Position numbers and translations under genes: made by a program. A stretch of 64,000 nucleotides of DNA. It comes from an uncultured Rhodocyclaceae bacterium (GTDB taxonomy: Bacteria; Pseudomonadota; Gammaproteobacteria; Burkholderiales; Rhodocyclaceae). The DNA is taken from the NCBI GenBank assembly GCA_907163225.1, contig OU015322.1:1398501-1462500 (forward strand), written 5' to 3'. The notes below the pieces were generated by a model that saw only the letters and a program-made list of their open reading frames with translations, did no database searches and had not been told where the DNA came from. Numbering within the stretch: position 1 is the first letter of the stretch; each line of letters opens with the position of its first letter. Shown here one piece after another: positions 1 through 64,000 of the stretch.

Positions 1-657
1 ACGGGCATGTACAACGTGCTGGCCAAACTGCGCAGCGGCGAACCGCTCACCGCCAAGGACAAGACCATCCACGAGCAAGGCCTCGTCGCCGTCCTCCGCC
101 AGCTCCACGACGAACTCGACACCGCCGTCCTCGCCGCCTACGGCTGGCCCGACCTGCTCCCCTCGCCCGCGAGCGGGAGAGGGGCCGGGGGAGAGGGCAG
201 CATCCCCACCGACGCCCTGCTCGACCGCCTCGTCGCCCTCAACGCCGAACGCAGCCGCGAAGAAGCCACCGGCCAAATCCGCTGGCTCCGCCCCGACTTC
301 CAGAACCCGACTGCAACCCATCCCCCTCCCAACCTCCCCCTTGAAGGGGGAGGAGCCAACAGCCAAACCGCCGCCCTCCCTCCCCTTCAAGGGGAGGGCC
401 GGGGTGGGGATGGGTCGCTCCCCCCCGCCACCAAACCCGCCGAAAAACGCCCCTGGCCCGCCAGCCTGCCCGAACAGGTCGCCGCCATCGCCCAACTGCT
501 GGCCGAAAGCCCGCTGGCGCTCAGCGAGCCGGAAATCGCCAGCCGCTTCACCGGCAAGGGCCCCTGGAAAAAACGCCTGCCGCAACTGCTCGAAACCCTG
601 GTCGCGCTGGGTCGCGCCCGCATGAGCGACGATGGCCGTTTTGGAGCTAGCAAATGA
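1..657 (+). CDS. C-terminal part of an MmeI-like class I SAM-dependent DNA methyltransferase (5' end outside window)
   Basis: The frame is open at base 1, so only the C-terminal 218 residues are present. The segments MYNVLAKLRSGEPLT, IHEQGLVAVLRQLHDELD and LVALNAERSREEA...IRWLRPDF match the helical C-terminal region of MmeI-like (type IIG-style) methyltransferases that modify adenine using S-adenosylmethionine. The catalytic motifs lie upstream of the window. Two Pro/Gly-rich inserts, at about residues 53-66 and 105-140, are encoded by palindromic GC-rich repeats that keep the frame. The stop overlaps the start of the next gene (ATGA), which implies coupling. The family call rests on the conserved tail and is fairly secure; whether a nuclease domain is present cannot be seen. 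Confidence 0.75.
   Translation, partial: TGMYNVLAKLRSGEPLTAKDKTIHEQGLVAVLRQLHDELDTAVLAAYGWPDLLPSPASGRGAGGEGSIPTDALLDRLVALNAERSREEATGQIRWLRPDFQNPTATHPPPNLPLEGGGANSQTAALPPLQGEGRGGDGSLPPATKPAEKRPWPASLPEQVAAIAQLLAESPLALSEPEIASRFTGKGPWKKRLPQLLETLVALGRARMSDDGRFGASK
157..197. repeat. GC-rich palindromic repeat inside the methyltransferase gene
   Basis: CTCCCCTCGCCCGCGAGCGG followed by GAGAGGGGCCGGGGGAGAGG forms an imperfect stem. It is translated in frame as Pro-Ser-Pro-Ala-Ser-Gly-Arg-Gly-Ala-Gly-Gly-Glu-Gly, a peptide typical of interspersed palindromes that land inside bacterial genes. Confidence 0.7.
317..414. repeat. composite palindromic repeat pair inside the methyltransferase gene
   Basis: CCTCCCCCTTGAAGGGGGAGG-type and CCCTCCCCTTCAAGGGGAGGG-type hairpins sit about 20 bp apart. 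Outer arms CCCATCCCC (317-325) and GGGGATGGG (406-414) are complementary, so the whole block can fold as one nested structure. It is read through in frame, giving Pro-rich and Gly-rich stretches absent from the family core. Confidence 0.7.
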
Positions 658-1541
658 GTTGGGCCTTAGTGCTGGAATTGATCGGACTCGCCCCAATGCT
701 GGTTCTGGTCGCAATCATTCTCTGGAAAAAGCGACAACTGGACAGCAACGATCGACGCGATCCGATTCTCACTGAACTGCGCGTCCTGCCGGCGCACAGC
801 CTGCGCGAGCGACTGGAGAAGATCGACGAAACGCGCATGGACAAACTGGTCTACGTGATCATGGCGGGCTTACTCACCGCCTTGATCATTTCGTCGCGCC
901 GCATCGATATGAGCACCCATGCCTGGGACTGGCTGGACAGTTTTTTCATTTTGGCGGCGCTGGCAATTGCGGTGTATTTCGGCCGTCAAATCACCCGTGA
1001 AATGCCGCTGCAACGCAACTGCAGGCAAGGCGTTCGTGCCGAACAGGCGGTCGCCCAGGAACTGGCTTCTTCGCTGGCCGGTGACAACCGCATCATCCAC
1101 GATATCCAGTGCGGCGACTTCAACATCGACCATGTGGTCGTCACGCCGGCCGGCGTGTTTGCCGTGGAAACCAAGTCTCGCTTGAAACCGCCGGCAGGCA
1201 ACGGCGCACCGAAGGTGAAATACGATGGAAAGACGCTTGATTTCGGTGCTTGGAAGGAAAGTAAACCCATCGAACAGGCTGAGCGTCAAGCGCGCTGGCT
1301 GGCGAATTATCTGCGCAAGGAAACCGGCGAACCCCTCGCGGTGACGGCCGTTTTAGCCCTGCCCGGTTGGTGGATCGACCGTACCGCGCGGATTACGCCA
1401 AGCATGGTGCAGGTAATCAACCCAAAGAATTCGCGCTGGCTGTTGCTCCCGGACAAGAAGGCGCCGCTTCTCGACAGCCCGGCGATTCAGCGGGCGGCAA
1501 ATGCCATTGAGAAGCTGGCGCAGGCGGCCCCCGTTGGCTAA
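654..1541 (+). CDS. membrane-anchored NERD (nuclease-related) domain protein
   Basis: This 295-residue protein has a hydrophobic N-terminal segment (about residues 5-24) and a second one (about 65-105). A NERD domain follows from about residue 120: RAEQAVAQEL, then FNIDHVVVTPAGVFAVETKS, where the D...E-T-K pattern matches the restriction-endonuclease-like active site of the family, then a region ending KLAQAAP. NERD domains are associated with DNA processing and appear near restriction and defence genes; the substrate is unknown. The ATG overlaps the stop of the upstream methyltransferase gene by 4 bp, so the two are probably co-translated. Confidence 0.75.
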   Translation: MSWALVLELIGLAPMLVLVAIILWKKRQLDSNDRRDPILTELRVLPAHSLRERLEKIDETRMDKLVYVIMAGLLTALIISSRRIDMSTHAWDWLDSFFILAALAIAVYFGRQITREMPLQRNCRQGVRAEQAVAQELASSLAGDNRIIHDIQCGDFNIDHVVVTPAGVFAVETKSRLKPPAGNGAPKVKYDGKTLDFGAWKESKPIEQAERQARWLANYLRKETGEPLAVTAVLALPGWWIDRTARITPSMVQVINPKNSRWLLLPDKKAPLLDSPAIQRAANAIEKLAQAAPVG

Positions 1542-1557
1542 ACTCAACACCTCGAAC

Positions 1558-1574
1558 TTAACGCTTGACGTTAA
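1558..1574. promoter_or_regulatory. candidate HigA operator (6-bp inverted repeat)
   Basis: TTAACG-CTTGA-CGTTAA is a perfect 6-bp inverted repeat ending 24 bp upstream of the higB start. HigA antitoxins bind short palindromes at their own promoters, so autoregulation is the likely role. The function is inferred from position. Confidence 0.5.
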
Positions 1575-1598
1575 ACGCCACTCGAACTAAATTGAGCC

Positions 1599-1880
1599 AT
1601 GACGATACGTTCATTCCGCTGCGCCGATACTGAAGCCTTGTACGCAGGCGAGAGCCCCCGGCGCTTCCGGAACATCGAGAATGTGGCTCAGCGCAAGCTG
1701 CAAATGCTGGATGACGCGGTGGAATTGCGCGACTTGCGATCACCACCGGGCAACCGCCTGGAGGCGCTGAGCGGCAATCGGTCGGGGCAGCACAGCATCC
1801 GCGTCAACGATCAGTGGCGCGTCTGCTTTGTTTGGACAGATGGCGGACCGACGAACGTCGAGATCGTCGATTATCACTGA
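1599..1880 (+). CDS. higB: HigB/RelE-type toxin of a toxin-antitoxin system
   Basis: The 93-residue protein has the HigB pattern throughout: MTIRSFRCADTEALY, RRFRNIENVAQRKLQMLD, LRSPPGNRLEALSG and the C-terminal core YSIRVNDQWRVCFVW-like stretch (here HSIRVNDQWRVCFVW) ending VEIVDYH. HigB proteins are ribosome-dependent mRNA nucleases. The toxin precedes its antitoxin, which is characteristic of higBA. The gene starts 57 bp after the NERD gene and 10 bp separate its stop from the higA start. Length and fold signature are normal, so it is probably functional. Confidence 0.9.
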   Translation: MTIRSFRCADTEALYAGESPRRFRNIENVAQRKLQMLDDAVELRDLRSPPGNRLEALSGNRSGQHSIRVNDQWRVCFVWTDGGPTNVEIVDYH

Positions 1881-1890
1881 GAGGCTGAAG

Positions 1891-2196
1891 ATGGCTACGA
1901 ACAACATGCGCGCGATCCACCCCGGCGAAATTCTCCGCGAGGAATTTCTCGTGCCGTTGGAAATGAGCGCCAATGCCCTGGCGATGGCCTTGCACGTGCC
2001 GGCGCCGAGGATCAACGATATCGTCCGTGAGCGACGGGCTGTGACGCCGGATACGGCGCTGCGACTGGCACGTTATTTCGACACGACGGCGCAGTTCTGG
2101 CTGAATCTGCAAAGCTCGTTCGACCTGAAACAGGCGGCAAACGAGAACGCCGAACGAATCGCGGAGGAAGTCCGGCCGCTGCAACGCGTCGCTTGA
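1891..2196 (+). CDS. higA: HigA-family antitoxin, XRE-type DNA-binding protein
   Basis: The 101-residue protein opens with the family hallmark IHPGEILREEFLVPL, followed by a helix-turn-helix (about residues 20-60, ALAMALHVPAPRINDIVRERR) and the conserved DTALRLARYFDTTAQFWLNLQ. It neutralises HigB by binding it and represses the operon. The ATG at 1891 was chosen because it fits the family N-terminus and has a GAGG-type ribosome site 7-10 bases upstream; an earlier in-frame ATG would run into higB. Confidence 0.9.
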   Translation: MATNNMRAIHPGEILREEFLVPLEMSANALAMALHVPAPRINDIVRERRAVTPDTALRLARYFDTTAQFWLNLQSSFDLKQAANENAERIAEEVRPLQRVA

Positions 2197-2221
2197 GTCG
2201 GCAGACTCGACCAGCAAGCGC

Positions 2222-2437
2222 CTATTCGGCGACGAGAACGACCTCTTCGTCGCCGATGCTCACAACCTGACCCGGTCTCATTTTTGCCCGTTTTCTCGTG
2301 TCGACCGCAGCATCGACCTTGACCCGCCCTTCGGCGATGGCGGCGTGGGCCGATCCGCCTGAATCGCACAGGCCGGTGGCTTTGAGCAGTTGGTCGAGCT
2401 GGATGTATTCGCCGCGAATGGCAAAGGTGATGCTCAC
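2222..2437 (-). CDS. small S4-domain RNA-binding protein (YbcJ-like)
   Basis: About 71 residues: FAIRGEYIQLDQLLKATGLCDSGG, then HAAIAEGRVKVDAAVDTRKRAKMRPGQ and VVLVAE. This is a complete S4 domain with the GxVxVNG-like turn and Lys/Arg-rich RNA-binding loop seen in YbcJ-type proteins linked to ribosome or rRNA binding. No ATG is suitably placed; GTG at 2437 gives the usual family length and has a GGAA element just upstream. The frame remains open further upstream, but that extension is low-complexity and unlike the family. Confidence 0.8.
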   Translation of the reverse strand: MSITFAIRGEYIQLDQLLKATGLCDSGGSAHAAIAEGRVKVDAAVDTRKRAKMRPGQVVSIGDEEVVLVAE

Positions 2438-2573
2438 AATATTTCCGATCAGTTCAGTCTTCCCCAACAGGCATGACGGCCAGCGCTGAGGCGGGTGGTT
2501 AATTTGGCTGGCGCAGGGCCAGGTGAAGATAGTATCGACGAAATTTCTGGGCGCCAAAGCGCCCGCCAACCGG

Positions 2574-2987
2574 TCATTTGTAAAACTCGCTGCCGGCGAC
2601 CCGGTAGCTGAGTACTTCGCCGTCGCACAAGCGGGCGCTGGCCAGTTGGCCGACGTTGGCAGTGAGCAGACGCTTTCCCGGGTTGCTGTCGAGGCAGGCA
2701 TCGCCATGCTTTCCTTCGCACGTCATGCCGAGGTAATGCGAGGCAGCGCCGTCCTCCAGATAAAAACCACGGTTGACTTTGCGCACCAGGCCGGCGACGT
2801 CGTCGATCTTTTTTTCCGGCGCCAGACAGGCTTGGCGCCATGCGTTGTGCGCGGCCTCCGAATCATTGACCGAATAGAGAATGACGGCCAGCGGGATGAT
2901 CGCCACCGCGAGCAGGGCCCAGATTGTCCGCGCCGAGATGCGCTCAGGCTGTGCCACTCGGGCATTTTCGGTTGGGCGATCCGTCAT
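2574..2987 (-). CDS. small single-pass membrane protein of unknown function, last gene of the lut operon
   Basis: This 137-residue protein has a polar N-terminus, one hydrophobic segment (about residues 20-39, TIWALLAVAIIPLAVILYSV), and then a presumably periplasmic domain with four cysteines (NAWRQACLAP, GMTCEGKHGDACLD, ARLCDGEV). The cysteines could pair as disulfides. I do not recognise a family. Its ATG overlaps the lutC stop (ATGA), so it is translated with the operon. Membrane location suggests a role linked to electron transfer or assembly, but this is a guess from context. Confidence 0.6.
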   Translation of the reverse strand: MTDRPTENARVAQPERISARTIWALLAVAIIPLAVILYSVNDSEAAHNAWRQACLAPEKKIDDVAGLVRKVNRGFYLEDGAASHYLGMTCEGKHGDACLDSNPGKRLLTANVGQLASARLCDGEVLSYRVAGSEFYK

Positions 2988-3643
2988 GGTGCAACGGCTC
3001 CGCTGCCAACCAGAATCAGATGCACCCGGCATGGCCCGTGGGCGCCGAGGACGATGGTTTGTTCGATGTCGCCGGTGCGCGATGGCCCGGAGATGAAATT
3101 GACGGCGCGCGGCAGGCTGCCATGTTCGGCCCTGAGCAGTGCGAAAGCGTCTTCCATGGTCGCCACGATACGCGCAACCTGAACCAGCGCGATGTGGGTT
3201 TCCGGCAGCAGGCTGACCGTGGCGGGCGTTTCCGGCCCGGAGAGTAGCAGCAGCGTGCCGGTTTCGGCGATGGCGCAGAAGGAGCCGGAAATTCCCACTT
3301 TATCGGCGTCGACCGCAGCACGCGCTTCGACCTGAAGGCCGGCAGCCGACAAGTTCAAGCCGCCGACGTCGGGTGTCGCCACGGCCTGCCTGCTCAAGCC
3401 ATTGGCAGAAAGATAGGCGGCAACAGCGGCCGGCACCTCGGCCAAAGCGGCCACCGTGTCGACGGTGCTGGCCAAATATTCGGCCTTGACCTTGAAGCGG
3501 GCGACAAGGTCAGCGGCCATCACCGGCTGTGGGCCACGCGCTGGCGTCTTCAAGCCAGCCTCCGCCGCGGCTCGACGCGCGGCAAAATCATCCTTGCCGA
3601 CGCCACGCCGAACCCGCCCGAGAATCTCGTCGCGGGCGCTCAT
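2984..3643 (-). CDS. lutC: LutC/YkgG-type lactate utilisation protein (LUD domain)
   Basis: 219 residues beginning MSARDEILGRVRR. The LUD-domain core is clear: VGISGSFCAIAETGTLLLLSG, PETPATVSLLPETHIALVQ, NFISGPSRTGDIEQTIVLGAHGPCRVHLILV. In the LutABC complex this subunit works with two iron-sulfur proteins to oxidise L-lactate to pyruvate in the cytoplasm. Here it is separated from lutAB by two dehydrogenase genes. The upstream dehydrogenase gene stops at 3640, 4 bp overlapping this start. The start at 3643 matches the family N-terminus; the longer open frame upstream is a shadow. Confidence 0.88.
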   Translation of the reverse strand: MSARDEILGRVRRGVGKDDFAARRAAAEAGLKTPARGPQPVMAADLVARFKVKAEYLASTVDTVAALAEVPAAVAAYLSANGLSRQAVATPDVGGLNLSAAGLQVEARAAVDADKVGISGSFCAIAETGTLLLLSGPETPATVSLLPETHIALVQVARIVATMEDAFALLRAEHGSLPRAVNFISGPSRTGDIEQTIVLGAHGPCRVHLILVGSGAVAP

Positions 3644-4596
3644 GCCACGCGGTTCTGCGGCGCCCCGGCGACGAAGGCTTCGATGTTGGCGGCGAGCTGG
3701 TCGACCAGCGTTTGCATGGCCGGCCGGCTGGACCACGCGACGTGCGGGGTGAGCAGGAAATTGGGCAGGGCCAGCAAGGCTGGATCAACCATCGGATGGT
3801 CGGCCGGCGGCGGTTCAGCGGTGATGACATCGAAACCGGCGCCGGCGATCCAGCCATCCTTGAGCGCCCGGATCAGCGCCGCCTCGTTGACGAGACCGCC
3901 GCGCGCCGTGTTAATCAGCAAGGCTGACGGTTTCATCGCCTTCAATTCCGCTTCGCCGATCAGGCCGGCGGTTTCCGCACTCAGCGGGCAATGCAGGCTG
4001 ATCGCGTCGGCCTCAGCCAGCACGTCAGCGAAGGCGGTGTAGCCGGGGCGCACAATTGCCGCCCCCTTGCGCTCTGCGCGCAGCACGCGCATGCCGAAAG
4101 CTTCGGCCAGCCGCGCCACGCCGTTGCCGAGCGTGCCGCTGCCGATCAATCCCAGCGTTGCTCCATGGAGGTCGCGTATCGGGTGATCGAACAGGCAGAA
4201 TTGGTCGGAACGCTGCCAGCCACCGGCCTGCAGGGTTTCCCGCCAGGCAACGAGGTTGCGCGAGAGGGCGAGCAGCAGCGCCATCACATGTTCCGGCAGG
4301 GTATGTTGGGCGTAGCCGCGAATATTGGAAACAACGACGCCATGCGCCCGACAGGCGTCAAGATCGACGTTATTGGTGCCCGTAGCCGAGACCGCAATCA
4401 TCTTCAGGCCGGGCAGCGCGGCGAGCGCCGCCGCATCGATTGCCACCTTGTGGGTGATCGCAATCGTCGCCCCGGTCAGACGCGCGATGACTTGCTCGGG
4501 TGCCGTCTGCGGATAGTCGACCCAGTCATTCTTGAAGCAAGGCCGCCGGACATCGGCGATCAGCGACTCTCTGTCGAGCTGGACGATGCGCAGCAT
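3640..4596 (-). CDS. D-isomer-specific 2-hydroxyacid dehydrogenase (glycerate dehydrogenase-like)
   Basis: 318 residues. The N-terminal catalytic half carries VSATGTNNVDLDACRAHGVVVSNI; the NAD-binding motif GLIGSGTLGNGVARLAEAFGMRV is at about residues 145-167. The substrate-binding and catalytic signature LLINTARGGLVNEAALIRALKDG and the terminal TPHVAW (catalytic His) are present. Such enzymes reduce 2-oxoacids such as hydroxypyruvate or glyoxylate with NAD(P)H. Its position inside a lut operon suggests handling of D-lactate or a related hydroxyacid; this is inference. Start and stop overlap both neighbours by 4 bp. Confidence 0.85.
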   Translation of the reverse strand: MLRIVQLDRESLIADVRRPCFKNDWVDYPQTAPEQVIARLTGATIAITHKVAIDAAALAALPGLKMIAVSATGTNNVDLDACRAHGVVVSNIRGYAQHTLPEHVMALLLALSRNLVAWRETLQAGGWQRSDQFCLFDHPIRDLHGATLGLIGSGTLGNGVARLAEAFGMRVLRAERKGAAIVRPGYTAFADVLAEADAISLHCPLSAETAGLIGEAELKAMKPSALLINTARGGLVNEAALIRALKDGWIAGAGFDVITAEPPPADHPMVDPALLALPNFLLTPHVAWSSRPAMQTLVDQLAANIEAFVAGAPQNRVA

Positions 4597-5294
4597 CAGG
4601 CCGCTTTCATCTCGAACGGCACGCCGGCGGACTCGGCCATGGTGCCGACTTGCGCGCCTAACGCCGCGTTGCCGCCATAGACCAGGCGGTCGATGCCGGC
4701 CGCGCACAAGCCGGCAATCGCCGCGCTGTCGCCCTGCAGCAGGTTGAGCACACCGGCCGGCCATTCGGCCCGGCTGGACAGTTCACACAGGGCGAACACC
4801 GCCGATGGCGCCTTGGGACTCGGCTTGACGACTAGCGTTGCGCCAGCCATGACAGCCGGCGCCATGATTTCGGCAAAACTGGCCAGCGGCCGCGAGGCGT
4901 CGAGAACCAGGCCGAAGACGCCGGTCTGGCCGACCATGGCACCGTGCAGCGCGGCAACGGCCGCGCCGACTTCAGCCTTGGCCCTCGCCTCGTCAAACCC
5001 ACACTCCTCGCTCAGCAATTTGGCGAAATGGCCGGTGTAGCGATCCAGCGCATCGGCCAGATTGGCCAGGCAAACCCGGCGCGCCGGCAGGCCCATGTCG
5101 GCCCAAGCCGCTTGTGCCGCCTGCGCCGCGTTGACTGCCTCGGCCGCTTCACTGGCGCCGCTCAGCGGTACGCGACGAATGGCCTCGCCGGTGGCGGGAT
5201 TGGTCACGTCAAAAAAGGAATCGGTGACGCTCAAAAAGGCGTGGCCGTTAATCCAGCAGGGAATGGCCTTGGGGCCGTCGGACTCAAATTGCAT
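4596..5294 (-). CDS. half-length aldehyde dehydrogenase family protein lacking the catalytic domain
   Basis: 232 residues, against about 480 for the family. The sequence resembles the ALDH N-terminal and NAD-binding half: INGHAFLSVTDSFFDVTNPATGE, ARRVCLANLADALDRY, then MAPAVMAGATLVVKPSPKAPSAVFALCEL and WPAGVLNLLQGDSAAIAGL. It ends FEMKAA at the point where a full protein reads FELGGK before the catalytic Cys domain. No catalytic Cys or rest of the fold follows; the next gene starts at once with a 4-bp overlap. The intact couplings suggest it is kept as a short protein and is not decaying, but its activity is unclear. Confidence 0.75.
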   Translation of the reverse strand: MQFESDGPKAIPCWINGHAFLSVTDSFFDVTNPATGEAIRRVPLSGASEAAEAVNAAQAAQAAWADMGLPARRVCLANLADALDRYTGHFAKLLSEECGFDEARAKAEVGAAVAALHGAMVGQTGVFGLVLDASRPLASFAEIMAPAVMAGATLVVKPSPKAPSAVFALCELSSRAEWPAGVLNLLQGDSAAIAGLCAAGIDRLVYGGNAALGAQVGTMAESAGVPFEMKAA

Positions 5295-5296
5295 GG

Positions 5297-6739
5297 TCAA
5301 TCTCGCTTTCTTGCAGCATAAAGTTCGTGAAATGTCTTTCCCGATGCTACCGGTAGATCGCGTCCAGCGGTCCACTCAGGCACCAGGCCAAAAATTCGAA
5401 TGCGGCCGCTGCCGTCGGCCAGCCAGTTCAGATAGCGCGCCGCGCGCCGGGCAAACCAGCGGTAGAGCGCCGGCCGGCCGGCGATCCACGCCCAGACATT
5501 CAAGCTCAGGCGCTCTGACCATGGGCGCAAGCCGCGCTCATTCTGCTCTTCACGCAGACGATGCATCAGCGTCGGCAGCGGAATATCAACCGGGCAAACG
5601 CTGCCGCACTGGTTGCAGCCCGTGGACGCGTGCGGCAGATCAAGGGCATTTTCGATGCCAGTGTACAGCGGCGTCAGCACCGACCCCATCGGGCCGGGAT
5701 AAACCCAGCCGTAGGCGTGGCCGCCGAGCGAGAAATAGACCGGGCAGTGGTTCATGCAGGCGCCGCAGCGGATGCAGCGCAGCATGTCCTGGTAGTCGGA
5801 GCCGAGCAGATTGGCGCGACCATTGTCGACGAGGATGAAAATCGTTTTTTCCGGGCCGTCGTGGTCGCCGGGCTGCTTCGTTCCGGTCAGCAAGGACACG
5901 TAGTTCGAGATGCTCTGGCCGGTCGCCGAACGCGGCAGCAGGCGCATCAGCGTGGCGAAGTCCTCCAGCGTCGGGACGATTTTCTCGATGCCGGTGATCA
6001 CGACGTGCACCTTGGGCAGCGTCGTCACCATGCGGCCGTTGCCTTCGTTGGTGACCAGCGCCGCCGAGCCGGTTTCGGCGATCAGGAAATTGGCGCCGGA
6101 AATGCCCATTTCTGCGCTCAGGAAATGCTGGCGGAGCACCGCGCGCGCCTCCTTCGCCATCTCGGGAATATCGGCTGAAGTTCGCGTCTCAAGCGGCCGG
6201 CCATGCTCTTTGGCAAACAGCGCCTCGACCTCGCCGATGGTCTTGTGCACCGCCGGCGCGATGATGTGCGATGGCGGCTCGCCGGCCAGTTGCACGATGT
6301 ATTCGCCGAGATCAGTCTCGACCGGCTGAATGCCGGCGGCACTCAGCGCCTCATTGAGCCGCGCCTCTTCGGAGAGCATCGATTTCGACTTGGCCACCTT
6401 GGTCACGCCATGACGGCGGGCGATGTCGACGACCAGTTTGCTCACTTCTTCGCCGTCACGCGCCCACAGCACCTCGGCGCCGCTGGCCGTGGCCCGTTCC
6501 TCGAAAAGTTCGAGCCAGACATCGAGATCGGCCAGCGTTCGATTTCGGATGTTTTTTCCGGTTGACCGCAGCAACTCGAAATCCAGCCCATCCTCGGCCA
6601 GCGAGGCAAGACCCTTGGCCCGCTTGGCGACAAACAGCGGCTTGGCTTTCTGCAAAGTCCGCTGCAGGGCCGCATTGCGCACCTTTTCACCGGCCCGCGC
6701 ATGAAAGTGCATCGCCTGCGAATGCTTCACCGCCGCCAT
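5297..6739 (-). CDS. lutB: LutB-type iron-sulfur protein of lactate oxidation
   Basis: 480 residues. A LUD-type N-terminal region (SKSMLSEEARLNEAL, GISGANFLIAETGSAALVTNEGN) is followed by two ferredoxin-type clusters, CIRCGACMNHCPVY and CNQCGSVCPVDIPL, at about residues 310-375. It is the large Fe-S subunit passing electrons from lactate oxidation. The ATG at 6739 overlaps the lutA stop by one base (TGATG). The ALDH-like start lies 2 bp after this stop. The gene contains a copy of the dispersed CGGTCAACCGGAAAA motif at 6551-6572. Confidence 0.92.
   Translation of the reverse strand: MAAVKHSQAMHFHARAGEKVRNAALQRTLQKAKPLFVAKRAKGLASLAEDGLDFELLRSTGKNIRNRTLADLDVWLELFEERATASGAEVLWARDGEEVSKLVVDIARRHGVTKVAKSKSMLSEEARLNEALSAAGIQPVETDLGEYIVQLAGEPPSHIIAPAVHKTIGEVEALFAKEHGRPLETRTSADIPEMAKEARAVLRQHFLSAEMGISGANFLIAETGSAALVTNEGNGRMVTTLPKVHVVITGIEKIVPTLEDFATLMRLLPRSATGQSISNYVSLLTGTKQPGDHDGPEKTIFILVDNGRANLLGSDYQDMLRCIRCGACMNHCPVYFSLGGHAYGWVYPGPMGSVLTPLYTGIENALDLPHASTGCNQCGSVCPVDIPLPTLMHRLREEQNERGLRPWSERLSLNVWAWIAGRPALYRWFARRAARYLNWLADGSGRIRIFGLVPEWTAGRDLPVASGKTFHELYAARKRD
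6551..6572 (-). repeat. dispersed motif copy (CTGCGGTCAACCGGAAAA type)
   Basis: Reading on the minus strand gives GCTGCGGTCAACCGGAAAAA, the best match to the consensus of a motif that recurs through the window. It lies inside lutB, coding strand. Confidence 0.7.
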
Positions 6740-7467
6740 CAATCGCAGCCGCCGGCCAGCACTTCGGCGATATGCAAAACACGCGTCGTCTCATCGCCAC
6801 GGCGGCGCAGTCGGCCTTCAATATTGAGCAGGCAGCCGAGATCGCCGCCAACCACCGCATCGGCTCCTGCGGCCAGAATGGAATCACACTTGCGATCGAC
6901 AATCTGAGTCGATACCTCACCGAATTTCACCGCGAATGCGCCGCCGAATCCGCAACATTCCTCGCAGTCCGGCATTTCCTTGAGCGATAGCCCGCGCACC
7001 TGCATCAGCAACTCACGCGGCTGTCGCTTGATGCTCAACCCGCGTAGCCCCTTGCAGGAATCGTGATAGGTCACGCTGCCGTCAAACATGGCCGATGCCA
7101 AATCCTGCTTGGCCACATCGGCCAAAAAACTCGTCAGCTCGTAGGTGCGCGCCGCCAGAGCACGCGCCCGCGGGCCCCAATGCGAATCATCAGCGAACAA
7201 TTGCGGATAGACATTCCGGATCTGGTCGGTGCATGAGCCCGAGGGAATCACCACGGCGTCATAGCCTTCCAGTTCGGCAATCGCCTTCCTCGCCAGATCG
7301 CTGGCAAGGGCTCGATTTCCCGCACTCCAGGCCGGTTGACCGCAGCAAGTCTGCCCTTCCGGGACAATTACCTCGCCGCCCAGCCCTTCAAGCAGACGCA
7401 GCGCAGCAAAGCCGACCGACGGTCGCATCAGATCGACCAGGCAGGTAACGTAGAGAGCTAAGCGCAT
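6739..7467 (-). CDS. lutA: LutA-type cysteine-rich (CCG domain) lactate oxidation subunit
   Basis: 242 residues with two Cys-rich CCG motifs: GEVIVPEGQTCCGQPAW near residue 45 and PDCEECCGFGGAFAVKF near residue 175, each with upstream Cys/Asp ligand segments (VTCLVDLMRP, YHDSCKGLRGL). These bind a non-cubane iron-sulfur cluster in heterodisulfide-reductase-like proteins. It is the first gene of the lut operon. The ATG at 7467 gives the usual N-terminus MRLALYVTCLVD. It is transcribed divergently from the iclR gene, with 70 bp between the starts. Confidence 0.92.
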   Translation of the reverse strand: MRLALYVTCLVDLMRPSVGFAALRLLEGLGGEVIVPEGQTCCGQPAWSAGNRALASDLARKAIAELEGYDAVVIPSGSCTDQIRNVYPQLFADDSHWGPRARALAARTYELTSFLADVAKQDLASAMFDGSVTYHDSCKGLRGLSIKRQPRELLMQVRGLSLKEMPDCEECCGFGGAFAVKFGEVSTQIVDRKCDSILAAGADAVVGGDLGCLLNIEGRLRRRGDETTRVLHIAEVLAGGCD

Positions 7468-7537
7468 GCTAATATTGCGGCGCACAAGAAAATGAAGTGG
7501 CTAATGCTACTCAAACCGCACCAATAAAGGAATCCAG

Positions 7538-8326
7538 TTGTCAGAAGCAGTCAGCGGCCCGGCCAAGGCACCCGGCACCATTCAGGTCATCGAGCGCATG
7601 ATGTCGCTGCTCGACGCCCTCGCCGCCTCCCCCGAATCTGCCAGTCTGAAACAACTGGCCCAGGCCACCGATCTCCATCCGTCGACAGCGCATCGCATTC
7701 TGGCCGCCATGAGCGCCGCCCGCTTTGTCGAACGGCAGGATGCCGGCACCTACCGCCTCGGCATTCGCCTGCTTGAACTCGGCGGCATCGTCAAATCGCG
7801 CATCAACATGCGCGAAGTCGCCCTGCCCTTCATGCAGGAACTACACGAAAAAATCGGCGAAGCGATCAACCTCGGCGCCCGTCACGACGACGAAATCGTT
7901 TATCTCGAACGCACCTCGTCAGGCCGCGCCCTGGTTCGTGTCGTATATTTGGTTGGCGGTCGCGCCCCCCTGCACCTGACGTCGCTGGGCAAACTTTTCC
8001 TGGCCGCCGAAAGCCCGCAGAAAGTCCGCGATTACGCCAAGCGCACCGGCCTGCCCGGCAAGACACCGCACTCGCTGACCACCCTCGTCGCACTCGAAAA
8101 AGAACTCGACAAGGTGCGCCGCCATGGCATCGCCTACGACGACGAAGAAGCCGAAATGGGCCTCAAGTGCGTTGCAGCGCCCATCCACGACGACGAAGGC
8201 AACGTCGTTGCCGCGCTTTCCGTCTCCGCCCCTGCCGACCGCCACGACCCGGACTGGGCTCGGCAGGTCAAGCTGGCGGCCGATGCCGTTTCGCAAACAC
8301 TAGGCCACATTTCCCCAAAAAAATAA
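7538..8326 (+). CDS. IclR-family transcriptional regulator
   Basis: 262 residues. A winged helix-turn-helix (about residues 18-80, LKQLAQATDLHPSTAHRILAAMSAARFVER) is followed by the IclR effector-binding domain (GEAINLGARHDDEIVYLERTSS, HLTSLGKLFLA, YDDEEAEMGLKCVAAPI, AALSVSAP). The start is TTG at 7538, supported by an AAAGGA ribosome site 7 bases upstream. It probably controls the divergent lut operon in response to lactate or another hydroxyacid; the link is by position only. Confidence 0.87.
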   Translation: MSEAVSGPAKAPGTIQVIERMMSLLDALAASPESASLKQLAQATDLHPSTAHRILAAMSAARFVERQDAGTYRLGIRLLELGGIVKSRINMREVALPFMQELHEKIGEAINLGARHDDEIVYLERTSSGRALVRVVYLVGGRAPLHLTSLGKLFLAAESPQKVRDYAKRTGLPGKTPHSLTTLVALEKELDKVRRHGIAYDDEEAEMGLKCVAAPIHDDEGNVVAALSVSAPADRHDPDWARQVKLAADAVSQTLGHISPKK

Positions 8327-8346
8327 AGGCCGCATCAGCGGCCTTT
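8325..8346 (+). terminator. hairpin downstream of the IclR gene, possible intrinsic terminator
   Basis: AAAGGCCG-CATCAG-CGGCCTTT is a perfect 8-bp stem immediately after the stop codon. It ends in TTT only, so it is a weak terminator, and could serve both the iclR gene and the convergent peptidase gene. Confidence 0.65.
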
Positions 8347-8365
8347 GGCGATGGCGGTCAGACGA

Positions 8366-9568
8366 TCAGACCGGCCGGCGCTCCGATACCAGGCCAGCAC
8401 TTTCCATCCAGCGCTTGATCCGGTTCGCATCGCCAACACGGGTCATCTTCCCCGTCGAGTCGAGCAATACGATAACCACCGGTTTGTCGGCCACACGCGC
8501 CTGCATCACCAGGCAACGCCCAGCCTCTGAAATATAGCCCGTCTTGGAAACACCAATTTCCCAGTTTTCGCTGCGCACCAGCGCATTGGTGTTGTGGAAA
8601 TCGCGGATATGTCCGTTCAACTCAACCTTGGCTTCGGCCGTCGTCGAATAGCTGCGAATTTCCGGGTAGCGCGCCGCGGCAGCGACCATACGAGCCAGGT
8701 CATGGGCGGTCGAGACGTTGTTGCTGGAAAGGCCCGTCGGCTCCTCGAAGCGCGAGGTGTACATGCCTAAAGCATGCGCCTTCTTGTTCATAGCCAGAAC
8801 GAATGCCCGCATTCCGCCCGGGTAATGCCGCCCCAATGCATGTGCTGCGCGGTTTTCGGAAGACATCAGCGCCAGCAACATAGCCGCCTCGCGCGTCATC
8901 GTCGTTCCCACCGGCAGGCGGGAACGCGTTCCCTTCAAGCCGTCGACGTCTTCATCTCCGATGGCAATAACTTCCTGCAAATCGAGCTTGGCATCAAGGA
9001 CAACCATAGCAGTCATCAGCTTGGAAATGGAGGCAATCGGAACCACCATGTCCGGCTGCTTTTCCAGCATCACATGGCCATTGCTTTGATCGATAACCAG
9101 CGCCGAAGCTGAGTACAGCGCCAACCGGCTAGGGTCCACATCGGCCATGGCGACATGACGAACCGGCTTTCTGGACGCTTCTGCGGTCAGGTGGGTTTTG
9201 TGAGCAGTGTGCGCAGCGGCCGTTTTGGTGGCCTTGCCATGCTTGGCCATTTTCCCATGCTGTTTCGCAGGGGCGGCTACAGATTTGGTCGCTTTGCCCA
9301 TGGCAGCGGATTTCGTTGCCTTGGTGCTTGATTTGGTGTTTGCGGCAACTTTTGTTGCCTTAGCCTTTGTTGCCGCTTTGGGATTCGATTTCGAACCGTG
9401 CTTTTCTGCCGCCTTGGCGACAACGGGCGCCTTTTTATCGGCTTTCGCATGGCCTTTTTTGACCGAATGCTGCTCGGCCTTCTTCGCCGGCGCTGCCGAT
9501 AGCGGCGCCTGGGCGCCGAGGCCCAGCAACGCTGCAACCAGCAGGGCTACTTTAAATTTATGCTTCAT
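8366..9568 (-). CDS. pbpG: D-alanyl-D-alanine endopeptidase, PBP7/PbpG type, with a long basic linker
   Basis: 400 residues. A signal peptide (KVALLVAALLGLGAQAPLSAA) is followed by an approximately 110-residue Lys/Ala/Thr/His-rich segment with almost no other residue types. The S11 peptidase domain then runs from about residue 145. Its catalytic motifs are SxxK in PIASISKLM (about residue 180), SxN in LMSSENRA (about 234) and KTG in VSKTGYI (about 341). It acts in the periplasm, cutting peptidoglycan cross-bridges. The basic linker is longer than in typical PBP7 and could bind the polyanionic wall; it also contains tandem KATK-like repeats. Confidence 0.88.
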   Translation of the reverse strand: MKHKFKVALLVAALLGLGAQAPLSAAPAKKAEQHSVKKGHAKADKKAPVVAKAAEKHGSKSNPKAATKAKATKVAANTKSSTKATKSAAMGKATKSVAAPAKQHGKMAKHGKATKTAAAHTAHKTHLTAEASRKPVRHVAMADVDPSRLALYSASALVIDQSNGHVMLEKQPDMVVPIASISKLMTAMVVLDAKLDLQEVIAIGDEDVDGLKGTRSRLPVGTTMTREAAMLLALMSSENRAAHALGRHYPGGMRAFVLAMNKKAHALGMYTSRFEEPTGLSSNNVSTAHDLARMVAAAARYPEIRSYSTTAEAKVELNGHIRDFHNTNALVRSENWEIGVSKTGYISEAGRCLVMQARVADKPVVIVLLDSTGKMTRVGDANRIKRWMESAGLVSERRPV

Positions 9569-9672
9569 TCACTATCTCCTGCCAACGTCAGCGCAATTTT
9601 ACCGGAGTTTAGCAGGAGATCTGGAAATATCAATAAAAATATGTAGATACAACAATAACTTAAAGCCGGTAG

Positions 9673-11952
9673 TTATACGGCATCAACCACCGTGAGTGCG
9701 GTCATATTGACGATCCGACGCACTGTCGCGGTCGGGGTCAGGATGTTAACCGGCTTGGCAGCCCCCAGAAGGATTGGACCAATGGTCAGGTTGTCACCCG
9801 CCGCAACCTTGAGCAGGTTGAACGAGATGTTGGCTGCGTCCAGCGTCGGCATGACCAGCAGGTTGGCCTGACCCTTGAGGCGGGAGTTCGGGAAGGCACT
9901 TTGGCGAATGCGTTCGTCGAGCGCCGCGTCACCGTGCATTTCCCCCTCTACTTCGAGATCCGGCGCCCGCTGGCTGAGAATGGCCAACACTTCGCGCATC
10001 TTTAGCGAGGTCGGCGTATCTTCCGTGCCGAAGGTTGAGTGCGACAGCAGCGCCACCTTGGGCTGAATACCGAAATTGCGGATTTCTTCGGCCGCCAGCA
10101 AAGCCATATCGGCCAGTTGACCGGCTGTCGGATTGTAATTGACGTAGGTGTCGCCAATGAACACGGTGCGCCCCGGCAGCATCAGCAGGTTCATCGCGTA
10201 GTACCGATCCAGGTCGCCGCGGGTGCCGATGACGCTCTGAACATAGTCGCGATGGGTCTCATGGCGACCGAAGGTGCCGCAAATGAGGCCGTCGGCATAG
10301 CCAAGACGAACCATCAGCGCACCATACAGGGTGGCCCGGCGACGCACTTCGCGGCGGGCGTAATCGGGCGAGACGCCTTTGCGCTCCATGAGTCCGTGAT
10401 AGGTAGTCGAGAACTCTTCAAAGTGCTGATCGAAAAACTCGCAGTTGTCCGCGTGGACGACCTCGAAGTCCTCCCCTTCGCGGATACGCAGGCCAGCAGC
10501 CTCGATACGGCGACTAATTTCGCTGGTCCGACCGATGAGGACGGGCCGGGCAATGCCTTCATCACGAATAACCTGAACTGCCCGCAGCACACGCTCGTCT
10601 TCACCTTCGGCAAAGACGATGCGCTTGGGCGCCATCTTGGCCTGCGAAAAGACCGGTTTCATGATCATGCCGGAGTGGTAGACGAATTCGTTGAGGCCCT
10701 GGAGGTAGGCATCCCAGTCCTTGATCGGCCGGGTGGCGACGCCGGAGTCCATGCCGGCTTTGGCGACAGCCGGGGCGATCTTGACGATCAGGCGCGGATC
10801 GAACGGATTCGGGATCAGGTATTCCGGGCCGAAGCTGGCAACTTTTTCACCGTAGGCGCGGGCGGCGACTTCCGACTGTTCGGCGCGAGCAAGTTCGGCG
10901 ATGGCCTTGACGGCAGCCATCTTCATCTCTTCGGTGATGGTGGTCGCGCCGACATCAAGGGCGCCCCGGAAGATGAAGGGGAAGCAGAGGACGTTGTTGA
11001 CCTGGTTCGGGTAGTCCGAGCGGCCGGTACAGATGATGGCGTCGTTGCGGACGCTCTTGACCAGTTCCGGGGTGATTTCCGGGGTCGGGTTGGCCAGCGC
11101 CATGATCAGCGGGTTGGCGGCCATCTTGGCGACCATTTCCGGCTTGAGGACACCACCGGCGGAGAGGCCGAGGAAGACATCGGCGTCGGCGATGACTTCA
11201 CCGAGAGTACGGGCGTCGGTGACTTTGGAATATCGGGCCTTGATTTCGTCCATTTCTTCGACCCGGCCTTCGTAGACCAGGCCTTTGATGTCGGTGACCC
11301 AGATGTTGGCGGGCGGGGCGCCGAGCATGACCAGCAGGTCGAGACAGGCGAGTGCGGCGGCACCAGCGCCGGAGGTGACGATTTTTACGGTCGACAGGTC
11401 TTTGCCGATCAAATGCAAACCGTTCAGGACGGCGGCGCCGACGACGATGGCGGTGCCGTGCTGGTCGTCATGGAAGACGGGGATCTTCATCCGTTCGCGC
11501 AGCTTCTTTTCGATGTAGAAGCACTCGGGGGCTTTGATGTCTTCGAGGTTGATGCCGCCGAAGGTGGGTTCGAGCGAGGCGATGGTGTCGATCAGTTTGT
11601 CGGGGTCACGTTCTTCGATTTCGATGTCGAAGACGTCGATGTTGGCAAATTTCTTGAAGAGGACGCCTTTACCTTCCATGACCGGTTTGGCGGCGAGCGG
11701 GCCGATGGCGCCGAGGCCGAGAACGGCGGTGCCGTTGGTGATGACGCCGACCAGGTTGGCACGCGCTGTAAGGGTGCTGGCTTCACGTGGATCGGCGACG
11801 ATTTCTTCACAGGCGAAGGCAACGCCCGGCGAGTAGGCCAGTGACAGGTCGTACTGGTTGGTCAGCTGCTTGATCGGGGTGACCGCAATTTTGCCCGGCT
11901 TGGGCTCGCGGTGATAGTAGAGCGCTGCTTCACGTAGTTTCCGAGAATCCAT
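9673..11952 (-). CDS. maeB: NADP-dependent malic enzyme with C-terminal phosphotransacetylase-like domain
   Basis: 759 residues, the usual length of the MaeB hybrid. Residues 1-430 hold the malic enzyme: [70 protein letters not shown] and ALANPTPEI. From about residue 440 a phosphotransacetylase-like domain follows ([56 protein letters not shown]). It decarboxylates malate to pyruvate; the PTA-like domain usually regulates it through acetyl-CoA. The start at 11952 follows GGAGAC by 4 bases. It is divergent from pckG, placing two gluconeogenic/anaplerotic enzymes side by side. Confidence 0.93.
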
Positions 11953-12197
11953 GTTTGTCTCCATTTTGTATCGTGAAATACGATTTCGAATTGCGGAATA
12001 TCCTATCACGCTTTTTCAGCCATTTCACCCGTGGAAAACACTTAGTCACCCCGAGTCAAGTGGATGTTTACCCTAATTTCATGCATAATTACGGGCTTCC
12101 CAGCCGACGGCTTCAGCGCCGCTCGAAGTCTTGGCAGCAGCTCCCGGCGACTGGCGTGAAAACTAACTATTTCAGTAACTTAGAGAGAGACACCGCC

Positions 12198-14042
12198 ATG
12201 ACCGCACCGCTGAATGCACCTGACTACGTCAAACACGAAGGTTTGAAGAAATGGGTCGCCGAGATCGCCGCACTGACCCAGCCTGACCGTATCCACTGGG
12301 CCGATGGCTCGCAGGAAGAGTATGACCGCCTGTGTGCCGAAATGGTAGAGGCCGGCACGCTGATCAAGCTCAACGAAGCCAAGCGCCCGAACTCATTCCT
12401 TGCCTTCTCCGACCCTTCCGACGTGGCGCGTGTCGAAGACCGCACCTACATCTGCTCCGAGAACAAGGAAGACGCCGGCCCGACCAATAACTGGGAAGCG
12501 CCGGCCAAGATGCGCGAAACCATGAATGGCATCTTCAAGGGCTGCATGAAGGGCCGTACGATGTACGTGATCCCGTTCAGCATGGGCCCGCTTGGATCGC
12601 CGATCGCCCACATCGGTTTCGAAATCACCGACTCCGCCTACGTCGTCGTCAACATGCGCACGATGACCCGCATGGGCAAGGCCGTCTTCGACGTCCTGGG
12701 CACCAACGGCGAGTTCGTGCCCTGTATCCACACCGTCGGCGCCCCGCTCAAACCGGGCCAGCAGGATGCCAAGTGGCCTTGCAACCCGACCGTCAAGTAC
12801 ATCGTTCACTACCCGGAAACCCGTGAAATCTGGTCCTACGGTTCCGGCTACGGCGGCAACGCCCTGCTCGGCAAGAAGTGCTTCGCGCTGCGTATCGCCT
12901 CCAACATGGCGCGCGACCAGGGCTGGCTGGCTGAGCACATGCTCATCCTCGGCGTCGAATCGCCGGAAGGTGAAAAGTCCTACGTCGCTGCTGCCTTCCC
13001 GTCGGCTTGCGGCAAGACCAACTTTGCCATGCTGATCCCGCCGAAGACCCTCGACGGCTGGAAGATCACCACCATCGGCGACGACATCGCCTGGATCAAG
13101 CCGCGTGTCGACAAGGACGGCGTCACCCGCTTCTACGCCATCAACCCGGAAGCCGGCTTCTTCGGCGTCGCTCCGGGCACCTCGGAAAAGACCAACTTCA
13201 ACGCGCTGGCCACGTTGAAGGAAAACATCATCTTCACCAACGTCGCGCTGACCGACGACGGCGACGTGTGGTGGGAAGGCCTGACCAAGCAGGCGCCGGA
13301 TCACCTGATCGACTGGCAGGGTAACGACTGGACGCCGGAAGACGGCAAGGCAGGCAAGAAGGCCGCCCATGCCAACTCCCGCTTCACCGCCCCGGCCAAC
13401 CAGTGCCCGTCTGTCGACAGCGCCTGGGAAGATCCGGCTGGCGTGCCGATTTCCGCCTTCATCTTCGGCGGCCGTCGCGCTACCACCGTGCCGCTGGTGT
13501 ACGAAGCCTTCAACTGGAACTACGGCGTCTATATGGCTGCCACCCTCGGTTCTGAAACCACTGCCGCCGCTTTCGGCCAGCAGGGTGTCGTCCGTCGCGA
13601 CCCGTTCGCCATGCTGCCGTTCTGCGGCTACCACATGGGCGACTACTTCAATCACTGGTTGAAGATGGGCAAGACCGTCGATGCAGCCCCGAAGATCTTC
13701 TGCGTGAACTGGTTCCGCATGAACGAAAAAGGCGAATTCATGTGGCCGGGCTTCGGCGACAACATGCGCGTTCTGAAGTGGATCGTTCAGCGTTGCAAGG
13801 GCAAGGTTGCCGCCAAGGAAACCGCGCTGGGCTGGATGCCGCAGTTCGAGGACATCGACTGGACCGGCCTGGACATCACCAAGGCCGACTTCAACAGCCT
13901 GACCAACATCGATGCCGATGCGTGGAAATCAGAACTGGCCGGCCACAAGGAGTGGTTCGACAAGATGGGCGAAAAGCTGCCGCGTGAATTCACGCTGAAG
14001 CGCGAGCTGTTCGAGATGTCTCTGTTCAAGAGCGCAGCCTGA
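12198..14042 (+). CDS. pckG: phosphoenolpyruvate carboxykinase (GTP)
   Basis: 614 residues, normal for the GTP family. The substrate loop is [17 protein letters not shown]. The P-loop is [13 protein letters not shown] (about residues 266-278), preceded by the active-site [18 protein letters not shown]. The metal-binding IGDDIAW and the guanine-binding [17 protein letters not shown] region are present. It converts oxaloacetate to PEP using GTP. The ATG at 12198 is preceded by AGAGAGAC; longer open frame upstream has no family similarity. The 245-bp gap to maeB must hold both promoters; I could not fix the elements. Confidence 0.96.
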
Positions 14043-14060
14043 TTTAAGTTTCCGCTTTGA

Positions 14061-14099
14061 AAAACGGCCACCGCGGTTAGCCAACCCGGTGGCCGTTTT
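14061..14099 (+). terminator. intrinsic terminator after pckG
   Basis: AAAACGGCCACCG and CGGTGGCCGTTTT form a perfect 13-bp stem with a 13-base loop and the run TTTTGTTTT. It ends 15 bp before the aminotransferase start, so that gene may depend on read-through or a promoter overlapping the hairpin. Confidence 0.9.
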
Positions 14100-14114
14100 G
14101 TTTTGGAGAACCGC

Positions 14115-15308
14115 ATGTACCGCCCAGCCCAACGCCTTGCCGACATAGAGCCATTCCACGTCGTCGAACTGCTGACCCGTGCCCGGCAGCTTGAAGCCGA
14201 GGGCCGCGACATCATTCACATGGAAGTCGGCGAGCCGGATTTCCCGACACCTGAGCCGATCACGAATGCTGCGGTCAACGCGATAAAAGGCGGAAAAACG
14301 AAATACACGCAGGCGCTGGGTTTGCCTGAGTTGCGCGAGGCGATCAGCGCCTTCTACCGCGAGCGCTATGGCGTCATCGTGCCGGCCGGGCGGATTGCCA
14401 TCACCAACGGCGCATCTGGCGCGTTGAATCTGGCCTTTGCCTGCCTGGCCGATCCCGGCAGCGAATGGCTGCTGACCGACCCCGGCTATCCGTGCAATCG
14501 TCACATTTTGCGTGCTTTTGACGGTCGACCGCTGAACATCCCGGTTGGCCCCGAGACCAATTTCCAACCGACGCCGGCGCTGCTGCGCCAGCACTGGAAG
14601 CCGAGTACGGCCGGCCTGCTGGTCGCCTCACCCGCCAATCCGACCGGCACGCTGCTGACGCTGGCCGAGATCAAGGCGCTGGCTGAGGTTTGTCGCGAGA
14701 ACAGCGGCCATTTTCTGGTCGACGAGATTTATCACGGGCTGACCTATGCCTCGGCGGAAGCCCCTTTGGGGAACGAATACGACGTCCCTACCGCCTGTGC
14801 GGCCGGCGACGACATCTGGGTGATCAACAGCTTCTCCAAATATTTCCAGATGACAGGCTGGCGCCTGGGCTGGATGGTCATTCCGGATGCCTACGTACGC
14901 GACGTCGAAAAGCTGGCGCAAAATCTCACGCTCTGCCCGTCCACGCCAGCCCAATACGGCGCACTGGCCGCCTTCGAGCCGGAAACCATCGCCATCCTTG
15001 AATCCCGGCGCGCCGAATTCCGGATACGCCGTGACTTTCTCGCCCCGGCGCTCGAACAAATTGGCTTTCGCGTCACCGCAAAACCAGCGGGCGCGTTCTA
15101 CCTTTATTGCGACAGCTCGGCACTGGCTGACGACAGCTTCACGCTGGCCAAGGATTTGCTGGAGAAAACAGGGGTCGCTGCGACGCCGGGGCTCGATTTC
15201 GGCAGCAACGCCCCCGAAAAGCACATCCGCTTCGCCTACACGACCAGCGTTGAGCGGCTAGCTGAAGCAGCGGAACGCCTAAGCCGTTATTTCGGCCGGC
15301 AGCGTTAG
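14115..15308 (+). CDS. PLP-dependent class I/II aminotransferase
   Basis: 397 residues. The PLP lysine is in INSFSKYFQMTGWRLGWM (about residue 243), with the upstream cofactor Asp/Tyr motif DEIYHGLTY and the carboxylate-binding Arg in HIRFAYTTS near the C-terminus. The N-terminal phrase HMEVGEPDFPTPEPI is typical of aspartate/aromatic/alanine aminotransferases of subgroup I. Substrate cannot be set from sequence. GGAGAA lies 5 bases before the ATG at 14115. Its last 30 bp overlap the convergent ampD gene. Confidence 0.88.
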   Translation: MYRPAQRLADIEPFHVVELLTRARQLEAEGRDIIHMEVGEPDFPTPEPITNAAVNAIKGGKTKYTQALGLPELREAISAFYRERYGVIVPAGRIAITNGASGALNLAFACLADPGSEWLLTDPGYPCNRHILRAFDGRPLNIPVGPETNFQPTPALLRQHWKPSTAGLLVASPANPTGTLLTLAEIKALAEVCRENSGHFLVDEIYHGLTYASAEAPLGNEYDVPTACAAGDDIWVINSFSKYFQMTGWRLGWMVIPDAYVRDVEKLAQNLTLCPSTPAQYGALAAFEPETIAILESRRAEFRIRRDFLAPALEQIGFRVTAKPAGAFYLYCDSSALADDSFTLAKDLLEKTGVAATPGLDFGSNAPEKHIRFAYTTSVERLAEAAERLSRYFGRQR

Positions 15309-15845
15309 CCCGGGGTAGCGCGCGCGCAGCGCGGCCCAATCGAAACAGGGCCCGGGGTCAGTCTTGCGTCCGGGCGCAATATGGCAGTGTCCGGCGATGG
15401 CGGTGATTGGGTACTGCGTGCGCAACGCATCCAGCACGCGCCAGAGTGCCGAGTATTGTTCGGCCGTGAACGGCTGCGTATCCGAGCCCTCAAGTTCGAT
15501 GCCCACCGAATAGTCGTTGCAGTTGTCCCGCTCGCACCAGCATGACTGCCCGGCATGCCAGGCCCGCTGACCACAGCCGACGAACTGGATGATCCGACCA
15601 TCTCGTCGGATGTAAAAATGGGCCGAGACCTGCATCTCGAAAATTGTCGAAAAATACGGGTTGACCGTGGGATCCAGCCGATTGAGGAAAAAGTCCTCGA
15701 CCCAGTCGCCGCCAAACTCGTCCGGCGGCAAACTGATGTTGTGGATGACCACCAATGACACCGGATCGCCGGCCGGCCTTTCGCCAAAATTGGGCGAAGG
15801 CAGCCAGCGCACGCCATCCAGCCAACCGTCAGCCTGCCACGACAT
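15279..15845 (-). CDS. ampD: 1,6-anhydro-N-acetylmuramyl-L-alanine amidase AmpD
   Basis: 188 residues with the amidase_2 zinc ligands in LVVIHNISLPP (His), GQRAWHAG and IAGHCHIAPGRKTDPGPCFDW (His and Asp). The stretch SVGIELEGSDTQPFT is diagnostic of AmpD. It is cytoplasmic and recycles anhydromuropeptides. The ATG at 15845 overlaps the stop of pilR by one base or more (TGATG/ATGA arrangement); a GTG one codon earlier is also possible. The 3' end overlaps the convergent aminotransferase gene. Confidence 0.95.
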   Translation of the reverse strand: MSWQADGWLDGVRWLPSPNFGERPAGDPVSLVVIHNISLPPDEFGGDWVEDFFLNRLDPTVNPYFSTIFEMQVSAHFYIRRDGRIIQFVGCGQRAWHAGQSCWCERDNCNDYSVGIELEGSDTQPFTAEQYSALWRVLDALRTQYPITAIAGHCHIAPGRKTDPGPCFDWAALRARYPGLTLPAEITA

Positions 15846-17161
15846 CACTCGATGCCCAGGCGCTCAAGACGGTAGCGCATCGAGCGAAAAGTGACACCCA
15901 GCAAGCGAGCTGCCGCGGTTCGATTGCCCTCGGCTTTTTGCAGGGCTTCGAGAATCGCCTGACGCTCCAGGCGATTGAGGTAGTCATCCAGCGACTCAGC
16001 GCCGCGACCTTGCTCCTCGCCACCCGGCATATCCTCCGGGCCAAGGTGCAGGTCTTCAACTTCGATGCTGTCATCGGCGCAAAGCGCTGTCGCCCGTTCG
16101 AGAATATTCTCCAGTTCGCGGACATTGCCCGGGAATGAATATAACGACAGCGCCTTCACGGCGGCGCTCGACAGCTTGGGCGGCGAATCCCCGAAAACCC
16201 GGCGCAAGATGGCCTCGACCAGCGGCACGATGTCTTCCATGCGCTCGCGCAGAGGCGGCATGCGCAATTCAATGACGTTCAGGCGGTAATACAAGTCCTG
16301 CCGGAACGCGCCCTTGTCGACCAATTCGCGCAGATTTTTGTGAGTGGCGCAGATGATCCGGACATCGACCGGCTCTTCGGCAACACTGCCCACCTTGCGC
16401 ACGCGCTTCTCCTGAATGGCGCGCAGCAACTTGACCTGCATGGCCAGCGGCAGGTCGGCGACTTCATCCAGAAACAGGGTGCCACCGTGGGCTGCGTGGA
16501 AAAAGCCGTCGCGCTCGCTATCTGCGCCGGTGAACGCACCTTTGCGATAGCCAAAAAACTCGCTTTCCATCAGGTTTTCAGGGATTGCACCGCAGTTGAC
16601 CGGGACAAACGTTCCGGCCGCCCGCGCGCTGCGGCTGTGGATAAGGCGCGCCGCCAGTTCCTTGCCGCTACCGGATTCGCCGGAGATATAAATGGGCGCC
16701 TGGCTGCGCGCCAGCTTCTCGATCATCGCCCGCACCTGCTGCATGCTGGGCGAATCACCGAGCAAGGACTGCAGGGGATTTTCGCTATCGGCCGCCCCAC
16801 CGGGCAAACGCAAGGCGGATTTGATCAGGGTTCGCAACTGTTCGAGGCCAACCGGTTTGGACAGATAATCGAAAGCGCCCGCCTTGAGAGCAGCCACCGC
16901 ATTTTCGGCGCTGCCATAGGCCGTAATGACGGCAACCGGGGTCTGGGGATGGTGCTCGGTAATGTAGCGAACAATGTCCAGGCCCTCGCCATCGGGCAGA
17001 CGCATATCGGTCAGGCAAAGCTGAAACTCGTCAGCATCCAGCACGGCGCGCGCTTCGGCAACCGAACCAACGCATTCGGTCGCCAGGCCCATGCGGACCA
17101 GCGTCAGATCGATCAGTTCGCGGATATCGGCCTCGTCATCGATGACGAGCACCCGGCTCAT
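15845..17161 (-). CDS. pilR: sigma-54-dependent response regulator PilR
   Basis: 438 residues. A receiver domain (VLVIDDEADIRELID, phosphoacceptor Asp near residue 53 in CLTDMRLPDGEG, Lys in YLSKPVG) is followed by an AAA+ domain with Walker A GESGSGKE and the sigma-54 contact loop GYRKGAFTGAD. Walker B is GGTLFLDEVADLP. A C-terminal Fis-type helix-turn-helix (NRTAAARLLGVTFRSMRYRL) closes it. In the PilSR system it activates pilin transcription. It is translationally coupled to the downstream ampD and upstream pilS. Confidence 0.93.
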   Translation of the reverse strand: MSRVLVIDDEADIRELIDLTLVRMGLATECVGSVAEARAVLDADEFQLCLTDMRLPDGEGLDIVRYITEHHPQTPVAVITAYGSAENAVAALKAGAFDYLSKPVGLEQLRTLIKSALRLPGGAADSENPLQSLLGDSPSMQQVRAMIEKLARSQAPIYISGESGSGKELAARLIHSRSARAAGTFVPVNCGAIPENLMESEFFGYRKGAFTGADSERDGFFHAAHGGTLFLDEVADLPLAMQVKLLRAIQEKRVRKVGSVAEEPVDVRIICATHKNLRELVDKGAFRQDLYYRLNVIELRMPPLRERMEDIVPLVEAILRRVFGDSPPKLSSAAVKALSLYSFPGNVRELENILERATALCADDSIEVEDLHLGPEDMPGGEEQGRGAESLDDYLNRLERQAILEALQKAEGNRTAAARLLGVTFRSMRYRLERLGIE

Positions 17162-18765
17162 TTCGCCGCGTGGGCGCCGTTCAGTTCTGGCAACAGACAC
17201 GTGTCGTTTCTCCCTGCAACAATGAAATGCGCCCCGCTGGTCGAGGCCGCCAGCTCCAGGCTGGCGCCGTTGGTCGCGCACAACTCCCGGGCGATAAACA
17301 AGCCAAGCCCGGTGCCCTGCGTATGGGTCGTGAAAAATGGTTCAAAAATCTGCTCGCGCACGGTTTCCGGAACACCCGGGCCATCGTCGAGCACATGCAA
17401 TTCTACCCGCCCATCGTTGGCGACGCCCGCCAGTTCAATGCGAACGGCACCCGGGCCACGGCTCGAGTGGCGCAGGGCGTTGCTGACCAGGTTCCACAGA
17501 ACCTGATGCAGATGCGAGCGATCGAAACACAGGCTGAGCGGCATGGTTTCAAGCACGACGACGCCCGGCACCAGGTTTTCGGTTGCCATGAAGTGTTCGA
17601 GAAATCCGGCGCAAAACTCATCGGCACGAAGCAGCTCCGGCTGCGCCCTGCTCTGGCGCCCAAGCTCCAGGATATCGCCCACAATCCGATCCAGACGAAT
17701 TACATTGTCATTCAAAATGCGAAACAGCCGCTCCTGCATCTCGACCCGGCGCTCTTCGCGCAGCAGTTCGCCAGCATGGCCAATCGCCGACAACGGGTTG
17801 CGAATCTCATGGGCAATACTTGCGGTCAACCGACCCAGCGAAGCCAATTTCAACTGCTGCGCGCGCTCCTTGATGCGACCCACATCCTCCAGAAACACAA
17901 GGATTTCACCATCGGTACTCGCAGTCCGCTCAAAACGCGCCTGCAAATCCCGCCCATCCGCACCGCAGAAATGAAGCCCGCCCTCACCGCCCCCCTCAAG
18001 CCACCGCTGAATGGCCGTAGCCAGTGTCGGCACCTGCGATTCAAGCGAGGCTTCGCCCTCGTTCGGCAAGCCAAGCATCGCACTCGCCACGGGATTGCAT
18101 CGGCTAACCAGCCCGTTCTGGGCAACGATCAACACGCCATCCTGCATTCGCTCGACCACACGCTGACTGATACGAATCTGGTTATCCAGCGCCACCCCTC
18201 TTCGCCGCGCCAGGTCCTCATTGACCATCGCTCGCTGGCCCAGCAAGCGGGCCAAAATAGCCGTCGCGAAAAAGCCGGCGGAGATAAACCCGGCCTGTAC
18301 GATCGATGCCGAATCGAAGCCCAGGGCAACGATCCCGTACGCTTGTGAGAGCAACACGGCCATCGTGGCCAAGGCTGCATAAAAAAGTACGAGGCTGCCC
18401 CGCCCAACCAGGCTGGCTGCCGCGAGCGATACCAGCAGAAATACGCTCAGCCCGCTGCCCACGCCACCAGCCATCGACATCAGCGAACATACGACCGCGA
18501 TATCGACGGACATCTGCACCGACAACTGCTGATTGAAATAGCGCCGCCAGTGCGTTGCCAAAAGCAGTCCGGCAAGCGTCGAAACAATATAAACGCCGGT
18601 CAACAGAAACAGAACCGGCGAAGGCTGCAGATTCAGGCGCGATGTCCATTCATGCGGAAAAACGATCGCCAGAAAAAACAATGCCGCCAACACGAGGCGG
18701 TAAAGATTGAAATACTGGAACGAACGCCAGTTGGCCTCCCAAGTTGAAGAGAGCCAATTGACCAT
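17158..18765 (-). CDS. pilS: PilS-type sensor histidine kinase
   Basis: 535 residues. About six hydrophobic segments in residues 15-175 form the membrane sensor, followed by a PAS-like region (MQDGVLIVAQNGLVSRCNPVASAMLG). The H-box is SIAHEIRNPLSAIGHAGELL and the ATPase has NLVSNALRH, LDDGPGVPE and GTGLGLFIAREL. PilS senses pilin in the inner membrane and phosphorylates PilR. The ATG overlaps the stop of the small upstream gene and its stop overlaps the pilR start, both by 4 bp. Confidence 0.93.
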   Translation of the reverse strand: MVNWLSSTWEANWRSFQYFNLYRLVLAALFFLAIVFPHEWTSRLNLQPSPVLFLLTGVYIVSTLAGLLLATHWRRYFNQQLSVQMSVDIAVVCSLMSMAGGVGSGLSVFLLVSLAAASLVGRGSLVLFYAALATMAVLLSQAYGIVALGFDSASIVQAGFISAGFFATAILARLLGQRAMVNEDLARRRGVALDNQIRISQRVVERMQDGVLIVAQNGLVSRCNPVASAMLGLPNEGEASLESQVPTLATAIQRWLEGGGEGGLHFCGADGRDLQARFERTASTDGEILVFLEDVGRIKERAQQLKLASLGRLTASIAHEIRNPLSAIGHAGELLREERRVEMQERLFRILNDNVIRLDRIVGDILELGRQSRAQPELLRADEFCAGFLEHFMATENLVPGVVVLETMPLSLCFDRSHLHQVLWNLVSNALRHSSRGPGAVRIELAGVANDGRVELHVLDDGPGVPETVREQIFEPFFTTHTQGTGLGLFIARELCATNGASLELAASTSGAHFIVAGRNDTCLLPELNGAHAAK

Positions 18766-18995
18766 CAGGATTTCCCGTCTTGCGCGGCGACCCGATGCGC
18801 CTCGCAACAATAGACCCGGCCACGATCCGCCACCCCCTCGCTTTCGGGCAGATGAACCGAACAAAACGAACAGGTGACCATTTTCTCCGGGGGAGGATCA
18901 CGCCGAGTCGATGCATGGTTATCACGCGAAGATCCACGTTTCACCCACATCCACCAGACCACACCCAGCAATGCAAACAAAATCAGGTATTTCAT
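18765..18995 (-). CDS. PP0621-family small membrane-anchored zinc-finger-like protein
   Basis: 76 residues. An N-terminal membrane segment (MKYLILFALLGVVWWMWV) is followed by a polar linker and a MYND-like Cys cluster: MVTCSFCSVHLPESEGV and RVYCCEAHRVAAQ. This layout is typical of the PP0621 family, which regularly precedes pilS. Function unknown. It is coupled to pilS (ATGA). Confidence 0.85.
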   Translation of the reverse strand: MKYLILFALLGVVWWMWVKRGSSRDNHASTRRDPPPEKMVTCSFCSVHLPESEGVADRGRVYCCEAHRVAAQDGKS

Positions 18996-19333
18996 CGCGT
19001 CCCCAGAAACAAAAAAAGCCCACGAAAAATCCGCAAGCCTCAATGGATTTGGGTCAAAACCAGCGCACTTGAAAGTATCTCAAGTACGTTAAAAAGACGT
19101 TTCAGACCCAGCATTTACGTCGTGCATCAACACAATCATCAAAGCGCAATTCGCCCGCAAGACATCAAGCAAGATACTCGAAGAATTTACCATATATATT
19201 TAGCGAGTATCGCAGCAGCCGGCAAGGTGAAATCTCAATTTCATTGATAACGAAAGTCACCTGCCAAGGCGTATAGGCAGCATGCCGGAATGACGTCTGC
19301 CTTTGACGCTGCGGTCAACCGTGAAAAAGGCCG
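18996..19333. other. intergenic region upstream of the pilSR operon
   Basis: No gene is supported here. The stretch 19170-19260 is AT-rich (ACCATATATATTTAGCGAG) and may hold the promoter of the PP0621-pilSR transcript, read on the minus strand. A dispersed-motif copy sits at 19309-19328. Confidence 0.4.
19309..19328 (+). repeat. dispersed motif copy (CTGCGGTCAACCGGAAAA type)
   Basis: CTGCGGTCAACCGTGAAAAA, one mismatch from consensus, lying between genes and just next to a terminator hairpin, a position where uptake-type signals are often found. Confidence 0.7.
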
Positions 19334-19362
19334 AAAAAAAGGCGCCAGTCAGCCTTGGCGCC
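19334..19362 (-). terminator. intrinsic terminator of the SRPBCC-domain gene
   Basis: On the minus strand GGCGCCAAGGCTGACTGGCGCC is followed by TTTTTTT: a 7-bp stem with a T-run, ending about 50 bp after the stop. Confidence 0.85.
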
Positions 19363-19383
19363 ACTCCACTGAAAGCCTGACTC

Positions 19384-19830
19384 TCAACCGGGAATCTCTG
19401 CCTCGACCAGTTGCGCCAGCAGGGTAAGGGATTCCTGCCAGCCGAGATAGCAGGCTTGGGCCGGGATGGCTTCAGGGATGCCTTGTTGCACGATGTCCAG
19501 CTCGACGCCGCAAAAGACCGGCTTGATCGAGATGGTGGTTTCCATTTCTCCCGGCAGGTTGGCGTCGTCGAAGGCGTCGGTGTGGCGGATGCGTTCGTTA
19601 GGGACCAGTTCAAGGTATTTCCCGCCGAAGGAGTGACTTTGGCCGTTGGAGAAGTTGGTGAAGGACATCTGGTAGGTGCCGCCGACTTTTGCCTCCAGAT
19701 GGTGAACTTTGCCCGTGAAGCCATGCGGTGGAATCCATTTGACCAAGGCGTCCGGATCGAGAAATGCCCGATAGACCCGGTCGGGCGTGGCGCGCAGAAC
19801 GCGGTGCAGGCGGACGGTGTTGCTGGCCAT
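19384..19830 (-). CDS. SRPBCC (AHSA1/START-like) domain protein
   Basis: 148 residues. The fold signature is TVRLHRVLRATPDRVYRAFLDPDALVKWIPPHGFTGKVHHLEAKVGGTY and YLELVPNERIRHTDAF, as in activator-of-Hsp90-ATPase homologue 1-like proteins. These bind small hydrophobic ligands in a helix-grip fold; the ligand here is unknown. The start at 19830 is preferred because AGAGGA lies 7 bases upstream. It is divergent from narK but has its own promoter region. Confidence 0.85.
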   Translation of the reverse strand: MASNTVRLHRVLRATPDRVYRAFLDPDALVKWIPPHGFTGKVHHLEAKVGGTYQMSFTNFSNGQSHSFGGKYLELVPNERIRHTDAFDDANLPGEMETTISIKPVFCGVELDIVQQGIPEAIPAQACYLGWQESLTLLAQLVEAEIPG

Positions 19831-19950
19831 GATCATTTCCTCTTTGGTTGTGCGCGCCGACTGGGTGGAGCACTGATCGGTTGATGTATTTATTGAGCCT
19901 GCTGGCATCGCGAAGGTTCAGGATATTTGTTGCCGCTCGCCTCGAATTGT

Positions 19951-20013
19951 TGCACCGCAATAGCGTGCCGTGCCTTGTTTTGGTGCGGGCCTTCGCTTCT
20001 GTTTTGTGCACAA
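19951..20013 (+). promoter_or_regulatory. candidate NtrC-like sites upstream of narK
   Basis: TGCACCGCAATAGCGTGCC (19951-19969) is an imperfect version of the GCAC-N7-GTGC enhancer motif, and TTGTGCACAA (20004-20013) is a palindrome. Both sit 30-90 bp upstream of a sigma-54 promoter, the usual enhancer range. The first has a 9-base gap instead of 7, so the call is tentative. Confidence 0.4.
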
Positions 20014-20040
20014 GACCTATAAATCAACAGTTTGCCAGCC

Positions 20041-20056
20041 TGGCACGCGGCTTGCA
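20041..20056 (+). promoter_or_regulatory. sigma-54 promoter of narK
   Basis: TGGCACGCGGCTTGCA matches the -24/-12 consensus TGGCAC-N5-TTGCA exactly. Transcription would start near 20066, giving a leader of about 115 bases before the narK ATG. Confidence 0.85.
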
Positions 20057-20080
20057 AAGTAAGCGCATCACAGCGAATTT

Positions 20081-20116
20081 CCACCACCGTTGGTGGGCTG
20101 ATGGCGATGAGGCCAT
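20081..20116 (+). promoter_or_regulatory. paired-hairpin leader of narK, candidate ANTAR target
   Basis: Hairpin 1: CCACC-ACCGTT-GGTGG, a 5-bp stem with a six-base loop having A at position 1 and G at position 4. Hairpin 2 after a 4-base linker: ATGGC-GATGAG-GCCAT, a 5-bp stem and six-base loop with G at position 4 but G, not A, at position 1. Dual hexaloop hairpins are the known binding site of ANTAR antiterminators, and nasT lies downstream. No T-run terminator is visible between here and the ATG. Confidence 0.55.
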
Positions 20117-20153
20117 GCGCTGATTCAAGCAATCCCTCCTTCAACGACCGTTC

Positions 20154-20173
20154 CTGCGGTCAACCCGGAAAAC
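20154..20173 (+). repeat. dispersed motif copy (CTGCGGTCAACCGGAAAA type)
   Basis: CTGCGGTCAACCCGGAAAAC lies in the narK leader, ending 9 bases before the ATG; it contains the only GGAA near the start codon. With GACCG just upstream it can also pair as GACCG/CGGTC. Confidence 0.65.
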
Positions 20174-20181
20174 AGCCCAAA

Positions 20182-21396
20182 ATGGACAAGAAATCATTCC
20201 TTCAGGCCGGCCACACGCCGACACTGCTTGCCGCCTTCCTCTACTTCGATCTTGCCTTCATGGTCTGGGTTCTGCTCGGCCCGCTCGGCATCGGCATCGC
20301 CAAGGATCTTGGCCTCTCTCATGCCGAAAAGGGCATGATGGTCGCCACCCCGGTGCTGGCCGGTGCGCTGTTGCGCATCATCATGGGCATTCTGGTCGAT
20401 CGCCTGTCGCCGAAAAAGGCAGCGATCATCGGGCAGGTCGTGGTCATCGCCACCATGCTCTACGCCTGGCAGGTCGGCGTCCATTCCTACGCTGAAGTGC
20501 TGATTCTCGGCCTCTTCCTCGGTGTCGCCGGCGCTTCCTTCGCCGCCGCGCTGCCGCTGGCTTCCCGCTGGTATCCGGCCGAGCATCAGGGCACGGCCAT
20601 GGGCATCGCCGGTGCCGGCAACTCGGGTACGGCGCTGGCCGCCCTGTTCGCCCCCGGTCTGGCGGCTGCTTTTGGCTGGGTCAATGTCTTCGGCATCGTG
20701 CTGATTCCGCTGGTCATCGTGCTGATCGCCTTCATCTTCATGGCCAAGGACGCGCCGGATGCACCGCCGCCGAAGACCTTTGCCGAATACATGAAAGTGC
20801 TCAAGGACAAGGATGCCTGGTGGTTCATGTTCTTCTACTCGGTAACTTTCGGTGGCTTCGTCGGTCTGGCTTCTTCGCTGGTCATCTACTTCAACACCCA
20901 GTACGGGCTTGATCCGAAGATGGCCGGCTTCTTCACCGCCGGCTGCGTCTTCGCCGGTTCGCTGGTGCGCCCGATTGGCGGCAACGTGGCCGACCGCATC
21001 GGCGGCGTCAAATCGCTGACCGTGATGTACATCTTCGCCGCCATCTTTCTGGCCATCGTCAGCTTCGGCCTGCCCGAAGCGTGGATGGCGCTGGTTGCCT
21101 TCGTTGGTGCCATGCTGGCGCTGGGCATGGGTAACGGCGCCGTGTTCCAGCTCGTGCCGCAGCGCTTCCGCAAGGAAATCGGCGTGATGACCGGCCTGGT
21201 TGGTATGGCCGGCGGTGTCGGTGGTTTCTACCTGGCTTCCAGCCTCGGTTACTCGAAGCAACTGACCGGTAGCTACCAGTCCGGTTTCCTGATCTTTGCC
21301 GCCCTGGCGGTGCTGGCGCTGGTTGGCCTGACCGGCGTCAAGACCCGCTGGCGCACGACCTGGGGTGCCAGCCACCTGACGGCAGCCAAGATCTGA
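20182..21396 (+). CDS. nasA: NarK/NasA-type MFS nitrate/nitrite transporter
   Basis: 404 residues with about 12 membrane segments. The nitrate signature GAGNSGTALAALFAPGLA is at about residue 140, and the second NNP-family motif GMAGGVGGFYLASSLG at about 345. DRLSPKKA is the MFS loop 2-3 motif. It belongs to the nitrate/nitrite porter family in the inner membrane. Context with the NasT regulator and nrtABC points to assimilatory uptake; a respiratory role cannot be ruled out. The ATG at 20182 gives the family N-terminus MDKKSFLQAGHTPTLL; no good ribosome site is seen, consistent with leader control. Confidence 0.9.
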   Translation: MDKKSFLQAGHTPTLLAAFLYFDLAFMVWVLLGPLGIGIAKDLGLSHAEKGMMVATPVLAGALLRIIMGILVDRLSPKKAAIIGQVVVIATMLYAWQVGVHSYAEVLILGLFLGVAGASFAAALPLASRWYPAEHQGTAMGIAGAGNSGTALAALFAPGLAAAFGWVNVFGIVLIPLVIVLIAFIFMAKDAPDAPPPKTFAEYMKVLKDKDAWWFMFFYSVTFGGFVGLASSLVIYFNTQYGLDPKMAGFFTAGCVFAGSLVRPIGGNVADRIGGVKSLTVMYIFAAIFLAIVSFGLPEAWMALVAFVGAMLALGMGNGAVFQLVPQRFRKEIGVMTGLVGMAGGVGGFYLASSLGYSKQLTGSYQSGFLIFAALAVLALVGLTGVKTRWRTTWGASHLTAAKI

Positions 21397-21471
21397 CGTA
21401 AAGTCGATCTCAGCCGGTACGGGCGGAGCAGCTTGCGGGCGGCTCCGCCTTTTCAATTTCTGAAAGCTGCC

Positions 21472-23160
21472 ATGCCTTTGAACGTTGATGTTGGATATTC
21501 GTCGCTGACCGGGCCGCGCGAGCGGAACGAGGATTTTTGCGGAGTGGCCACGCCGGATGGCCAGGAACTTGACAACAAGGGCGTCATCGCCGCGGTTGCC
21601 GACGGCATCGGCGGCCACAAGGGCGGCCGCGAGGCGTCCGAATACACGGTGCGCGGCCTGCTCTCCGACTACTTCGCGACACCCGACACCTGGGGCGTGC
21701 CGCGCGCCATCGAGACGGTGACGACGGCGCTCAACCGCTGGGTGATCGCCGAGGGCAGCCGCAACGCCGAACTGTCCGGCATGGCGACGACGCTGTCGGT
21801 GCTCGTCCTGCGCGGCCGCCGCTTCTACACGGCGCACATCGGCGACAGCCGCATCTACCGGTTGAGCGAAGGCCGCCTGCAGCAAATGACGGTTGATCAC
21901 ACCTGGGAGCACCCGGAACTCAACAACGTGCTGTCGCGCGCCATCGGCCTCGACCCGCGTGTGCTGATGGATTTTGCCGATGGCGAACTGGCGCTCAACG
22001 ACCGATTCCTGCTCGTTTCCGATGGCGTCTGGGGTGTGCTGCCCGATGCGCTGATGGCCGAGGTGCTGCTTGATCATCCCGAACCGCAGGCCGCCGCCGC
22101 GGCGCTGACCAGTTTGGCGGTGGCTCAGGGCGGGCATGACAACGCGACGGCAGTGGTTGTCGATGTCCTTGGTTTGCCGCCAGCCAGCCTGCGCGACAGT
22201 CTGGCCAGCGCCGCCAGCTTGCCTTTGCCGCACCGCCTCAAAGTGGGGCACGAGCTGGACGGCATGCTGGTCGAGGAAGTGCTGCACGATGCGCGCGAAA
22301 CGCTGCTTTACCGCGTGCGCAGCCCGCGCAACGGCCAGCAGCTCGTGCTCAAGACCCTGCAACCGGCGATGGAGGGCGATCAGGGCGCCATCGCCGCACT
22401 GCTCATGGAAGAGTGGCGGGCCAAACGCGTTGTTTCACCGTTCTTCCCGCAGGTTGTGCCGGCCGAACAGCGCAGTTGCCTCTATTACCTGATGACCTGG
22501 CACGCCGGCGCAACCTTGCAGGCCCGGCTCGACGCCGACCAGCATTTTCCGGTCGGCGAAGTCGTCCGCCTTGGCATCGCGCTGCTCAAGGCGATTGCCG
22601 CGCTGCACCGGCTCGACATCGTGCACCGCGACATCAAGACCGACAACATCCACCTCGGGCAGGATGGCGTGCTGCGCGTCCTCGATCTGGGCGTCGCCGT
22701 CAGCCTGGCCGAGCGCAAGGCCGACGATCCGATTGGCCAGGCCGGCACGCCGTCCTACATGGCGCCGGAGCTGTACGACAGCCCCGAGCCGCAGCCCGGC
22801 CACGACCTCTACGCCGCCGGCGTGACGCTCTACCACCTGCTGACGCGCAAATATCCCTACGGCGAAATCGAGCCTTTCCAGACGCCGAAATTCGGCGAAC
22901 CGGCCCGCCCGACCCGCTGGCGGCCGGAAATTCCCGGCTGGCTGGAAAACATCCTGCTCAAGGCCGTGGCGCGTGAAGCCAAGGATCGTTTTGAAACCGC
23001 CGAGGAATTCGTGCTGGCGCTGGAGCGCGGTGCCAATCGGCCAATCGCCGCGCCAAGCCGACAGCCGCTGATCCAGCGCAACCCGTTGCAATTCTGGAAA
23101 GGCGTCGCGGCGGTGTCGCTCGCGGTCAACCTGATTTTATTGCTGAAATTGCTCAGGTAG
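21472..23160 (+). CDS. bifunctional PP2C-type phosphatase fused to a Ser/Thr protein kinase, membrane-anchored
   Basis: 562 residues. A PP2C domain (about 5-240) has metal-binding motifs RERNEDFCG, VADGIGGHKGG, IGDSRIYRL and LVSDGVWGV. A kinase domain (about 265-525) follows, with VLKTL (Lys), catalytic loop HRDIKTDNIHLG, DLGVAV in place of DFG, and GTPSYMAPEL. A single C-terminal membrane helix (VSLAVNLILLLKLL) anchors it, kinase facing the cytoplasm. Genes of this architecture often follow nitrate transporter genes in proteobacteria, suggesting control of uptake by phosphorylation; the target is unknown. Confidence 0.9.
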   Translation: MPLNVDVGYSSLTGPRERNEDFCGVATPDGQELDNKGVIAAVADGIGGHKGGREASEYTVRGLLSDYFATPDTWGVPRAIETVTTALNRWVIAEGSRNAELSGMATTLSVLVLRGRRFYTAHIGDSRIYRLSEGRLQQMTVDHTWEHPELNNVLSRAIGLDPRVLMDFADGELALNDRFLLVSDGVWGVLPDALMAEVLLDHPEPQAAAAALTSLAVAQGGHDNATAVVVDVLGLPPASLRDSLASAASLPLPHRLKVGHELDGMLVEEVLHDARETLLYRVRSPRNGQQLVLKTLQPAMEGDQGAIAALLMEEWRAKRVVSPFFPQVVPAEQRSCLYYLMTWHAGATLQARLDADQHFPVGEVVRLGIALLKAIAALHRLDIVHRDIKTDNIHLGQDGVLRVLDLGVAVSLAERKADDPIGQAGTPSYMAPELYDSPEPQPGHDLYAAGVTLYHLLTRKYPYGEIEPFQTPKFGEPARPTRWRPEIPGWLENILLKAVAREAKDRFETAEEFVLALERGANRPIAAPSRQPLIQRNPLQFWKGVAAVSLAVNLILLLKLLR

Positions 23161-23168
23161 TTTTCGGG

Positions 23169-23258
23169 TAGGGTGCGCTTATTGGCTCGCCATTTCCGCT
23201 TGTAAGGGAATGGCCGGTGGTTCGCACAAGGGCTTGCCTGTCCAATAAACTGCGCCCT
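23169..23258. repeat. long imperfect inverted repeat between kinase and MFS genes
   Basis: AGGGTGCGCTTATTGG (23170-23185) faces CCAATAAACTGCGCCCT (23242-23258), which are near-complementary. Inside, GCCATTTCC and GGGAATGGC form a second stem. The 90-bp unit looks like a REP/MITE-type element; it has no T-run, so it is not a normal terminator. Confidence 0.6.
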
Positions 23259-23284
23259 GTCACCCCACGGAATTTGCCCAGGCC

Positions 23285-24478
23285 ATGAGCGACGCTATCG
23301 ACCGCCCGCCGATCAAGACCCGGATGCCACGCGCCATCTGGATGCTCGGCTTCGTCAGCCTGCTGATGGATATTTCCTCCGAGATGATCCACAGCCTGCT
23401 GCCGCTGTTCATGGTCGGCACGCTGGGCGCCAGCGCGCTGGTGGTCGGCGTCATCGAAGGGCTGGCCGAGGCGACGGCGCTCGTCGTCAAGGTGTTTTCC
23501 GGCGCCTTCAGCGATTACCTTGGCAAGCGCAAGGGGCTGGCGGTGTTTGGCTATGCGCTCGGGGCGCTGACCAAGCCGGTGTTTGCGCTGGCGTCGAGTA
23601 CCGGCCTGGTCTTCGCCGCCCGAATGGCGGATCGCGTCGGCAAGGGCATCCGCGGCGCGCCACGCGATGCGCTGGTCGCCGACATTGCGCCGCCCGAACT
23701 GCGCGGGGCGGCCTTCGGCCTGCGCCAGTCGCTCGATACCGTCGGCGCCTTTGTCGGGCCGTTGCTGGCGGTCGGGCTGATGTTGTTGTGGGACAACGAT
23801 TTTCGCGCCGTGTTCTGGGTGGCAGTCATTCCCGGCCTGCTCGCAGTGGCCGTGCTGGTTTTTGGCGTGCATGAGCCGGATCGTCCGGCACACGAAATTC
23901 GCCGCAATCCGATCAGCCGGGCCAATCTGGTGCGGCTGGGTTCGCCCTACTGGTGGGTGGTGGCGATTGGCGGGCTGTTCACGCTGGCCCGTTTCAGCGA
24001 AGCCTTTCTGGTGCTGCGCGCCCAGCAGGGTGGCATGGCGCTGGCCTTGATTCCGCTGGTCATGGTCGCCATGAATCTCGTTTACTCGCTGTCGGCCTAT
24101 CCGTTCGGCCAGCTGTCGGATCGCCTCAGCCACACCAAGCTGCTGGTCGCTGGCTTGATCGTGCTGATTGCCGCCGACCTCGTGCTGGCCAGCAGCGCAC
24201 ACTGGAGCTCCGTGCTCGCTGGCGTTGCCTTGTGGGGCATACACCTTGGCATGACGCAGGGTTTGCTGGCCACCATGGTTGCTGACACGGCGCCGGCCGA
24301 TTTGCGCGGCACCGCCTTCGGCTTTTTCAATCTGTTCAGCGGCGTGGCGATGTTGCTGGCCAGCGTTTGCGCCGGTTTGCTGTGGGATGTCTACGGGGCA
24401 GCAGTAACGTTTTACGCCGGCGCCACCTTTTGTTCGCTCACCCTGGCCTTGCTGGCTTGGCGTAAAAGGCCGGAATGA
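23285..24478 (+). CDS. MFS transporter of unknown substrate
   Basis: 397 residues, about 12 membrane segments. MFS motifs are seen at GAFSDYLGKRKGLAVFGY and the repeat GQLSDRLSHTKLLVAGL. RMADRVGKGIRGAPRDALVADIAP is characteristic of a widespread subfamily of poorly characterised MFS proteins. Its place between the kinase and chelatase genes in a nitrate cluster is suggestive, but the cargo cannot be inferred. The ATG at 23285 lies 26 bp after the inverted repeat. Confidence 0.85.
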   Translation: MSDAIDRPPIKTRMPRAIWMLGFVSLLMDISSEMIHSLLPLFMVGTLGASALVVGVIEGLAEATALVVKVFSGAFSDYLGKRKGLAVFGYALGALTKPVFALASSTGLVFAARMADRVGKGIRGAPRDALVADIAPPELRGAAFGLRQSLDTVGAFVGPLLAVGLMLLWDNDFRAVFWVAVIPGLLAVAVLVFGVHEPDRPAHEIRRNPISRANLVRLGSPYWWVVAIGGLFTLARFSEAFLVLRAQQGGMALALIPLVMVAMNLVYSLSAYPFGQLSDRLSHTKLLVAGLIVLIAADLVLASSAHWSSVLAGVALWGIHLGMTQGLLATMVADTAPADLRGTAFGFFNLFSGVAMLLASVCAGLLWDVYGAAVTFYAGATFCSLTLALLAWRKRPE

Positions 24479-24549
24479 GTATTCAGATTCAGGCTCGCCT
24501 TTCCTGAGACGAGGCTGGATAATCCGTCAACGACAACGAGTAGAGAACC

Positions 24550-24921
24550 ATGACCACTGCCCTCATCCTCTTCGCCCACGGCGCCCGCGACCCTGAATGG
24601 GCCAACCCGATGCGCCGCGTGCAGGCCGCTATTCGCCAACGCATGACGACCGTTCCGGTCGAGCTGGCTTTTCTCGAATTCATGGCGCCAACCCTGCCGG
24701 AGCGGGCCGCCGAGTTGATCGCACAGGGCGCTGACAAAATTGTCGTGATGCCGATGTTCATCGCGCGTGGCGGTCATTTGAAGAATGAAACGCCGGAGAT
24801 GATCGAAACGCTGCGGTCAACCTACAAAAACGTCGAATTTTCACTGGGCAATGCCATCGGTGAGCATGAAATGGTCGTTCAGGCCATGGCGGCGGCGGCG
24901 CTGGAGGTGGCTGGCCTGTAG
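24550..24921 (+). CDS. CbiX/SirB-like short chelatase family protein
   Basis: 123 residues: ALILFAHGARDPEW (metal-binding His), LAFLEFMAPTLPERAAELIAQGADKIVVMPMFIARGGHLKNETPEM (second His). This single-domain form matches short CbiX-type chelatases that put cobalt or iron into sirohydrochlorin. Siroheme is the cofactor of assimilatory nitrite reductase, which fits a nitrate cluster, although no nitrite reductase gene is in the window. A copy of the dispersed motif lies at 24811. Confidence 0.82.
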   Translation: MTTALILFAHGARDPEWANPMRRVQAAIRQRMTTVPVELAFLEFMAPTLPERAAELIAQGADKIVVMPMFIARGGHLKNETPEMIETLRSTYKNVEFSLGNAIGEHEMVVQAMAAAALEVAGL

Positions 24922-24938
24922 CTTGCTAGATTTATCAC

Positions 24939-25514
24939 ATGCTGACCGTACTTGTTATCGATGAATCCCGTTCCCGCGCTGGCGAAATTTGTGCCGGGCT
25001 GGCCCTTGCCGGTTATCAGGTAGCGGCCATTCTGGCCGGCGCCGAAAATCTGACGGCTGAAGTCGAGAAGCTTCAGCCGGATGTGATCCTGATCGACACC
25101 GACAGCCCGAGCCGCGACACGCTCGAAAATCTGGCCGCCATGAACAAGAACATGCCGCGGCCGGTCGTCATCTTTACCCAGGCCGACGGTCAGGAAACCA
25201 TCCGCGATGCGGTCAAAGCGGGGGTTTCAGCCTATATCGTCGATGGCCTCGATCCGAAGCGCATCAAGCCGATTGTTGAAGTGGCGCGAGCTCGTTTCGA
25301 GGATACCCAGGCGCTCCGCCGCGAACTTGATGAGGTTTCGAAGAAGCTCACCGACCGCAAATTGGTCGACAAAGCCAAAGGCGTGCTGATGAAAGCCCGT
25401 GGCCTTGATGAGGATGCGGCCTATCACGCCATGCGCAAGCTGGCGATGGAGCGCGGGCAGTCGATGGCCAAGGTGGCGTGCGACGTCATCGACATGGCGC
25501 GGGTGCTGCTCTAA
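24939..25514 (+). CDS. nasT: NasT-type response regulator with ANTAR RNA-binding domain
   Basis: 191 residues. A receiver domain (LTVLVIDESRSRAGEICAGL, IDTDSPSRDTLENL) is followed by an ANTAR domain from about residue 125 (ELDEVSKKLTDRKLVDKAKGVLMKARGLDEDAAYHAMRKLAMERGQSM). ANTAR proteins bind paired hexaloop hairpins and prevent transcription termination. In Azotobacter and Paracoccus NasT is held by the nitrate sensor NasS; no signal-peptide-free NasS gene is present here. It starts 17 bp after the chelatase gene. Confidence 0.92.
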   Translation: MLTVLVIDESRSRAGEICAGLALAGYQVAAILAGAENLTAEVEKLQPDVILIDTDSPSRDTLENLAAMNKNMPRPVVIFTQADGQETIRDAVKAGVSAYIVDGLDPKRIKPIVEVARARFEDTQALRRELDEVSKKLTDRKLVDKAKGVLMKARGLDEDAAYHAMRKLAMERGQSMAKVACDVIDMARVLL

Positions 25515-25537
25515 AGCTGTGCGGAAAAACCCAATGC

Positions 25538-25554
25538 TGCACTGCAATAGTGCG
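25538..25554 (+). promoter_or_regulatory. NtrC-type enhancer site upstream of nrtA
   Basis: TGCACTGCAATAGTGCG contains GCACT-N5-AGTGC, a perfect inverted repeat fitting the NtrC consensus (GCAC-N7-GTGC). It lies about 90 bp upstream of the sigma-54 promoter, a normal distance for an enhancer, indicating nitrogen-limitation control. Confidence 0.7.
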
Positions 25555-25610
25555 CTGATTCCGGCCCGCGTGGCCGACGAAAACAAACCCCAAGTGATTG
25601 AAAAATAAGT

Positions 25611-25640
25611 TAGTTATTTAGAACTAGTACTAAATAACTA
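25611..25640. repeat. AT-rich near-perfect palindrome upstream of the nrtA promoter
   Basis: TAGTTATTTAG-AACTAGTA-CTAAATAACTA: 11-bp perfect arms and an 8-base spacer that itself contains ACTAGT. It ends 4 bp before the -24 element. It does not resemble NtrC or FNR sites; it may be an operator or an IHF-like bending site. Confidence 0.65.
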
Positions 25641-25644
25641 TCCA

Positions 25645-25660
25645 TGGCACGGCCATTGCA
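25645..25660 (+). promoter_or_regulatory. sigma-54 promoter of nrtABC
   Basis: TGGCACGGCCATTGCA matches TGGCAC-N5-TTGCA exactly, with the NtrC-type site upstream. Predicted transcript start is near 25670. Confidence 0.88.
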
Positions 25661-25679
25661 ATAGTCCTATCAAAACGTA

Positions 25680-25721
25680 CGGTCAATGGCGGCCGGACGA
25701 GAGTCGAGCGAAAGCCGATTC
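25680..25721 (+). promoter_or_regulatory. paired-hairpin ANTAR target in the nrtA leader
   Basis: Hairpin 1: CGGTC-AATGGC-GGCCG, 5 bp with a six-base loop having A1 and G4, the ANTAR signature. Hairpin 2 after a 5-base linker: GAGTCG and CGATTC (six pairs, one G-U) enclosing AGCGAAAGC, which starts with A and has G at position 4 but is 9 bases long. It immediately precedes an intrinsic terminator. Confidence 0.6.
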
Positions 25722-25729
25722 AAGGACAA

Positions 25730-25785
25730 GGGCGTCCATCCGCGCTGCCAAACGGCGGCTGGATGTGACGCCCATTTGTTTTTTC
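25730..25785 (+). terminator. leader terminator (attenuator) upstream of nrtA
   Basis: GGGCGTCCATCC pairs with GGATGTGACGCCC, extended inside by GCTGCC-AAAC-GGCGGC, and is followed by ATTTGTTTTTTCG. This strong hairpin with T-run lies 26 bp before the nrtA start and downstream of a promoter, so it must be bypassed for expression: a classical attenuator. Confidence 0.85.
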
Positions 25786-25810
25786 GATTCTCGCAATCAA
25801 GGAGCAAGCA

Positions 25811-27088
25811 ATGGAAGACAAGAAACTGGCCACGCCGGATGTCGCTAGCGACAAAACGGGTTTTTCACGTCGTGATTTTGTATCAACAGCCTTGGGAGCC
25901 TCTCTGATGGCCATGGTCCCTCCCGGCATTCGCAGCGGTGCCTGGGCCGCTGGTTCGGATGCCCCCGAAAAAAAGGAAGTCCGTATCGGCTTCATCCCGC
26001 TCACCGACTGTGCTTCGGTCGTCATGGCCTCGGTCATGAAGTTTGACGAGAAGTACGGCATCAAGATCATCCCGACCAAGGAAGCCTCGTGGGCTTCGGT
26101 GCGCGACAAGCTGGTGAACGGCGAGCTCGATGCCGCCCACGTCCTGTATGGCCTGATCTACGGCGTGCAGCTCGGCGTTGGTGGCCCGAAGAAGGACATG
26201 AGCGTGCTGATGAGCCTGAACAACAACGGTCAGGCCATCACCCTCTCCAACCAGTTGAAAGACAAGGGCGCCATCGACGGCCCGAGCCTGGCCAAGCTGG
26301 TCGCCAAGAAGGAGAAGGAATACACCTTCGCCCAGACTTTCCCGACCGGCACCCACGCCATGTGGCTTTACTACTGGCTGGCGGCGCAGGGCATAAACCC
26401 GCTTAAGGATGTCAAGACGATTACCGTGCCGCCCCCGCAGATGGTCGCCAACATGCGCGTCGGCAACATGGATGGTTTCTGCGTCGGCGAACCGTGGAAC
26501 AACCGCGCCATCATGGACAACATCGGTTTCACGGCGACGACAACCCAGGATATCTGGACCGATCACCCGGAAAAGGTGCTCGGCACGACGGCCGAATGGG
26601 TGCAGAAGAACCCGAACACGGCCCGTGCCGTGGTTGCCGCCATTCTTGATGCCAGCAAGTGGATCGACGCCTCGATCGCCAACAAGCAGAAGACGGCCGA
26701 AACCATCGCCAGCAAGGCGTACGTCAATACCGACACCGACGTCATCGTCGCCCGCATGCTCGGTCGCTACCAGAACGGTCTGGGCAAGAGCTGGGACGAC
26801 AAGAACTGCATGAAGTTCTTCAACGACGGTGCGGTCAACTTCCCGTACCTCTCGGACGGCATGTGGTTCATGACCCAGCACAAGCGTTGGGGCTTGCTGA
26901 AGAGCCATCCGGATTATCTGGCGGTTGCCAAACAGGTCAATCGTATCGACATCTACAAACAGGGCGCCACCGCTGCTGGCGTGGCCCTGCCGAAGAGCGA
27001 GATGCGGACCTCGAAGATGATCGATGGCGTGGTCTGGGACGGCAAGGATCCGGCCAAGTATGCGGATGGTTTCAAGGTAAAAGCCTGA
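25811..27088 (+). CDS. nrtA: NrtA/CmpA-family ABC transporter nitrate-binding protein, Tat-exported
   Basis: 425 residues. A twin-arginine signal (SRRDFVSTALGASLMAM) is followed by the NrtA fold: VRIGFIPLTDCASVVMASV, YGVQLGVGGPKKDMSVLM, FPTGTHAMWLYYWLAAQGI, VPPPQMVANMRVGNMDGFCVGEPWNNRA and DGMWFMTQHKRWGLL. It is the periplasmic receptor for nitrate or nitrite uptake. The signal peptide separates it from the cytoplasmic sensor NasS, although both share the fold. GGAGCAAGC precedes the ATG. The gene lies behind the attenuator. Confidence 0.93.
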   Translation: MEDKKLATPDVASDKTGFSRRDFVSTALGASLMAMVPPGIRSGAWAAGSDAPEKKEVRIGFIPLTDCASVVMASVMKFDEKYGIKIIPTKEASWASVRDKLVNGELDAAHVLYGLIYGVQLGVGGPKKDMSVLMSLNNNGQAITLSNQLKDKGAIDGPSLAKLVAKKEKEYTFAQTFPTGTHAMWLYYWLAAQGINPLKDVKTITVPPPQMVANMRVGNMDGFCVGEPWNNRAIMDNIGFTATTTQDIWTDHPEKVLGTTAEWVQKNPNTARAVVAAILDASKWIDASIANKQKTAETIASKAYVNTDTDVIVARMLGRYQNGLGKSWDDKNCMKFFNDGAVNFPYLSDGMWFMTQHKRWGLLKSHPDYLAVAKQVNRIDIYKQGATAAGVALPKSEMRTSKMIDGVVWDGKDPAKYADGFKVKA

Positions 27089-27144
27089 TCCTCGCCGGGG
27101 CCACCGGCAAGGATCGGTTTCTGGATGCAGCTTAGGAGAAAAGC

Positions 27145-28080
27145 ATGAGCGCACTGACGATGAATGTTGAATTTGGGGCAAAAATTCCGGTTGACCGCGG
27201 AATTCAGGACATGGCCGTCGTAGAAGCGGCTGCTCCTCCCGCCAAGGAAAAGAAAATGGAAAAAACCCTGACCGTGCCGGCCGAGGCGGGCACGCCCTTC
27301 ACCGAGCGGCTGGCCGGTTTCGGCCGCGCCGTTCTGCCGCCGCTGCTCGGCATGGTGATCCTGCTGGGCATCTGGTATGTCGCCACGATGAAGGGCGGCA
27401 GCATTCCCGGCCCGGTGCAAACCTGGGATGCAGCGACGGCCTTGTTTGCCGATCCGTTTTACCGAAACGGCCCGAACGATCAGGGTATTGGCTGGAACAT
27501 CCTGTCCTCGCTACAACGCGTCGGTATCGGCTTCGGCTTTGCTGCGCTGGTCGGCATTCCGCTCGGTTTCATCCTTGGCCGGTCGGCATTTTTGTCGGCC
27601 ATGATCAACCCGATCATCAGCCTGCTGCGCCCTGTGTCGCCGCTGGCCTGGCTGCCCATCGGCCTGCTCGTCTTCCAGCGGGCTGATCCGGCGGCGACCT
27701 ACACCATTTTCATCTGCTCGATCTGGCCGATGATCATGAATACCGCCCAGGGCGTCCAGCGCGTGCCGCAGGATTACCTCAACGTCGCCCGCGTCCTCGC
27801 GCTGTCGGAGTGGAAGGTCGTCACCAAAATACTGCTGCCCGCCGTGCTGCCCTACATCCTGACCGGCATCCGCCTGTCCATCGGCACCGCCTGGCTGGTC
27901 ATCGTCGCCGCAGAAATGCTCACCGGCGGCGTCGGCATCGGTTTCTGGGTGTGGGACGAGTGGAACAACCTGAAGGTCGAGCACATCATCATCGCCATCT
28001 TCGTCATCGGTATCGTCGGCCTGGTGCTTGAGCAAAGCCTGATCCTGCTTGCCAAAAAACTGACCAAAGAATCGTCCTGA
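27145..28080 (+). CDS. nrtB: nitrate ABC transporter permease NrtB
   Basis: 311 residues. A polar N-terminal tail of about 60 residues precedes six membrane segments. The BPD_transp_1 EAA-type loop is in YLNVARVLALSEWKVVTKILLPAVLPYILTGIRLSIGTAW, followed by GVGIGFWVWDEWNNLKVEHIIIAI. It forms the inner-membrane channel with NrtC. The strong AGGAGA site 6 bases before 27145 fixes the start, though Met codons at residues 24 and 39 could be used. A dispersed-motif copy at 27177-27200 encodes part of the tail. Confidence 0.92.
   Translation: MSALTMNVEFGAKIPVDRGIQDMAVVEAAAPPAKEKKMEKTLTVPAEAGTPFTERLAGFGRAVLPPLLGMVILLGIWYVATMKGGSIPGPVQTWDAATALFADPFYRNGPNDQGIGWNILSSLQRVGIGFGFAALVGIPLGFILGRSAFLSAMINPIISLLRPVSPLAWLPIGLLVFQRADPAATYTIFICSIWPMIMNTAQGVQRVPQDYLNVARVLALSEWKVVTKILLPAVLPYILTGIRLSIGTAWLVIVAAEMLTGGVGIGFWVWDEWNNLKVEHIIIAIFVIGIVGLVLEQSLILLAKKLTKESS
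27177..27200 (-). repeat. dispersed motif copy (CGGTCAACCGGAATTTTTG type)
   Basis: On the minus strand CCGCGGTCAACCGGAATTTT continues to TTGCC. It shares 19 identical bases with the intergenic copy at 39591. It sits in the poorly conserved N-terminal tail of nrtB. Confidence 0.7.
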
Positions 28081-28094
28081 GCGGAGCGAACATC

Positions 28095-28895
28095 ATGAAA
28101 AAATTCGTCCAAATCGAGCGTGTCGGCCAGACTTTCGACACCAAAAAAGGCAAATTCGTCGCCCTTCGTGACATCGACCTGACCATCAGACAAGGTGAGT
28201 TCATTGCGCTGATTGGCCACTCCGGTTGCGGCAAATCGACGCTGCTCAATCTGATCGCCGGCCTGACCAGGCCAACGACCGGCGTGCTCTTGCTGGAAGA
28301 CCGTGAAATCGCCGGCCCCGGCCCGGAACGCGCCGTGGTTTTCCAGAACCACAGCCTGCTGCCCTGGCTGACCTGCTTCGAGAACGTCTTCCTGGCCGTC
28401 GAGCGGGTGTTTGGCGAGAAGGAAGGCAAAGCCAAATTGAAGGAGCGCACCGCCGCTGCCATCAATCTGGTCGGCCTCGACCACGCCAGCGCCAAGTACC
28501 CGAACGAAATTTCAGGCGGCATGAAGCAGCGTGTCGGCATCGCCCGCGCCCTGTCCATGCAGCCGAAGGTGCTCCTGATGGACGAGCCTTTCGGCGCCCT
28601 TGACGCACTGACCCGCGCCAAGTTGCAGGACGAACTGATGCGGATCTGTGAAGCGACCAAGGCCACGACGGTGATGGTCACCCACGATGTCGACGAGGCC
28701 GTATTGCTCTCCGACCGCATCGTAATGATGACCAATGGCCCGGCGGCGACCATCGGCGAAATCATTGACGTAAATCTGCCGCGCCCGCGTGATCGCCTGA
28801 CGCTGGCGCACGATCCGGCCTACATCGGCTACCGCGCGGCGGTGCTGGAATTCCTCTACGAAAAACAGGCGCACGTCGAAAAAATGGCCGCCTGA
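28095..28895 (+). CDS. nrtC: nitrate ABC transporter ATP-binding protein
   Basis: 266 residues with Walker A GHSGCGKST, Q-loop FQNHSLLPW, signature EISGGMKQRVGIARAL, Walker B VLLMDEPFGALDALT and the H-loop VTHDVDEAV. It resembles NrtD/NasD single-domain ATPases that energise nitrate import. It lies 14 bp after nrtB, with GGAGCG before its ATG, and is the last gene of the operon. Confidence 0.94.
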   Translation: MKKFVQIERVGQTFDTKKGKFVALRDIDLTIRQGEFIALIGHSGCGKSTLLNLIAGLTRPTTGVLLLEDREIAGPGPERAVVFQNHSLLPWLTCFENVFLAVERVFGEKEGKAKLKERTAAAINLVGLDHASAKYPNEISGGMKQRVGIARALSMQPKVLLMDEPFGALDALTRAKLQDELMRICEATKATTVMVTHDVDEAVLLSDRIVMMTNGPAATIGEIIDVNLPRPRDRLTLAHDPAYIGYRAAVLEFLYEKQAHVEKMAA

Positions 28896-28947
28896 CACAA
28901 ACTTTCAAGCTCCATCGTCGCGAAGCTCTCTCTCCATAGCGACGTTT

Positions 28948-28978
28948 GCCCGCCAGGTTGTTTCGGCGGGTTTTTTTG
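28948..28978 (+). terminator. intrinsic terminator of the nrtABC operon
   Basis: CCCGCC-AGGTTGTTTC-GGCGGG followed by TTTTTTT. Confidence 0.93.
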
Positions 28979-28998
28979 CAGCCACCAACACGGAGGCG

Positions 28999-29034
28999 AT
29001 TGCCATATATTTTGATTTTGAAATATATGGCAAT
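28999..29034. promoter_or_regulatory. perfect 14-bp inverted repeat upstream of the signalling operon
   Basis: ATTGCCATATATTT and AAATATATGGCAAT are exactly complementary, separated by TGATTTTG. The repeat ends 42 bp before the GTG start of the GGDEF-EAL gene, so it overlaps the likely promoter and looks like an operator for a dimeric regulator. I do not recognise the site. Confidence 0.7.
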
Positions 29035-29076
29035 TCGTACTAGAATTGAGTCGAGCGTGGCAAGGGAGAATGCCTG

Positions 29077-31638
29077 GTGACTAGCGAGCAAGGGTTGTTG
29101 TCTTGGGTGTCGAATGCGGCGAACTGCAGTGAGTACATGCAGTCGGTTCTTGATGCCATTCCCGCCAGAATTGCCCTGCTTGATCCTGACGGAAAGGTGA
29201 GCGTCGCCAATACAGCCTGGATGGAAGGCGACGACGGCATGTGTTGCGCCATCGGCGCCAGCTATTTCGATGCCAGCTTAGCCCTTGCGGCACAAAATTC
29301 AGGGGCAAGTGCCGATGTTTCAGCGCTGCTGGGCGACGTCCTGGCCGGGCGTCGAAAAGTAGCGAGCTACGTTTTCCCAAGCCATGCCGCAGAGCCACAA
29401 CGCTGGTTTCGGGCCCATTTTGTTTCCGTGTTGATGGGCGAAATACGGGGGGCTGCTATCGTCTATCTGGACATTACCGATAGCGTGATGGCTGAGCAGC
29501 GTTTGTTCAAATTAGCTCATTTTGACGCGTTGACCGGGCTACCCAACCGGATGTTGTTTGTGGACCGCTTGAAGCATGCCGAGCAACAGGCCAATCGGGC
29601 GGGCGGTAAGCTGGCACTCATTTTTGCCGACCTGGATCACTTCAAGAAGGTCAACGACACACTGGGGCATCAGGCTGGCGACCAGGTGCTGCAGCAATTT
29701 GGCATGAGGTTGTGCGAAACGCTGCGCAAGAGCGACACCATTGGTCGGCTGGGCGGCGATGAATTCGCCCTCATTTTGCCGGGAATCAAGGATGCAGCGG
29801 AGGCCGCCCTGGTGGCAAGAAAGCTGCTAAACGCCCTTAAGGCGCCATTCTTGGTCGCGGGAAAGGATATTTTCAGTTCGGCCAGTCTTGGCCTTGCCAT
29901 CTACCCGGACGATGCCGGGGATACCGAACTTCTACTCGGGCACGCCGATGCCGCCATGTATCGCGCCAAGGAACAAGGAGGCGACAGCTTTCAGTTCTTT
30001 ACCAGCGCGTTGAATGAGAACGCGATAGCGCAGTTGCAATTCGATAGCGAACTTCGTCAAGCGCTGGGGCGCGGTGAGTTCGAAGTTTACTACCAGCCCA
30101 AAGTCAGTTGTCTCAACGGCGAAATTGTCGGAGCGGAAGCCCTTCTGCGCTGGAATCATCCCATCCGCGGCGTTGTTTCCCCGACCGAATTCATCCCGGT
30201 ACTCGAAGAAATCAATTTGATCGAAGCGGTGGGTGCCTGGGTGCTCAATGAGTCATGCTGGCAGCTTCGTCAGTGGACTGATCTTGGTCTAAATCTGCCG
30301 GTGATCGCTGTGAATTTGTCGGCTCGCCAGCTTGATCGGGGCGAGTTGGTGGCAATGGTCAGGGCAACGCTCGATTTGCACGGCATTCGCCCCGAGCGCC
30401 TGGAACTCGAGTTGACCGAGAGCCTGCTCATGCGAAACGTCGAGCAAGTCATCAAGACCTTGGCTGAGCTGCGGCAGATGGGGGTCAAGCTGGCGGTCGA
30501 TGATTTTGGCACGGGCTATTCCAGCCTCTCCTATCTCAAGCAGTTTCCGCTCGATTCAGTGAAGGTTGACCGCGCTTTTGTGCGGGACATTACGGCGGAC
30601 CCGGATGATGCCTCGATTACGCGGGCAGTTATCACCATGGCCCACCAGCTGAAGCTGAAGGTGGTCGCCGAAGGGGTTGAAACCGAAGGCCAGCTTGCCT
30701 TGCTGGTCGCCAATCAATGCGACGAAATTCAGGGATATCTTTTCAGCCGCCCTGTTCCGGCCCTGGAAATGGCACGGATGCTGACCGAAAGGCGCATGTT
30801 GGCACCGGAATTGATCCGCCCGGGCAATCGCCAGCGCACCATACTGCTAGTCGACGATGAGGAAAATATTCTGTCCTCTCTGCGTCGCTTACTGCGTCGT
30901 GATGGCTACCAGATTCTTTCGGCCACCAGCGGCACCGAAGGGCTGGCGTTGCTGGCGAAAAACCCGGTTGACGTCATCGTGTCGGATCAACGCATGCCCG
31001 GCATGACCGGTGTCGAATTCCTGCGCCGGGTCAAAACGATCCATCCGACGATTGTCCGTATTGTTCTGTCCGGCTATACCGAACTGCAATCCATCACCGA
31101 TGCCATCAATGAAGGGGCCGTCTATAAATTCCTGACCAAGCCCTGGGACGATGAACTGCTTCGAAGCAATATCGAAGAGGCCTTCCGCCACAAGGAATTG
31201 GCCGATGAAAACAGGCAGTTGTCGCACCAGCTAAAGATCGCCAACACCGAACTTGCCGAGCGCAACCGGCAGCTGCAGGAATTGCTAAAAACCAAGCAGC
31301 AGCGGATTGTCCGCGATGAAACCATGCTCGGTGTCGTGCAGGAAGTGCTGCATCAGGTTCCCATTCCTATCGTCGGTTTTGACAACGAAGGCATGATTGT
31401 TTTTGCCAATGACGAGGCCCATGTTGAATTGGGAAAAGCTGTTCCCCTGCTCGGCAATTACGCAGCAGACTGCTTGCCGGATGAGCTGCTGGCTTTGCTG
31501 GAGCATCCTTATGGTGAAGTCTTGCGGTGGCCCCATGGTGGAACGATCTATCGTGCTTCATGTTTTTCGATGGATGATCATCGATATGCGCAAGGAAAAT
31601 TGTTGATGCTGGTTCCCGAGGAGAAAGGGCATGAATAG
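29077..31638 (+). CDS. PAS-GGDEF-EAL-REC-PAS c-di-GMP signalling protein
   Basis: 853 residues. An N-terminal PAS-like domain (about 20-145) precedes a GGDEF domain with intact RLGGDEFAL (about 226-230). The EAL domain has intact GAEALLRW (about 355), NLSARQL, ELTESLL and DDFGTGYSSLSYLK. A receiver domain (ILLVDDEENILSSLRRLL, Asp near 636 in VIVSDQRMPGMTG, KPWDDELL) and a C-terminal PAS-like region follow. Both c-di-GMP synthesis and breakdown sites appear complete. An internal receiver after EAL is unusual and suggests control by the hemerythrin kinase encoded downstream. Start is GTG with AAGGGAGAA upstream. Confidence 0.9.
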   Translation: MTSEQGLLSWVSNAANCSEYMQSVLDAIPARIALLDPDGKVSVANTAWMEGDDGMCCAIGASYFDASLALAAQNSGASADVSALLGDVLAGRRKVASYVFPSHAAEPQRWFRAHFVSVLMGEIRGAAIVYLDITDSVMAEQRLFKLAHFDALTGLPNRMLFVDRLKHAEQQANRAGGKLALIFADLDHFKKVNDTLGHQAGDQVLQQFGMRLCETLRKSDTIGRLGGDEFALILPGIKDAAEAALVARKLLNALKAPFLVAGKDIFSSASLGLAIYPDDAGDTELLLGHADAAMYRAKEQGGDSFQFFTSALNENAIAQLQFDSELRQALGRGEFEVYYQPKVSCLNGEIVGAEALLRWNHPIRGVVSPTEFIPVLEEINLIEAVGAWVLNESCWQLRQWTDLGLNLPVIAVNLSARQLDRGELVAMVRATLDLHGIRPERLELELTESLLMRNVEQVIKTLAELRQMGVKLAVDDFGTGYSSLSYLKQFPLDSVKVDRAFVRDITADPDDASITRAVITMAHQLKLKVVAEGVETEGQLALLVANQCDEIQGYLFSRPVPALEMARMLTERRMLAPELIRPGNRQRTILLVDDEENILSSLRRLLRRDGYQILSATSGTEGLALLAKNPVDVIVSDQRMPGMTGVEFLRRVKTIHPTIVRIVLSGYTELQSITDAINEGAVYKFLTKPWDDELLRSNIEEAFRHKELADENRQLSHQLKIANTELAERNRQLQELLKTKQQRIVRDETMLGVVQEVLHQVPIPIVGFDNEGMIVFANDEAHVELGKAVPLLGNYAADCLPDELLALLEHPYGEVLRWPHGGTIYRASCFSMDDHRYAQGKLLMLVPEEKGHE

Positions 31639-31945
31639 CAACGGTCGAATGCTCTGTATCGCGGAGATTCCATCGGGATCGTTGCTTGCCGAATCGATTT
31701 TGGCATCTGATGGTCGAGTCGAGCTGCCAAAGGGAACGGCGGTTACCGCGGCAATGCTTGACCAGTTGCAGGATAGGGGCGTTACCGCCCTCTTGGTTGT
31801 GCTTGCCGACGAAGAAATTTCCACCGCTGAGTCCGCCATAAAAGAACGGTTGGATCATGTTTTTCGGCATGCAGGCGGAAATCAGCCATCGCTGGATCTC
31901 AAGCGACAGATTGCAACGTACCGGTTGGCAAAAAATGATGGATGA
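31631..31945 (+). CDS. small protein sharing a motif with HD-GYP protein termini
   Basis: 104 residues, cytoplasmic, no family name known to me. The stretch PSGSLLAESILASDGRVELPKGTAVTAAMLDQL...RGVTALLVV has the pattern L-A-x-x-I-x-x-x-D-G-x-x-L-x-x-x-x-x-L that is also seen at the C-terminus of the REC-HD-GYP protein encoded at 34934. It may be a free-standing copy of that accessory domain. Its ATG overlaps the preceding stop by 8 bp and its 3' end overlaps the HDOD gene start. Confidence 0.7.
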   Translation: MNSNGRMLCIAEIPSGSLLAESILASDGRVELPKGTAVTAAMLDQLQDRGVTALLVVLADEEISTAESAIKERLDHVFRHAGGNQPSLDLKRQIATYRLAKNDG

Positions 31946-32801
31946 AGCGAACGCCTTTCGGCTTGATCCTGACGCCGTGGCGCACAGTATCGTCAAACTG
32001 CCATCGTTGCCGGTCATCGTCCTCGATTTACTGCACTCGATCGAAGATGAAAATGCCTCGGCTGAAATGCTCTCAGCAAAGGTGGCATCCGACCCGGCGC
32101 TGGTTGCTCGCCTCCTGCGCGTTGCCAATTCATCGTTTTACGGGCTTCAGCGCAAGGTGTCCTCGGTATCGGATGCGATCTTCGTCCTCGGCCTTGGGAG
32201 CGTGCGCAACATGGCCTTGTCGGCCACGTTGTACGAATCCATGAATAGTCAGATTGATCCGGCATGTTTTAATTTTAAAAAGCATTGGCGGCACAGCATG
32301 GCGACGGCGCTGTGCGCCGAAGCGCTGGCTGTAAAAATGAAATGCGCGAGGGACTCGGCATTTGCCGCCGGCTTGTTGCACGACATCGGTCAACTTATCT
32401 TGCCCATCTGTTTTCCGAAGCATCAGGAAGCGGTCCTCAAATATTGCGTTCAGTTTGACTGCTCCGCCTATGTGGCGGAACGGGCACTTCTCGATACCGA
32501 CCACGCCGCTATCGGCCGGGTACTGACCGAGAAATGGAACTTTCCTCCAACATTGAGCGAGGCCGTGGGCTGGCATCACGAACCTGAAAATGCGGCGGGG
32601 GCAGCACCCCTTGCCGGTGTCCTTCACCTCGCTGACTGCATCGTTCATGGACTGGATCTGGTCGACAACCCTTCTGAACAGGTGCCGCGAATCAATGCGA
32701 ACTGCTGGAACCAGGCCAACCTTTCTTGGGCCGATAGTCAGGCCCTCTTTTCAAAAGTCGAATCAGGGCTTGAAGCCTTGTGCCGCGAACTTGCCATCTG
32801 A
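31935..32801 (+). CDS. HDOD domain protein
   Basis: 288 residues. The HDOD core runs from about residue 15: IVKLPSLPVIVLDLLHSIEDENASAEMLSAKVASDPALVARLLRVANSSFYGLQRKVSSVSDAIFVLGLGSVRNMALS. HSMATALCAEALA and AGLLHDIGQLILP follow, the latter retaining an HD pair, and GWHHEPENA lies near the end. HDOD proteins are signalling scaffolds related to HD phosphohydrolases. Two consecutive ATGs (31935, 31938) are possible starts, both overlapping the upstream gene. Confidence 0.85.
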   Translation: MMDEANAFRLDPDAVAHSIVKLPSLPVIVLDLLHSIEDENASAEMLSAKVASDPALVARLLRVANSSFYGLQRKVSSVSDAIFVLGLGSVRNMALSATLYESMNSQIDPACFNFKKHWRHSMATALCAEALAVKMKCARDSAFAAGLLHDIGQLILPICFPKHQEAVLKYCVQFDCSAYVAERALLDTDHAAIGRVLTEKWNFPPTLSEAVGWHHEPENAAGAAPLAGVLHLADCIVHGLDLVDNPSEQVPRINANCWNQANLSWADSQALFSKVESGLEALCRELAI

Positions 32802-32819
32802 TCACCTGGAGCGGGATTT

Positions 32820-34937
32820 ATGGATGCATTTGTCTGGAGTGACCGTTTTCTAACTGGCGAGGCTACGGTTGATGCTGAGCACAAGGAGCTTGTTCGCATC
32901 ATCAACTGGGTTGGGCAATTGCAGACGCAGAATGATCGTGCCGCCGAGTTCCACGATGTTCTGGACGAATTGATCCAGTACGCCGTCAAGCACTTCGCAC
33001 ACGAAGAGCAATTGATGACAGAGTGCCCTTGCGACACCAGGCATCTGGATATGCACCGTGCCATTCACCGCGATTTTGGGCAGCAGGTCACTGCCATGCG
33101 CGAGGTTGCGGTCAACCCGAAAGAAGCCGAATTTTTGTTGCGCTTCCTGACCAACTGGCTGGCCTATCACATTCTCGGGATTGACCAGGCGATGGCCCGC
33201 CAGATCAAGGCGATTCGTGCCGGCGCCTCGCCCGCCGAAGCATTTGAGAACGAGGGGCGGATGGCGACCGACCCGGCTACGGCGAGCCTGCTCGATGCAC
33301 TGAATTCCCTGTATCGGGTCATTGCTTCGCGCAACCAGGCGCTGGTCGACCTCAATCAGCGCCTGGAGAGTTTGGTCGAGGAGCGAACCAAGGCGCTCTC
33401 GGACGCCAACGCACGGCTGGTACTCGAGCAGTCGGAACTCAAGACAGCGTTGATTGCAGTCGAGACTACGCAGCGACAGTTGCTCGATTCTGAACGTCGA
33501 CGCGCCTTGGATGCCCATCGCTACATGCAGCAGTTGCTCGCTCAGATTGTGGATGGAGATCCTGTTCCGACACTGGTCATCGGGGCCGACCACAAGGTGA
33601 CGCACTGGAACAAGGCCTGCGCGACGGTGACCGGTGTTCCGGCGAGCGATGTAATCGGTACATGCCGACACTGGACCGCCTTCTATTCGACTGAGCGTCC
33701 GCTACTCGCGGATTTGATCGTGGATTGCGCCCCCCAACTTATGGACACCTATTACGCCGGGAAATACAAGCGCTCGCGGATTATTGATGGGGCTTTCGAA
33801 GCCGAAGACTTTTTCCCTGGTCTGGGTGACGGTGGCTGTTGGCTGTATTTCACCGCGGCACCGCTGCGTGACTCCGACGGAAAAATAATCGGGGCTATCG
33901 AGACCTTGCAGGATGTGACTGAACGCCACAAGGCGGTGGACGACCTTCAGCGCTATCAGGCTCATCTTGAAGAGCTGGTCGAAGTGCGGACAGGTGAAGT
34001 GGGGGCAGCCAATCGACAAATGGCGCAGGACATTGCCAAGCGAGAAGCGGCGGAAAGCGAGTTGCAGCGTCGCTACATGGAACTGACCGCACTGAATATT
34101 CAGCTTTCAGATACGCAGGGCCAGCTGGTTCAGTCAGAAAAGCTGGCCTCCATCGGGCAGCTGGCGGCTGGCGTGGCTCACGAAATCAACAATCCGATTG
34201 GCTACGTGCATTCGAATATCGGTGCGCTGGAAAAGTATCTGGATGACCTTTTCAGCATGCTGCACCTTTACGAAGAAAGCGAGTCGCAACTTTCCGACGC
34301 CGATTTGCGTGGCAAATTGAAGTCTTTGCGCCAGAAGGTCGATCTGGATTTCCTCCTCGAAGATATTCCCGTCCTGATGCGTGAGTCAAAGGAAGGGATC
34401 ACCAGGGTCAAGAAAATCGTTCAGGATCTCAAGGATTTTTCGCGGGTTGATTCGAAGCAGGAATGGCACTGGGCCAATCTGCATCAAGGCATTGATTCAA
34501 CGATCAATATTGTCGCCAACGAAGTCAAGTACAAGGCCGACGTGGTCAAGGAATATGGCGCACTCCCTGACGTGGAGTGCATTGCCTCGCAGCTCAATCA
34601 AGTATTCATGAACCTTCTGGTCAACGCAGCCCACGCCATGGGGGCTGAGCGCGGCACTATAACGATCCGCACCGGGGCCAGCGACGAACAGGTCTGGCTC
34701 GAGTTTTCCGACAATGGCTCAGGCATCCCCGAAGATATCCGCAGCAAGATATTCGACCCGTTTTTTACAACCAAGCCGGTCGGCAAGGGTACCGGACTTG
34801 GCCTCTCTCTCGCCTACGGCATCATTCAGAATCATAATGGCGCCATCAAGGTCGAGAGTGCAGTCGGCAAGGGAACAACTTTCCGGATTTCGCTGCCGAT
34901 CAAGCACGAGGAAGCCGTCAAGGAAGCCAGTCAGTGA
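32820..34937 (+). CDS. hemerythrin-like domain fused to a PAS-histidine kinase
   Basis: 705 residues. Residues 1-135 form a bacteriohemerythrin domain ([56 protein letters not shown]), keeping the His/Glu/Asp ligands of the di-iron O2-binding site. A coiled coil, a PAS domain (about 235-360), a second coiled coil and a kinase follow. The H-box is [14 protein letters not shown] (about 452), and the ATPase has [19 protein letters not shown] and [11 protein letters not shown]. It is soluble, probably an oxygen-sensing kinase whose likely partners are the receiver domains encoded around it. A dispersed-motif copy lies at 33106. Confidence 0.9.
33106..33125 (+). repeat. dispersed motif copy (CTGCGGTCAACCGGAAAA type)
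   Basis: TTGCGGTCAACCCGAAAGAA, within the hemerythrin domain coding sequence, encoding AVNPKEA. Confidence 0.6.
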
Positions 34938-36244
34938 GTGATCCATCAGTGCCTGAGTGTGGGAGTTCGCCCCCCAGGCGAGTGCTTTGCGTCGACGATG
35001 AACAGAATATCCTGTCATCACTACGGCGGCTGTTTCGCCTTCAGGGCTATCAGATACAGACTGCCGTCAGCGGTGCCGATGGCTTGAAATTACTCGAGAC
35101 AGAGCCCGTTGATCTGATTGTTTCGGACATGCGCATGCCGGAAATGGATGGTGCTCAGTTTCTTGAACAAGTCAGGCTGCGCTGGCCGGACACCATCCGT
35201 ATTTTGTTGACCGGCTATGCCGACATCGCTTCCACGGTCGACGCGATAAACAAGGGAGAAATCTACCGTTACATCGCGAAACCGTGGAATGACGACGACC
35301 TGTTGATGGTCGTGCGCCATGCGCTGGAGGGCAAATCCTTAAAGCGAGAGAAGGAGCGACTGGAGGCACTGACGGCCGCCCAGAACGAAGCGTTGAAGGA
35401 TCTCAACGCCAACCTTGAACTCAAAGTCATGGAACGCACGGTTGCGTTGCGTCAGTCGCATGACAAGCTAAAAACCAGTTTTCTCACTTCGATCAAGGTG
35501 TTTGCCAACCTGATCGAACTGCGCGGCCCGGCTTTGGCCGGGCATTCTCGCCGGGTCGCCGATCTTGCGCGCAAAATTGCGACGATCATGAACCTGAGTG
35601 CGGCAGAGTGTCAGGATATATTTCTGGCCGGCTTGCTTCACGACATCGGCAAAATCGGATTGCCGGACACCTTGCTCACAAAAGCAGTGCCCAATTTTAC
35701 GGGCGATGAACTCGGTCTCTATCGAAAGCATCCCGCCAAGGGTGAGCAGGCGCTAATGGCGCTGGCCGAGTTGCGGGGAGCGGCCGAAATTGTGCGTTCC
35801 CACCACGAACGGTATGACGGACAGGGATTTCCCGAGGGCTTAAGTGGCTTGGCGATTCCCATTGGCGCACGCATTCTGGCCGTGGCCAATGATTTTGACG
35901 GACTCCAGATCGGCACCCTGTCGATGCGCCACCTCCATGTTGACGACGCCAGGAAACTGATCGCGGAGAGCCGGGGTAAGCGCTACGATCCCGCTGTTGT
36001 AGATGCTTTTTTGCAAGCTAGCGGTGGCATGGCGTTGGAGAGCAAGGGCGAGGAACAGGTGAGTCCGGCAAATTTGCATCCAGACATGGTGCTGGCGCGC
36101 GATATTCTCTCTCGTGACGGCGTGCTCCTCCTGGCGGCTGACCATGTTCTCGATGTCAGCCTGATTCGACAAATAAGAGAGTATGTCGGGACCGAAGGTG
36201 GCGCCACGCCGATATTCATTCGCACCCAGCGGAGATCTTCATGA
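34934..36244 (+). CDS. REC-HD-GYP response regulator (c-di-GMP phosphodiesterase type)
   Basis: 436 residues. Receiver (VLCVDDEQNILSSLRRLF, Asp near 64 in LIVSDMRMPEMDG, KPWNDDDLL), a coiled coil, then an HD-GYP domain: HSRRVADLARKIA, AGLLHDIGKIGLPD, RSHHERYDGQGFPEGL. The GYP triad reads GFP, a common tolerated variant. The C-terminal 60 residues (LHPDMVLARDILSRDGVLLLAADHVLDVSLIRQI) resemble the small protein encoded at 31631. The start is GTG, overlapping the kinase stop (GTGA). Confidence 0.9.
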   Translation: MSDPSVPECGSSPPRRVLCVDDEQNILSSLRRLFRLQGYQIQTAVSGADGLKLLETEPVDLIVSDMRMPEMDGAQFLEQVRLRWPDTIRILLTGYADIASTVDAINKGEIYRYIAKPWNDDDLLMVVRHALEGKSLKREKERLEALTAAQNEALKDLNANLELKVMERTVALRQSHDKLKTSFLTSIKVFANLIELRGPALAGHSRRVADLARKIATIMNLSAAECQDIFLAGLLHDIGKIGLPDTLLTKAVPNFTGDELGLYRKHPAKGEQALMALAELRGAAEIVRSHHERYDGQGFPEGLSGLAIPIGARILAVANDFDGLQIGTLSMRHLHVDDARKLIAESRGKRYDPAVVDAFLQASGGMALESKGEEQVSPANLHPDMVLARDILSRDGVLLLAADHVLDVSLIRQIREYVGTEGGATPIFIRTQRRSS

Positions 36245-36777
36245 ATCGCATTTTACTCGTCGATGATGAACCCAATGTTCTCAGCGCGCTCAAGCGGCTA
36301 CTGGCACAAGCTTTCCAGAACGAAGGCCTGGTTATCGAGACCTTTGCCGATGCGCGGGCTGCCCTTGTCCGCGGGAAGGAGGTGCCTTTTGACATGGTGC
36401 TTTCCGACTTTCGCATGCCGATCATGGACGGCGTCACCTTTCTCAAGCAGTTCCGGGAACTGCAGCCGGATACCCCGCGCCTGATCCTTTCGGCAACCAC
36501 TGATTTCGATACCTTGATGGCTGCGGTGAACGAAGCAGCGATTCTTCGATATCTGGTCAAGCCGTGGGACGAAGATGAGTTGATCGCCAGCCTCAGAGAG
36601 GCACTGGCGCATCATGCCGATGTTGTGGGGGATCGCCTGCTGGCTAACCAGATGCGTGAAAACATGGGGTTGATTTCAGAAGAGGAAAAAGAGTTGCGGC
36701 GCCTTGAGGTGCTCGAACCCGGGATCACCCAGGTTCGACGCTCGTCCGACGGGGCTATCCTGCTTGACGACATGTGA
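36241..36777 (+). CDS. stand-alone receiver (REC) domain protein
   Basis: 178 residues: RILLVDDEPNVLSALKRLL, phosphoacceptor in FDMVLSDFRMPIMDG, T/S switch in LILSATTDF and Lys in YLVKPWDEDELI, followed by a 50-residue helical tail without a DNA-binding or enzyme domain. It closely resembles the other two receivers of the operon, pointing to duplication. It could be a phosphate sink or an adaptor. ATG overlaps the previous stop. Confidence 0.88.
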   Translation: MNRILLVDDEPNVLSALKRLLAQAFQNEGLVIETFADARAALVRGKEVPFDMVLSDFRMPIMDGVTFLKQFRELQPDTPRLILSATTDFDTLMAAVNEAAILRYLVKPWDEDELIASLREALAHHADVVGDRLLANQMRENMGLISEEEKELRRLEVLEPGITQVRRSSDGAILLDDM

Positions 36778-36898
36778 CGAACTGAACCTGCGACAAGCCA
36801 TTGAGTAAGGCGACAGCGCGATTGATTTTGATGCATCTCCTTTGCGTTGCCCCTGGTATGCAGCTAAGGTTCATCCATTTGGACATGGACATTTCTGG

Positions 36899-38839
36899 AT
36901 GTTAGCCAAACCGGGCAAGTTGTCGCGGAAGATCGTCGGCATGCTGGTGGTGTTTTTCGTCGTTGCGACGACGGCCATCTGCCTGACGCTCCTTATTTCC
37001 TGGCAGCTCGAAGGTGTTGCCGCCGCGATCAATGATGCCGGCAGCCAGCGCATGCGGACTTACCGCATGGGCCATTTGATGGCGCGCGGACTGGAGTCGA
37101 CGACGCAGGAAAGCACGATGGCCCAGGTGCTGGGCGAAGAGCAAAAGCAGTTCGACAAGGTTTTGCGCGATCTTCAGCTGGGCGATCCGGCCCGCCCTTT
37201 GTCACCGCCGCGCAATCCAGAGGTCAATCAGCGCCTGAAGGATGTTGAGAAAATTTGGCTGGAAGCGCTGCAGCCACTGGTCTCCAGCTATCTGGCCGGA
37301 GGCCGGCCGGAACGTGAAATCGCGCTCAACCGTTTCGACAGCGAACTTGAGCCCTTCGTCAGCACCATCAACGAACTGGTGCTTGCCATGGAACGTAGCT
37401 ACGCCTACGACACCAATCTGTTACGCACCGTGCAGGCCGCTCTGGTTGTTCTGGCCATTTTTGGCACGGTCATTCTGATCCGCTATTTCTCTAGCCTCGT
37501 CATTCGGCCCGTGGGGGTGTTGCATGACGGCATGCAACGCATGATCGGCAACGATCTGACCGTACGCCTGCCGGTTGCCAGCGATGATGAGCTTGGAAGC
37601 CTGGCCATTGGTTTCAACCAGATGGCCGAGCATCTGCAGAGCGTTTACGGCTCACTGGCTGAGCGGGTCGAGGCGGAAACCCGCCGCCTTGCCCAACGCA
37701 ATCACGAATTGGGGATTCTCTATTCGGTGACAACCTTTCTGAGCGAGCCGGCGCCGGTGGAGGCCTTGAGCGTGGGCTTTTTGAATCGAATCAAGACCGC
37801 ACTCGGGGCAGATGCAGGTGCCGTACGCATGTACGCGCCGCATTCAGAAAAGTTGTACCTGACTACGTCCGAGGGCTTGTCCGAAGAGTTTCTTGAGCGA
37901 GAAGCCGAGATGAACTGCGGTGACTGTCTCTGCGGCGAGGTTTTTCAGAGCGGCGTGTCCGCTGCGTTTGCTACCATTGCTCCGCCGCCGGCCATGAAAT
38001 TGCGCACCTGCGTCCGTGAAGGTTTTGCCACTGCAACCGCCTTCAGCATTCTTTACGACAAACAGAAACTGGGCGTCTATAACCTCTATTTCCTTCGGCC
38101 ACAGGCACTCTCCGAACAGGAAATTCATTTGCTGGAAACGCTGGGTCATCATCTCGGCGTGGCGATCGAAAATCAGCGCCTTAAATCGCGTGAGAAGGAG
38201 CTGGCGGTTTCAGAGGAGCGCAACCTGCTCGCCCAGGAACTGCATGACTCCATCGCGCAAGGCCTTGCCTTCCTGAATATTCAGGTGCAGTTGCTGCAGG
38301 ACTCCTTGCGCAAGGGCAATGCTGAAGAGGCGATGCAAACGGCCGGCCAGTTGCGCGAAGGGGTTCAGGAAAGCTACGACGACGTGCGGGAATTGCTGGT
38401 GCACTTCCGGACACGGGTGCACCAATCCGACCTTGATACAGCGATCAATTCGGCGCTGGAAAAATTCGAGGGACAAACCGGGATCGGTACCGATTTCGAA
38501 CGTATCGGCAAGGGGGCGCCGCTGTTGCCGACTGATGAAATCCAGATCATGCATATCGTCCAGGAATCCCTGTCCAACATTCGGAAGCACGCGAAGGCCG
38601 AGCACGTTCAGGTGACGGTCAGCCGCGAAATCGGCCGCATCAAGGTTGATATTCAGGACAACGGCGTTGGTTTCGACCCGGAAAACTGCCCGAATTGCTT
38701 GTCCGACCGTCACGTCGGACTGAAAATCATGCGCGAACGCGCCCACCGTATTGGGGGGGAATGCCGTATTGCATCCATCCCCGGCCAAGGGTCGCGCGTT
38801 ACGCTGACCCTGCCAAGAGAAAACAGAGAGGTTGCTTGA
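36899..38839 (+). CDS. narX: NarX-type nitrate/nitrite sensor histidine kinase
   Basis: 646 residues. Membrane segment 1 (about 12-35), then the P-box nitrate-binding region AINDAGSQRMRTYRMGHLMARGL, periplasmic helices, membrane segment 2 (about 180-202), HAMP (VRLPVASDDELGSLAIGFNQMAEHL), a GAF-like module with a Cys pair (MNCGDCLCGEVFQSG) and a HisKA_3/HATPase kinase (EERNLLAQELHDSIAQGLAFLN, DNGVGFDPEN, HVGLKIMRERA). The start at 36899 is chosen so that the first membrane helix begins soon after it; no clear ribosome site is seen. Probably phosphorylates the following NarL. Confidence 0.9.
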   Translation: MLAKPGKLSRKIVGMLVVFFVVATTAICLTLLISWQLEGVAAAINDAGSQRMRTYRMGHLMARGLESTTQESTMAQVLGEEQKQFDKVLRDLQLGDPARPLSPPRNPEVNQRLKDVEKIWLEALQPLVSSYLAGGRPEREIALNRFDSELEPFVSTINELVLAMERSYAYDTNLLRTVQAALVVLAIFGTVILIRYFSSLVIRPVGVLHDGMQRMIGNDLTVRLPVASDDELGSLAIGFNQMAEHLQSVYGSLAERVEAETRRLAQRNHELGILYSVTTFLSEPAPVEALSVGFLNRIKTALGADAGAVRMYAPHSEKLYLTTSEGLSEEFLEREAEMNCGDCLCGEVFQSGVSAAFATIAPPPAMKLRTCVREGFATATAFSILYDKQKLGVYNLYFLRPQALSEQEIHLLETLGHHLGVAIENQRLKSREKELAVSEERNLLAQELHDSIAQGLAFLNIQVQLLQDSLRKGNAEEAMQTAGQLREGVQESYDDVRELLVHFRTRVHQSDLDTAINSALEKFEGQTGIGTDFERIGKGAPLLPTDEIQIMHIVQESLSNIRKHAKAEHVQVTVSREIGRIKVDIQDNGVGFDPENCPNCLSDRHVGLKIMRERAHRIGGECRIASIPGQGSRVTLTLPRENREVA

Positions 38840-38840
38840 A

Positions 38841-39506
38841 ATGAGCGAGAAAATCCGTGTCCTGCTGGTTGATGATCACACCTTGTTCCGCAGCGGCATC
38901 AAGTCCCTGTTGCAACGCAACGATGACTTCGAGGTGGTCGGCGAGGCGGGTGACGGACTGGAGGGAATCAAGCGCGTTCGTTCGCTAAAACCGGATGTTG
39001 CCCTGCTGGACCTTCACATGCCGGGCGTCTCCGGTCTGGAAGCCGTCAAGGTCATCGCTGAAGAGATGCCGGAAGTCAGCGTCCTGATGCTGACCGTTTC
39101 GGAAGACGCCCAGGATCTGGTTGATGCGCTGCGCGCCGGTGCCAGCGGTTATCTGTTGAAAAACATCGAAACCGATGCCTTGGTCGACGCCATTCGTCGC
39201 GCTGCGCTGGGGGAGTCAGTAGTTTCCCAGCAAATGACAGCAAAACTGATCCAGGGCGTACGCAATCCGCCGAAAGCCGACTCAGTCGCGCTTGAGCGGG
39301 ATCGTTTTTCACCGCGCGAACGCGACATCCTCGCCTCGCTGGCGCAGGGCGAGAGCAACAAGGAAATCGCCCGCAAGCTCGACCTGGCCGAAAGCACGGT
39401 CAAAATTCATGTCCAGAATATTTTCAAGAAACTGAACATGAGCAGCCGCGTGCAGGTTGCGCTCTATGCAGTTGAGCATGGCTACGGACTGAATCGCCAC
39501 GCTTAG
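38841..39506 (+). CDS. narL: NarL-type LuxR-family response regulator
   Basis: 221 residues. Receiver: VLLVDDHTLFRSGIKSLLQR, Asp near 57 in VALLDLHMPGVSG, Lys in GYLLKNI. A GerE/LuxR helix-turn-helix occupies about 150-215 (FSPRERDILASLAQGESNKEIARKLDLAESTVKIHVQNIFKKLNMSSRVQVALYAVEHG). It is the cognate regulator of the NarX-like kinase, 1 bp between the stop and this ATG, with GAGAGG upstream. It ends with a terminator 120 bp later. Confidence 0.92.
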   Translation: MSEKIRVLLVDDHTLFRSGIKSLLQRNDDFEVVGEAGDGLEGIKRVRSLKPDVALLDLHMPGVSGLEAVKVIAEEMPEVSVLMLTVSEDAQDLVDALRAGASGYLLKNIETDALVDAIRRAALGESVVSQQMTAKLIQGVRNPPKADSVALERDRFSPRERDILASLAQGESNKEIARKLDLAESTVKIHVQNIFKKLNMSSRVQVALYAVEHGYGLNRHA

Positions 39507-39586
39507 TCGCTTCAGCAAAGGATTCAGAACTTTGTTTGCCCGGCGTTCGTGCCTTCGGTAAGCGTGGACTCTCAAGCGCTGCCAAC

Positions 39587-39610
39587 GCTACGGTCAACCG
39601 GAATTTTTGG
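39587..39610 (+). repeat. dispersed motif copy (CGGTCAACCGGAATTTTTG type), intergenic
   Basis: GCTACGGTCAACCGGAATTTTTGG is followed by CAAAATCCGGAAAA, so CCGGAATTTTTG and CAAAATCCGG can pair. It sits directly before a terminator and is the clearest non-coding copy. Confidence 0.75.
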
Positions 39611-39627
39611 CAAAATCCGGAAAAGCC

Positions 39628-39656
39628 AGCCCCGACCAAAATCGTCGGGGCTTATT
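39628..39656 (+). terminator. intrinsic terminator after narL
   Basis: AGCCCCGAC-CAAAATC-GTCGGGGCT followed by TATT: a perfect 9-bp stem with a weak T-run. Confidence 0.75.
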
Positions 39657-39688
39657 CGTGGAGTGCCGGCAAGGCACCCTTGCTAGCG

Positions 39689-39952
39689 CTAAGTCGGCAT
39701 CGGGTGCGTACGCTGCAGATGCTGGTAAGTTGTCGCCAGATCCTGCACATGTTCATAACGGCCTGCCTCCAGCGCATGTTGCATGTTCTCGATAATCATC
39801 GTGTGCAGGCGACAAACGCCATCAGGCGAGCACAGCAAGACTTCGCTCATTTCAGCAGCGACGGTGACAGGGATATGTTCGTGTTCGGCAATCGCTTCGA
39901 TCTCTCCGCGATCCAGATCACAGTAGTCAATAACATCTTGAATGGACAGCAT
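39689..39952 (-). CDS. small hypothetical protein, predicted helical
   Basis: 87 residues starting MLSIQDVIDYCDLDRGEIEA. An AAGGAGCG ribosome site 4 bases upstream supports the start. HTMIIENMQHALEAGRYEHVQDLATTYQHL suggests a helical protein without signal peptide or membrane segment. The family is not known to me. It is a single gene convergent with narL. Confidence 0.75.
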   Translation of the reverse strand: MLSIQDVIDYCDLDRGEIEAIAEHEHIPVTVAAEMSEVLLCSPDGVCRLHTMIIENMQHALEAGRYEHVQDLATTYQHLQRTHPMPT

Positions 39953-40092
39953 TTTTCGCTCCTTTGGTAGGCAAGAAAAAGGATAGGGCACAGATCCCGT
40001 ATTGTTTTTCTTTGTCCGCCTTGTCGTTTTAATGAGTGGAGGAACTGCTTTATTTCTAGCTGAAATATCCTCGAAATCAAGAAATAAGTGAC

Positions 40093-40869
40093 TCAAATTC
40101 GCAAACGGCCATCGGGTAGCGGGTGACTCCATTGCAGGCGGCTGATGGTCGGCAACAAATCCAGGCGAGTCGCTTTTTTCAACGCCACGGCGCGCTCGCG
40201 CATCTCGTCGAGCGAGACGTCGACCGGCTCGCCGCCTGTCGCAAAGGCGATGGTGTTGCCGCTGTCGCACGAAGGAAAAACGGCGACACGGTCGTCAAAA
40301 GCAGCGCGGATACGCTCGACGCTGCCCTTGAAACCCTTGTTCCAGCCGAGCAGGTTGAAGCTGCACAAACCGCTGTCGCTCAGTCTGGCGCGACAGGCCT
40401 GGTAGAACGGGTCGGTATCCAGCGCGCCGGCCTTTGCATCGGGATCGAAACCATCAGCCAGAATCAGGTCAAAACGTCGGTCGCCGCCCAGCATGAAGTC
40501 TGCGCCGCAGCCGATCACGACGTCGAGCCGGCGCGGGTCGTCGGGCAGCTTGAAGTAGTGGCGGGCGATGAGCTCGACTTGCGGGTTGATCTCGACCACC
40601 GTGACTCGGCAATCGGGCAGATAGCGGTAAATGAACTTTGCCAGAGAACCGGCGCCGAGGCCCACCAGAAGGGCATTGCGCGGCCAATGGCCGGTCTGCC
40701 GCATGAGCAGGCCAGCCATCATCTCGCGCGTATAGGCCAGTTCCAGTGACCACGGCCGGGAAATGCGCATGGCCCCCTGAATCCAGTCAGAACCAAAATG
40801 CAGATTGCGCACGCCCCCGTCTTCACTAATATCGACGGCGTGCTGAGGAGATTTTTTGGCTGGTTTCAT
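40093..40869 (-). CDS. spermidine synthase-like methyltransferase-fold protein
   Basis: 258 residues. SAM/dcSAM-binding motifs: NALLVGLGAGSLAKFIYRYLPDCRVTVVEINPQVELIARHYF, then IGCGADFMLGGDRRFDLILADGFDPDAKAGALDTDPFYQACRARLSDSGL. The gatekeeping D of the polyamine site (ADGFD) is kept, but the N-terminal beta-domain of true spermidine synthases is short. It may act on another substrate. The start at 40869 gives MKPAKKSPQHAV. It precedes tRNA-Arg on the same strand side. Confidence 0.8.
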   Translation of the reverse strand: MKPAKKSPQHAVDISEDGGVRNLHFGSDWIQGAMRISRPWSLELAYTREMMAGLLMRQTGHWPRNALLVGLGAGSLAKFIYRYLPDCRVTVVEINPQVELIARHYFKLPDDPRRLDVVIGCGADFMLGGDRRFDLILADGFDPDAKAGALDTDPFYQACRARLSDSGLCSFNLLGWNKGFKGSVERIRAAFDDRVAVFPSCDSGNTIAFATGGEPVDVSLDEMRERAVALKKATRLDLLPTISRLQWSHPLPDGRLRI

Positions 40870-40889
40870 CGTCGCGCCCAAAAATGGGG

Positions 40890-40964
40890 TGGCGTCCCCA
40901 CCCGGAATCGAACCAGGAACTGCTCCTTAGGAGGGAGCCGTTATATCCATTTAACTATGGAGAC
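40890..40964 (-). tRNA. tRNA-Arg (anticodon CCU)
   Basis: On the minus strand: acceptor GTCTCCA pairs with TGGGGAC (one G-U), anticodon loop CTCCTAA, T-arm GGTTCGATTCC and an encoded CCA end. 75 nt including CCA. The CCU species reads the rare AGG codon. Confidence 0.95.
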
Positions 40965-41089
40965 GCGCCGGAGGGCGAATTGTACCGATGTGGCCACACT
41001 AGCGATAGATGCGGCTCGCGCTGCGGCAAGCAGCTAAAATGCGGCTTCTCCCAACGTGGCGCCGGCTCGGCGCTGCATCAAAGTGTGCC

Positions 41090-43030
41090 ATGCCCTACCT
41101 CAAACTTTCCTCTGCCTGCCTTGCTTACGGCCACGTGCCGCTTCTCGATCACGCCGATTTCCTGCTCGATCCGGGCGAAAGGGTCGCCCTGATCGGTCGC
41201 AACGGCACCGGCAAGTCATCGATGCTCGCCGCCATGGCCGCCGGTTCCGGGCGTGGCCGGCTGGATGATGGCGAGGTCTGGGTGCAGCCGGGCATCCGCG
41301 TCGGCTACGTGCCGCAGGAGCCGCCTTTCGAGGCTGAGGATACGGTCTTCGAGGCGGTCATTTCCGGCATGGGTGAAAACGCGGCGATTCTCGCCGAATA
41401 CCACGAAGTCTCGCACAAACTGGGCGAGATTGACGCCGATCACGACGTCTTGCTCGAACGCATGTCCGAGCTGCAGCATGAGTTGGAGGCGCGCGGTGCC
41501 TGGGCCTTCGAGGCGCAGGCCGAACGGGTCATCGAGCGCTTCAGTCTGGATGCGGACGCCAAGGTCGGCAGCCTGTCCGGCGGTCAGAAAAAGCGTCTGG
41601 CCCTGGCACAAGCATTGGCCGTCTCCCCGGAAGTCCTGCTCCTCGACGAGCCGACCAATCACCTCGACATCGCCGCCATCGAATGGCTGGAGAGCCTGCT
41701 GATCGAATCCGGCGTCACTCTGTTTTTCATCACCCACGACCGTTCTTTCCTCGACCGCGTGTGCACCCGCATCGTCGAGCTGGATCGCGGCAAGCTGGTC
41801 AGCTTCCCCGGCAGTTTCAAGGATTACCAGTTGCGCAAGGAAGCCATGCTGCACGAGGAAGGCCTGGCCAACGCCCGCGCCGACAAGCTGCTCAAGGAAG
41901 AGGAAATCTGGATCCGCAAGGGCGTCGAAGCGCGCCGGACGCGCGCCGTGTTCCGCGTCCAGCGGCTCGATCAATTGCGGGCCGAACGGCAGGCCCGGCG
42001 CGAGCGGATGGGCAAGGTCAATCTGCAACTCGATTCCGGTGACAAGAGCGGCAAGCTGGTGGCCGAACTCGACCACGTCTATAAATCCTACGGTCAACGG
42101 GAAATTGTGCGCGATTTCTCAACCCGCATTCAGCGCGGCGACAAGATCGGCCTGATCGGCCCCAACGGCGCCGGCAAGACCACCCTGCTCCGCCTGATCC
42201 TCGACGAAATCAAGCCCGATTCCGGCATCGTGCGCCAGGGTACGAAAATGGATATCGCCTATTTCGACCAGTTCCGCACGCAGCTCGATCCCAATTCAAC
42301 GCTGTCCGACGTCATTTCCCCGGGTTCGGACTGGGTCGATATCGGCGGCGCCCGCAAACACGTGATCGGCTACCTCGAAGACTTCCTGTTTGCGCCGGAA
42401 CGTGCCCGGTCTCCCGTCAGTTCGCTGTCCGGCGGCGAGCGCAACCGCCTGCTGCTGGCTCGCCTGTTCGCCAAGCCGGCCAACGTGCTGGTTCTCGACG
42501 AACCGACCAACGACCTCGATATCGAAACGCTGGAACTGCTCGAAGAGTTGCTCCAGACCTACGAAGGCACGCTTTTCCTGGTCAGCCATGACCGGACTTT
42601 CATCGACAACGTGGTAACCCAGACCATCGCCGCCGAAGGCGACGGCGTCTGGAAGGAATACGCCGGCGGTTACACCGACTGGGCGACCTACAAGGCCAGC
42701 GTGACCAAGGATGCGCCCAAGGCCAAGGTGGAAGCCAAGCCGGCCGCCAAGGCCGCCGAGCCCGTCAAGGCCGTCGAAGCGGCCAAGCCGAAAGGCGAAA
42801 AACTGTCGTGGAAAGAGCAGCGTGAACTGGAGGAGCTACCCGGAAAAATCGCCGGCTTGGAGGCTGAGCAGGCCGAACTGAGCAAGCGTCTCGCCGATGC
42901 TTCCCTCTACCAAACTGACCCGGCAGCGGCGCAAAAAGCCTCCGACCGCCTGGCGGCCATCGACGATGAATTGATGGTCATGCTCGAACGCTGGGAAGGG
43001 CTCGAAGCACGCGCCGGGAACCCGGCATAA
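41090..43030 (+). CDS. uup: ABC-F ATPase Uup
   Basis: 646 residues with two ABC domains: Walker A GRNGTGKSS and GPNGAGKTT, signatures SLSGGQKKRLALAQAL and SLSGGERNRLLLARLF, Walker B LLLDEPTNHLDI and LVLDEPTNDLDIE. The linker between them is rich in Arg/Lys helices (ARADKLLKEEEIWIRKGVEARRTR), and a C-terminal Ala/Lys linker leads to a coiled coil (ELEELPGKIAGLEAEQAELSKRL). No membrane segments. Uup proteins act on ribosomes and affect transposon excision and DNA branch tolerance. Confidence 0.94.
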   Translation: MPYLKLSSACLAYGHVPLLDHADFLLDPGERVALIGRNGTGKSSMLAAMAAGSGRGRLDDGEVWVQPGIRVGYVPQEPPFEAEDTVFEAVISGMGENAAILAEYHEVSHKLGEIDADHDVLLERMSELQHELEARGAWAFEAQAERVIERFSLDADAKVGSLSGGQKKRLALAQALAVSPEVLLLDEPTNHLDIAAIEWLESLLIESGVTLFFITHDRSFLDRVCTRIVELDRGKLVSFPGSFKDYQLRKEAMLHEEGLANARADKLLKEEEIWIRKGVEARRTRAVFRVQRLDQLRAERQARRERMGKVNLQLDSGDKSGKLVAELDHVYKSYGQREIVRDFSTRIQRGDKIGLIGPNGAGKTTLLRLILDEIKPDSGIVRQGTKMDIAYFDQFRTQLDPNSTLSDVISPGSDWVDIGGARKHVIGYLEDFLFAPERARSPVSSLSGGERNRLLLARLFAKPANVLVLDEPTNDLDIETLELLEELLQTYEGTLFLVSHDRTFIDNVVTQTIAAEGDGVWKEYAGGYTDWATYKASVTKDAPKAKVEAKPAAKAAEPVKAVEAAKPKGEKLSWKEQRELEELPGKIAGLEAEQAELSKRLADASLYQTDPAAAQKASDRLAAIDDELMVMLERWEGLEARAGNPA

Positions 43031-43065
43031 GTCAGGCGTTCCAACAGGCCTATCGAGGAACCCAC

Positions 43066-44274
43066 ATGACATCAACGAACAACACCTGGCGCACGCCCCT
43101 CGTCATCCTGACCGTCGGTTGCATCATCCTGACGCTGTCGATGGGCGTCCGCCACACGGCGGGCCTTTTCCTGCAGCCGATGACGACCGAGCACGGCTGG
43201 AGTCGCGAGACCTTCTCGTTTGCCTTCGCCCTGCAAAATCTCGTCTGGGGCCTCGGCTCACCCTTTGCCGGTGCCATCGCCGATCGCTATGGCGCCGGGC
43301 GCACGCTGCTCATCGCGGCGGCGCTCTACGTGCTTGGACTAGTGCTCATGTCAGTGTCACCGACGCCGCTGACCCTCGACCTGTCGGCCGGCCTGCTGAT
43401 CGGCCTCGGCCTGTCGGGAACGACCTTCCCGGTCATCATGGGCGTCATCGGCCGGCACACGACGCCAGAGAAGCGCAGCCTCGCCCTCGGCATCGCCAGT
43501 GCCGGCGGCTCGTTCGGCCAGTTTGCCGTGCTCCCCATTGGCCAGATGATGATCTCCACCTACGGCTGGCAGAGCGCGCTCGTCCTGCTCGCCTGCGGTG
43601 TGGGTCTGATCGCCCCGCTCGCCTATGCCATGGCCGATGGCCACAAACCGTCGGCCGGAGCCGGGCAATCGGTCGTCGAGGCGCTGCACGAGGCAAGCCG
43701 CGAGCGCAGCTTCCACTACCTGTTCTGGGGCTATTTCGTTTGTGGCTTCCAGACGGCTTTCATCATGCTGCATCTGCCGTCCTATCTGGTCGATGCCGGC
43801 ATGTCGGCCAATGTCGGCATGACCGCCGTGGCGCTGATCGGTCTGTTCAATATTTTTGGCTCATTCTATTTCGGCTGGGCAGGCGGGCGTTCAAGCAAGA
43901 AAAACCTGCTGGTCTGGATCTACGGCCTGCGCGCCGTGGCCATATTCGTTTTTATGCTGATTCCCCTGTCGACCGCAACAGCCTGGATTTTCGCCGCCGT
44001 CATTGGCATCCTGTGGCTGGCCACCGTGCCGCTGACCAATGGCCTGATCGCCCAGATCTTTGGGCTGCGCTACATGTCAATGCTGACCGGTGTGGTTTTC
44101 CTTGGCCACCAGCTCGGCAGCTTCCTCGGCGCCTGGCTGGGCGGGCGAATTTTCGATGAAACCGGCTCGTACTCGCTGGCCTGGTCCATCTCGATTGGCC
44201 TGTCGATCCTCGCCGCCATCTGCTCGTGGCCGGTCAACGAAAAACCCCTGGCCCGGCTGAGCGCGGCAACGTGA
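43066..44274 (+). CDS. MFS transporter, monocarboxylate/oxalate-formate antiporter-like
   Basis: 402 residues with about 12 membrane segments. SMGVRHTAGLFLQPMTTEHGWSRETFSFAFALQNLVWGL and GAIADRYGAGRTLL match the MCT/OxlT-like subgroup, whose substrates are organic acids. The central loop (ADGHKPSAGAGQSVVEALHEASRERSF) is cytoplasmic. The substrate is not known. Its stop overlaps the start of a 44-codon gene (GTGA). Confidence 0.82.
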   Translation: MTSTNNTWRTPLVILTVGCIILTLSMGVRHTAGLFLQPMTTEHGWSRETFSFAFALQNLVWGLGSPFAGAIADRYGAGRTLLIAAALYVLGLVLMSVSPTPLTLDLSAGLLIGLGLSGTTFPVIMGVIGRHTTPEKRSLALGIASAGGSFGQFAVLPIGQMMISTYGWQSALVLLACGVGLIAPLAYAMADGHKPSAGAGQSVVEALHEASRERSFHYLFWGYFVCGFQTAFIMLHLPSYLVDAGMSANVGMTAVALIGLFNIFGSFYFGWAGGRSSKKNLLVWIYGLRAVAIFVFMLIPLSTATAWIFAAVIGILWLATVPLTNGLIAQIFGLRYMSMLTGVVFLGHQLGSFLGAWLGGRIFDETGSYSLAWSISIGLSILAAICSWPVNEKPLARLSAAT

Positions 44275-44405
44275 ATCCGAACTGGCGCTGGTTCATCGGT
44301 GGCGTTTGCATCGCTCTGGCGCTTTTGCTGCTGGCCGCGATTTTTGTGGCTTATCAGATGCCCGAGCTCCTGATCGACTGGGCGAATCTACGCTATTGCG
44401 GCTAG
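44271..44405 (+). CDS. 44-residue single-pass membrane protein
   Basis: GTG start overlapping the MFS stop by 4 bp. The peptide is MNPNWRWFIGG, then a hydrophobic stretch CIALALLLLAAIFVAYQM and a polar tail ending YCG. The Trp-rich amphipathic start, strong helix and coupling suggest a small partner of the transporter. It overlaps the convergent HDOD gene by 4 bp. Too short for a family assignment. Confidence 0.6.
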   Translation: MNPNWRWFIGGVCIALALLLLAAIFVAYQMPELLIDWANLRYCG

Positions 44406-45256
44406 CCGTCGTGGCCGTCAGCCTCGCGGGCGGGCACGGGGTCCAGGCCCAGGCGCTGGCGCACGGTTTCTGGCGTCACGTTGAGAAATTCACCGATGGC
44501 CTTGTAGTCATCGGGGAGCGCAGCGTCGTCCCAGCCATGTGAGGAATGCCGCGCCAACTGGACAGCGAGAGTGACGTTCTTGACGCGTGGTTGTTCAGCC
44601 TTCTGGTCATCGACCAGCGTTTGCAACAACTCAGGCAGATGCCAAGCGCGGCAGAGTTCAAGCTGGATCTCCTGAAACGTAAAGCCCAGGGTCGCTTTCT
44701 GTGCGTCCGCGCTACGCAGGGAAGGATCGGATTTCTGCTGCTCCTGAATCGCCATGCCGAGCCGGGGCGCTGAGCAGCACACCAGAATTTCAGCCAGATC
44801 ATGCAGCAGCGCAGCAATGCGCACTTCTTCCATGTTGATGTCGTGTCGCCACACCGCCCAGTCCTGAGCATAATCTGCAGCCCGCTGGGCGCGCCGGATG
44901 ATCTGCAGCACACCGAGCAAGGCGGGCGCCCCCCCATCCTTCAACTGATCCTCGATGGTGAACAGTTCGGAAAAATGTCGGAAAAATGGCTCGATGCCAG
45001 CCATCATCACCGCGCTGGCTATGGTCGTGATGTCGTGTTGCAGTGAACGACCATGTATTGGCTGGATAAAGGCCAACACGCGAACGGTCATGATCGGGTC
45101 TTGCAGGATCAGGCGCGCCAGCTCACGGGCATCGACGCGATCAAGATTGGCGCGCATCTCTTCGATTCGGCGCTTGGTGACGCGCAGAACCGGCAACCCG
45201 TTGTTGCTGAAAAACAATGTCCAGGAATCGATATCCGGCAGTGGTTGTTCGAGCAT
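44402..45256 (-). CDS. HDOD domain protein
   Basis: 284 residues: LARLILQDPIMTVRVLAFIQPIHGRSLQHDITTIASAVMMAGIEPFFRHF matches the HDOD N-terminal helices, then AALLHDLAEILVCCSAP keeps an HD pair and ATLGFTFQEIQLELCRAWHLPELLQTL the C-terminal part. The C-terminal extension carries a short helix-turn-helix-like segment (AIGEFLNVTPETVRQRLGL). It is a stand-alone gene near a second, frameshifted HDOD-containing gene. Confidence 0.78.
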   Translation of the reverse strand: MLEQPLPDIDSWTLFFSNNGLPVLRVTKRRIEEMRANLDRVDARELARLILQDPIMTVRVLAFIQPIHGRSLQHDITTIASAVMMAGIEPFFRHFSELFTIEDQLKDGGAPALLGVLQIIRRAQRAADYAQDWAVWRHDINMEEVRIAALLHDLAEILVCCSAPRLGMAIQEQQKSDPSLRSADAQKATLGFTFQEIQLELCRAWHLPELLQTLVDDQKAEQPRVKNVTLAVQLARHSSHGWDDAALPDDYKAIGEFLNVTPETVRQRLGLDPVPAREADGHDG

Positions 45257-45373
45257 GCAGTTCTGACCTTCAAAAATGGTTCCACCAAGCGGGGCAGTTT
45301 AAGGGCGCGGCCGCCGCCGGGCAAGGGTGAGCCCGTGCGATAATCGAAACCAGTCCATCACTCTCTACACGCC

Positions 45374-46018
45374 ATGCGCCACCTCATCATCCCGGTTACC
45401 CCTTTTGATCAGAACTGCACGATTTTCTGGTGTGAAACCACTCGACAGGCGGTGGTTATCGATCCCGGTGGCGATGTCGAACGAATCAAGCGCGCACTTG
45501 ATGACGAAAACCTTGCCCTGGCCAAGATACTGGTAACCCATGGGCATATTGACCATGCCGGCGGTGTGGCCGCGCTAGCCGAGTTGACAGGCGTCAGCGT
45601 CATCGAAGGCCCGCACGAGGAAGATCGTTTCTGGATCGAGGGGATGCCGCAGCAGAGCAAAATGTTCGGATTTCCAAACGTGCGCAGCTTTGAGCCAACG
45701 CGCTGGCTGAAGGCTGGCGATACCGTGAGTTTTGGAGATGTCGAGCTGGCCGTCTTGCACTGCCCGGGGCATACCCCAGGGCACGTCGTTTTTTACCATG
45801 CGCCCAGCCATCTGGCTCAGGTTGGCGACGTCTTGTTTCAGGGCTCGATTGGCCGGACGGACTTCCCGCGCGGCGACCACGACACGCTGATCCGTTCGAT
45901 CAAGGAGCAACTCTTCCCGCTGGGTGACGATGTCGATTTCATTCCCGGTCACGGTCCGACGTCGACCTTTGGCGAGGAGCGGAAATACAACCCCTTCCTG
46001 AGCGGAAGGTTCGGCTGA
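45374..46018 (+). CDS. metallo-beta-lactamase-fold hydrolase (YcbL/glyoxalase II-like)
   Basis: 214 residues. Zinc ligands: THGHIDHAGG, a later His in CPGHTPGHVVFYH, Asp in VGDVLFQGSIGRTDFPRGDHDTL and final His in IPGHGPTSTFGEER. The family hydrolyses thioesters or related small esters. It is an isolated gene with 103 bp to the divergent HDOD gene. Confidence 0.9.
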   Translation: MRHLIIPVTPFDQNCTIFWCETTRQAVVIDPGGDVERIKRALDDENLALAKILVTHGHIDHAGGVAALAELTGVSVIEGPHEEDRFWIEGMPQQSKMFGFPNVRSFEPTRWLKAGDTVSFGDVELAVLHCPGHTPGHVVFYHAPSHLAQVGDVLFQGSIGRTDFPRGDHDTLIRSIKEQLFPLGDDVDFIPGHGPTSTFGEERKYNPFLSGRFG

Positions 46019-47184
46019 TCAGCCGAGCGGGCGAATTTTTGCTGCCCAACTGAACGCTTCCAGTTGCGCCTCAAGAAAATCTTTGGCTCCAATCCCAAGT
46101 GCCGTTAGCTTGAGCGATGCCATCGGTAGATCCCGCCGGTCAGCGGCAGCAATAGCCGCCAGCAACGCTCCCAGCGGACCGCTGTGCTCGGCCAGTGCCT
46201 TGCGGGCAACATCCGGTAGCGGCAACTGTTTGATGAGTTCCGGCATGGCGATGTTGAGCAGCACATCGAGCAGCGAGAAGGTACCAATCATAAAGGCAAG
46301 ATCGCCGCCATGTTCTTCTGCCGCAGCGCTTTGAAGATGCGGCGCCAGTAGTTCCAGCAGGCGTCCGCGTGCAGCAGCGGGTTGGGGGACTGTCCGTTGT
46401 TCGGGTCGGAATAGACAAGTAGTTGTAGCCAGCGTTGTAACTGACGACGCCCCAGCAAATTGATCGCCTGACTAAAACTGGTGATCGGGCTGCGAGGTGA
46501 TATTGCCGCCGAATTCACCAGCCTGAGCAAACTGTACGAGAGCTTTTGCTCTTCGCGGAAAATGGCGCCCAGAGCATCAGTTTCTGCATCTTCGACAATC
46601 AGTGCCAATAGTTTCAGCAACTTGATCCGAGTGATGTCTGCCGTCGTGTTGGTGGATGATCGGGTACGCAGGTATTCGCTGGTTGAGAAACTGCTGGCAT
46701 TCTCGAGCGCCCACTCCCTGTCGTTGTGAGTATGCACATCGATGGAAATCAGGGTGGTTCGGCTCGAAAGCCCCGTCAGGGCAAACCGTGGCAGGCTGCG
46801 TGCATGGCTGCTGGCCAGCAGAATGTAGTCCCAGCAGCCCGTACCCGGCAGCTTGCGTTCAGGCGACGCAAGCAGGGCAACCTTGCGTGCAGCCTGGCGC
46901 AAGGTGCCTTCCAAGGTTTTCAGTGGTTCAAAGTCTGTCACGGCTGGATTGGCAGGAAACACGGCTATCGCCCGTTCACCAAATCGGCTGGCATTGCTTT
47001 CGAGGCTTGATGCTGGCGTGAGCCACAGCGAGCGATGATCAAACGCATCAATCAGTGGCGAGTTGAACAGTTGCCTCAAAGTCTCGTGATCAAGCTTGTC
47101 CGGAGCGAACTCGACAAAATACCCGGACCAGGCGCCATCCGGGCCGAGTAGCGGGTTAATAAAAGCGGGGGCATGGGCGGTCAT
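46019..47184 (-). pseudogene. EAL/HDOD (YuxH-like) signalling protein, broken by one frameshift
   Basis: The N-terminal frame begins MTAHAPAFINPLLGPDGAWSGYFVEF and carries a degenerate EAL-like region followed by the start of an HDOD domain (LGAIFREEQKLSYSLLRLVNSAA, SQAINLLGRRQLQRWLQLL). Near 46365-46373 the reading frame shifts: after NPLLHA the first frame runs on to a premature stop, while the other frame continues with RGRLLELLAPHLQSAAAEEHGGDLAFMIGTFSLLDVLLN to 46019. Joined, the two make a normal-length protein of about 388 residues. It is either a real pseudogene or a sequencing error. The flanking frames are otherwise clean. Confidence 0.8.
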
Positions 47185-47302
47185 CGGCTGCACTCTTGCT
47201 TGTTTTGACAATGTTATCAAACTAGACCGGGGGCGTCTGTGGGAGATGCTATTGATTGCACCACTTTGATAGGCAGGTAGTAACGTCGCCTATACTTCGC
47301 AC

Positions 47303-47920
47303 ATGGCTCCTGACTATTGGCAGCACGCGACGCTCGAACTTTCCCGCCACGATAGCGTGATGGCGGAACTCGCCGAGCGCTATGCAGGTTTGTCACTGGT
47401 CTCGCGCGGCGATGCATTTGGAACGCTAGCCCGCTCGATTGTCGGTCAGCAGATTTCAGTCAAGGCCGCCGATGCGGTGTGGGGACGTTTTTCAGTTCAG
47501 GTGGGGGCGCTGATACCGGATCGCGTGCTTGAGCTCGGGGAAGCTGGGCTAGCGGGTTGCGGCCTGTCTAAACGCAAAATTGAATATTTATGCGATCTGG
47601 CCGGGCATTTTGCCAGCGGGCAGCTCGATCCATCAGCTTGGAGTCAACTGGACGATGAGTCGATCATTGTTGAGTTGACCGCCGTTCGCGGCATCGGCCG
47701 GTGGACCGCAGAAATGTTCCTGATTTTCCACCAAATGCGCCCGGATATATTTCCCCTTGACGACATAGGCCTGCAACGTGCCGTCTGCGAGCGTTACTTT
47801 TCGGGTGAAAGGCCGTCGCGACGGACTCTTTCAGAGTTTGGCGAGCGCTGGCGTCCCTGGCGATCTGTCGCAACCTGGTATTTGTGGCGCAGCCTTGATC
47901 CGGTGCCAGTCGAGTACTGA
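47303..47920 (+). CDS. DNA-3-methyladenine glycosylase II-like HhH-GPD protein
   Basis: 205 residues. RSIVGQQISVKAADAVWGRF, GLSKRKIEYLCDLAGHF, and the helix-hairpin-helix VRGIGRWTAEMFLIFHQMRPDIFPLDDIGLQRA with the catalytic Asp in PLDDIG. It removes alkylated bases from DNA. It is the short AlkA form without the N-terminal domain of the E. coli enzyme. Confidence 0.9.
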   Translation: MAPDYWQHATLELSRHDSVMAELAERYAGLSLVSRGDAFGTLARSIVGQQISVKAADAVWGRFSVQVGALIPDRVLELGEAGLAGCGLSKRKIEYLCDLAGHFASGQLDPSAWSQLDDESIIVELTAVRGIGRWTAEMFLIFHQMRPDIFPLDDIGLQRAVCERYFSGERPSRRTLSEFGERWRPWRSVATWYLWRSLDPVPVEY

Positions 47921-47980
47921 GGCGCTAGCCTTTTGACCTTTGGGGTAAAATGCGCACCAACCTAGAAAAACGAGCGGTCC

Positions 47981-48949
47981 ATGAAAACAAGTTTCCTCGA
48001 CTTCGAACAATCCATCGCCGATCTTGAAGCCAAGATAGAAGAACTGCGCTTCGTCCAGGATGATTCCGCCGTCGATATCTCCGAAGAGATCGACCGCCTG
48101 GAGAAGAAAAGCAGCCAGCTAACCAAGGATATCTACGCCAAGCTGAGTCCGTGGCAAATCTCCCAAGTGGCGCGCCATCCGCAGCGCCCTTACACGCTGG
48201 ACTATCTGTCGCTGATCTTTACCGACTTTGAAGAACTTCACGGCGACCGCGCTTTTGCCGATGATCACGCCATTGTCGGTGGCCTGGCCCGCTTCAACGG
48301 CCAGTCGGTCATGGTGATCGGCCACCAGAAGGGACGGGATACCAAGGAAAAGATTTATCGCAATTTTGGTATGCCGCGTCCGGAAGGTTATCGCAAGGCC
48401 TTGCGGCTGATGAAACTGGCCGAAAAATTTGCAATTCCGGTCATGACCTTCGTCGATACCCCGGGCGCCTATCCCGGTATCGACGCAGAGGAGCGGGGTC
48501 AGTCCGAGGCTATCGGTCGCAACCTGTACGTGATGGCCGAACTGAAAGTGCCAGTGATCGTTACCATTATCGGCGAAGGCGGCTCTGGCGGTGCGTTGGC
48601 CATTGCCGTCGGTGATGCCGTGCAAATGCTGCAATACTCGACCTATTCGGTGATTTCCCCTGAGGGCTGTGCATCCATCCTGTGGAAGAGTGCCGACAAG
48701 GCGCCAGAGGCAGCGGAAACAATGGGGATAACCGCACAGCGACTGAAAACCCTGGGCTTGATTGACAAGATCATCAATGAGCCCCTGGGGGGCGCCCATC
48801 GTGACCACGCTGTCATGGCGCAAAATCTGAAGAAGGCGTTGCAAGACACACTAAAGCAGCTTTCAGCGATGTCATCTACCGAACTGCTTGCTGCGCGGTA
48901 CGAGCGGTTGATGAGTTATGGCCGCTTCAAGGAACAGCCTGTCAGCTAA
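47981..48949 (+). CDS. accA: acetyl-CoA carboxylase carboxyltransferase subunit alpha
   Basis: 322 residues, normal length. [17 protein letters not shown] at the N-terminus, then [54 protein letters not shown] and the oxyanion-hole region [15 protein letters not shown] and [15 protein letters not shown]. Makes malonyl-CoA with AccD. Its last 32 bp overlap tilS in another frame. Confidence 0.97.
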
Positions 48950-49889
48950 TCTACCGGAACAGGTTGGCGTTTTTCTCGCCGCCCGTTTGTCGCCCGGAGA
49001 GCGCCTCTGGGTTGGCCTGTCTGGCGGATGCGACTCGGTTGTTCTCCTTCATGTCTTGAGCGCTTTGGGGTTTGGGGGACGTCTCTCAGCCATTCACGTT
49101 CATCATGGACTTTCTCCCAACGCCGATACATGGGCGCAATTTTGCGCCGATTTTTGCAAGAAAATTGGCGTATCGCTGGTAATAAGCCATGTCGCAGTCG
49201 ATTTAACGTCTGGGCTCGGGCTAGAAGCCGCGGCAAGAAAGGCACGCTATGCCGCGTTTGCCGAACACGCCGTCGACTGTCTTTTTCTGGCGCAGCATAG
49301 AGGTGACCAAGCGGAAACCTTGTTGCTGAATCTGCTTCGTGGGACCGGGGTGACCGGCGCGGCTGCCATGCCGGCCGAGCGACGTTTTGAGAAGTTGCGT
49401 CTGCTACGGCCGTTACTCGATGTATCGCGTGCCGACATTGAGTCGTATGCAGCCGAGCATGGCCTGGCTTGGGTCGACGATGAAAGTAACACCGACATTT
49501 CGCTGACTCGCAACTTTCTTCGCCATGGGGCATTGACTGCCATATCGCAGCGTTTTCCGGCAGCTGAATCTGCGCTAGCCCAGGCGGCAGCGAATTTTGC
49601 CGAAGCAACTGTTCTCCTTGATGAACTCGCGGCCCTAGACTGGCAGCGGGCTGATATGGGAGGCGCCGCCGGGCTACCCGAATTGCGCACCTTGTCATTG
49701 CCTCGCCTGAAAAATCTATTGCGCTATCGCTTGCGCAGCCTGGCTTGGCAAGTGCCGGTGGCGGCGCGACTTGAAGAGTTCGCCCGGCAACTGCAAACAG
49801 CTGCTTCCGATCGCCACCCTGAGCTCGTGTTGCCGAACGGAAAAATGCGTGTTGCGCGTGGTTTGCTGCATTGGTTGCCGAAAAAATAA
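48918..49889 (+). CDS. tilS: tRNA(Ile)-lysidine synthase, short form
   Basis: 323 residues. The PP-loop [30 protein letters not shown] and [27 protein letters not shown] are diagnostic. It converts C34 of the minor tRNA-Ile to lysidine. The C-terminal domain present in E. coli TilS (about 430 residues) is missing; only 94 bp separate it from dapA, so the short form is not a frameshift artefact. The ATG at 48918 lies inside accA; a later in-frame start is possible. Confidence 0.92.
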
Positions 49890-49983
49890 CGGCTATTCGA
49901 AACAACAAACTGTTACCAAGCGCCTTTCCGCGGGGATTGGCCTTCAGTTACAATCAACAGATTACTTATTCCATAAACACGCC

Positions 49984-50862
49984 ATGATTACTGGATCCAT
50001 TGTCGCCATCGTTACGCCCATGCATGAGGATGGCAGCCTCGATTTGAACGCCCTGCGCAATCTGGTGGATTTTCATGTACGCGAAGGCACTGACGCCATC
50101 GTAGTTGTTGGTACAACAGGCGAGTCACCAACGGTTAACGTCAATGAACATTGTGAATTAATCCAGACAACCGTTGCCCACGCTGCAGGTCGCATACCCG
50201 TTATCGCCGGCACCGGCGCGAATTCGACGGCAGAAGCCATCGAGTTAACTGAGTTCGCCAAAAAGGCGGGGGCAGACATGGCTCTTTCAGTCGTGCCGTA
50301 TTACAACAAGCCGACTCAGGAAGGTCTTTATCGTCACTTCAAGACGATAGCGGAAGCGGTCGAACTACCAGTCCTGCTCTACAACGTACCGGGCCGCACT
50401 GTGGCTGATATGTCGAACGACACCATTCTGCGCCTGGCCGAAGTGCCGGGCATTGTTGGTGTCAAGGACGCAACCGGTAACATTGACCGGGCCTGCGACC
50501 TGATTGCCCGGGCACCGAAGAATTTTGCGCTGTACACCGGCGACGACATGACGGCAGTGGCGACAATCAGTCTTGGGTTTCATGGAGATATTTCGGTCAC
50601 GGCCAACGTTGCCCCGCGCCTGATGCACGAGATGTGTGTTGCTGCAGCCAGCGGCAATATTGTCCGGGCTCGCGAAATTCACTTCAAGTTGTTGGGGCTT
50701 CATCGCGATCTTTTCTGCGAAGCCAACCCGATTCCCGTCAAGTGGGCGGTTCAGCAGATGGGGCTTATACCAGACGGCATTCGCTTGCCGCTAACCACAC
50801 TGTCCGAAGCCAACCAGGCCCGCGTTCTGGCCGCCATGCGCCAGGCTGGCGCAATCGCCTGA
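49984..50862 (+). CDS. dapA: 4-hydroxy-tetrahydrodipicolinate synthase
   Basis: 292 residues. Key motifs are [33 protein letters not shown] with the catalytic Tyr, LYNVPGRT and the Schiff-base Lys in [10 protein letters not shown]. First committed step of lysine and diaminopimelate synthesis, from pyruvate and aspartate semialdehyde. The ATG at 49984 matches the family start [13 protein letters not shown]. Followed 16 bp later by bamC, the usual order. Confidence 0.97.
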
Positions 50863-50878
50863 ACGGAGTATAGAAAAC

Positions 50879-52006
50879 ATGAATCATCGGCTTTCCGGTC
50901 TCGCTCTTTCCCTGCTTGCCATTGCGCTGGCAGGGTGTAGCGTTCTTCCTGACTCTCGCAAGATCGAGTACAAGTCTGCAGGCAAGGCGCCATCGCTGGA
51001 TGTGCCCCCTGACCTGTCGCAGATTACGCGCGATGATCGCTACGTAGTGCCTGATACTGCCGGCAAGGGGAGCGCGACGTACTCGGCGTACAGTGCGGAC
51101 CGGACGCCGCAGGCACTGGCGCAAAATACCGTAGTTTTGCCGCAGGTCGACAAGGTGCGCGTCGAGCGTTCCGGCAATCAGCGTTGGCTGGTCGTTGCCG
51201 CGCCCCCCGACAAACTGTGGGATACGGTCAAGGACTTCTGGCAGGAAACCGGATTCATAATTTCCATTGAGCGCCCCGAGGCCGGTGTGATGGAAACCGA
51301 TTGGGCAGAGAACCGTGCCAAGATCGGCCAGGACTTCATCCGGAATACGCTCGGCAAGTTGATTGATTCGCTGTACTCAAGCGGCGAACGCGACAAGTTC
51401 CGCACGCGATTCGAGCCGGGTACCGCTCCGGGAACAACAGATGTATTTGTTAGCCACCGGGCTATGGAAGAGGTATACACGTCCTCTGCTAAAGATGAGA
51501 CTCGCTGGCAACCGCGTGCCGCCGACCCGGAACTGGAAGCGGAAATGCTGCGCCGGCTGATGGTTCGCCTCGGCTCCGAAGAGAAGCGTGCCGAAGCGTC
51601 CATTGCTTCAGCCAAGGCGGAGCCGCGTGCCAAGCTAGCCAAGGCGGATGATGGAACAGGAACGCTGGAGGTGCTGGAGCGCTTTGATCGCGCCTGGCGT
51701 CGCGTTGGTTTGGCGTTGGATCGCGTCGGCTTCACTGTTGAGGATCGTGACCGTTCGCGCGGCCTGTATTTCGTTCGCTATGTCGATCCCGAAGTGGATA
51801 ACCGCAAGAAGGATGACGGCATCCTTTCCAAGCTGGCTTTCTGGAAGAGCACTGATCCGCTGGCCAGTTCGAAAACTCAATACCGCATTCACATCAGAGA
51901 TGCCGGAGAGCAGAGTGTTGTCCAAGTGCTCTCCAATGAAGGCGGTACCGACAAATCGGATACCGCGAAGAAAATCCTCGCGCTGCTCCTTCAGCAGTTA
52001 CAGTGA
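50879..52006 (+). CDS. bamC: outer membrane assembly lipoprotein BamC
   Basis: 375 residues. Lipoprotein signal with lipobox ALAGC at residues 16-20, then the conserved unstructured segment IEYKSAGKAPSLDVPPDLSQITRDDRY and two helix-grip domains. It is a BAM complex component. The N-terminal IEYK...LDVPPDL segment is the part that covers BamD in E. coli. GGAGTA precedes the ATG. Confidence 0.93.
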   Translation: MNHRLSGLALSLLAIALAGCSVLPDSRKIEYKSAGKAPSLDVPPDLSQITRDDRYVVPDTAGKGSATYSAYSADRTPQALAQNTVVLPQVDKVRVERSGNQRWLVVAAPPDKLWDTVKDFWQETGFIISIERPEAGVMETDWAENRAKIGQDFIRNTLGKLIDSLYSSGERDKFRTRFEPGTAPGTTDVFVSHRAMEEVYTSSAKDETRWQPRAADPELEAEMLRRLMVRLGSEEKRAEASIASAKAEPRAKLAKADDGTGTLEVLERFDRAWRRVGLALDRVGFTVEDRDRSRGLYFVRYVDPEVDNRKKDDGILSKLAFWKSTDPLASSKTQYRIHIRDAGEQSVVQVLSNEGGTDKSDTAKKILALLLQQLQ

Positions 52007-52047
52007 AGATACTGACCTTCCGAACCTGCCCGGGCATATTAAAAAGG

Positions 52048-52240
52048 CTATGAACTCATAGCCTGTCTAACCCCAATGATACCCAAAGCGGCGCCCAAGA
52101 AATCGGCAGGGGAGATTTCCCGGTTGTACCGCTCCATCAGACGTCGCCAGCCGAGGCAGTTACCCAAGTAGCGGGTGGCGACGACGCGGAGGCGACGCAC
52201 CCATTCCTTGAGTCGGCTATCGTAGGCAGTCCTGTGGCAT
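52048..52240 (-). pseudogene. 3' remnant of an insertion sequence transposase (IS1595-like)
   Basis: On the minus strand the peptide AYDSRLKEWVRRLRVVATRYLGNCLGWRRLMERYN followed by SPADFLGAALGI matches the C-terminus of IS1595-type transposases. Only about 60 residues remain; upstream sequence no longer encodes transposase, so it is a dead fragment left between bamC and a terminator. Confidence 0.65.
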
Positions 52241-52345
52241 GGGCGTAGGGCCGTCCGGATGTTTGGGTCGCTTAGCAACTCCCAATTTCGGTTTTGACTG
52301 GCACTACGTCGCTTGGAAAAACACTTGTAACAAATTCTGGGCAAC

Positions 52346-52375
52346 AAAAAACGGGGCCGAAGCCCCGTTTTTTTT
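52346..52375 (-). terminator. bidirectional intrinsic terminator
   Basis: AAAAACGGGGC-CGAA-GCCCCGTTTTTTTT: perfect stem flanked by A and T runs, so it can end the Ala-rich lipoprotein gene (minus) and the bamC transcript (plus). Confidence 0.93.
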
Positions 52376-52388
52376 GAAGCAAGAAGTA

Positions 52389-52754
52389 TTACTTCTTGGC
52401 GGCTTCAACAGCAGCCTTGCCAGCGTCGACGGCGGTCTTGCCGGCTTCGACGGCAGCCTTGCCGGCGTCCATGGCGCCCTTGGCAGCATCAGCAGCGGCA
52501 GCGGCGGCAGGTGCAGCAGCAGCGGCGGCGGCTTCAGCAGCCGGCTTGGCGGCTTCAGTAGCAGCAGCGGCGGCAGCAGCCGGGGCAGCGGCAGCAGCGG
52601 CGGCGGCTGCTTCAACGGCCGGCTTGGCGGCTTCAGCAGCAGGAGCGGCAGCAGCCGGGGCCGGAGCCGGGGCAGCAGCCGGGGCTTCCGGCTTCTTGCC
52701 ACAAGCGGTCAGGGCAACGGCGAGCAGTGCAGCAACGAGGATAGACTTATTCAT
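52389..52754 (-). CDS. alanine-rich small lipoprotein
   Basis: 121 residues. Signal with lipobox ALTAC (Cys18), then a stretch over 70 percent Ala/Pro with Lys-Pro and Glu-Ala-Ala-Lys-Pro repeats, ending in three 7-residue repeats AGKAAVE, AGKTAVD, AGKAAVE. The tail should form an Ala-rich amphipathic helix as in Lpp-like or histone-H1-like proteins. Function unknown; its periplasmic surface location is inferred. Confidence 0.75.
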   Translation of the reverse strand: MNKSILVAALLAVALTACGKKPEAPAAAPAPAPAAAAPAAEAAKPAVEAAAAAAAAAPAAAAAAATEAAKPAAEAAAAAAAPAAAAAADAAKGAMDAGKAAVEAGKTAVDAGKAAVEAAKK

Positions 52755-52888
52755 GGGATTTCCTTATCGACAAGAGGCAACAAAATCTGAATTGATCGGA
52801 GATCAGGAACTACCTAATCAGTCTGCGATTATAACAATAATTTATTTGTGATGGAAAAACTTGGTGCACCGCAGAATCCGAGGAAACC

Positions 52889-53365
52889 TCATAGTCCAAG
52901 GTGCGTACTTGATACGCTTTCTCCTCCCTCCGACCAGATTTCCTTGAAGCGCGACAAATAGGGTCGGAGTTCATCCGGTTCGTCGATGAGCAATTTGCTG
53001 CGTGGCAAGTCGCGATCAAACCGAATCAAGGCGTATTTGTCATCAACCAAAATCATGCCGTCACGCAAATGGGCGAGTTGCGGCGGCGTCTCTATCGCTT
53101 TGGCGAGGTGGCCGTATGTTGTTAGCAGGTCTTGAAACTGTGGATGGCATTGACGCAAGGGTGAGGCGTTGCGAACGGCGATTTGCAGGATATCGCCGTG
53201 CCCAGCCAGGAGAAGGCGCTTGATGTGTTCCTGACGGGGACGCGCTTCGAGCTTCAGCGCGCTTAGGTCTTCGTCATAGATACATATCTTGCGGCAGGCA
53301 ATAGCCAAAAGGCGGTCAATTGCCGTCTGAAAATCTGTCCAGGATGTAATCAATTCGCGAGCCAT
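52889..53365 (-). CDS. hypothetical protein, DUF7931-like
   Basis: 158 residues starting MARELITSWTDFQTAIDRLLAIACRKICIYDEDLSALKLE. The pattern of a small phospholipase-D-like fold without the HKD motif (HIKRLLLAGHGDILQIAVRNASPLRQCHPQF, ALIRFDRDLPRSKLLIDEPDEL) fits the DUF7931 group. No membrane segment. It is divergent from rlmD with only 38 bp between starts. Confidence 0.7.
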   Translation of the reverse strand: MARELITSWTDFQTAIDRLLAIACRKICIYDEDLSALKLEARPRQEHIKRLLLAGHGDILQIAVRNASPLRQCHPQFQDLLTTYGHLAKAIETPPQLAHLRDGMILVDDKYALIRFDRDLPRSKLLIDEPDELRPYLSRFKEIWSEGGESVSSTHLGL

Positions 53366-53403
53366 GGCGCTTAGTGTAACTGATTGATAAAATTCGCGCT
53401 TTT

Positions 53404-54714
53404 TTGGAGTTGACCGTGCCAATCGGGATCATTGCATCGCTGGACCATGAGGCGCGGGGAATCACACGTCTGGATGGAAAGGCCATATTTGTTGATGGCG
53501 CGTTGCCGGGCGAAACGGTCGAGTATGCCAGTTTCCGGAGAAAATCTAAGTTTGAACTGGCGCACCTGGTGCGCGTCCTCAAGCCATCGAACGCCCGTGT
53601 TGAACCACGGTGCCCGCATTTTGGCGTATGTGGCGGTTGTGCGATGCAGCACATGGATCCTTCGGCCCAGCTTGCTGCCAAGCAGCGCGTGCTTGAGGAC
53701 AGTCTTTGGCACATTGGCCGCATTCGCCCGGAAGCGATATTGCCGCCGATCCAGGGGGAGCCTTGGGGATATCGCCATCGCGCCCGTCTTGCCGTTCGCC
53801 AGGTCGCAAAAAATGGTGAAGTGCTGATTGGCTTTCATGAGTGGCGCAGCAGCTACATCGCAGACATTCACAGCTGTGTGATATTGCCGCCCCATGTTTC
53901 GGCGTTATTGCTGCCAATGCGGAAGCTATTTCAGGCTTTGTCGATTGCCGACCAGATTCGCGAGGCTGAAGTGGCTGTGGGTGAGCATTGCACAGCAATT
54001 CTTTTGCGCATACTTACCCCGTTGACCGCAGCAGACGAGCAATATTTACGTGACTTCGCAGATCTCCACGCAATTGTTTTCTATTTGCAGCCAAAGGGGC
54101 CAGATACGGTCTATCGCTTTCATCCATTGCCCGGGCCGCGTTTGTCTTATACGTTGCCAGAGTTTGGACTTGAGCTTGATTTCAAGCCGACGGATTTCAC
54201 CCAGGTCAACCATGCGGTGAATCGCGTACTGGTGCGCCGCGCCTTGCGCCTGCTTGACCCGCAGCCGGAAGAGCGAATTGCCGACATGTTTTGTGGCCTG
54301 GGTAATTTCACCTTGCCGATTGCCCGATCAGGGGCAATGGTCGTTGGCATCGAAGGCAGTGCAGCGCTGGTTAAGCGCGGGGGGGAGAGTGCTCAGGCAA
54401 ATGGTCTGGCCGATCGCGTTGAGTTTGGTGTTGCCAATTTATTCGAATGTACGGAGCAGTCGCTGGCTCGTCTTGGTCATTTCGACAAAATGCTGATCGA
54501 TCCGCCGCGTGAGGGGGCCGTTGAACTGGTCAGGTCGCTTGGCAAAGATGCGCCGAGCCGCATCGTGTATGTTTCCTGCAATCCGGGAACGCTGGCCCGA
54601 GATGCGACTGTCTTGGTAACCGAGAAAGGCTATCGATTCGTGGCGGCTGGCGCGGTCAATATGTTCCCGCACACGGCACATGTTGAGTCGATTGGAGTTT
54701 TTGAGCGGCCGTGA
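53404..54714 (+). CDS. rlmD: 23S rRNA (uracil-1939-C5)-methyltransferase RlmD
   Basis: 436 residues. N-terminal TRAM domain ([37 protein letters not shown]) and the Fe-S motif [10 protein letters not shown] are followed by the methyltransferase: [22 protein letters not shown] and the catalytic Cys in [15 protein letters not shown]-dependent, cytoplasmic. The TTG at 53404 is the first start of the frame; GTG 53416 is an alternative, and neither has a good ribosome site. Confidence 0.93.
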
Positions 54715-54730
54715 TCACGTTGATTTCCCA

Positions 54731-54741
54731 AAAAAAGGCGG
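54731..54741. terminator. left half of a split terminator at the IS insertion
   Basis: AAAAAAGGCGG here and CCGCCTTTT at 55754-55762 are complementary and flank the IS element directly, so the element most likely landed in the loop of a bidirectional terminator after rlmD. Confidence 0.55.
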
Positions 54742-54745
54742 CCAA

Positions 54746-55749
54746 GGCCGTAATGCCGTTCAGTTAAGGTCTTTCTTCAAGTAACGAACGGTGTAACGTT
54801 TTGGTAGGGCTTTGACGATACGGGGGCATTGACGCCCCCGTCGTTTTTCGACGATGGCGAACTGCATCTGCGTGCGCAATCGTACGAGATGGGCCGGCAG
54901 TTTGCCGGGCGCCATGCCGACCGCCCAGATCATCTCGTGCTGCAGGATGTGCAGTGCGCGTAGAAAGCTCAAATCGGTTGGCTCGACCTTGGCCTCAATC
55001 GCGGTTTTGGCCATCTCCAGGCGAACGAGGTTATAGGCAATCAGGGCGCCCCAGATTTCCTGCTCAATCCCTTCGGGCTGCTGGCTGCGCAAGGTGAGCG
55101 CCTCGCCCAGCATGGACTGCTTGAGTTCGCGATAGCTGGCTTCGATCTCCCAACGCCGCCGGTAGCACTCGGCTAGCGCTTCAGCCTTGAAGCGACGGCG
55201 ATCCAGCAGGGAGGTCAGGAGGACGCGCTGCTTCCCGTTGGCAGAGACCATCCGTACGGCACGGGCGGTCCAGTGCTCAGGTAGTTCGGGTGCTTTGGCG
55301 CGCGCCTGGGGAGAGACCCGCATGCGGACGAGGCAATCGTCGGCGCTCCCGGAGAGCACTTCCCACTTCGTGTTCGATTTGGCGGGGATCAGGTAGTGAC
55401 GTTCCTGGCCACCCAGCGTCAGCCCCAACAGAATTTCGGCACTGAGAAAGCCTCGGTCGAAGACGGTGAGGGAATGGTCGGCAATGCGCCCAACCAGTGT
55501 CTTGGCGTATAGCCGGCAACCGCCGACGCCGAATGCTCGCCGTACCCGTCGCCTCGAGCGCCTGTTCTATCCATGCGTTCGGCAAATGCTCGGCAACCGG
55601 TCAAGACCGGCTACCGGTAGAACATCAGTGGTCGCGTAAAGTTGGCTCGCAAGCATCGAGCCGGAAGTTAACAGCTTTGGCTAATGTTTACAATGCTTTA
55701 CGCAATAAATGAAAATGCCGTTCAGCGCTAACTGAACGGCATTACGGCC
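54746..55749 (-). mobile_element. internally deleted IS4-family element
   Basis: Inverted ends GCCGTAATGCCGTTCAGTTA occur at 54747-54766 and, inverted, at 55729-55748 (21 bp in all including one more G). The element is about 1.0 kb, shorter than the 1.4-1.5 kb of its relatives. The right end also contains a palindrome AATGCCGTTCAG and CTGAACGGCATT around CGCTAA. No clear target duplication was found. Confidence 0.8.
54760..55590 (-). pseudogene. IS4-family transposase, internal deletion and frameshift
   Basis: The C-terminal part is intact: LTVFDRGFLSAEILLGLTLGG with the second catalytic Asp, then YRRRWEIEASYRELKQSMLG carrying the YREK box (Glu). A piece of the N-terminus, PNAWIEQALEATGTASIRRRRLP, lies at about 55505-55580 and joins out of frame directly to the middle region near YAKTLVGRIADHS. 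About 400 bp including the first catalytic Asp are gone, so the protein cannot transpose the element. Confidence 0.82.
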
Positions 55750-55780
55750 AAGACCGCCTTTTGTGTTTGATAAAAAGCGC

Positions 55781-56473
55781 TTAGTCACGTTCGCCGGTAA
55801 AGGCCATGATCAGTTGCAGCAGGCTGGCGAAAACGTTGTACACATTAAGGTATACCGCTAGCGTGGCGCTGACGTAATTGGTTTCGCCACCCTGAACGAT
55901 ACGGCTGATGTCATACAGGATGTAAGCCGAGAAAATACCTACGACGGCCACAGCGATGGTCAGAGATAGCGCCGGAATCTGGAAAAAGATATTGGCGACA
56001 GCGGCAAGCAGCACAAGGATCATGCCGACAAACAGGAATTTACCCATGCCGGTGAAGTCACGCTTGCTGACGGCCGCAATGGTCGACATCGTGAAGAAGA
56101 TGGCGCCCGTGCCGCCGGCGGCCATGGCAATCATTGACCCACCATTGGAGAAACTCAACGCGACTTGCAGGATGCGCGACAGCATCAGACCCATGAAGAA
56201 GGTGAAGCCGAGCAACAGGGCGACACCCAGACCACGGTCCTTGTTCTTTTCAATGCCCCACATAAAGCCCATGGCAACGCCCATGAAGAGCAGGAATGAG
56301 ATGAAAGGGCTACCAGCCATGAAACTGAAATTCATCTGGATGCCGAGTAGAGCACCAATGACGGTCGGCACCATGGAGAGGCCGAGCAGCATGTAGGTGT
56401 TGCGCAGAACGCGGTTTTGCTGAAGCGCGAGTCCGGAAGTGCTCTGGTTGGCAGTCTCGAAATGGGTGTTCAT
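55781..56473 (-). CDS. Bax inhibitor-1 family membrane protein (YccA-like)
   Basis: 230 residues with seven hydrophobic segments: LRNTYMLLGLSMVPTVIGALLG, FISFLLFMGVAMGFMWGIE, LGVALLLGFTFFMGLMLSRIL and the C-terminal pore Asp region ILYDISRIVQGGETNYVSATLAVYLNVYNVF. E. coli YccA inhibits FtsH; others act as calcium-leak channels. Inner membrane. Its promoter side lies in the 127 bp before tRNA-Ser. Confidence 0.92.
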   Translation of the reverse strand: MNTHFETANQSTSGLALQQNRVLRNTYMLLGLSMVPTVIGALLGIQMNFSFMAGSPFISFLLFMGVAMGFMWGIEKNKDRGLGVALLLGFTFFMGLMLSRILQVALSFSNGGSMIAMAAGGTGAIFFTMSTIAAVSKRDFTGMGKFLFVGMILVLLAAVANIFFQIPALSLTIAVAVVGIFSAYILYDISRIVQGGETNYVSATLAVYLNVYNVFASLLQLIMAFTGERD

Positions 56474-56600
56474 GCGGGGCTTTCTCTTTAGTTGTTTCGA
56501 CAGAGGCTAAGACTAATGGAGCTTGGGCGAAGTTTCAATTATTCCGGCGCAAGTTGGCTGGATGGCAACTCACGTGTTTGTGATAATATGCGCGCGCATC

Positions 56601-56688
56601 GGGTCTGTGGCAGAGCGGTTGAATGCACCGGTCTTGAAAACCGGCGTGGAGAAATCCATCGTGAGTTCGAATCTCACCGGACCCGCCA
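56601..56688 (+). tRNA. tRNA-Ser (anticodon UGA)
   Basis: GGGTCTG pairs with CGGACCC, anticodon stem CCGGT/ACCGG around CTTGAAA (UGA), long variable arm CGTGGAGAAATCCATCG and encoded CCA. 88 nt. Confidence 0.96.
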
Positions 56689-56955
56689 AGTTATGCTATT
56701 AAGTCATTGATAGTTATGGGCCATTTAAAATATTGCTTTGTCATACTATCAAACTGACTATCAATTCGTAAGCGGGTTGGAGCGCCAACTGCTTACGGGT
56801 TGAGTTTGCTTAGTTGGTGGTTCGGGCTAGCACCCAGATTCCTGCTTTGCCCTGATTCAAAAGGGTGAAATACGCAATGGTTGCCTTCTTGCTCAGGCTT
56901 CATGAGAAACAAACACCCCTAAGGTGTTTTGACCTAGTGGTCAGCAGCGTCTTGC
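56689..56955. other. non-coding segment after tRNA-Ser with short repeats
   Basis: TTGATAGT (56707-56714) and its complement ACTATCAA twice (56745-56752, 56757-56764) are present. No gene is supported. A hairpin AAACACC-CCTAA-GGTGTTT(T) at 56911-56930 may end either the tRNA transcript or the nuclease remnant. Confidence 0.5.
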
Positions 56956-57335
56956 CTATCGGTATTTTTTCGAACCGCCTTCGGTTGGGCAATATTGACC
57001 GCCTTTCGGGCCAGTGCAATTTACGCTGATTGAGCATGGACAAGACTGTTCTTGCTGAACGCCATCCTTGGCGTGCCTGAATTCCCACGGTGGAATCGGA
57101 TTCTTAACTATCCATAGACCAACTTGTTGCAATCGTGCTTGTTGCTCAGCTTGTGCATACGTTCGTTGGTCTGCAGGTGATTGCTCCTTGCGATATTTCT
57201 CGTACCACCAAGCCATGCCTGCCTTGATCTGGGCCAAGTTGGCATCGATGCCATTGACCATCACTTTGCCAACGGTTCTGCCGTAGCGGTCCAGCTTGCT
57301 CCATTCGACAACAACATTCTTGTTGAACGATCGAA
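56956..57335 (-). pseudogene. truncated thermonuclease (SNase-like) gene
   Basis: On the minus strand RSFNKNVVVEWSKLDRYGRTVGKVMVNGIDANLAQIKAGMAWWYEKYRKEQSPAD and ARLQQVGLWIVKNPIPPWEFRHAK match the C-terminal half of staphylococcal-nuclease-like proteins, including the catalytic-region DRYGRTVGK. The N-terminal half with signal and the first active-site Arg and Asp is missing: the coding sequence stops at the IS21 end at 57336. A Cys-rich tail follows to 56956. Confidence 0.82.
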
Positions 57336-57390
57336 TGTCAATCAGCGTCCAATAGTTTCCAGGTGTCAGCGTCCAAATCTTTCCAGTTTG

Positions 57391-58134
57391 TCAGGCTGAT
57401 TTGACGGATTTTTTCCGCTGTTTGAAGCGGTAGGAATCGTTGCCGGTTTCGAGGATTTCGCAGTGATGGGTGATGCGGTCGAGCAAGGCCGTCGTCATCT
57501 TTGGATCGCCGAACACGGTTACCCATTCACCGAAGGACAGGTTGGTGGTGATGATCAGCGAGGTCTTTTCATAGAGATGGCTGATCAGGTGAAACAGCAG
57601 CGCCCCACCCGAAGCCGGGAACGGCAAATAGCCAAGCTCATCGAGAATCACAGCATCAAACAGCACCAGTTGTTTGGCCAGATTTCCTGTCTTGCCCTGC
57701 TGCTTCTCCCGCTCCAGTTGGTTGACGAGATCCACCGCGTTGAAGAAGCGCCCCCGTTTCCCCTGATGGATAGCGGCAACCCCCAAGGCAGTCGCCAGAT
57801 GGGTCTTTCCCGTCCCGGTCCCGCCGACCAGAATCAGGTTGTGGGCGCGCTCCATGAAGGCTGCGGTTGCCAGTTGCTCAATCTGAGATTGTGGCAGCGG
57901 CGTTTCAGTCCAGTCGATGCCTGTCAGGTCACGATGAATCGGGAAGCGTGCTGCCTTCATCTGGTAGCGTAGGCTGCGTACCTGCCGATCCGCCTGTTCG
58001 GCATCAATCAAGCGATCCAGCCAGGCTTCCGGCTGCATGGGGCGACGGGTGCCTTCCGCCAACAACTCCGCCCACGCGGTGGCCATGCCGTAAAGGTGCA
58101 GCGATTTCAGTTGAGCCAGTCGATCAATGGACAT
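57391..58134 (-). CDS. istB: IS21 helper ATPase IstB
   Basis: 247 residues. AAA+ ATPase with Walker [18 protein letters not shown], Walker [14 protein letters not shown] and sensor [33 protein letters not shown] is the family N-terminus. It loads the transposase on target DNA. It overlaps the istA stop by 11 bp, the normal arrangement. Confidence 0.94.
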
Positions 58135-59636
58135 ACTGGCCTCCGCGCAGACGGTCATAGCGGCTGCAATCGGCCAGCGGCTCAACCTGCAAACGCAGTT
58201 GATCAGGCAGACTGATCGCGTTGGGCCGCGCTGGTGCCGTTATTCGGCGTAACTCATTCATGACGACCGCCGCTGTAATCACGCCGCCGTCCAGCGTCAA
58301 TTCGCACGCTACTTGCAGGACTTCCAGCCCGACTTCGCGGGCAGCCAGCAGCAGTTCAACAAAGGCCCGATCACCTTTTGGCTGCTTCAGCACTCGGTCT
58401 CGCACCAACTGAATCGGCAACGGCAAATCCCACTCGACAAACGGGGCGCCGTTACGCAGCGATCCCGGCTTTTTCTCCAGGACCGGCAGGTAATGCCAAG
58501 GATCGCAGATCAGTTGATCACGCCCAAATCGCCGGTCATGGTCGGCAATCACCTTATTCTCGGCAACGATCCGCACCTGCTTGGCGTATAAACGCACCGA
58601 CACCACCTTGCCGGCAAAGTCGGCAGGTACGCTGTAGCGATTGCGCTCGACGCGGACCAGGCAGGTGCTGGAAACGCCCATCATCTGTTCGACGTAGCCG
58701 TCAAAGGGGCTGGTTATGGGCCGCAGGCTCGGGCCTTCCTGAAGAAAGCAGTCAGCAATGGTGCGCGTCACTTCAACCGGATGCTTTCGCTCTGCCAATT
58801 CCCGGCAGCGGCTGGCCAGCCAGTCATTCAGCGCTGCAAAGCTCTCGAAGCGGGCCTTGGGTGTGAACAACCATTCCCGTACGTTGCCGACCTGATTCTC
58901 AATTTGCCCTTTCTCCCAGCCGGAGGCCGGCGTACAAGCGACTGGCTCGAACAGGTAATGATTGGCCAGCGCCATGAAGCGACGATTGAAGTGACGATCT
59001 TTGCCAACCAGAATGGCGTCCACGAAGAATGGCGTCCACGACCGTCTTCAGATTGTCGTAGATCAGGCGATTGGGCACGCCACCGAAGAAGGCAAAGGCC
59101 CGGTTGTGAGCATCGAGCACCATCTCCTGTGTTTCGCAGGGGTAGGCAGCGACAAACATCTGCCGGCTGAAGGCTAACCGGAAGTGGGCAACCTTGATAG
59201 TCAGTGCAACACCAGCAATCTCCACGTGTTCCTGGCTCCAGTCAAACTGGCAGGCATCGCCGGGCGCAAACACGAGCGGAACGAATGCTTCCTTGATCGT
59301 CGGCCTCGCTTGTGCCGACTTCCACTGCCTCACGAAGCGTTGCACGCTGTCGTAGGCACCCCGGTAGCCCTCGGCCTGCAAGCCTTCAAAGAGTCGCTGA
59401 GCGGTGCGTCGTTGCGCCTTCGGGAGATGGCGTTCGGTGACCAGCCAACTTTCCAGTACGGACTGGAAATCGCCCAGTTTCGGTGCCGGTTGGTGCGAAC
59501 GAAGATAGACCGCTTCGCTTTCGGTTTGCAGGTGCTTGCGCACCGTCGGACGGGATAGTTTCAGGTCACGCGCGATCGAGCTGATGCTCTCACCACTGAC
59601 CAAATGACGACGCCGGATTTCGGCTATGACTTCCAT
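58124..59636 (-). pseudogene. istA: IS21 transposase IstA, disrupted by a 16-bp tandem duplication
   Basis: The first part (MEVIAEIRRRHLVSGESISSIARDLKLSRPTVRKHL, then the DDE core PGDACQFDWSQEHVEI and VPNRLIYDNLKTVVDAIL) is intact. At 59010-59041 the 16-base unit AGAATGGCGTCCACGA occurs twice in a row and shifts the frame by one. The second part resumes as LVGKDRHFNRRFMALANHY, then the catalytic Glu region ASGWEKGQIENQVGNVREWLF, to the stop at 58124. Removing one copy restores a single normal-length reading frame. Confidence 0.88.
59010..59041. repeat. 16-bp exact tandem duplication inside istA
   Basis: Two adjacent copies of AGAATGGCGTCCACGA; 16 is not a multiple of three, which explains the frameshift. 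Confidence 0.95.
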
Positions 59637-59751
59637 GGATAACACCCCAGATTCCCCGGCTAAAACGCCGGTAGGTTACACAACCCAGGGTGGCAACTAT
59701 TGGACGCTGATCACCCCGGAAATCTGGAAAGTTTTGCACGCTGTTTTACAC

Positions 59752-60529
59752 AAGTGGGCCTGCGCCCAATGCGAAACCCTGATGCAGGCACCGGTGCCCG
59801 CCCATGTGATCGACAAGGGCATCCCGACCAACGGCCTGCTCGCCCATGTGCTGATCGCCCATGTGCTGATCGCCAAATACCTGGATCACCTACCGCTGTA
59901 TCGCCAGGAAGGGATCTTCGGCCGCGCCGGCTTGCCAATCCCGCAATCCACCCTGGCCGAATGGGTGGGCCGGATGGGCGTGACCCTGCAACCGCTGGTC
60001 GATGCGCTCAAAGTTGAGATGCTCACCTACCCGGTCCTGCATGCCGACGAAACGCCGGTGGCAATGCTTGATCCGGTAGCCGGCAAGACCCATCGGGCTT
60101 ACTTATGGTCCTACAGCATCGGCGCCTTCGAGCCGGTCAAGGCGGTGATCTATGACTTCGCCGACAGCCGGGCCGGCAAACATGCCAGGGAATTCCTCGG
60201 CGACTGGCGTGGTACGCTCGTCTGCGACGATTACTCTGGCTACAAGGCGCTGATTGCCGACGGCATCACCGAAGCCGGCTGCATGGCGCATGCGCGCCGG
60301 AAATTCTTCGGTCTGCATGCCAACAACCAGAGCCAGATTGCCCAGCAGGCGCTGGTCTATATCCAGAAGCTCTACCAGGTTGAGCGGGAAGTCGCCGAAC
60401 TGGCACCTGACGAACGGCAACGAATACGCCAGGAACGGGCCAAGCCGATTCTCGATGAACTCCATGACTGGCTGACCCGGCACCGATTGCAGGTGCCGAA
60501 TGGGTCATCGACAGCCAAAGCGATTGATT
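59752..60529 (+). pseudogene. tnpC: IS66 TnpC transposase, middle part (older copy)
   Basis: KWACAQCETLMQAPVPAHVIDKGIPTNGLL, the first catalytic region VLHADETPVAMLDPVAGKTHRAY, DDYSGYKALI and CMAHARRKFFGLH are present. The N-terminal 150 residues or so are missing, and a short duplication repeats AHVLI in LLAHVLIAHVLIAKY. It breaks at STAKAID, where the second IS66 is inserted, and resumes at 62945. Confidence 0.88.
60522..60529. repeat. target-site duplication, left copy
   Basis: GATTGATT, repeated exactly at 62937-62944, an 8-bp duplication as IS66 elements produce. Confidence 0.92.
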
Positions 60530-60597
60530 GTAAGCCCCCGGCGAAGTCATCTGTGAATTGAAGGCTTAGACCGTGAAGACAGTGTCCACTAAGAACG

Positions 60598-60984
60598 ATG
60601 GTGGACACTATGGAAATTGAGAAGCCAAGCCGCCGCAGGCGGAACCATACCGAAGAGTTCAAGCAGGCAATGATCGCGGCCTGTTGTGAGACCGGGGCAT
60701 CAGTCGCCGGCATCGCACTCGCCAACGAGGTGAATGCAAATCAGGTCCGTCGCTGGATGCGGGAAAGAGGCATTGAGCCACCGAGCCGCAGCCTGCCGGC
60801 ACGGTCGATTTCATCGAAGTGCGTTGCCGAACCGGCATTTGTGGCGGTACCGATTCCCCCCATCGTCTCGAGCGTCCCCGACATCCGAATCGAAGTCCGG
60901 CGAGGCAACACGGCGGTGAAGATTGAATGGCCCGGACAGGCAGCGAGTGATTGTGCCGCCCGGTTGCGAGATTGGCTCCGGTGA
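60598..60984 (+). CDS. tnpA: IS66 accessory protein TnpA
   Basis: 128 residues. A helix-turn-helix region RRRNHTEEFKQAMIAACCETGASVAGIALANEVNANQVRRWMRERG is typical. A C-terminal part (IRIEVRRGNTAVKIEWP) ends at AARLRDWLR. The ATG at 60610 is an alternative start. The stop overlaps the tnpB GTG start. Confidence 0.9.
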   Translation: MVDTMEIEKPSRRRRNHTEEFKQAMIAACCETGASVAGIALANEVNANQVRRWMRERGIEPPSRSLPARSISSKCVAEPAFVAVPIPPIVSSVPDIRIEVRRGNTAVKIEWPGQAASDCAARLRDWLR

Positions 60985-61310
60985 TTCGGGTCGATGCCTT
61001 GTGGCTATCGACCACACCGCTCGACATGCGGGCAGGGACCGAGACGATCCTGGCCAGGGTCGTCTCGATGTTTGGCGAAGCCCGGCCGCACCACGCCTAT
61101 CTGTTTGCCAATCGCCGAGCTAACCGGCTCAAGGTGCTGGTCCATGATGGCTACGGCATCTGGCTAGCGAACCGTCGGCTCAATCAGGGGCGATTCTGCT
61201 GGCGACATGGCAATACGAGTGTTGAACTGTCCCGGTCGCAGTTTGATGCACTCGTCCTCGGTCTGCCCTGGGAGCGCCTGGCAGACGGCGGTGTAATCCG
61301 GATCGTTTGA
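60981..61310 (+). CDS. tnpB: IS66 accessory protein TnpB
   Basis: 109 residues beginning with GTG: MIRVDALWLSTTPLDMRAGTETILARVV, then HHAYLFANRRANRLKVLVHDGYGIWLANRRLNQGRF. It matches the IS66 Orf2 family throughout, with the PLDMRxG signature. GTGA overlap with tnpA. Confidence 0.93.
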   Translation: MIRVDALWLSTTPLDMRAGTETILARVVSMFGEARPHHAYLFANRRANRLKVLVHDGYGIWLANRRLNQGRFCWRHGNTSVELSRSQFDALVLGLPWERLADGGVIRIV

Positions 61311-61363
61311 CGGTCCACCAGTAGGGAAGTCCACGATAGCCAAAGGCTGTGGTGGCCGGCATC

Positions 61364-62902
61364 ATGCCGGTCATGTCCTTGCCCGCCAACCTTGATCAAC
61401 TCAGTGCTGACGAACTTCGCCAATTGGTGATTCGTCAGGCAGGCTTGCTGGCCGAGAGTGATCGTGAACTGAACTGGCGGCAGGGCAAGATCGACAAATT
61501 GACGCATGAATTGGCCGTGCACAAGCGCTGGCGCTTCGGGGTCAAGACCGAGCACTGGCCGGTTGAGCAGCGGCAACTGTTCGAGGAAACCATTGATGCC
61601 GATTTGGCCGCGATGGAAGAAGAACTGGCGCAACTCTCCACAACACCACCGAAGGCAAAAGGCCAAGCCAAGCGCCAGCCGTTGCCGGCAAGCCTGCCGC
61701 GTACCGACATTCAGCATGAGCCGGAATCGATGGTCTGCCCTTGTGGCTGCACGATGAAACGGATCGGCGAAGATGTCTCGGAGAGGCTCGATTACACGCC
61801 CGGCGTCTTCAGCGTTGAGCGCCACATTCGCGGCAAGTGGGTCTGTGGGCAGTGCGAAACGCTGATCCAGGCGCCGGTCCCGGCACACGTCATCGACAAG
61901 GGCATTCCGACCAGCGGACTGCTCGCGCAGGAACTGATTGCCAAGTACCTCGATCATCTGCCGCTCTATCGGCAGGAAGCGATGTTCGGTCGAGCCGGAC
62001 TGGCGATCCCGCAATCGACCCTGGCGCAATGGGTGGGGAAATGCGGGGTGGCCCTCCAGCCCCTGGTCGATGCCCTGAAGGGCGAGATGCTCGGGCATCG
62101 GGTGCTTCACGCCGATGAAACACCGGTCGCCATGCTCGATCCGGGGGCCGGCAAGACACATCGGGCCTATCTCTGGTCCTACAGCATCGGTGCCTTCGAG
62201 CCGACCAAAGCGGTGATCTATGACTTTGCTGAAAGTCGCGCCGGCCGGCACGCTCAGGAATTCCTGCGTGACTGGCGCGGCACACTGATTTGCGATGATT
62301 ACTCCGGTTACAAGGCGCTGCTGGCCAATGGCCTCACCGAAGCGGGCTGCATGGCGCATGCCCGGCGCAAGTTCTTCGATCTGCACAGCCAGAAGCAGAG
62401 CCTGATCGCCGGCGAGGCACTGGATTATTTCGGCAAACTCTATGGGCTCGAGCGGGAAGTCGTTGAACTCAATGCCGATGACCGACGACGAATCCGAGAG
62501 GCGAAAGCTCGGCCGATTGCTGACGAACTGAATGCCTGGCTGAGCCGGCAACGACAGTTGGTGCCCAATGGTTCAGGGACCGCCAGAGCCATCGACTACA
62601 GTCTGAAACGCTGGGTGGCGCTGACGCATTACCTGTCCGATGGTCAGGTGCCGATCGACAATAACTGGATCGAGAATCAGATTCGACCTATCGCGCTTGG
62701 TCGCAAGAACTGGCTATTTGCCGGAAGCTTGCGCGCCGGCAAACGCGCCGCCGCAATCATGAGTCTGGTCCAGTCGGCCAAACTCAATGGCCATGACCCG
62801 TTGGTCTATCTGAAAGATGTCCTGACTCGCCTGCCAACCCAACCGGCAAGCCGTGTCGGCGAACTACTGCCGCATCGCTGGCAGCCTCAAACTATCGCCT
62901 GA
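61364..62902 (+). CDS. tnpC: IS66 transposase TnpC
   Basis: About 512 residues. N-terminal coiled coil and leucine zipper-like part (LPANLDQLSADELRQLVIRQ), zinc-binding VCPCGCTMKRIGEDVSERLDYTPGVF and CGQCE, then the catalytic domain: HADETPVAMLDPGAGKTHRAYLW, DDYSGYKALLANGLTEAGCMAHARRKF and IDNNWIENQIRPIALGRKNW. Start chosen at 61364; GTG 61349 and ATG 61373 are also possible. Confidence 0.93.
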   Translation: MPVMSLPANLDQLSADELRQLVIRQAGLLAESDRELNWRQGKIDKLTHELAVHKRWRFGVKTEHWPVEQRQLFEETIDADLAAMEEELAQLSTTPPKAKGQAKRQPLPASLPRTDIQHEPESMVCPCGCTMKRIGEDVSERLDYTPGVFSVERHIRGKWVCGQCETLIQAPVPAHVIDKGIPTSGLLAQELIAKYLDHLPLYRQEAMFGRAGLAIPQSTLAQWVGKCGVALQPLVDALKGEMLGHRVLHADETPVAMLDPGAGKTHRAYLWSYSIGAFEPTKAVIYDFAESRAGRHAQEFLRDWRGTLICDDYSGYKALLANGLTEAGCMAHARRKFFDLHSQKQSLIAGEALDYFGKLYGLEREVVELNADDRRRIREAKARPIADELNAWLSRQRQLVPNGSGTARAIDYSLKRWVALTHYLSDGQVPIDNNWIENQIRPIALGRKNWLFAGSLRAGKRAAAIMSLVQSAKLNGHDPLVYLKDVLTRLPTQPASRVGELLPHRWQPQTIA

Positions 62903-62936
62903 CTCAGAAAACAACCTGGGTTCGCCGGGGGCTTAT

Positions 62937-62944
62937 GATTGATT
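62937..62944. repeat. target-site duplication, right copy
   Basis: GATTGATT, matching 60522-60529. Confidence 0.92.
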
Positions 62945-63249
62945 ACAGTCTCAAACGCTGGAAGGCGCTCGCCCATTACCTCGACGATGCTCAAGTACCC
63001 ATCGACAACAACTGGATCGAGAACCGCATCCGGCCGATTGCCACGGGCCGGAAGAACTGGCTATTTGCCGGCAGCCTGCGCGCAGGCAAACGGGCGGCCG
63101 CCATCATGAGTCTGATCCAGTCAGCCAAGTTGAACGGCCACGATCCGTTCCTCTACCTGAAGGACATCCTGGCTCGCCTGCCGACTCAGCCAAACAGCCG
63201 GATCGACGAATTGCTGCCGCACCGTTGGCTCCCCGAATCCGCTGCCTGA
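62945..63249 (+). pseudogene. tnpC: IS66 TnpC transposase, C-terminal part (older copy)
   Basis: YSLKRWKALAHYLDDAQVPIDNNWIENRIRPIATGRKNWLFAGSLRAGKR continues the sequence broken at 60529: KAID joined to YSLKRW. It ends HRWLPESAA. No internal stop is seen, so the older copy was still open here when the second IS66 arrived. Confidence 0.9.
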
Positions 63250-63336
63250 GTCAGAAATCAACCTGGGTTTGCCGGACGCTTACTGAATTTCGCTCAGACT
63301 GACAAATTAGAAATTCCTGACACCCTCCCCAATAGC

Positions 63337-63375
63337 AAAACCCCCCGTTACCTTTTGGCACCGGGGGGTTTTTAT
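63337..63375 (-). terminator. terminator of the rRNA operon
   Basis: CCCCCCG and CGGGGGG with inner complementary GTTACC/GGCACC-like bases, flanked by AAAA and TTTTT. It ends transcription from the 5S side on the minus strand. Confidence 0.88.
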
Positions 63376-63380
63376 GGGTT

Positions 63381-63493
63381 GTCTGGCGTTGACCTACTTT
63401 CGCGAGCGGAAGCTCACTATCATTGGCGCTCATCTGTTTCACGGTCCTGTTCGGGAAGGGAAGGGGTGGTACCAGAAGGCTATTGACGCCAGA
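63381..63493 (-). rRNA. rrf: 5S ribosomal RNA
   Basis: On the minus strand it begins TCTGGCGTCAATAGCCTTCT, contains CCCGAACAGGACCGTGAAAC and ends near GGTCAACGCCAGAC; the ends pair as in 5S helix I. About 113 nt. Confidence 0.93.
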
Positions 63494-63597
63494 CGTAACT
63501 TGTATGCTTCTCGTCGTTGGACGCGAAGCGCAAAATGGGTAGAAGGTTGATTGTTGTGACTGCGAATATGAATTACTGCAGTGTATTACAAGGTTAT

Positions 63598-64000
<403 letters not shown>

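Follow-up and report, generated by a model that had tools for sequence, protein, structure and literature searches.

A dispersed motif of Dechloromonas/Azonexus genomes interpreted as a probable DNA uptake sequence

Introduction

Why does a short motif recur throughout the 64-kb stretch of DNA analysed here (hereafter the window, i.e., the whole stretch of 64,000 nucleotides), which comes from a genome of the genus Dechloromonas/Azonexus (Rhodocyclales)? The initial annotation of the window had tentatively read it as a signal for DNA uptake. In the portion of PMC12616744 available to us, DNA uptake sequences are described only for Pasteurellaceae and Neisseriaceae, and among the papers listed in our literature search none dealt with the transformation of Dechloromonas/Azonexus. 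With a probability of roughly 0.84, we interpret the motif as a DNA uptake sequence, a tag by which members of this genus would recognise their own DNA during natural transformation. An uptake function is the reading suggested by the excess of the motif, its two lineage dialects, the existence of motif-poor species, and its conservation and decay at an orthologous site.

Results

Abundance and structure of the motif

The 8-mer CGGTCAAC has 26 exact copies in the window (both strands), against 2.37 expected from dinucleotide shuffles (26 being reached in 0 of 100 shuffles) and 5.1 expected under an order-3 Markov model. Both the excess and the expectation of roughly two copies had been correctly reported, but the count of about 21 was too low. 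Over the 3.46 Mb genome, the 10-mer TGCGGTCAAC is found 408 times, compared to 11 times for its reversed control, and the frequency of the motif lies far above the Markov background. Unbiased k-mer counts and a position weight matrix (PWM) trained on 464 kb of this genome recover a full motif of about 36 bp, YRCGGTCAACCGGAAAAAwnGGCCAAAWTTnAAA, in which a core is followed by phased A/T tracts spaced by about 11 bp. Of these tracts, which the initial annotation had described only in part, the first had been noticed and the one that follows it at about 11 bp had been missed. The motif carries about 30 bits over 36 bp, with little information in the flanks beyond, and extrapolation from 13% of the genome yields about 1,230 places (1,300 matches), i.e., about a thousand copies or 0.36 places per kb. 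The top dispersed k-mers of the genome studied here (G000), of G111 and of G424 all belong to the CGGTCRAC family; in G418, further repeated 8-mers are seen besides this family.

Altogether, 22 window sites are supported by the motif model (Table 1), corresponding to 16 of the 26 copies of CGGTCAAC and to six additional sites with the CGGTCGAC variant (2308, 3316, 11387, 14532, 35234 and 43976), while the ten remaining 8-mers fail the model (10116, 16595, 18597, 26832, 30411, 30565, 32387, 35206, 44231 and 47674). The long copies named in the initial annotation were recovered at the positions it gave, and the 19 identical bases common to the copies at 27190(-) and 39591(+) are real, the former copy being coding and the latter intergenic according to our crude gene caller. 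The copies at 14270 and 42090, said to be weak, turned out to be strong (40.2 and 33.1), and the one at 44231, listed as a weak extended copy, is not supported by the model.

Table 1. Model-supported sites of the window. Scores are PWM scores; gene context comes partly from a crude gene caller, which overlooked the sensor kinase ORF 17158-18864(-).
Position	Strand	Score	Sequence feature	Context
2277..2312	-	36.9	CGGTCGAC variant	intergenic (crude caller)
3285..3320	-	26.5	CGGTCGAC variant	intergenic (crude caller)
6538..6573	-	41.0	near-consensus	within LutB-like gene
7312..7347	-	18.3	good core, weak tracts	
11383..11418	+	22.6	CGGTCGAC variant	malic enzyme gene, antisense
14267..14302	+	40.2		PLP aminotransferase gene; traced in 30 orthologous loci
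14501..14536	-	21.5	CGGTCGAC variant	same PLP aminotransferase gene
15637..15672	-	34.2	A-type ACGGTCAAC	also in several orthologous loci
17818..17853	+	17.4	weak tracts	inside sensor kinase ORF 17158-18864(-)
19307..19342	+	31.2		intergenic, adjoins terminator-like hairpin
20152..20187	+	37.5		MFS transporter gene
23118..23153	+	26.9		coding
24809..24844	+	27.1		CbiX gene
27167..27202	-	42.2 (best)		BPD_transp_1 permease ORF
29506..29541	-	23.8	C precedes core	
33104..33139	+	26.4		histidine kinase gene
35230..35265	+	27.7	CGGTCGAC variant	response regulator/HD gene
39586..39621	+	38.2	A-type	intergenic (crude caller)
42086..42121	+	33.1	A-type	ABC ATPase gene
43945..43980	-	29.7	CGGTCGAC variant	coding
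53386..53421	-	30.5	A-type	
53998..54033	-	24.7		methyltransferase-like gene; final site before IS cluster

For the 13-mer CGGTCAACCGGAA, perfect copies outnumber those with a single mismatch (40 vs. 27 in the genome studied here; 21 vs. 10 in G424), which is a trait of the uptake sequences of Pasteurellaceae (USS) and Neisseriaceae (DUS) according to the part of PMC1626085 available to us. This excess depends on the core chosen, since shorter cores of the same genome show the opposite (48 perfect vs. 76 single-mismatch copies for CTGCGGTCRAC; 46 vs. 57 for RCGGTCAACCGG); unlike in the USS, it thus appears only with longer cores.

Orientation, gene context and mobile DNA

The motif has no orientation bias: the genomic copies of TGCGGTCAAC are split 202/206 between strands and, when sorted by the sign of GC skew, 175 sites fall into groups of 89 and 86, so that the strict replication orientation considered in the initial annotation is not seen. 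Each of 20 stretches sampled around the chromosome holds 2–12 sites, without significant evenness of spacing (P 0.08). According to the crude gene caller, 113 of the 175 sites are centred in called genes, and 65 lie outside or partly outside of them (34.4 expected), with 19 sites in gaps between convergent genes (9.7 expected). The latter enrichment, along with the window copy at 19307 next to a hairpin, would fit a transcription-termination element, or a Chi-like recombination/repair signal, enriched for a function of its own. Yet, Chi-like signals are polar, and the even split by GC skew disfavours any such polarity (Chi- or KOPS-like), and the many sites centred in called genes also speak against this reading; both proposals leave the two A/T tracts and the dialects described below unexplained, and we consider them very unlikely.

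The absence of copies from IS elements, already reported for this DNA, holds: no site is found in window positions 54,715-64,000, whereas the density over the remainder of the window predicts 3.7 (Poisson P 0.024). According to Pfam, this region carries DDE_Tnp_1, IS21-type and IS66 transposase genes, plus a Bax1-I family gene, and it also holds tRNA-Ser, 5S and 23S rRNA. When the four longest stretches devoid of sites in the 464 kb sample are inspected, three resemble mobile or accessory DNA, and one stretch of 15.6 kb with integrase and transposase genes, found post hoc through the gaps between sites and masked over 2.5 kb, has no site either. Equal density in mobile elements is therefore not observed in the little DNA concerned (the IS cluster and one gap-selected stretch).

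Two dialects and motif-poor species within one genus

Among 76 genomes of the genus, 24 carry dialect I (CTGCGGTCRAC and the distal tract) and 13 carry dialect II (RCGGTCAACCGGAA and both tracts), while seven are weak and 32 fall below the cut-offs set in this analysis (“motif-poor”). In the single-contig genomes G412 and G417, the motif is absent from unbiased k-mer counts, and a candidate third dialect in G417, TACGTCAA, was rejected because its contexts look like a Tyr-Val-Lys codon run. The sampled carrier genomes are betaproteobacteria with a GC content of 59–62%. A tree built from one gene (30 rows) places the 10 rows of dialect II together inside one supported group of 15 rows. Among the matches listed (at least 83 stretches), 50 are labelled Dechloromonas or Azonexus, three Rhodocyclaceae, two Zoogloeaceae, 18 only Beta-, Gamma- or Proteobacteria, and 10 other taxa (Nitratireductor and Pseudonocardiales twice each, Gallionella, Bacteroidetes, Sphingobium, Desulfotomaculum, Halanaerobium and Bacteroidales); still among the matches listed, no second site is seen in these 10 stretches, nor in X1_MetaBAT.22, EBPR_Bin8 and Azonexus C21.

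At face value, a motif that occurs hundreds of times, on either strand and in each of the 20 sampled stretches but not in the IS cluster, might also organise the core chromosome, being recognised by a nucleoid, segregation or division protein. The A/T tracts would suit a DNA-bending protein, and the core of dialect II, CGGTYRACCG, is nearly palindromic. However, dialect I does not preserve the palindrome, the sites show no polarity and occur in every stretch sampled around the chromosome, and the motif is not found by unbiased counts in G412 and G417 and takes two forms in a single genus, although one would hardly expect motifs essential to chromosome organisation to be gained and lost so easily. 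Such a role thus appears unlikely.

Evolution of one orthologous site

The site at 14267..14302 was followed across 30 orthologous loci. Of 18 motif-bearing genomes, 11 retain the exact core TGCGGTCRAC at this position and seven lack it, and none of 12 weak or motif-poor ones has it (Fisher P 0.0006, kinship being ignored). The differences are substitutions at fixed codons, with no insertion, so that point mutation accounts for the changes at this one orthologous position. Short mobile or repeat elements (MITE- or REP-like) could also produce a strong consensus and, for the 13-mer, more perfect than near-perfect copies; they would hardly be compatible with substitution-only differences at an orthologous position, with flanks poor in information beyond about 36 bp and with the lack of copies in the transposon cluster, and we give this insertion model next to no chance. 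Finally, motif-poor species of the group carry altered sites at this position, and tag loss therefore seems to happen.

Competence genes and receptor candidates

ComEC is present in 51 of 51 good genomes of the genus and DprA in 50 of 51 (no DprA was detected in G469, which carries dialect I), both being present in the genome studied here. As they are equally found in motif-poor species, they do not discriminate carriers from non-carriers. The idea that the motif was lost because comEC broke, hinted at by G432, G466 and G420, is contradicted by G445, rich in dialect II, where comEC is matched by two segments separated by about 33 kb, one of which is a weak match. In the genome studied here, the comEC match sits in a long open frame without stops. 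Could the motif be a fossil, inherited from a lineage that once relied on tag-dependent uptake and now decaying in this strain? The apparent losses in motif-poor species fit this idea, but the stop-free comEC frame, the strong consensus and the predominance of perfect 13-mers speak for a current or recent function, which makes decay highly improbable.

Of the two HHH_3 matches in this genome, the one listed is not ComEA, as it sits in an 834-codon frame. The pilSR pair proposed in the initial annotation is consistent with NCBIfam but not confirmed, the best matches being of AtoC/NtrC and AtoS type and below the cut-off. The minor-pilin operon encodes a PilE-like pilin matching the Pfam family ComP_DUS (51.8 bits), but this match is not specific, since a pilin of the motif-poor G218 scores higher (95.7), and the family name alone does not designate a receptor. 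The same operon encodes a GspH/FimT-type pilin; FimT is not known to be sequence-specific. The C-terminal GGQIRMC tail of the pilin found here recalls the GRxR motif described for FimT of Legionella and other Gammaproteobacteria in the available part of PMC8897410, except that the first R is replaced (by Q in G000 and G111, by K or S in some others), and similar tails also occur in motif-poor species. Pilin trees were computed from the 30 loci, of which three lacked a detected pilE and six a detected fimT. With four labels, clustering was no better than in shuffles for the PilE-like pilin (as low in 119 of 200; 27 rows) and only slightly better for FimT (30 of 200; 24 rows). Some clustering is seen when dialect II is considered by itself (values as low in 25 of 500 shuffles for the PilE-like pilin and in 31 of 500 for FimT), which the near-identical sequences of G445, G459 and G460 could explain. 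Neither pilin is thus clearly sorted by dialect or by motif presence.

Discussion

The available portions of PMC1626085 and PMC7811141 describe two types of USS in Pasteurellaceae, the Hin type (AAGTGCGGT) and the Apl type (ACAAGCGGT). Our motif resembles them in the GCGG found in the core of dialect I and of G-type copies, in the GCGGTC shared with the Apl 10-mer ACAAGCGGTC, in the two A/T-rich segments 3' of the core (about 12 bp apart in the USS), in the lack of orientation bias, in the non-coding excess and in the subclade dialects. It differs in that its core continues as CRAC(CGG), whereas the USS core starts with AAG/ACAA, in A/T tracts lying about 6 bp further from GCGG (by our reading of the numbering in these papers), and in a density of about 0.36 places per kb compared to about 1 per kb. 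Moreover, 81% of the sampled dialect II copies of G424 have ACGG rather than GCGG, and the core observed in Dechloromonas/Azonexus, YRCGGTCRAC, does not match the USS core ANNNGCGGT of Pasteurellaceae. The likeness to the Haemophilus signal noted beforehand is therefore real for the GCGG of many copies and for two A/T tracts 11–12 bp apart, but does not extend to identity with AAGTGCGGT.

As regards Neisseriaceae, which share the class Betaproteobacteria of the NCBI taxonomy with Dechloromonas (PMC12616744, as far as available), the parallel lies in dialects that follow phylogeny, in species without an obvious motif (available part of PMC3630211) and in the existence of a pilin with a ComP_DUS match. 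By contrast, the top dispersed k-mers are unrelated to the DUS GCCGTCTGAA, the DUS lacks flanking A/T segments (PMC1626085, in the part available), and the ComP_DUS pilin found here does not clearly track the motif.

In the mechanism that we propose, cells would take up DNA with a preference for tagged molecules. The receptor, exposed at the cell surface and most likely one of the minor pilins of the type IV pilus, would bind the CGGTC core (GCGG in dialect I), and the phased A/T tracts, spaced by one turn of the helix, may help the DNA to bend or kink, allowing the retracting pilus to draw it through the secretin. The strand would then be carried and processed by ComEC and DprA, and chromosomal recombination would spread better-matching copies, by which the tag could accumulate through molecular drive.

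On balance, we favour the view that Rhodocyclales possess a third, independently evolved system of sequence-specific uptake, which would comprise at least two dialects, have been lost several times within one genus, and have converged on the Pasteurellaceae design (GCGG-type core and two A/T tracts one helical turn apart). A third case would allow general features of uptake sequences to be asked for and, if this convergence is true, their layout would be dictated by the mechanics of pulling DNA across the outer membrane rather than by descent from a single receptor. With 24 genomes of dialect I, 13 of dialect II and 32 motif-poor ones among 76, the genus amounts to a natural experiment in which the receptor could be sought and in which one could ask whether self-recognition is what uptake sequences are for or whether drive gives rise to them. 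Should uptake be confirmed, the motif would also provide a practical tag for transforming little-studied environmental bacteria.

Abundance and Structure of the Motif

The window contains 26 copies of CGGTCAAC vs. 2.4 in dinucleotide shuffles, a count of 26 being reached by none of the 100 shuffles. It corresponds to bases 1,398,501–1,462,500 of a single contig of 3,463,890 bases, and over the whole of this genome (G000), TGCGGTCAAC occurs 202 times in forward and 206 times in reverse orientation, compared with 6 and 5 occurrences of its control (the same pattern read backwards). An unbiased k-mer count covered 464 kb, about 13% of the genome, made up of the window and 20 stretches of 20 kb each. 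There, CGGTCAAC and parts of the longer motif rank at the top at each length from 8 to 14; CGGTCAACCGGAAA, for instance, is present in 36 copies, where an order-4 Markov model predicts 0.02. A trained weight matrix (29.7 bits), with a threshold chosen to hold Markov matches at no more than 5% of the real ones, returned 175 sites in the same 464 kb vs. 8 in an equal-sized order-3 Markov sequence. Once both-strand scorers are merged, these sites amount to 165 places, which extrapolates to about 1,230 places genome-wide.

Aligned copies define a motif of about 36 bp, t-n-C-Y-R-CGGTC(A/G)AC-CGG-AAAAA-wn-GGCC-AAAWTT-n-AAA, featuring two A/T tracts with centers about 11 bp apart and a third, weaker patch. 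Owing to its near-palindromic core, CGGTYRACCG, the motif scores in both orientations at ten places of the 464 kb (in sampled stretches L031–L048); dyad pairs that overlap are likewise reported for the simDUS of S. muelleri (PMC3630211). Perfect copies of the 13-mer CGGTCAACCGGAA outnumber one-mismatch copies both in G000 (40 vs. 27) and in G424, another genome of the genus Dechloromonas/Azonexus (21 vs. 10), whereas shorter cores reverse this ratio in G000 (e.g., CTGCGGTCRAC: 48 perfect vs. 76 one-mismatch).

Placement and Site-Free Stretches

The sites are balanced between strands, with 89 on the G-rich strand and 86 on the other, as assigned per stretch from the sign of the GC skew, which is close to zero in the window. 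They are also fairly evenly spread per 20 kb (variance/mean 0.58), but this evenness falls short of significance (P = 0.08). According to a crude gene caller, which discards genes overlapping a better one by at least 60 bases, 65 of the 175 sites are not wholly within genes (34.4 expected) and 19 lie in gaps between convergent genes (9.7 expected).

The four longest site-free stretches were taken from the 464 kb sample, two of them being truncated by the end of a stretch or of the window (see table). By our judgement, three look mobile or accessory and one does not. In L033, the HMA/E1-E2 and hydrolase domains of a heavy-metal P-type ATPase are split over separate open frames (9759–12293), and at the end of the window the 5S and the 3' end of the 23S rRNA (63381–64000) immediately adjoin IS66 genes.

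Longest site-free stretches of the 464 kb sample and minor pilin operon of genome G000
Feature	Location	Length	GC	Content and remarks
Site-free stretch	L038:1-15635	15.6 kb	45%	Integrase, primase-like and DDE_3 transposase genes; regulator and deacetylase-type gene; first 2.5 kb (2,500 bases) masked
Site-free stretch	L033	13.6 kb		Metal-ATPase and efflux genes
Site-free stretch	Window end			IS genes, Bax1-I family gene, rRNA
Site-free stretch	Within window	9.4 kb		Ordinary genes
Minor pilin operon	G000: 1,087,435-1,094,904			PilE-like, FimT, PilV, PilW, PilX, PilY1 (PilV and PilX named from position)

Taxonomic Distribution and Dialects

A scan of named genomes for CTGCGGTCAACCGGAAAA yielded, among the matches listed, at least 83 stretches: 50 labelled Dechloromonas/Azonexus, 23 labelled as other Beta-, Gamma- or Proteobacteria (including Rhodocyclaceae) and 10 from other taxa. 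Among these listed matches, further sites occur at 1.25–7.5 per 10 kb in 11 of the 12 Dechloromonas/Azonexus groups, and none of the 10 stretches from other taxa has a second site. G000 belongs to the same genus as Dechloromonas denitrificans ATCC BAA-841 (G111), and these two genomes are the only ones with more than 41 copies of TGCGGTCAAC among 300 genomes of the order (408 and 206) and with more than 129 copies of GCGGTCAAC among 121 genomes from 68 genera of the family (534 and 403). Beyond the genus, this distribution covers TGCGGTCAAC, CTGCGGTCAACCGGAAAA and GCGGTCAAC; the search for the variant TGCGGTCGAC covered the genus only.

Within the genus, TGCGGTCRAC and CGGTCAACCGGAA were counted in 76 genomes, which were classified using cut-offs fixed after the counts were known. 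Dialect I (CTGCGGTCRAC plus distal tract) is found in 24 genomes, with up to 1,630 copies vs. 22 for the control, and dialect II (core plus both tracts) in 13 genomes, with 44 (G457, a thin member) to 401 copies vs. 0 or 1. Seven genomes form a weak class, 4- to 8-fold above control, while the remaining 32 are below both cut-offs (motif-poor), several of them retaining a 2- to 4-fold excess. In logos drawn from 200 kb per genome, the distal tract of dialect I (G111 and G418) is retained around +25 to +29, whereas its first tract is weak and CGG is missing; dialect II (G424) displays all parts of the motif. No such motif emerged from unbiased counts on G412 and G417, two single-contig genomes that fall below the cut-offs and were sampled at 200 kb apiece. 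As a side observation, the unrelated 8-mer GTCGTCAG/CTGACGAC occurs 189 times vs. 47 expected in the 200 kb of G418 (L222–L231), along with related forms, and perhaps belongs to a repetitive gene.

Inheritance and Decay at an Orthologous Site

The motif copy lying inside the aminotransferase gene of the window (site 14271) was traced in the best 30 of 63 genomes with a close match; since the best-scoring loci were chosen, the set is enriched in relatives of G000. An exact TGCGGTCRAC core was found at this site in 7/10 dialect II, 4/8 dialect I, 0/3 weak and 0/9 motif-poor genomes, i.e., 11/18 carriers vs. 0/12 others (Fisher P = 0.0006, kinship ignored). A looser test, based on a matrix score of at least 24, retains 8/10, 6/8, 0/3 and 2/9, respectively (P = 0.002, kinship ignored). 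Dialect II loci have TGCGGTCAAC in six cases and TGCGGTCGAC in one out of 10, and dialect I loci have TGCGGTCGAC in three and TGCGGTCAAC in one out of eight, the remaining seven carrier loci showing substituted forms or no site. In G479 and G453, both below the cut-offs, the core is mismatched only at its final base (GAG and GAT). None of the 30 loci has an insertion at the site, and codons align, with some amino-acid changes. In the tree of the aminotransferase gene, all 10 dialect II rows fall inside a strongly supported group of 15, whose other members are one weak and four motif-poor rows. In this single-gene tree, the pattern is as expected for a single origin followed by losses.

Putative Uptake Machinery and Candidate Receptors

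ComEC was detected in 71/76 genomes of the genus (51/51 good genomes) and DprA in 75/76 (50/51), both being present in G000, and neither presence separates motif carriers from non-carriers across the 76 genomes; the sole genome without a DprA match, G469, has dialect I. HHH_3 matches exist in 76/76 genomes, and of the two in G000, the listed one was ruled out as ComEA, its frame having 834 codons. The comEC match is split in three genomes, suggesting an interruption or a frameshift: about 33 kb separates the two pieces in G445 (C33) and G466 (C1), where the smaller ones are weak, and in G432 (C1:1959178-1959913) they are adjacent. G445 is rich in dialect II despite its split match.

G000 encodes 16 prepilin-type signals and a minor pilin operon (see table). 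That of G111 is of the same type, and that of G218, a further genome compared, has a different gene order and is flanked by genes of the same neighborhood. The genus has two gene orders for this operon, with low identity between species (L186, L187 and L188). In the FimT tail, an arginine is absent in motif-poor G412 and is a lysine in G456; other motif-poor species retain it. Protein trees of PilE-like and FimT showed no clear sorting by dialect.

Interpretation

We found no literature on uptake sequences in Rhodocyclaceae or Dechloromonas; subscription journals were mostly uncovered, and an earlier notice is possible. For uptake sequences and Azonexus, only a Neisseria gonorrhoeae pilus paper matched. 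Among the 20 of 718 matches listed for Dechloromonas and transformation, the genus was named only by two papers, once each, one of them a review of plastics and the other a feeding study in rats; among the 8 of 719 listed for Rhodocyclales, none named it. Nor does Dechloromonas appear in PMC1939737 or PMC1852404.

We interpret the motif as a DNA uptake sequence. Shown here are how abundant it is, how it is laid out, its dialects, and how it is inherited and decays at a single position. By analogy with Haemophilus and Neisseria (PMC7811141, PMC1626085, PMC12616744, PMC3630211), uptake would be preferential: a pilin at the cell surface would recognize the motif, and the phased A/T tracts may bend the DNA, easing its passage through the secretin. 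Recombination of the preferred fragments would then enrich the motif in the genome.
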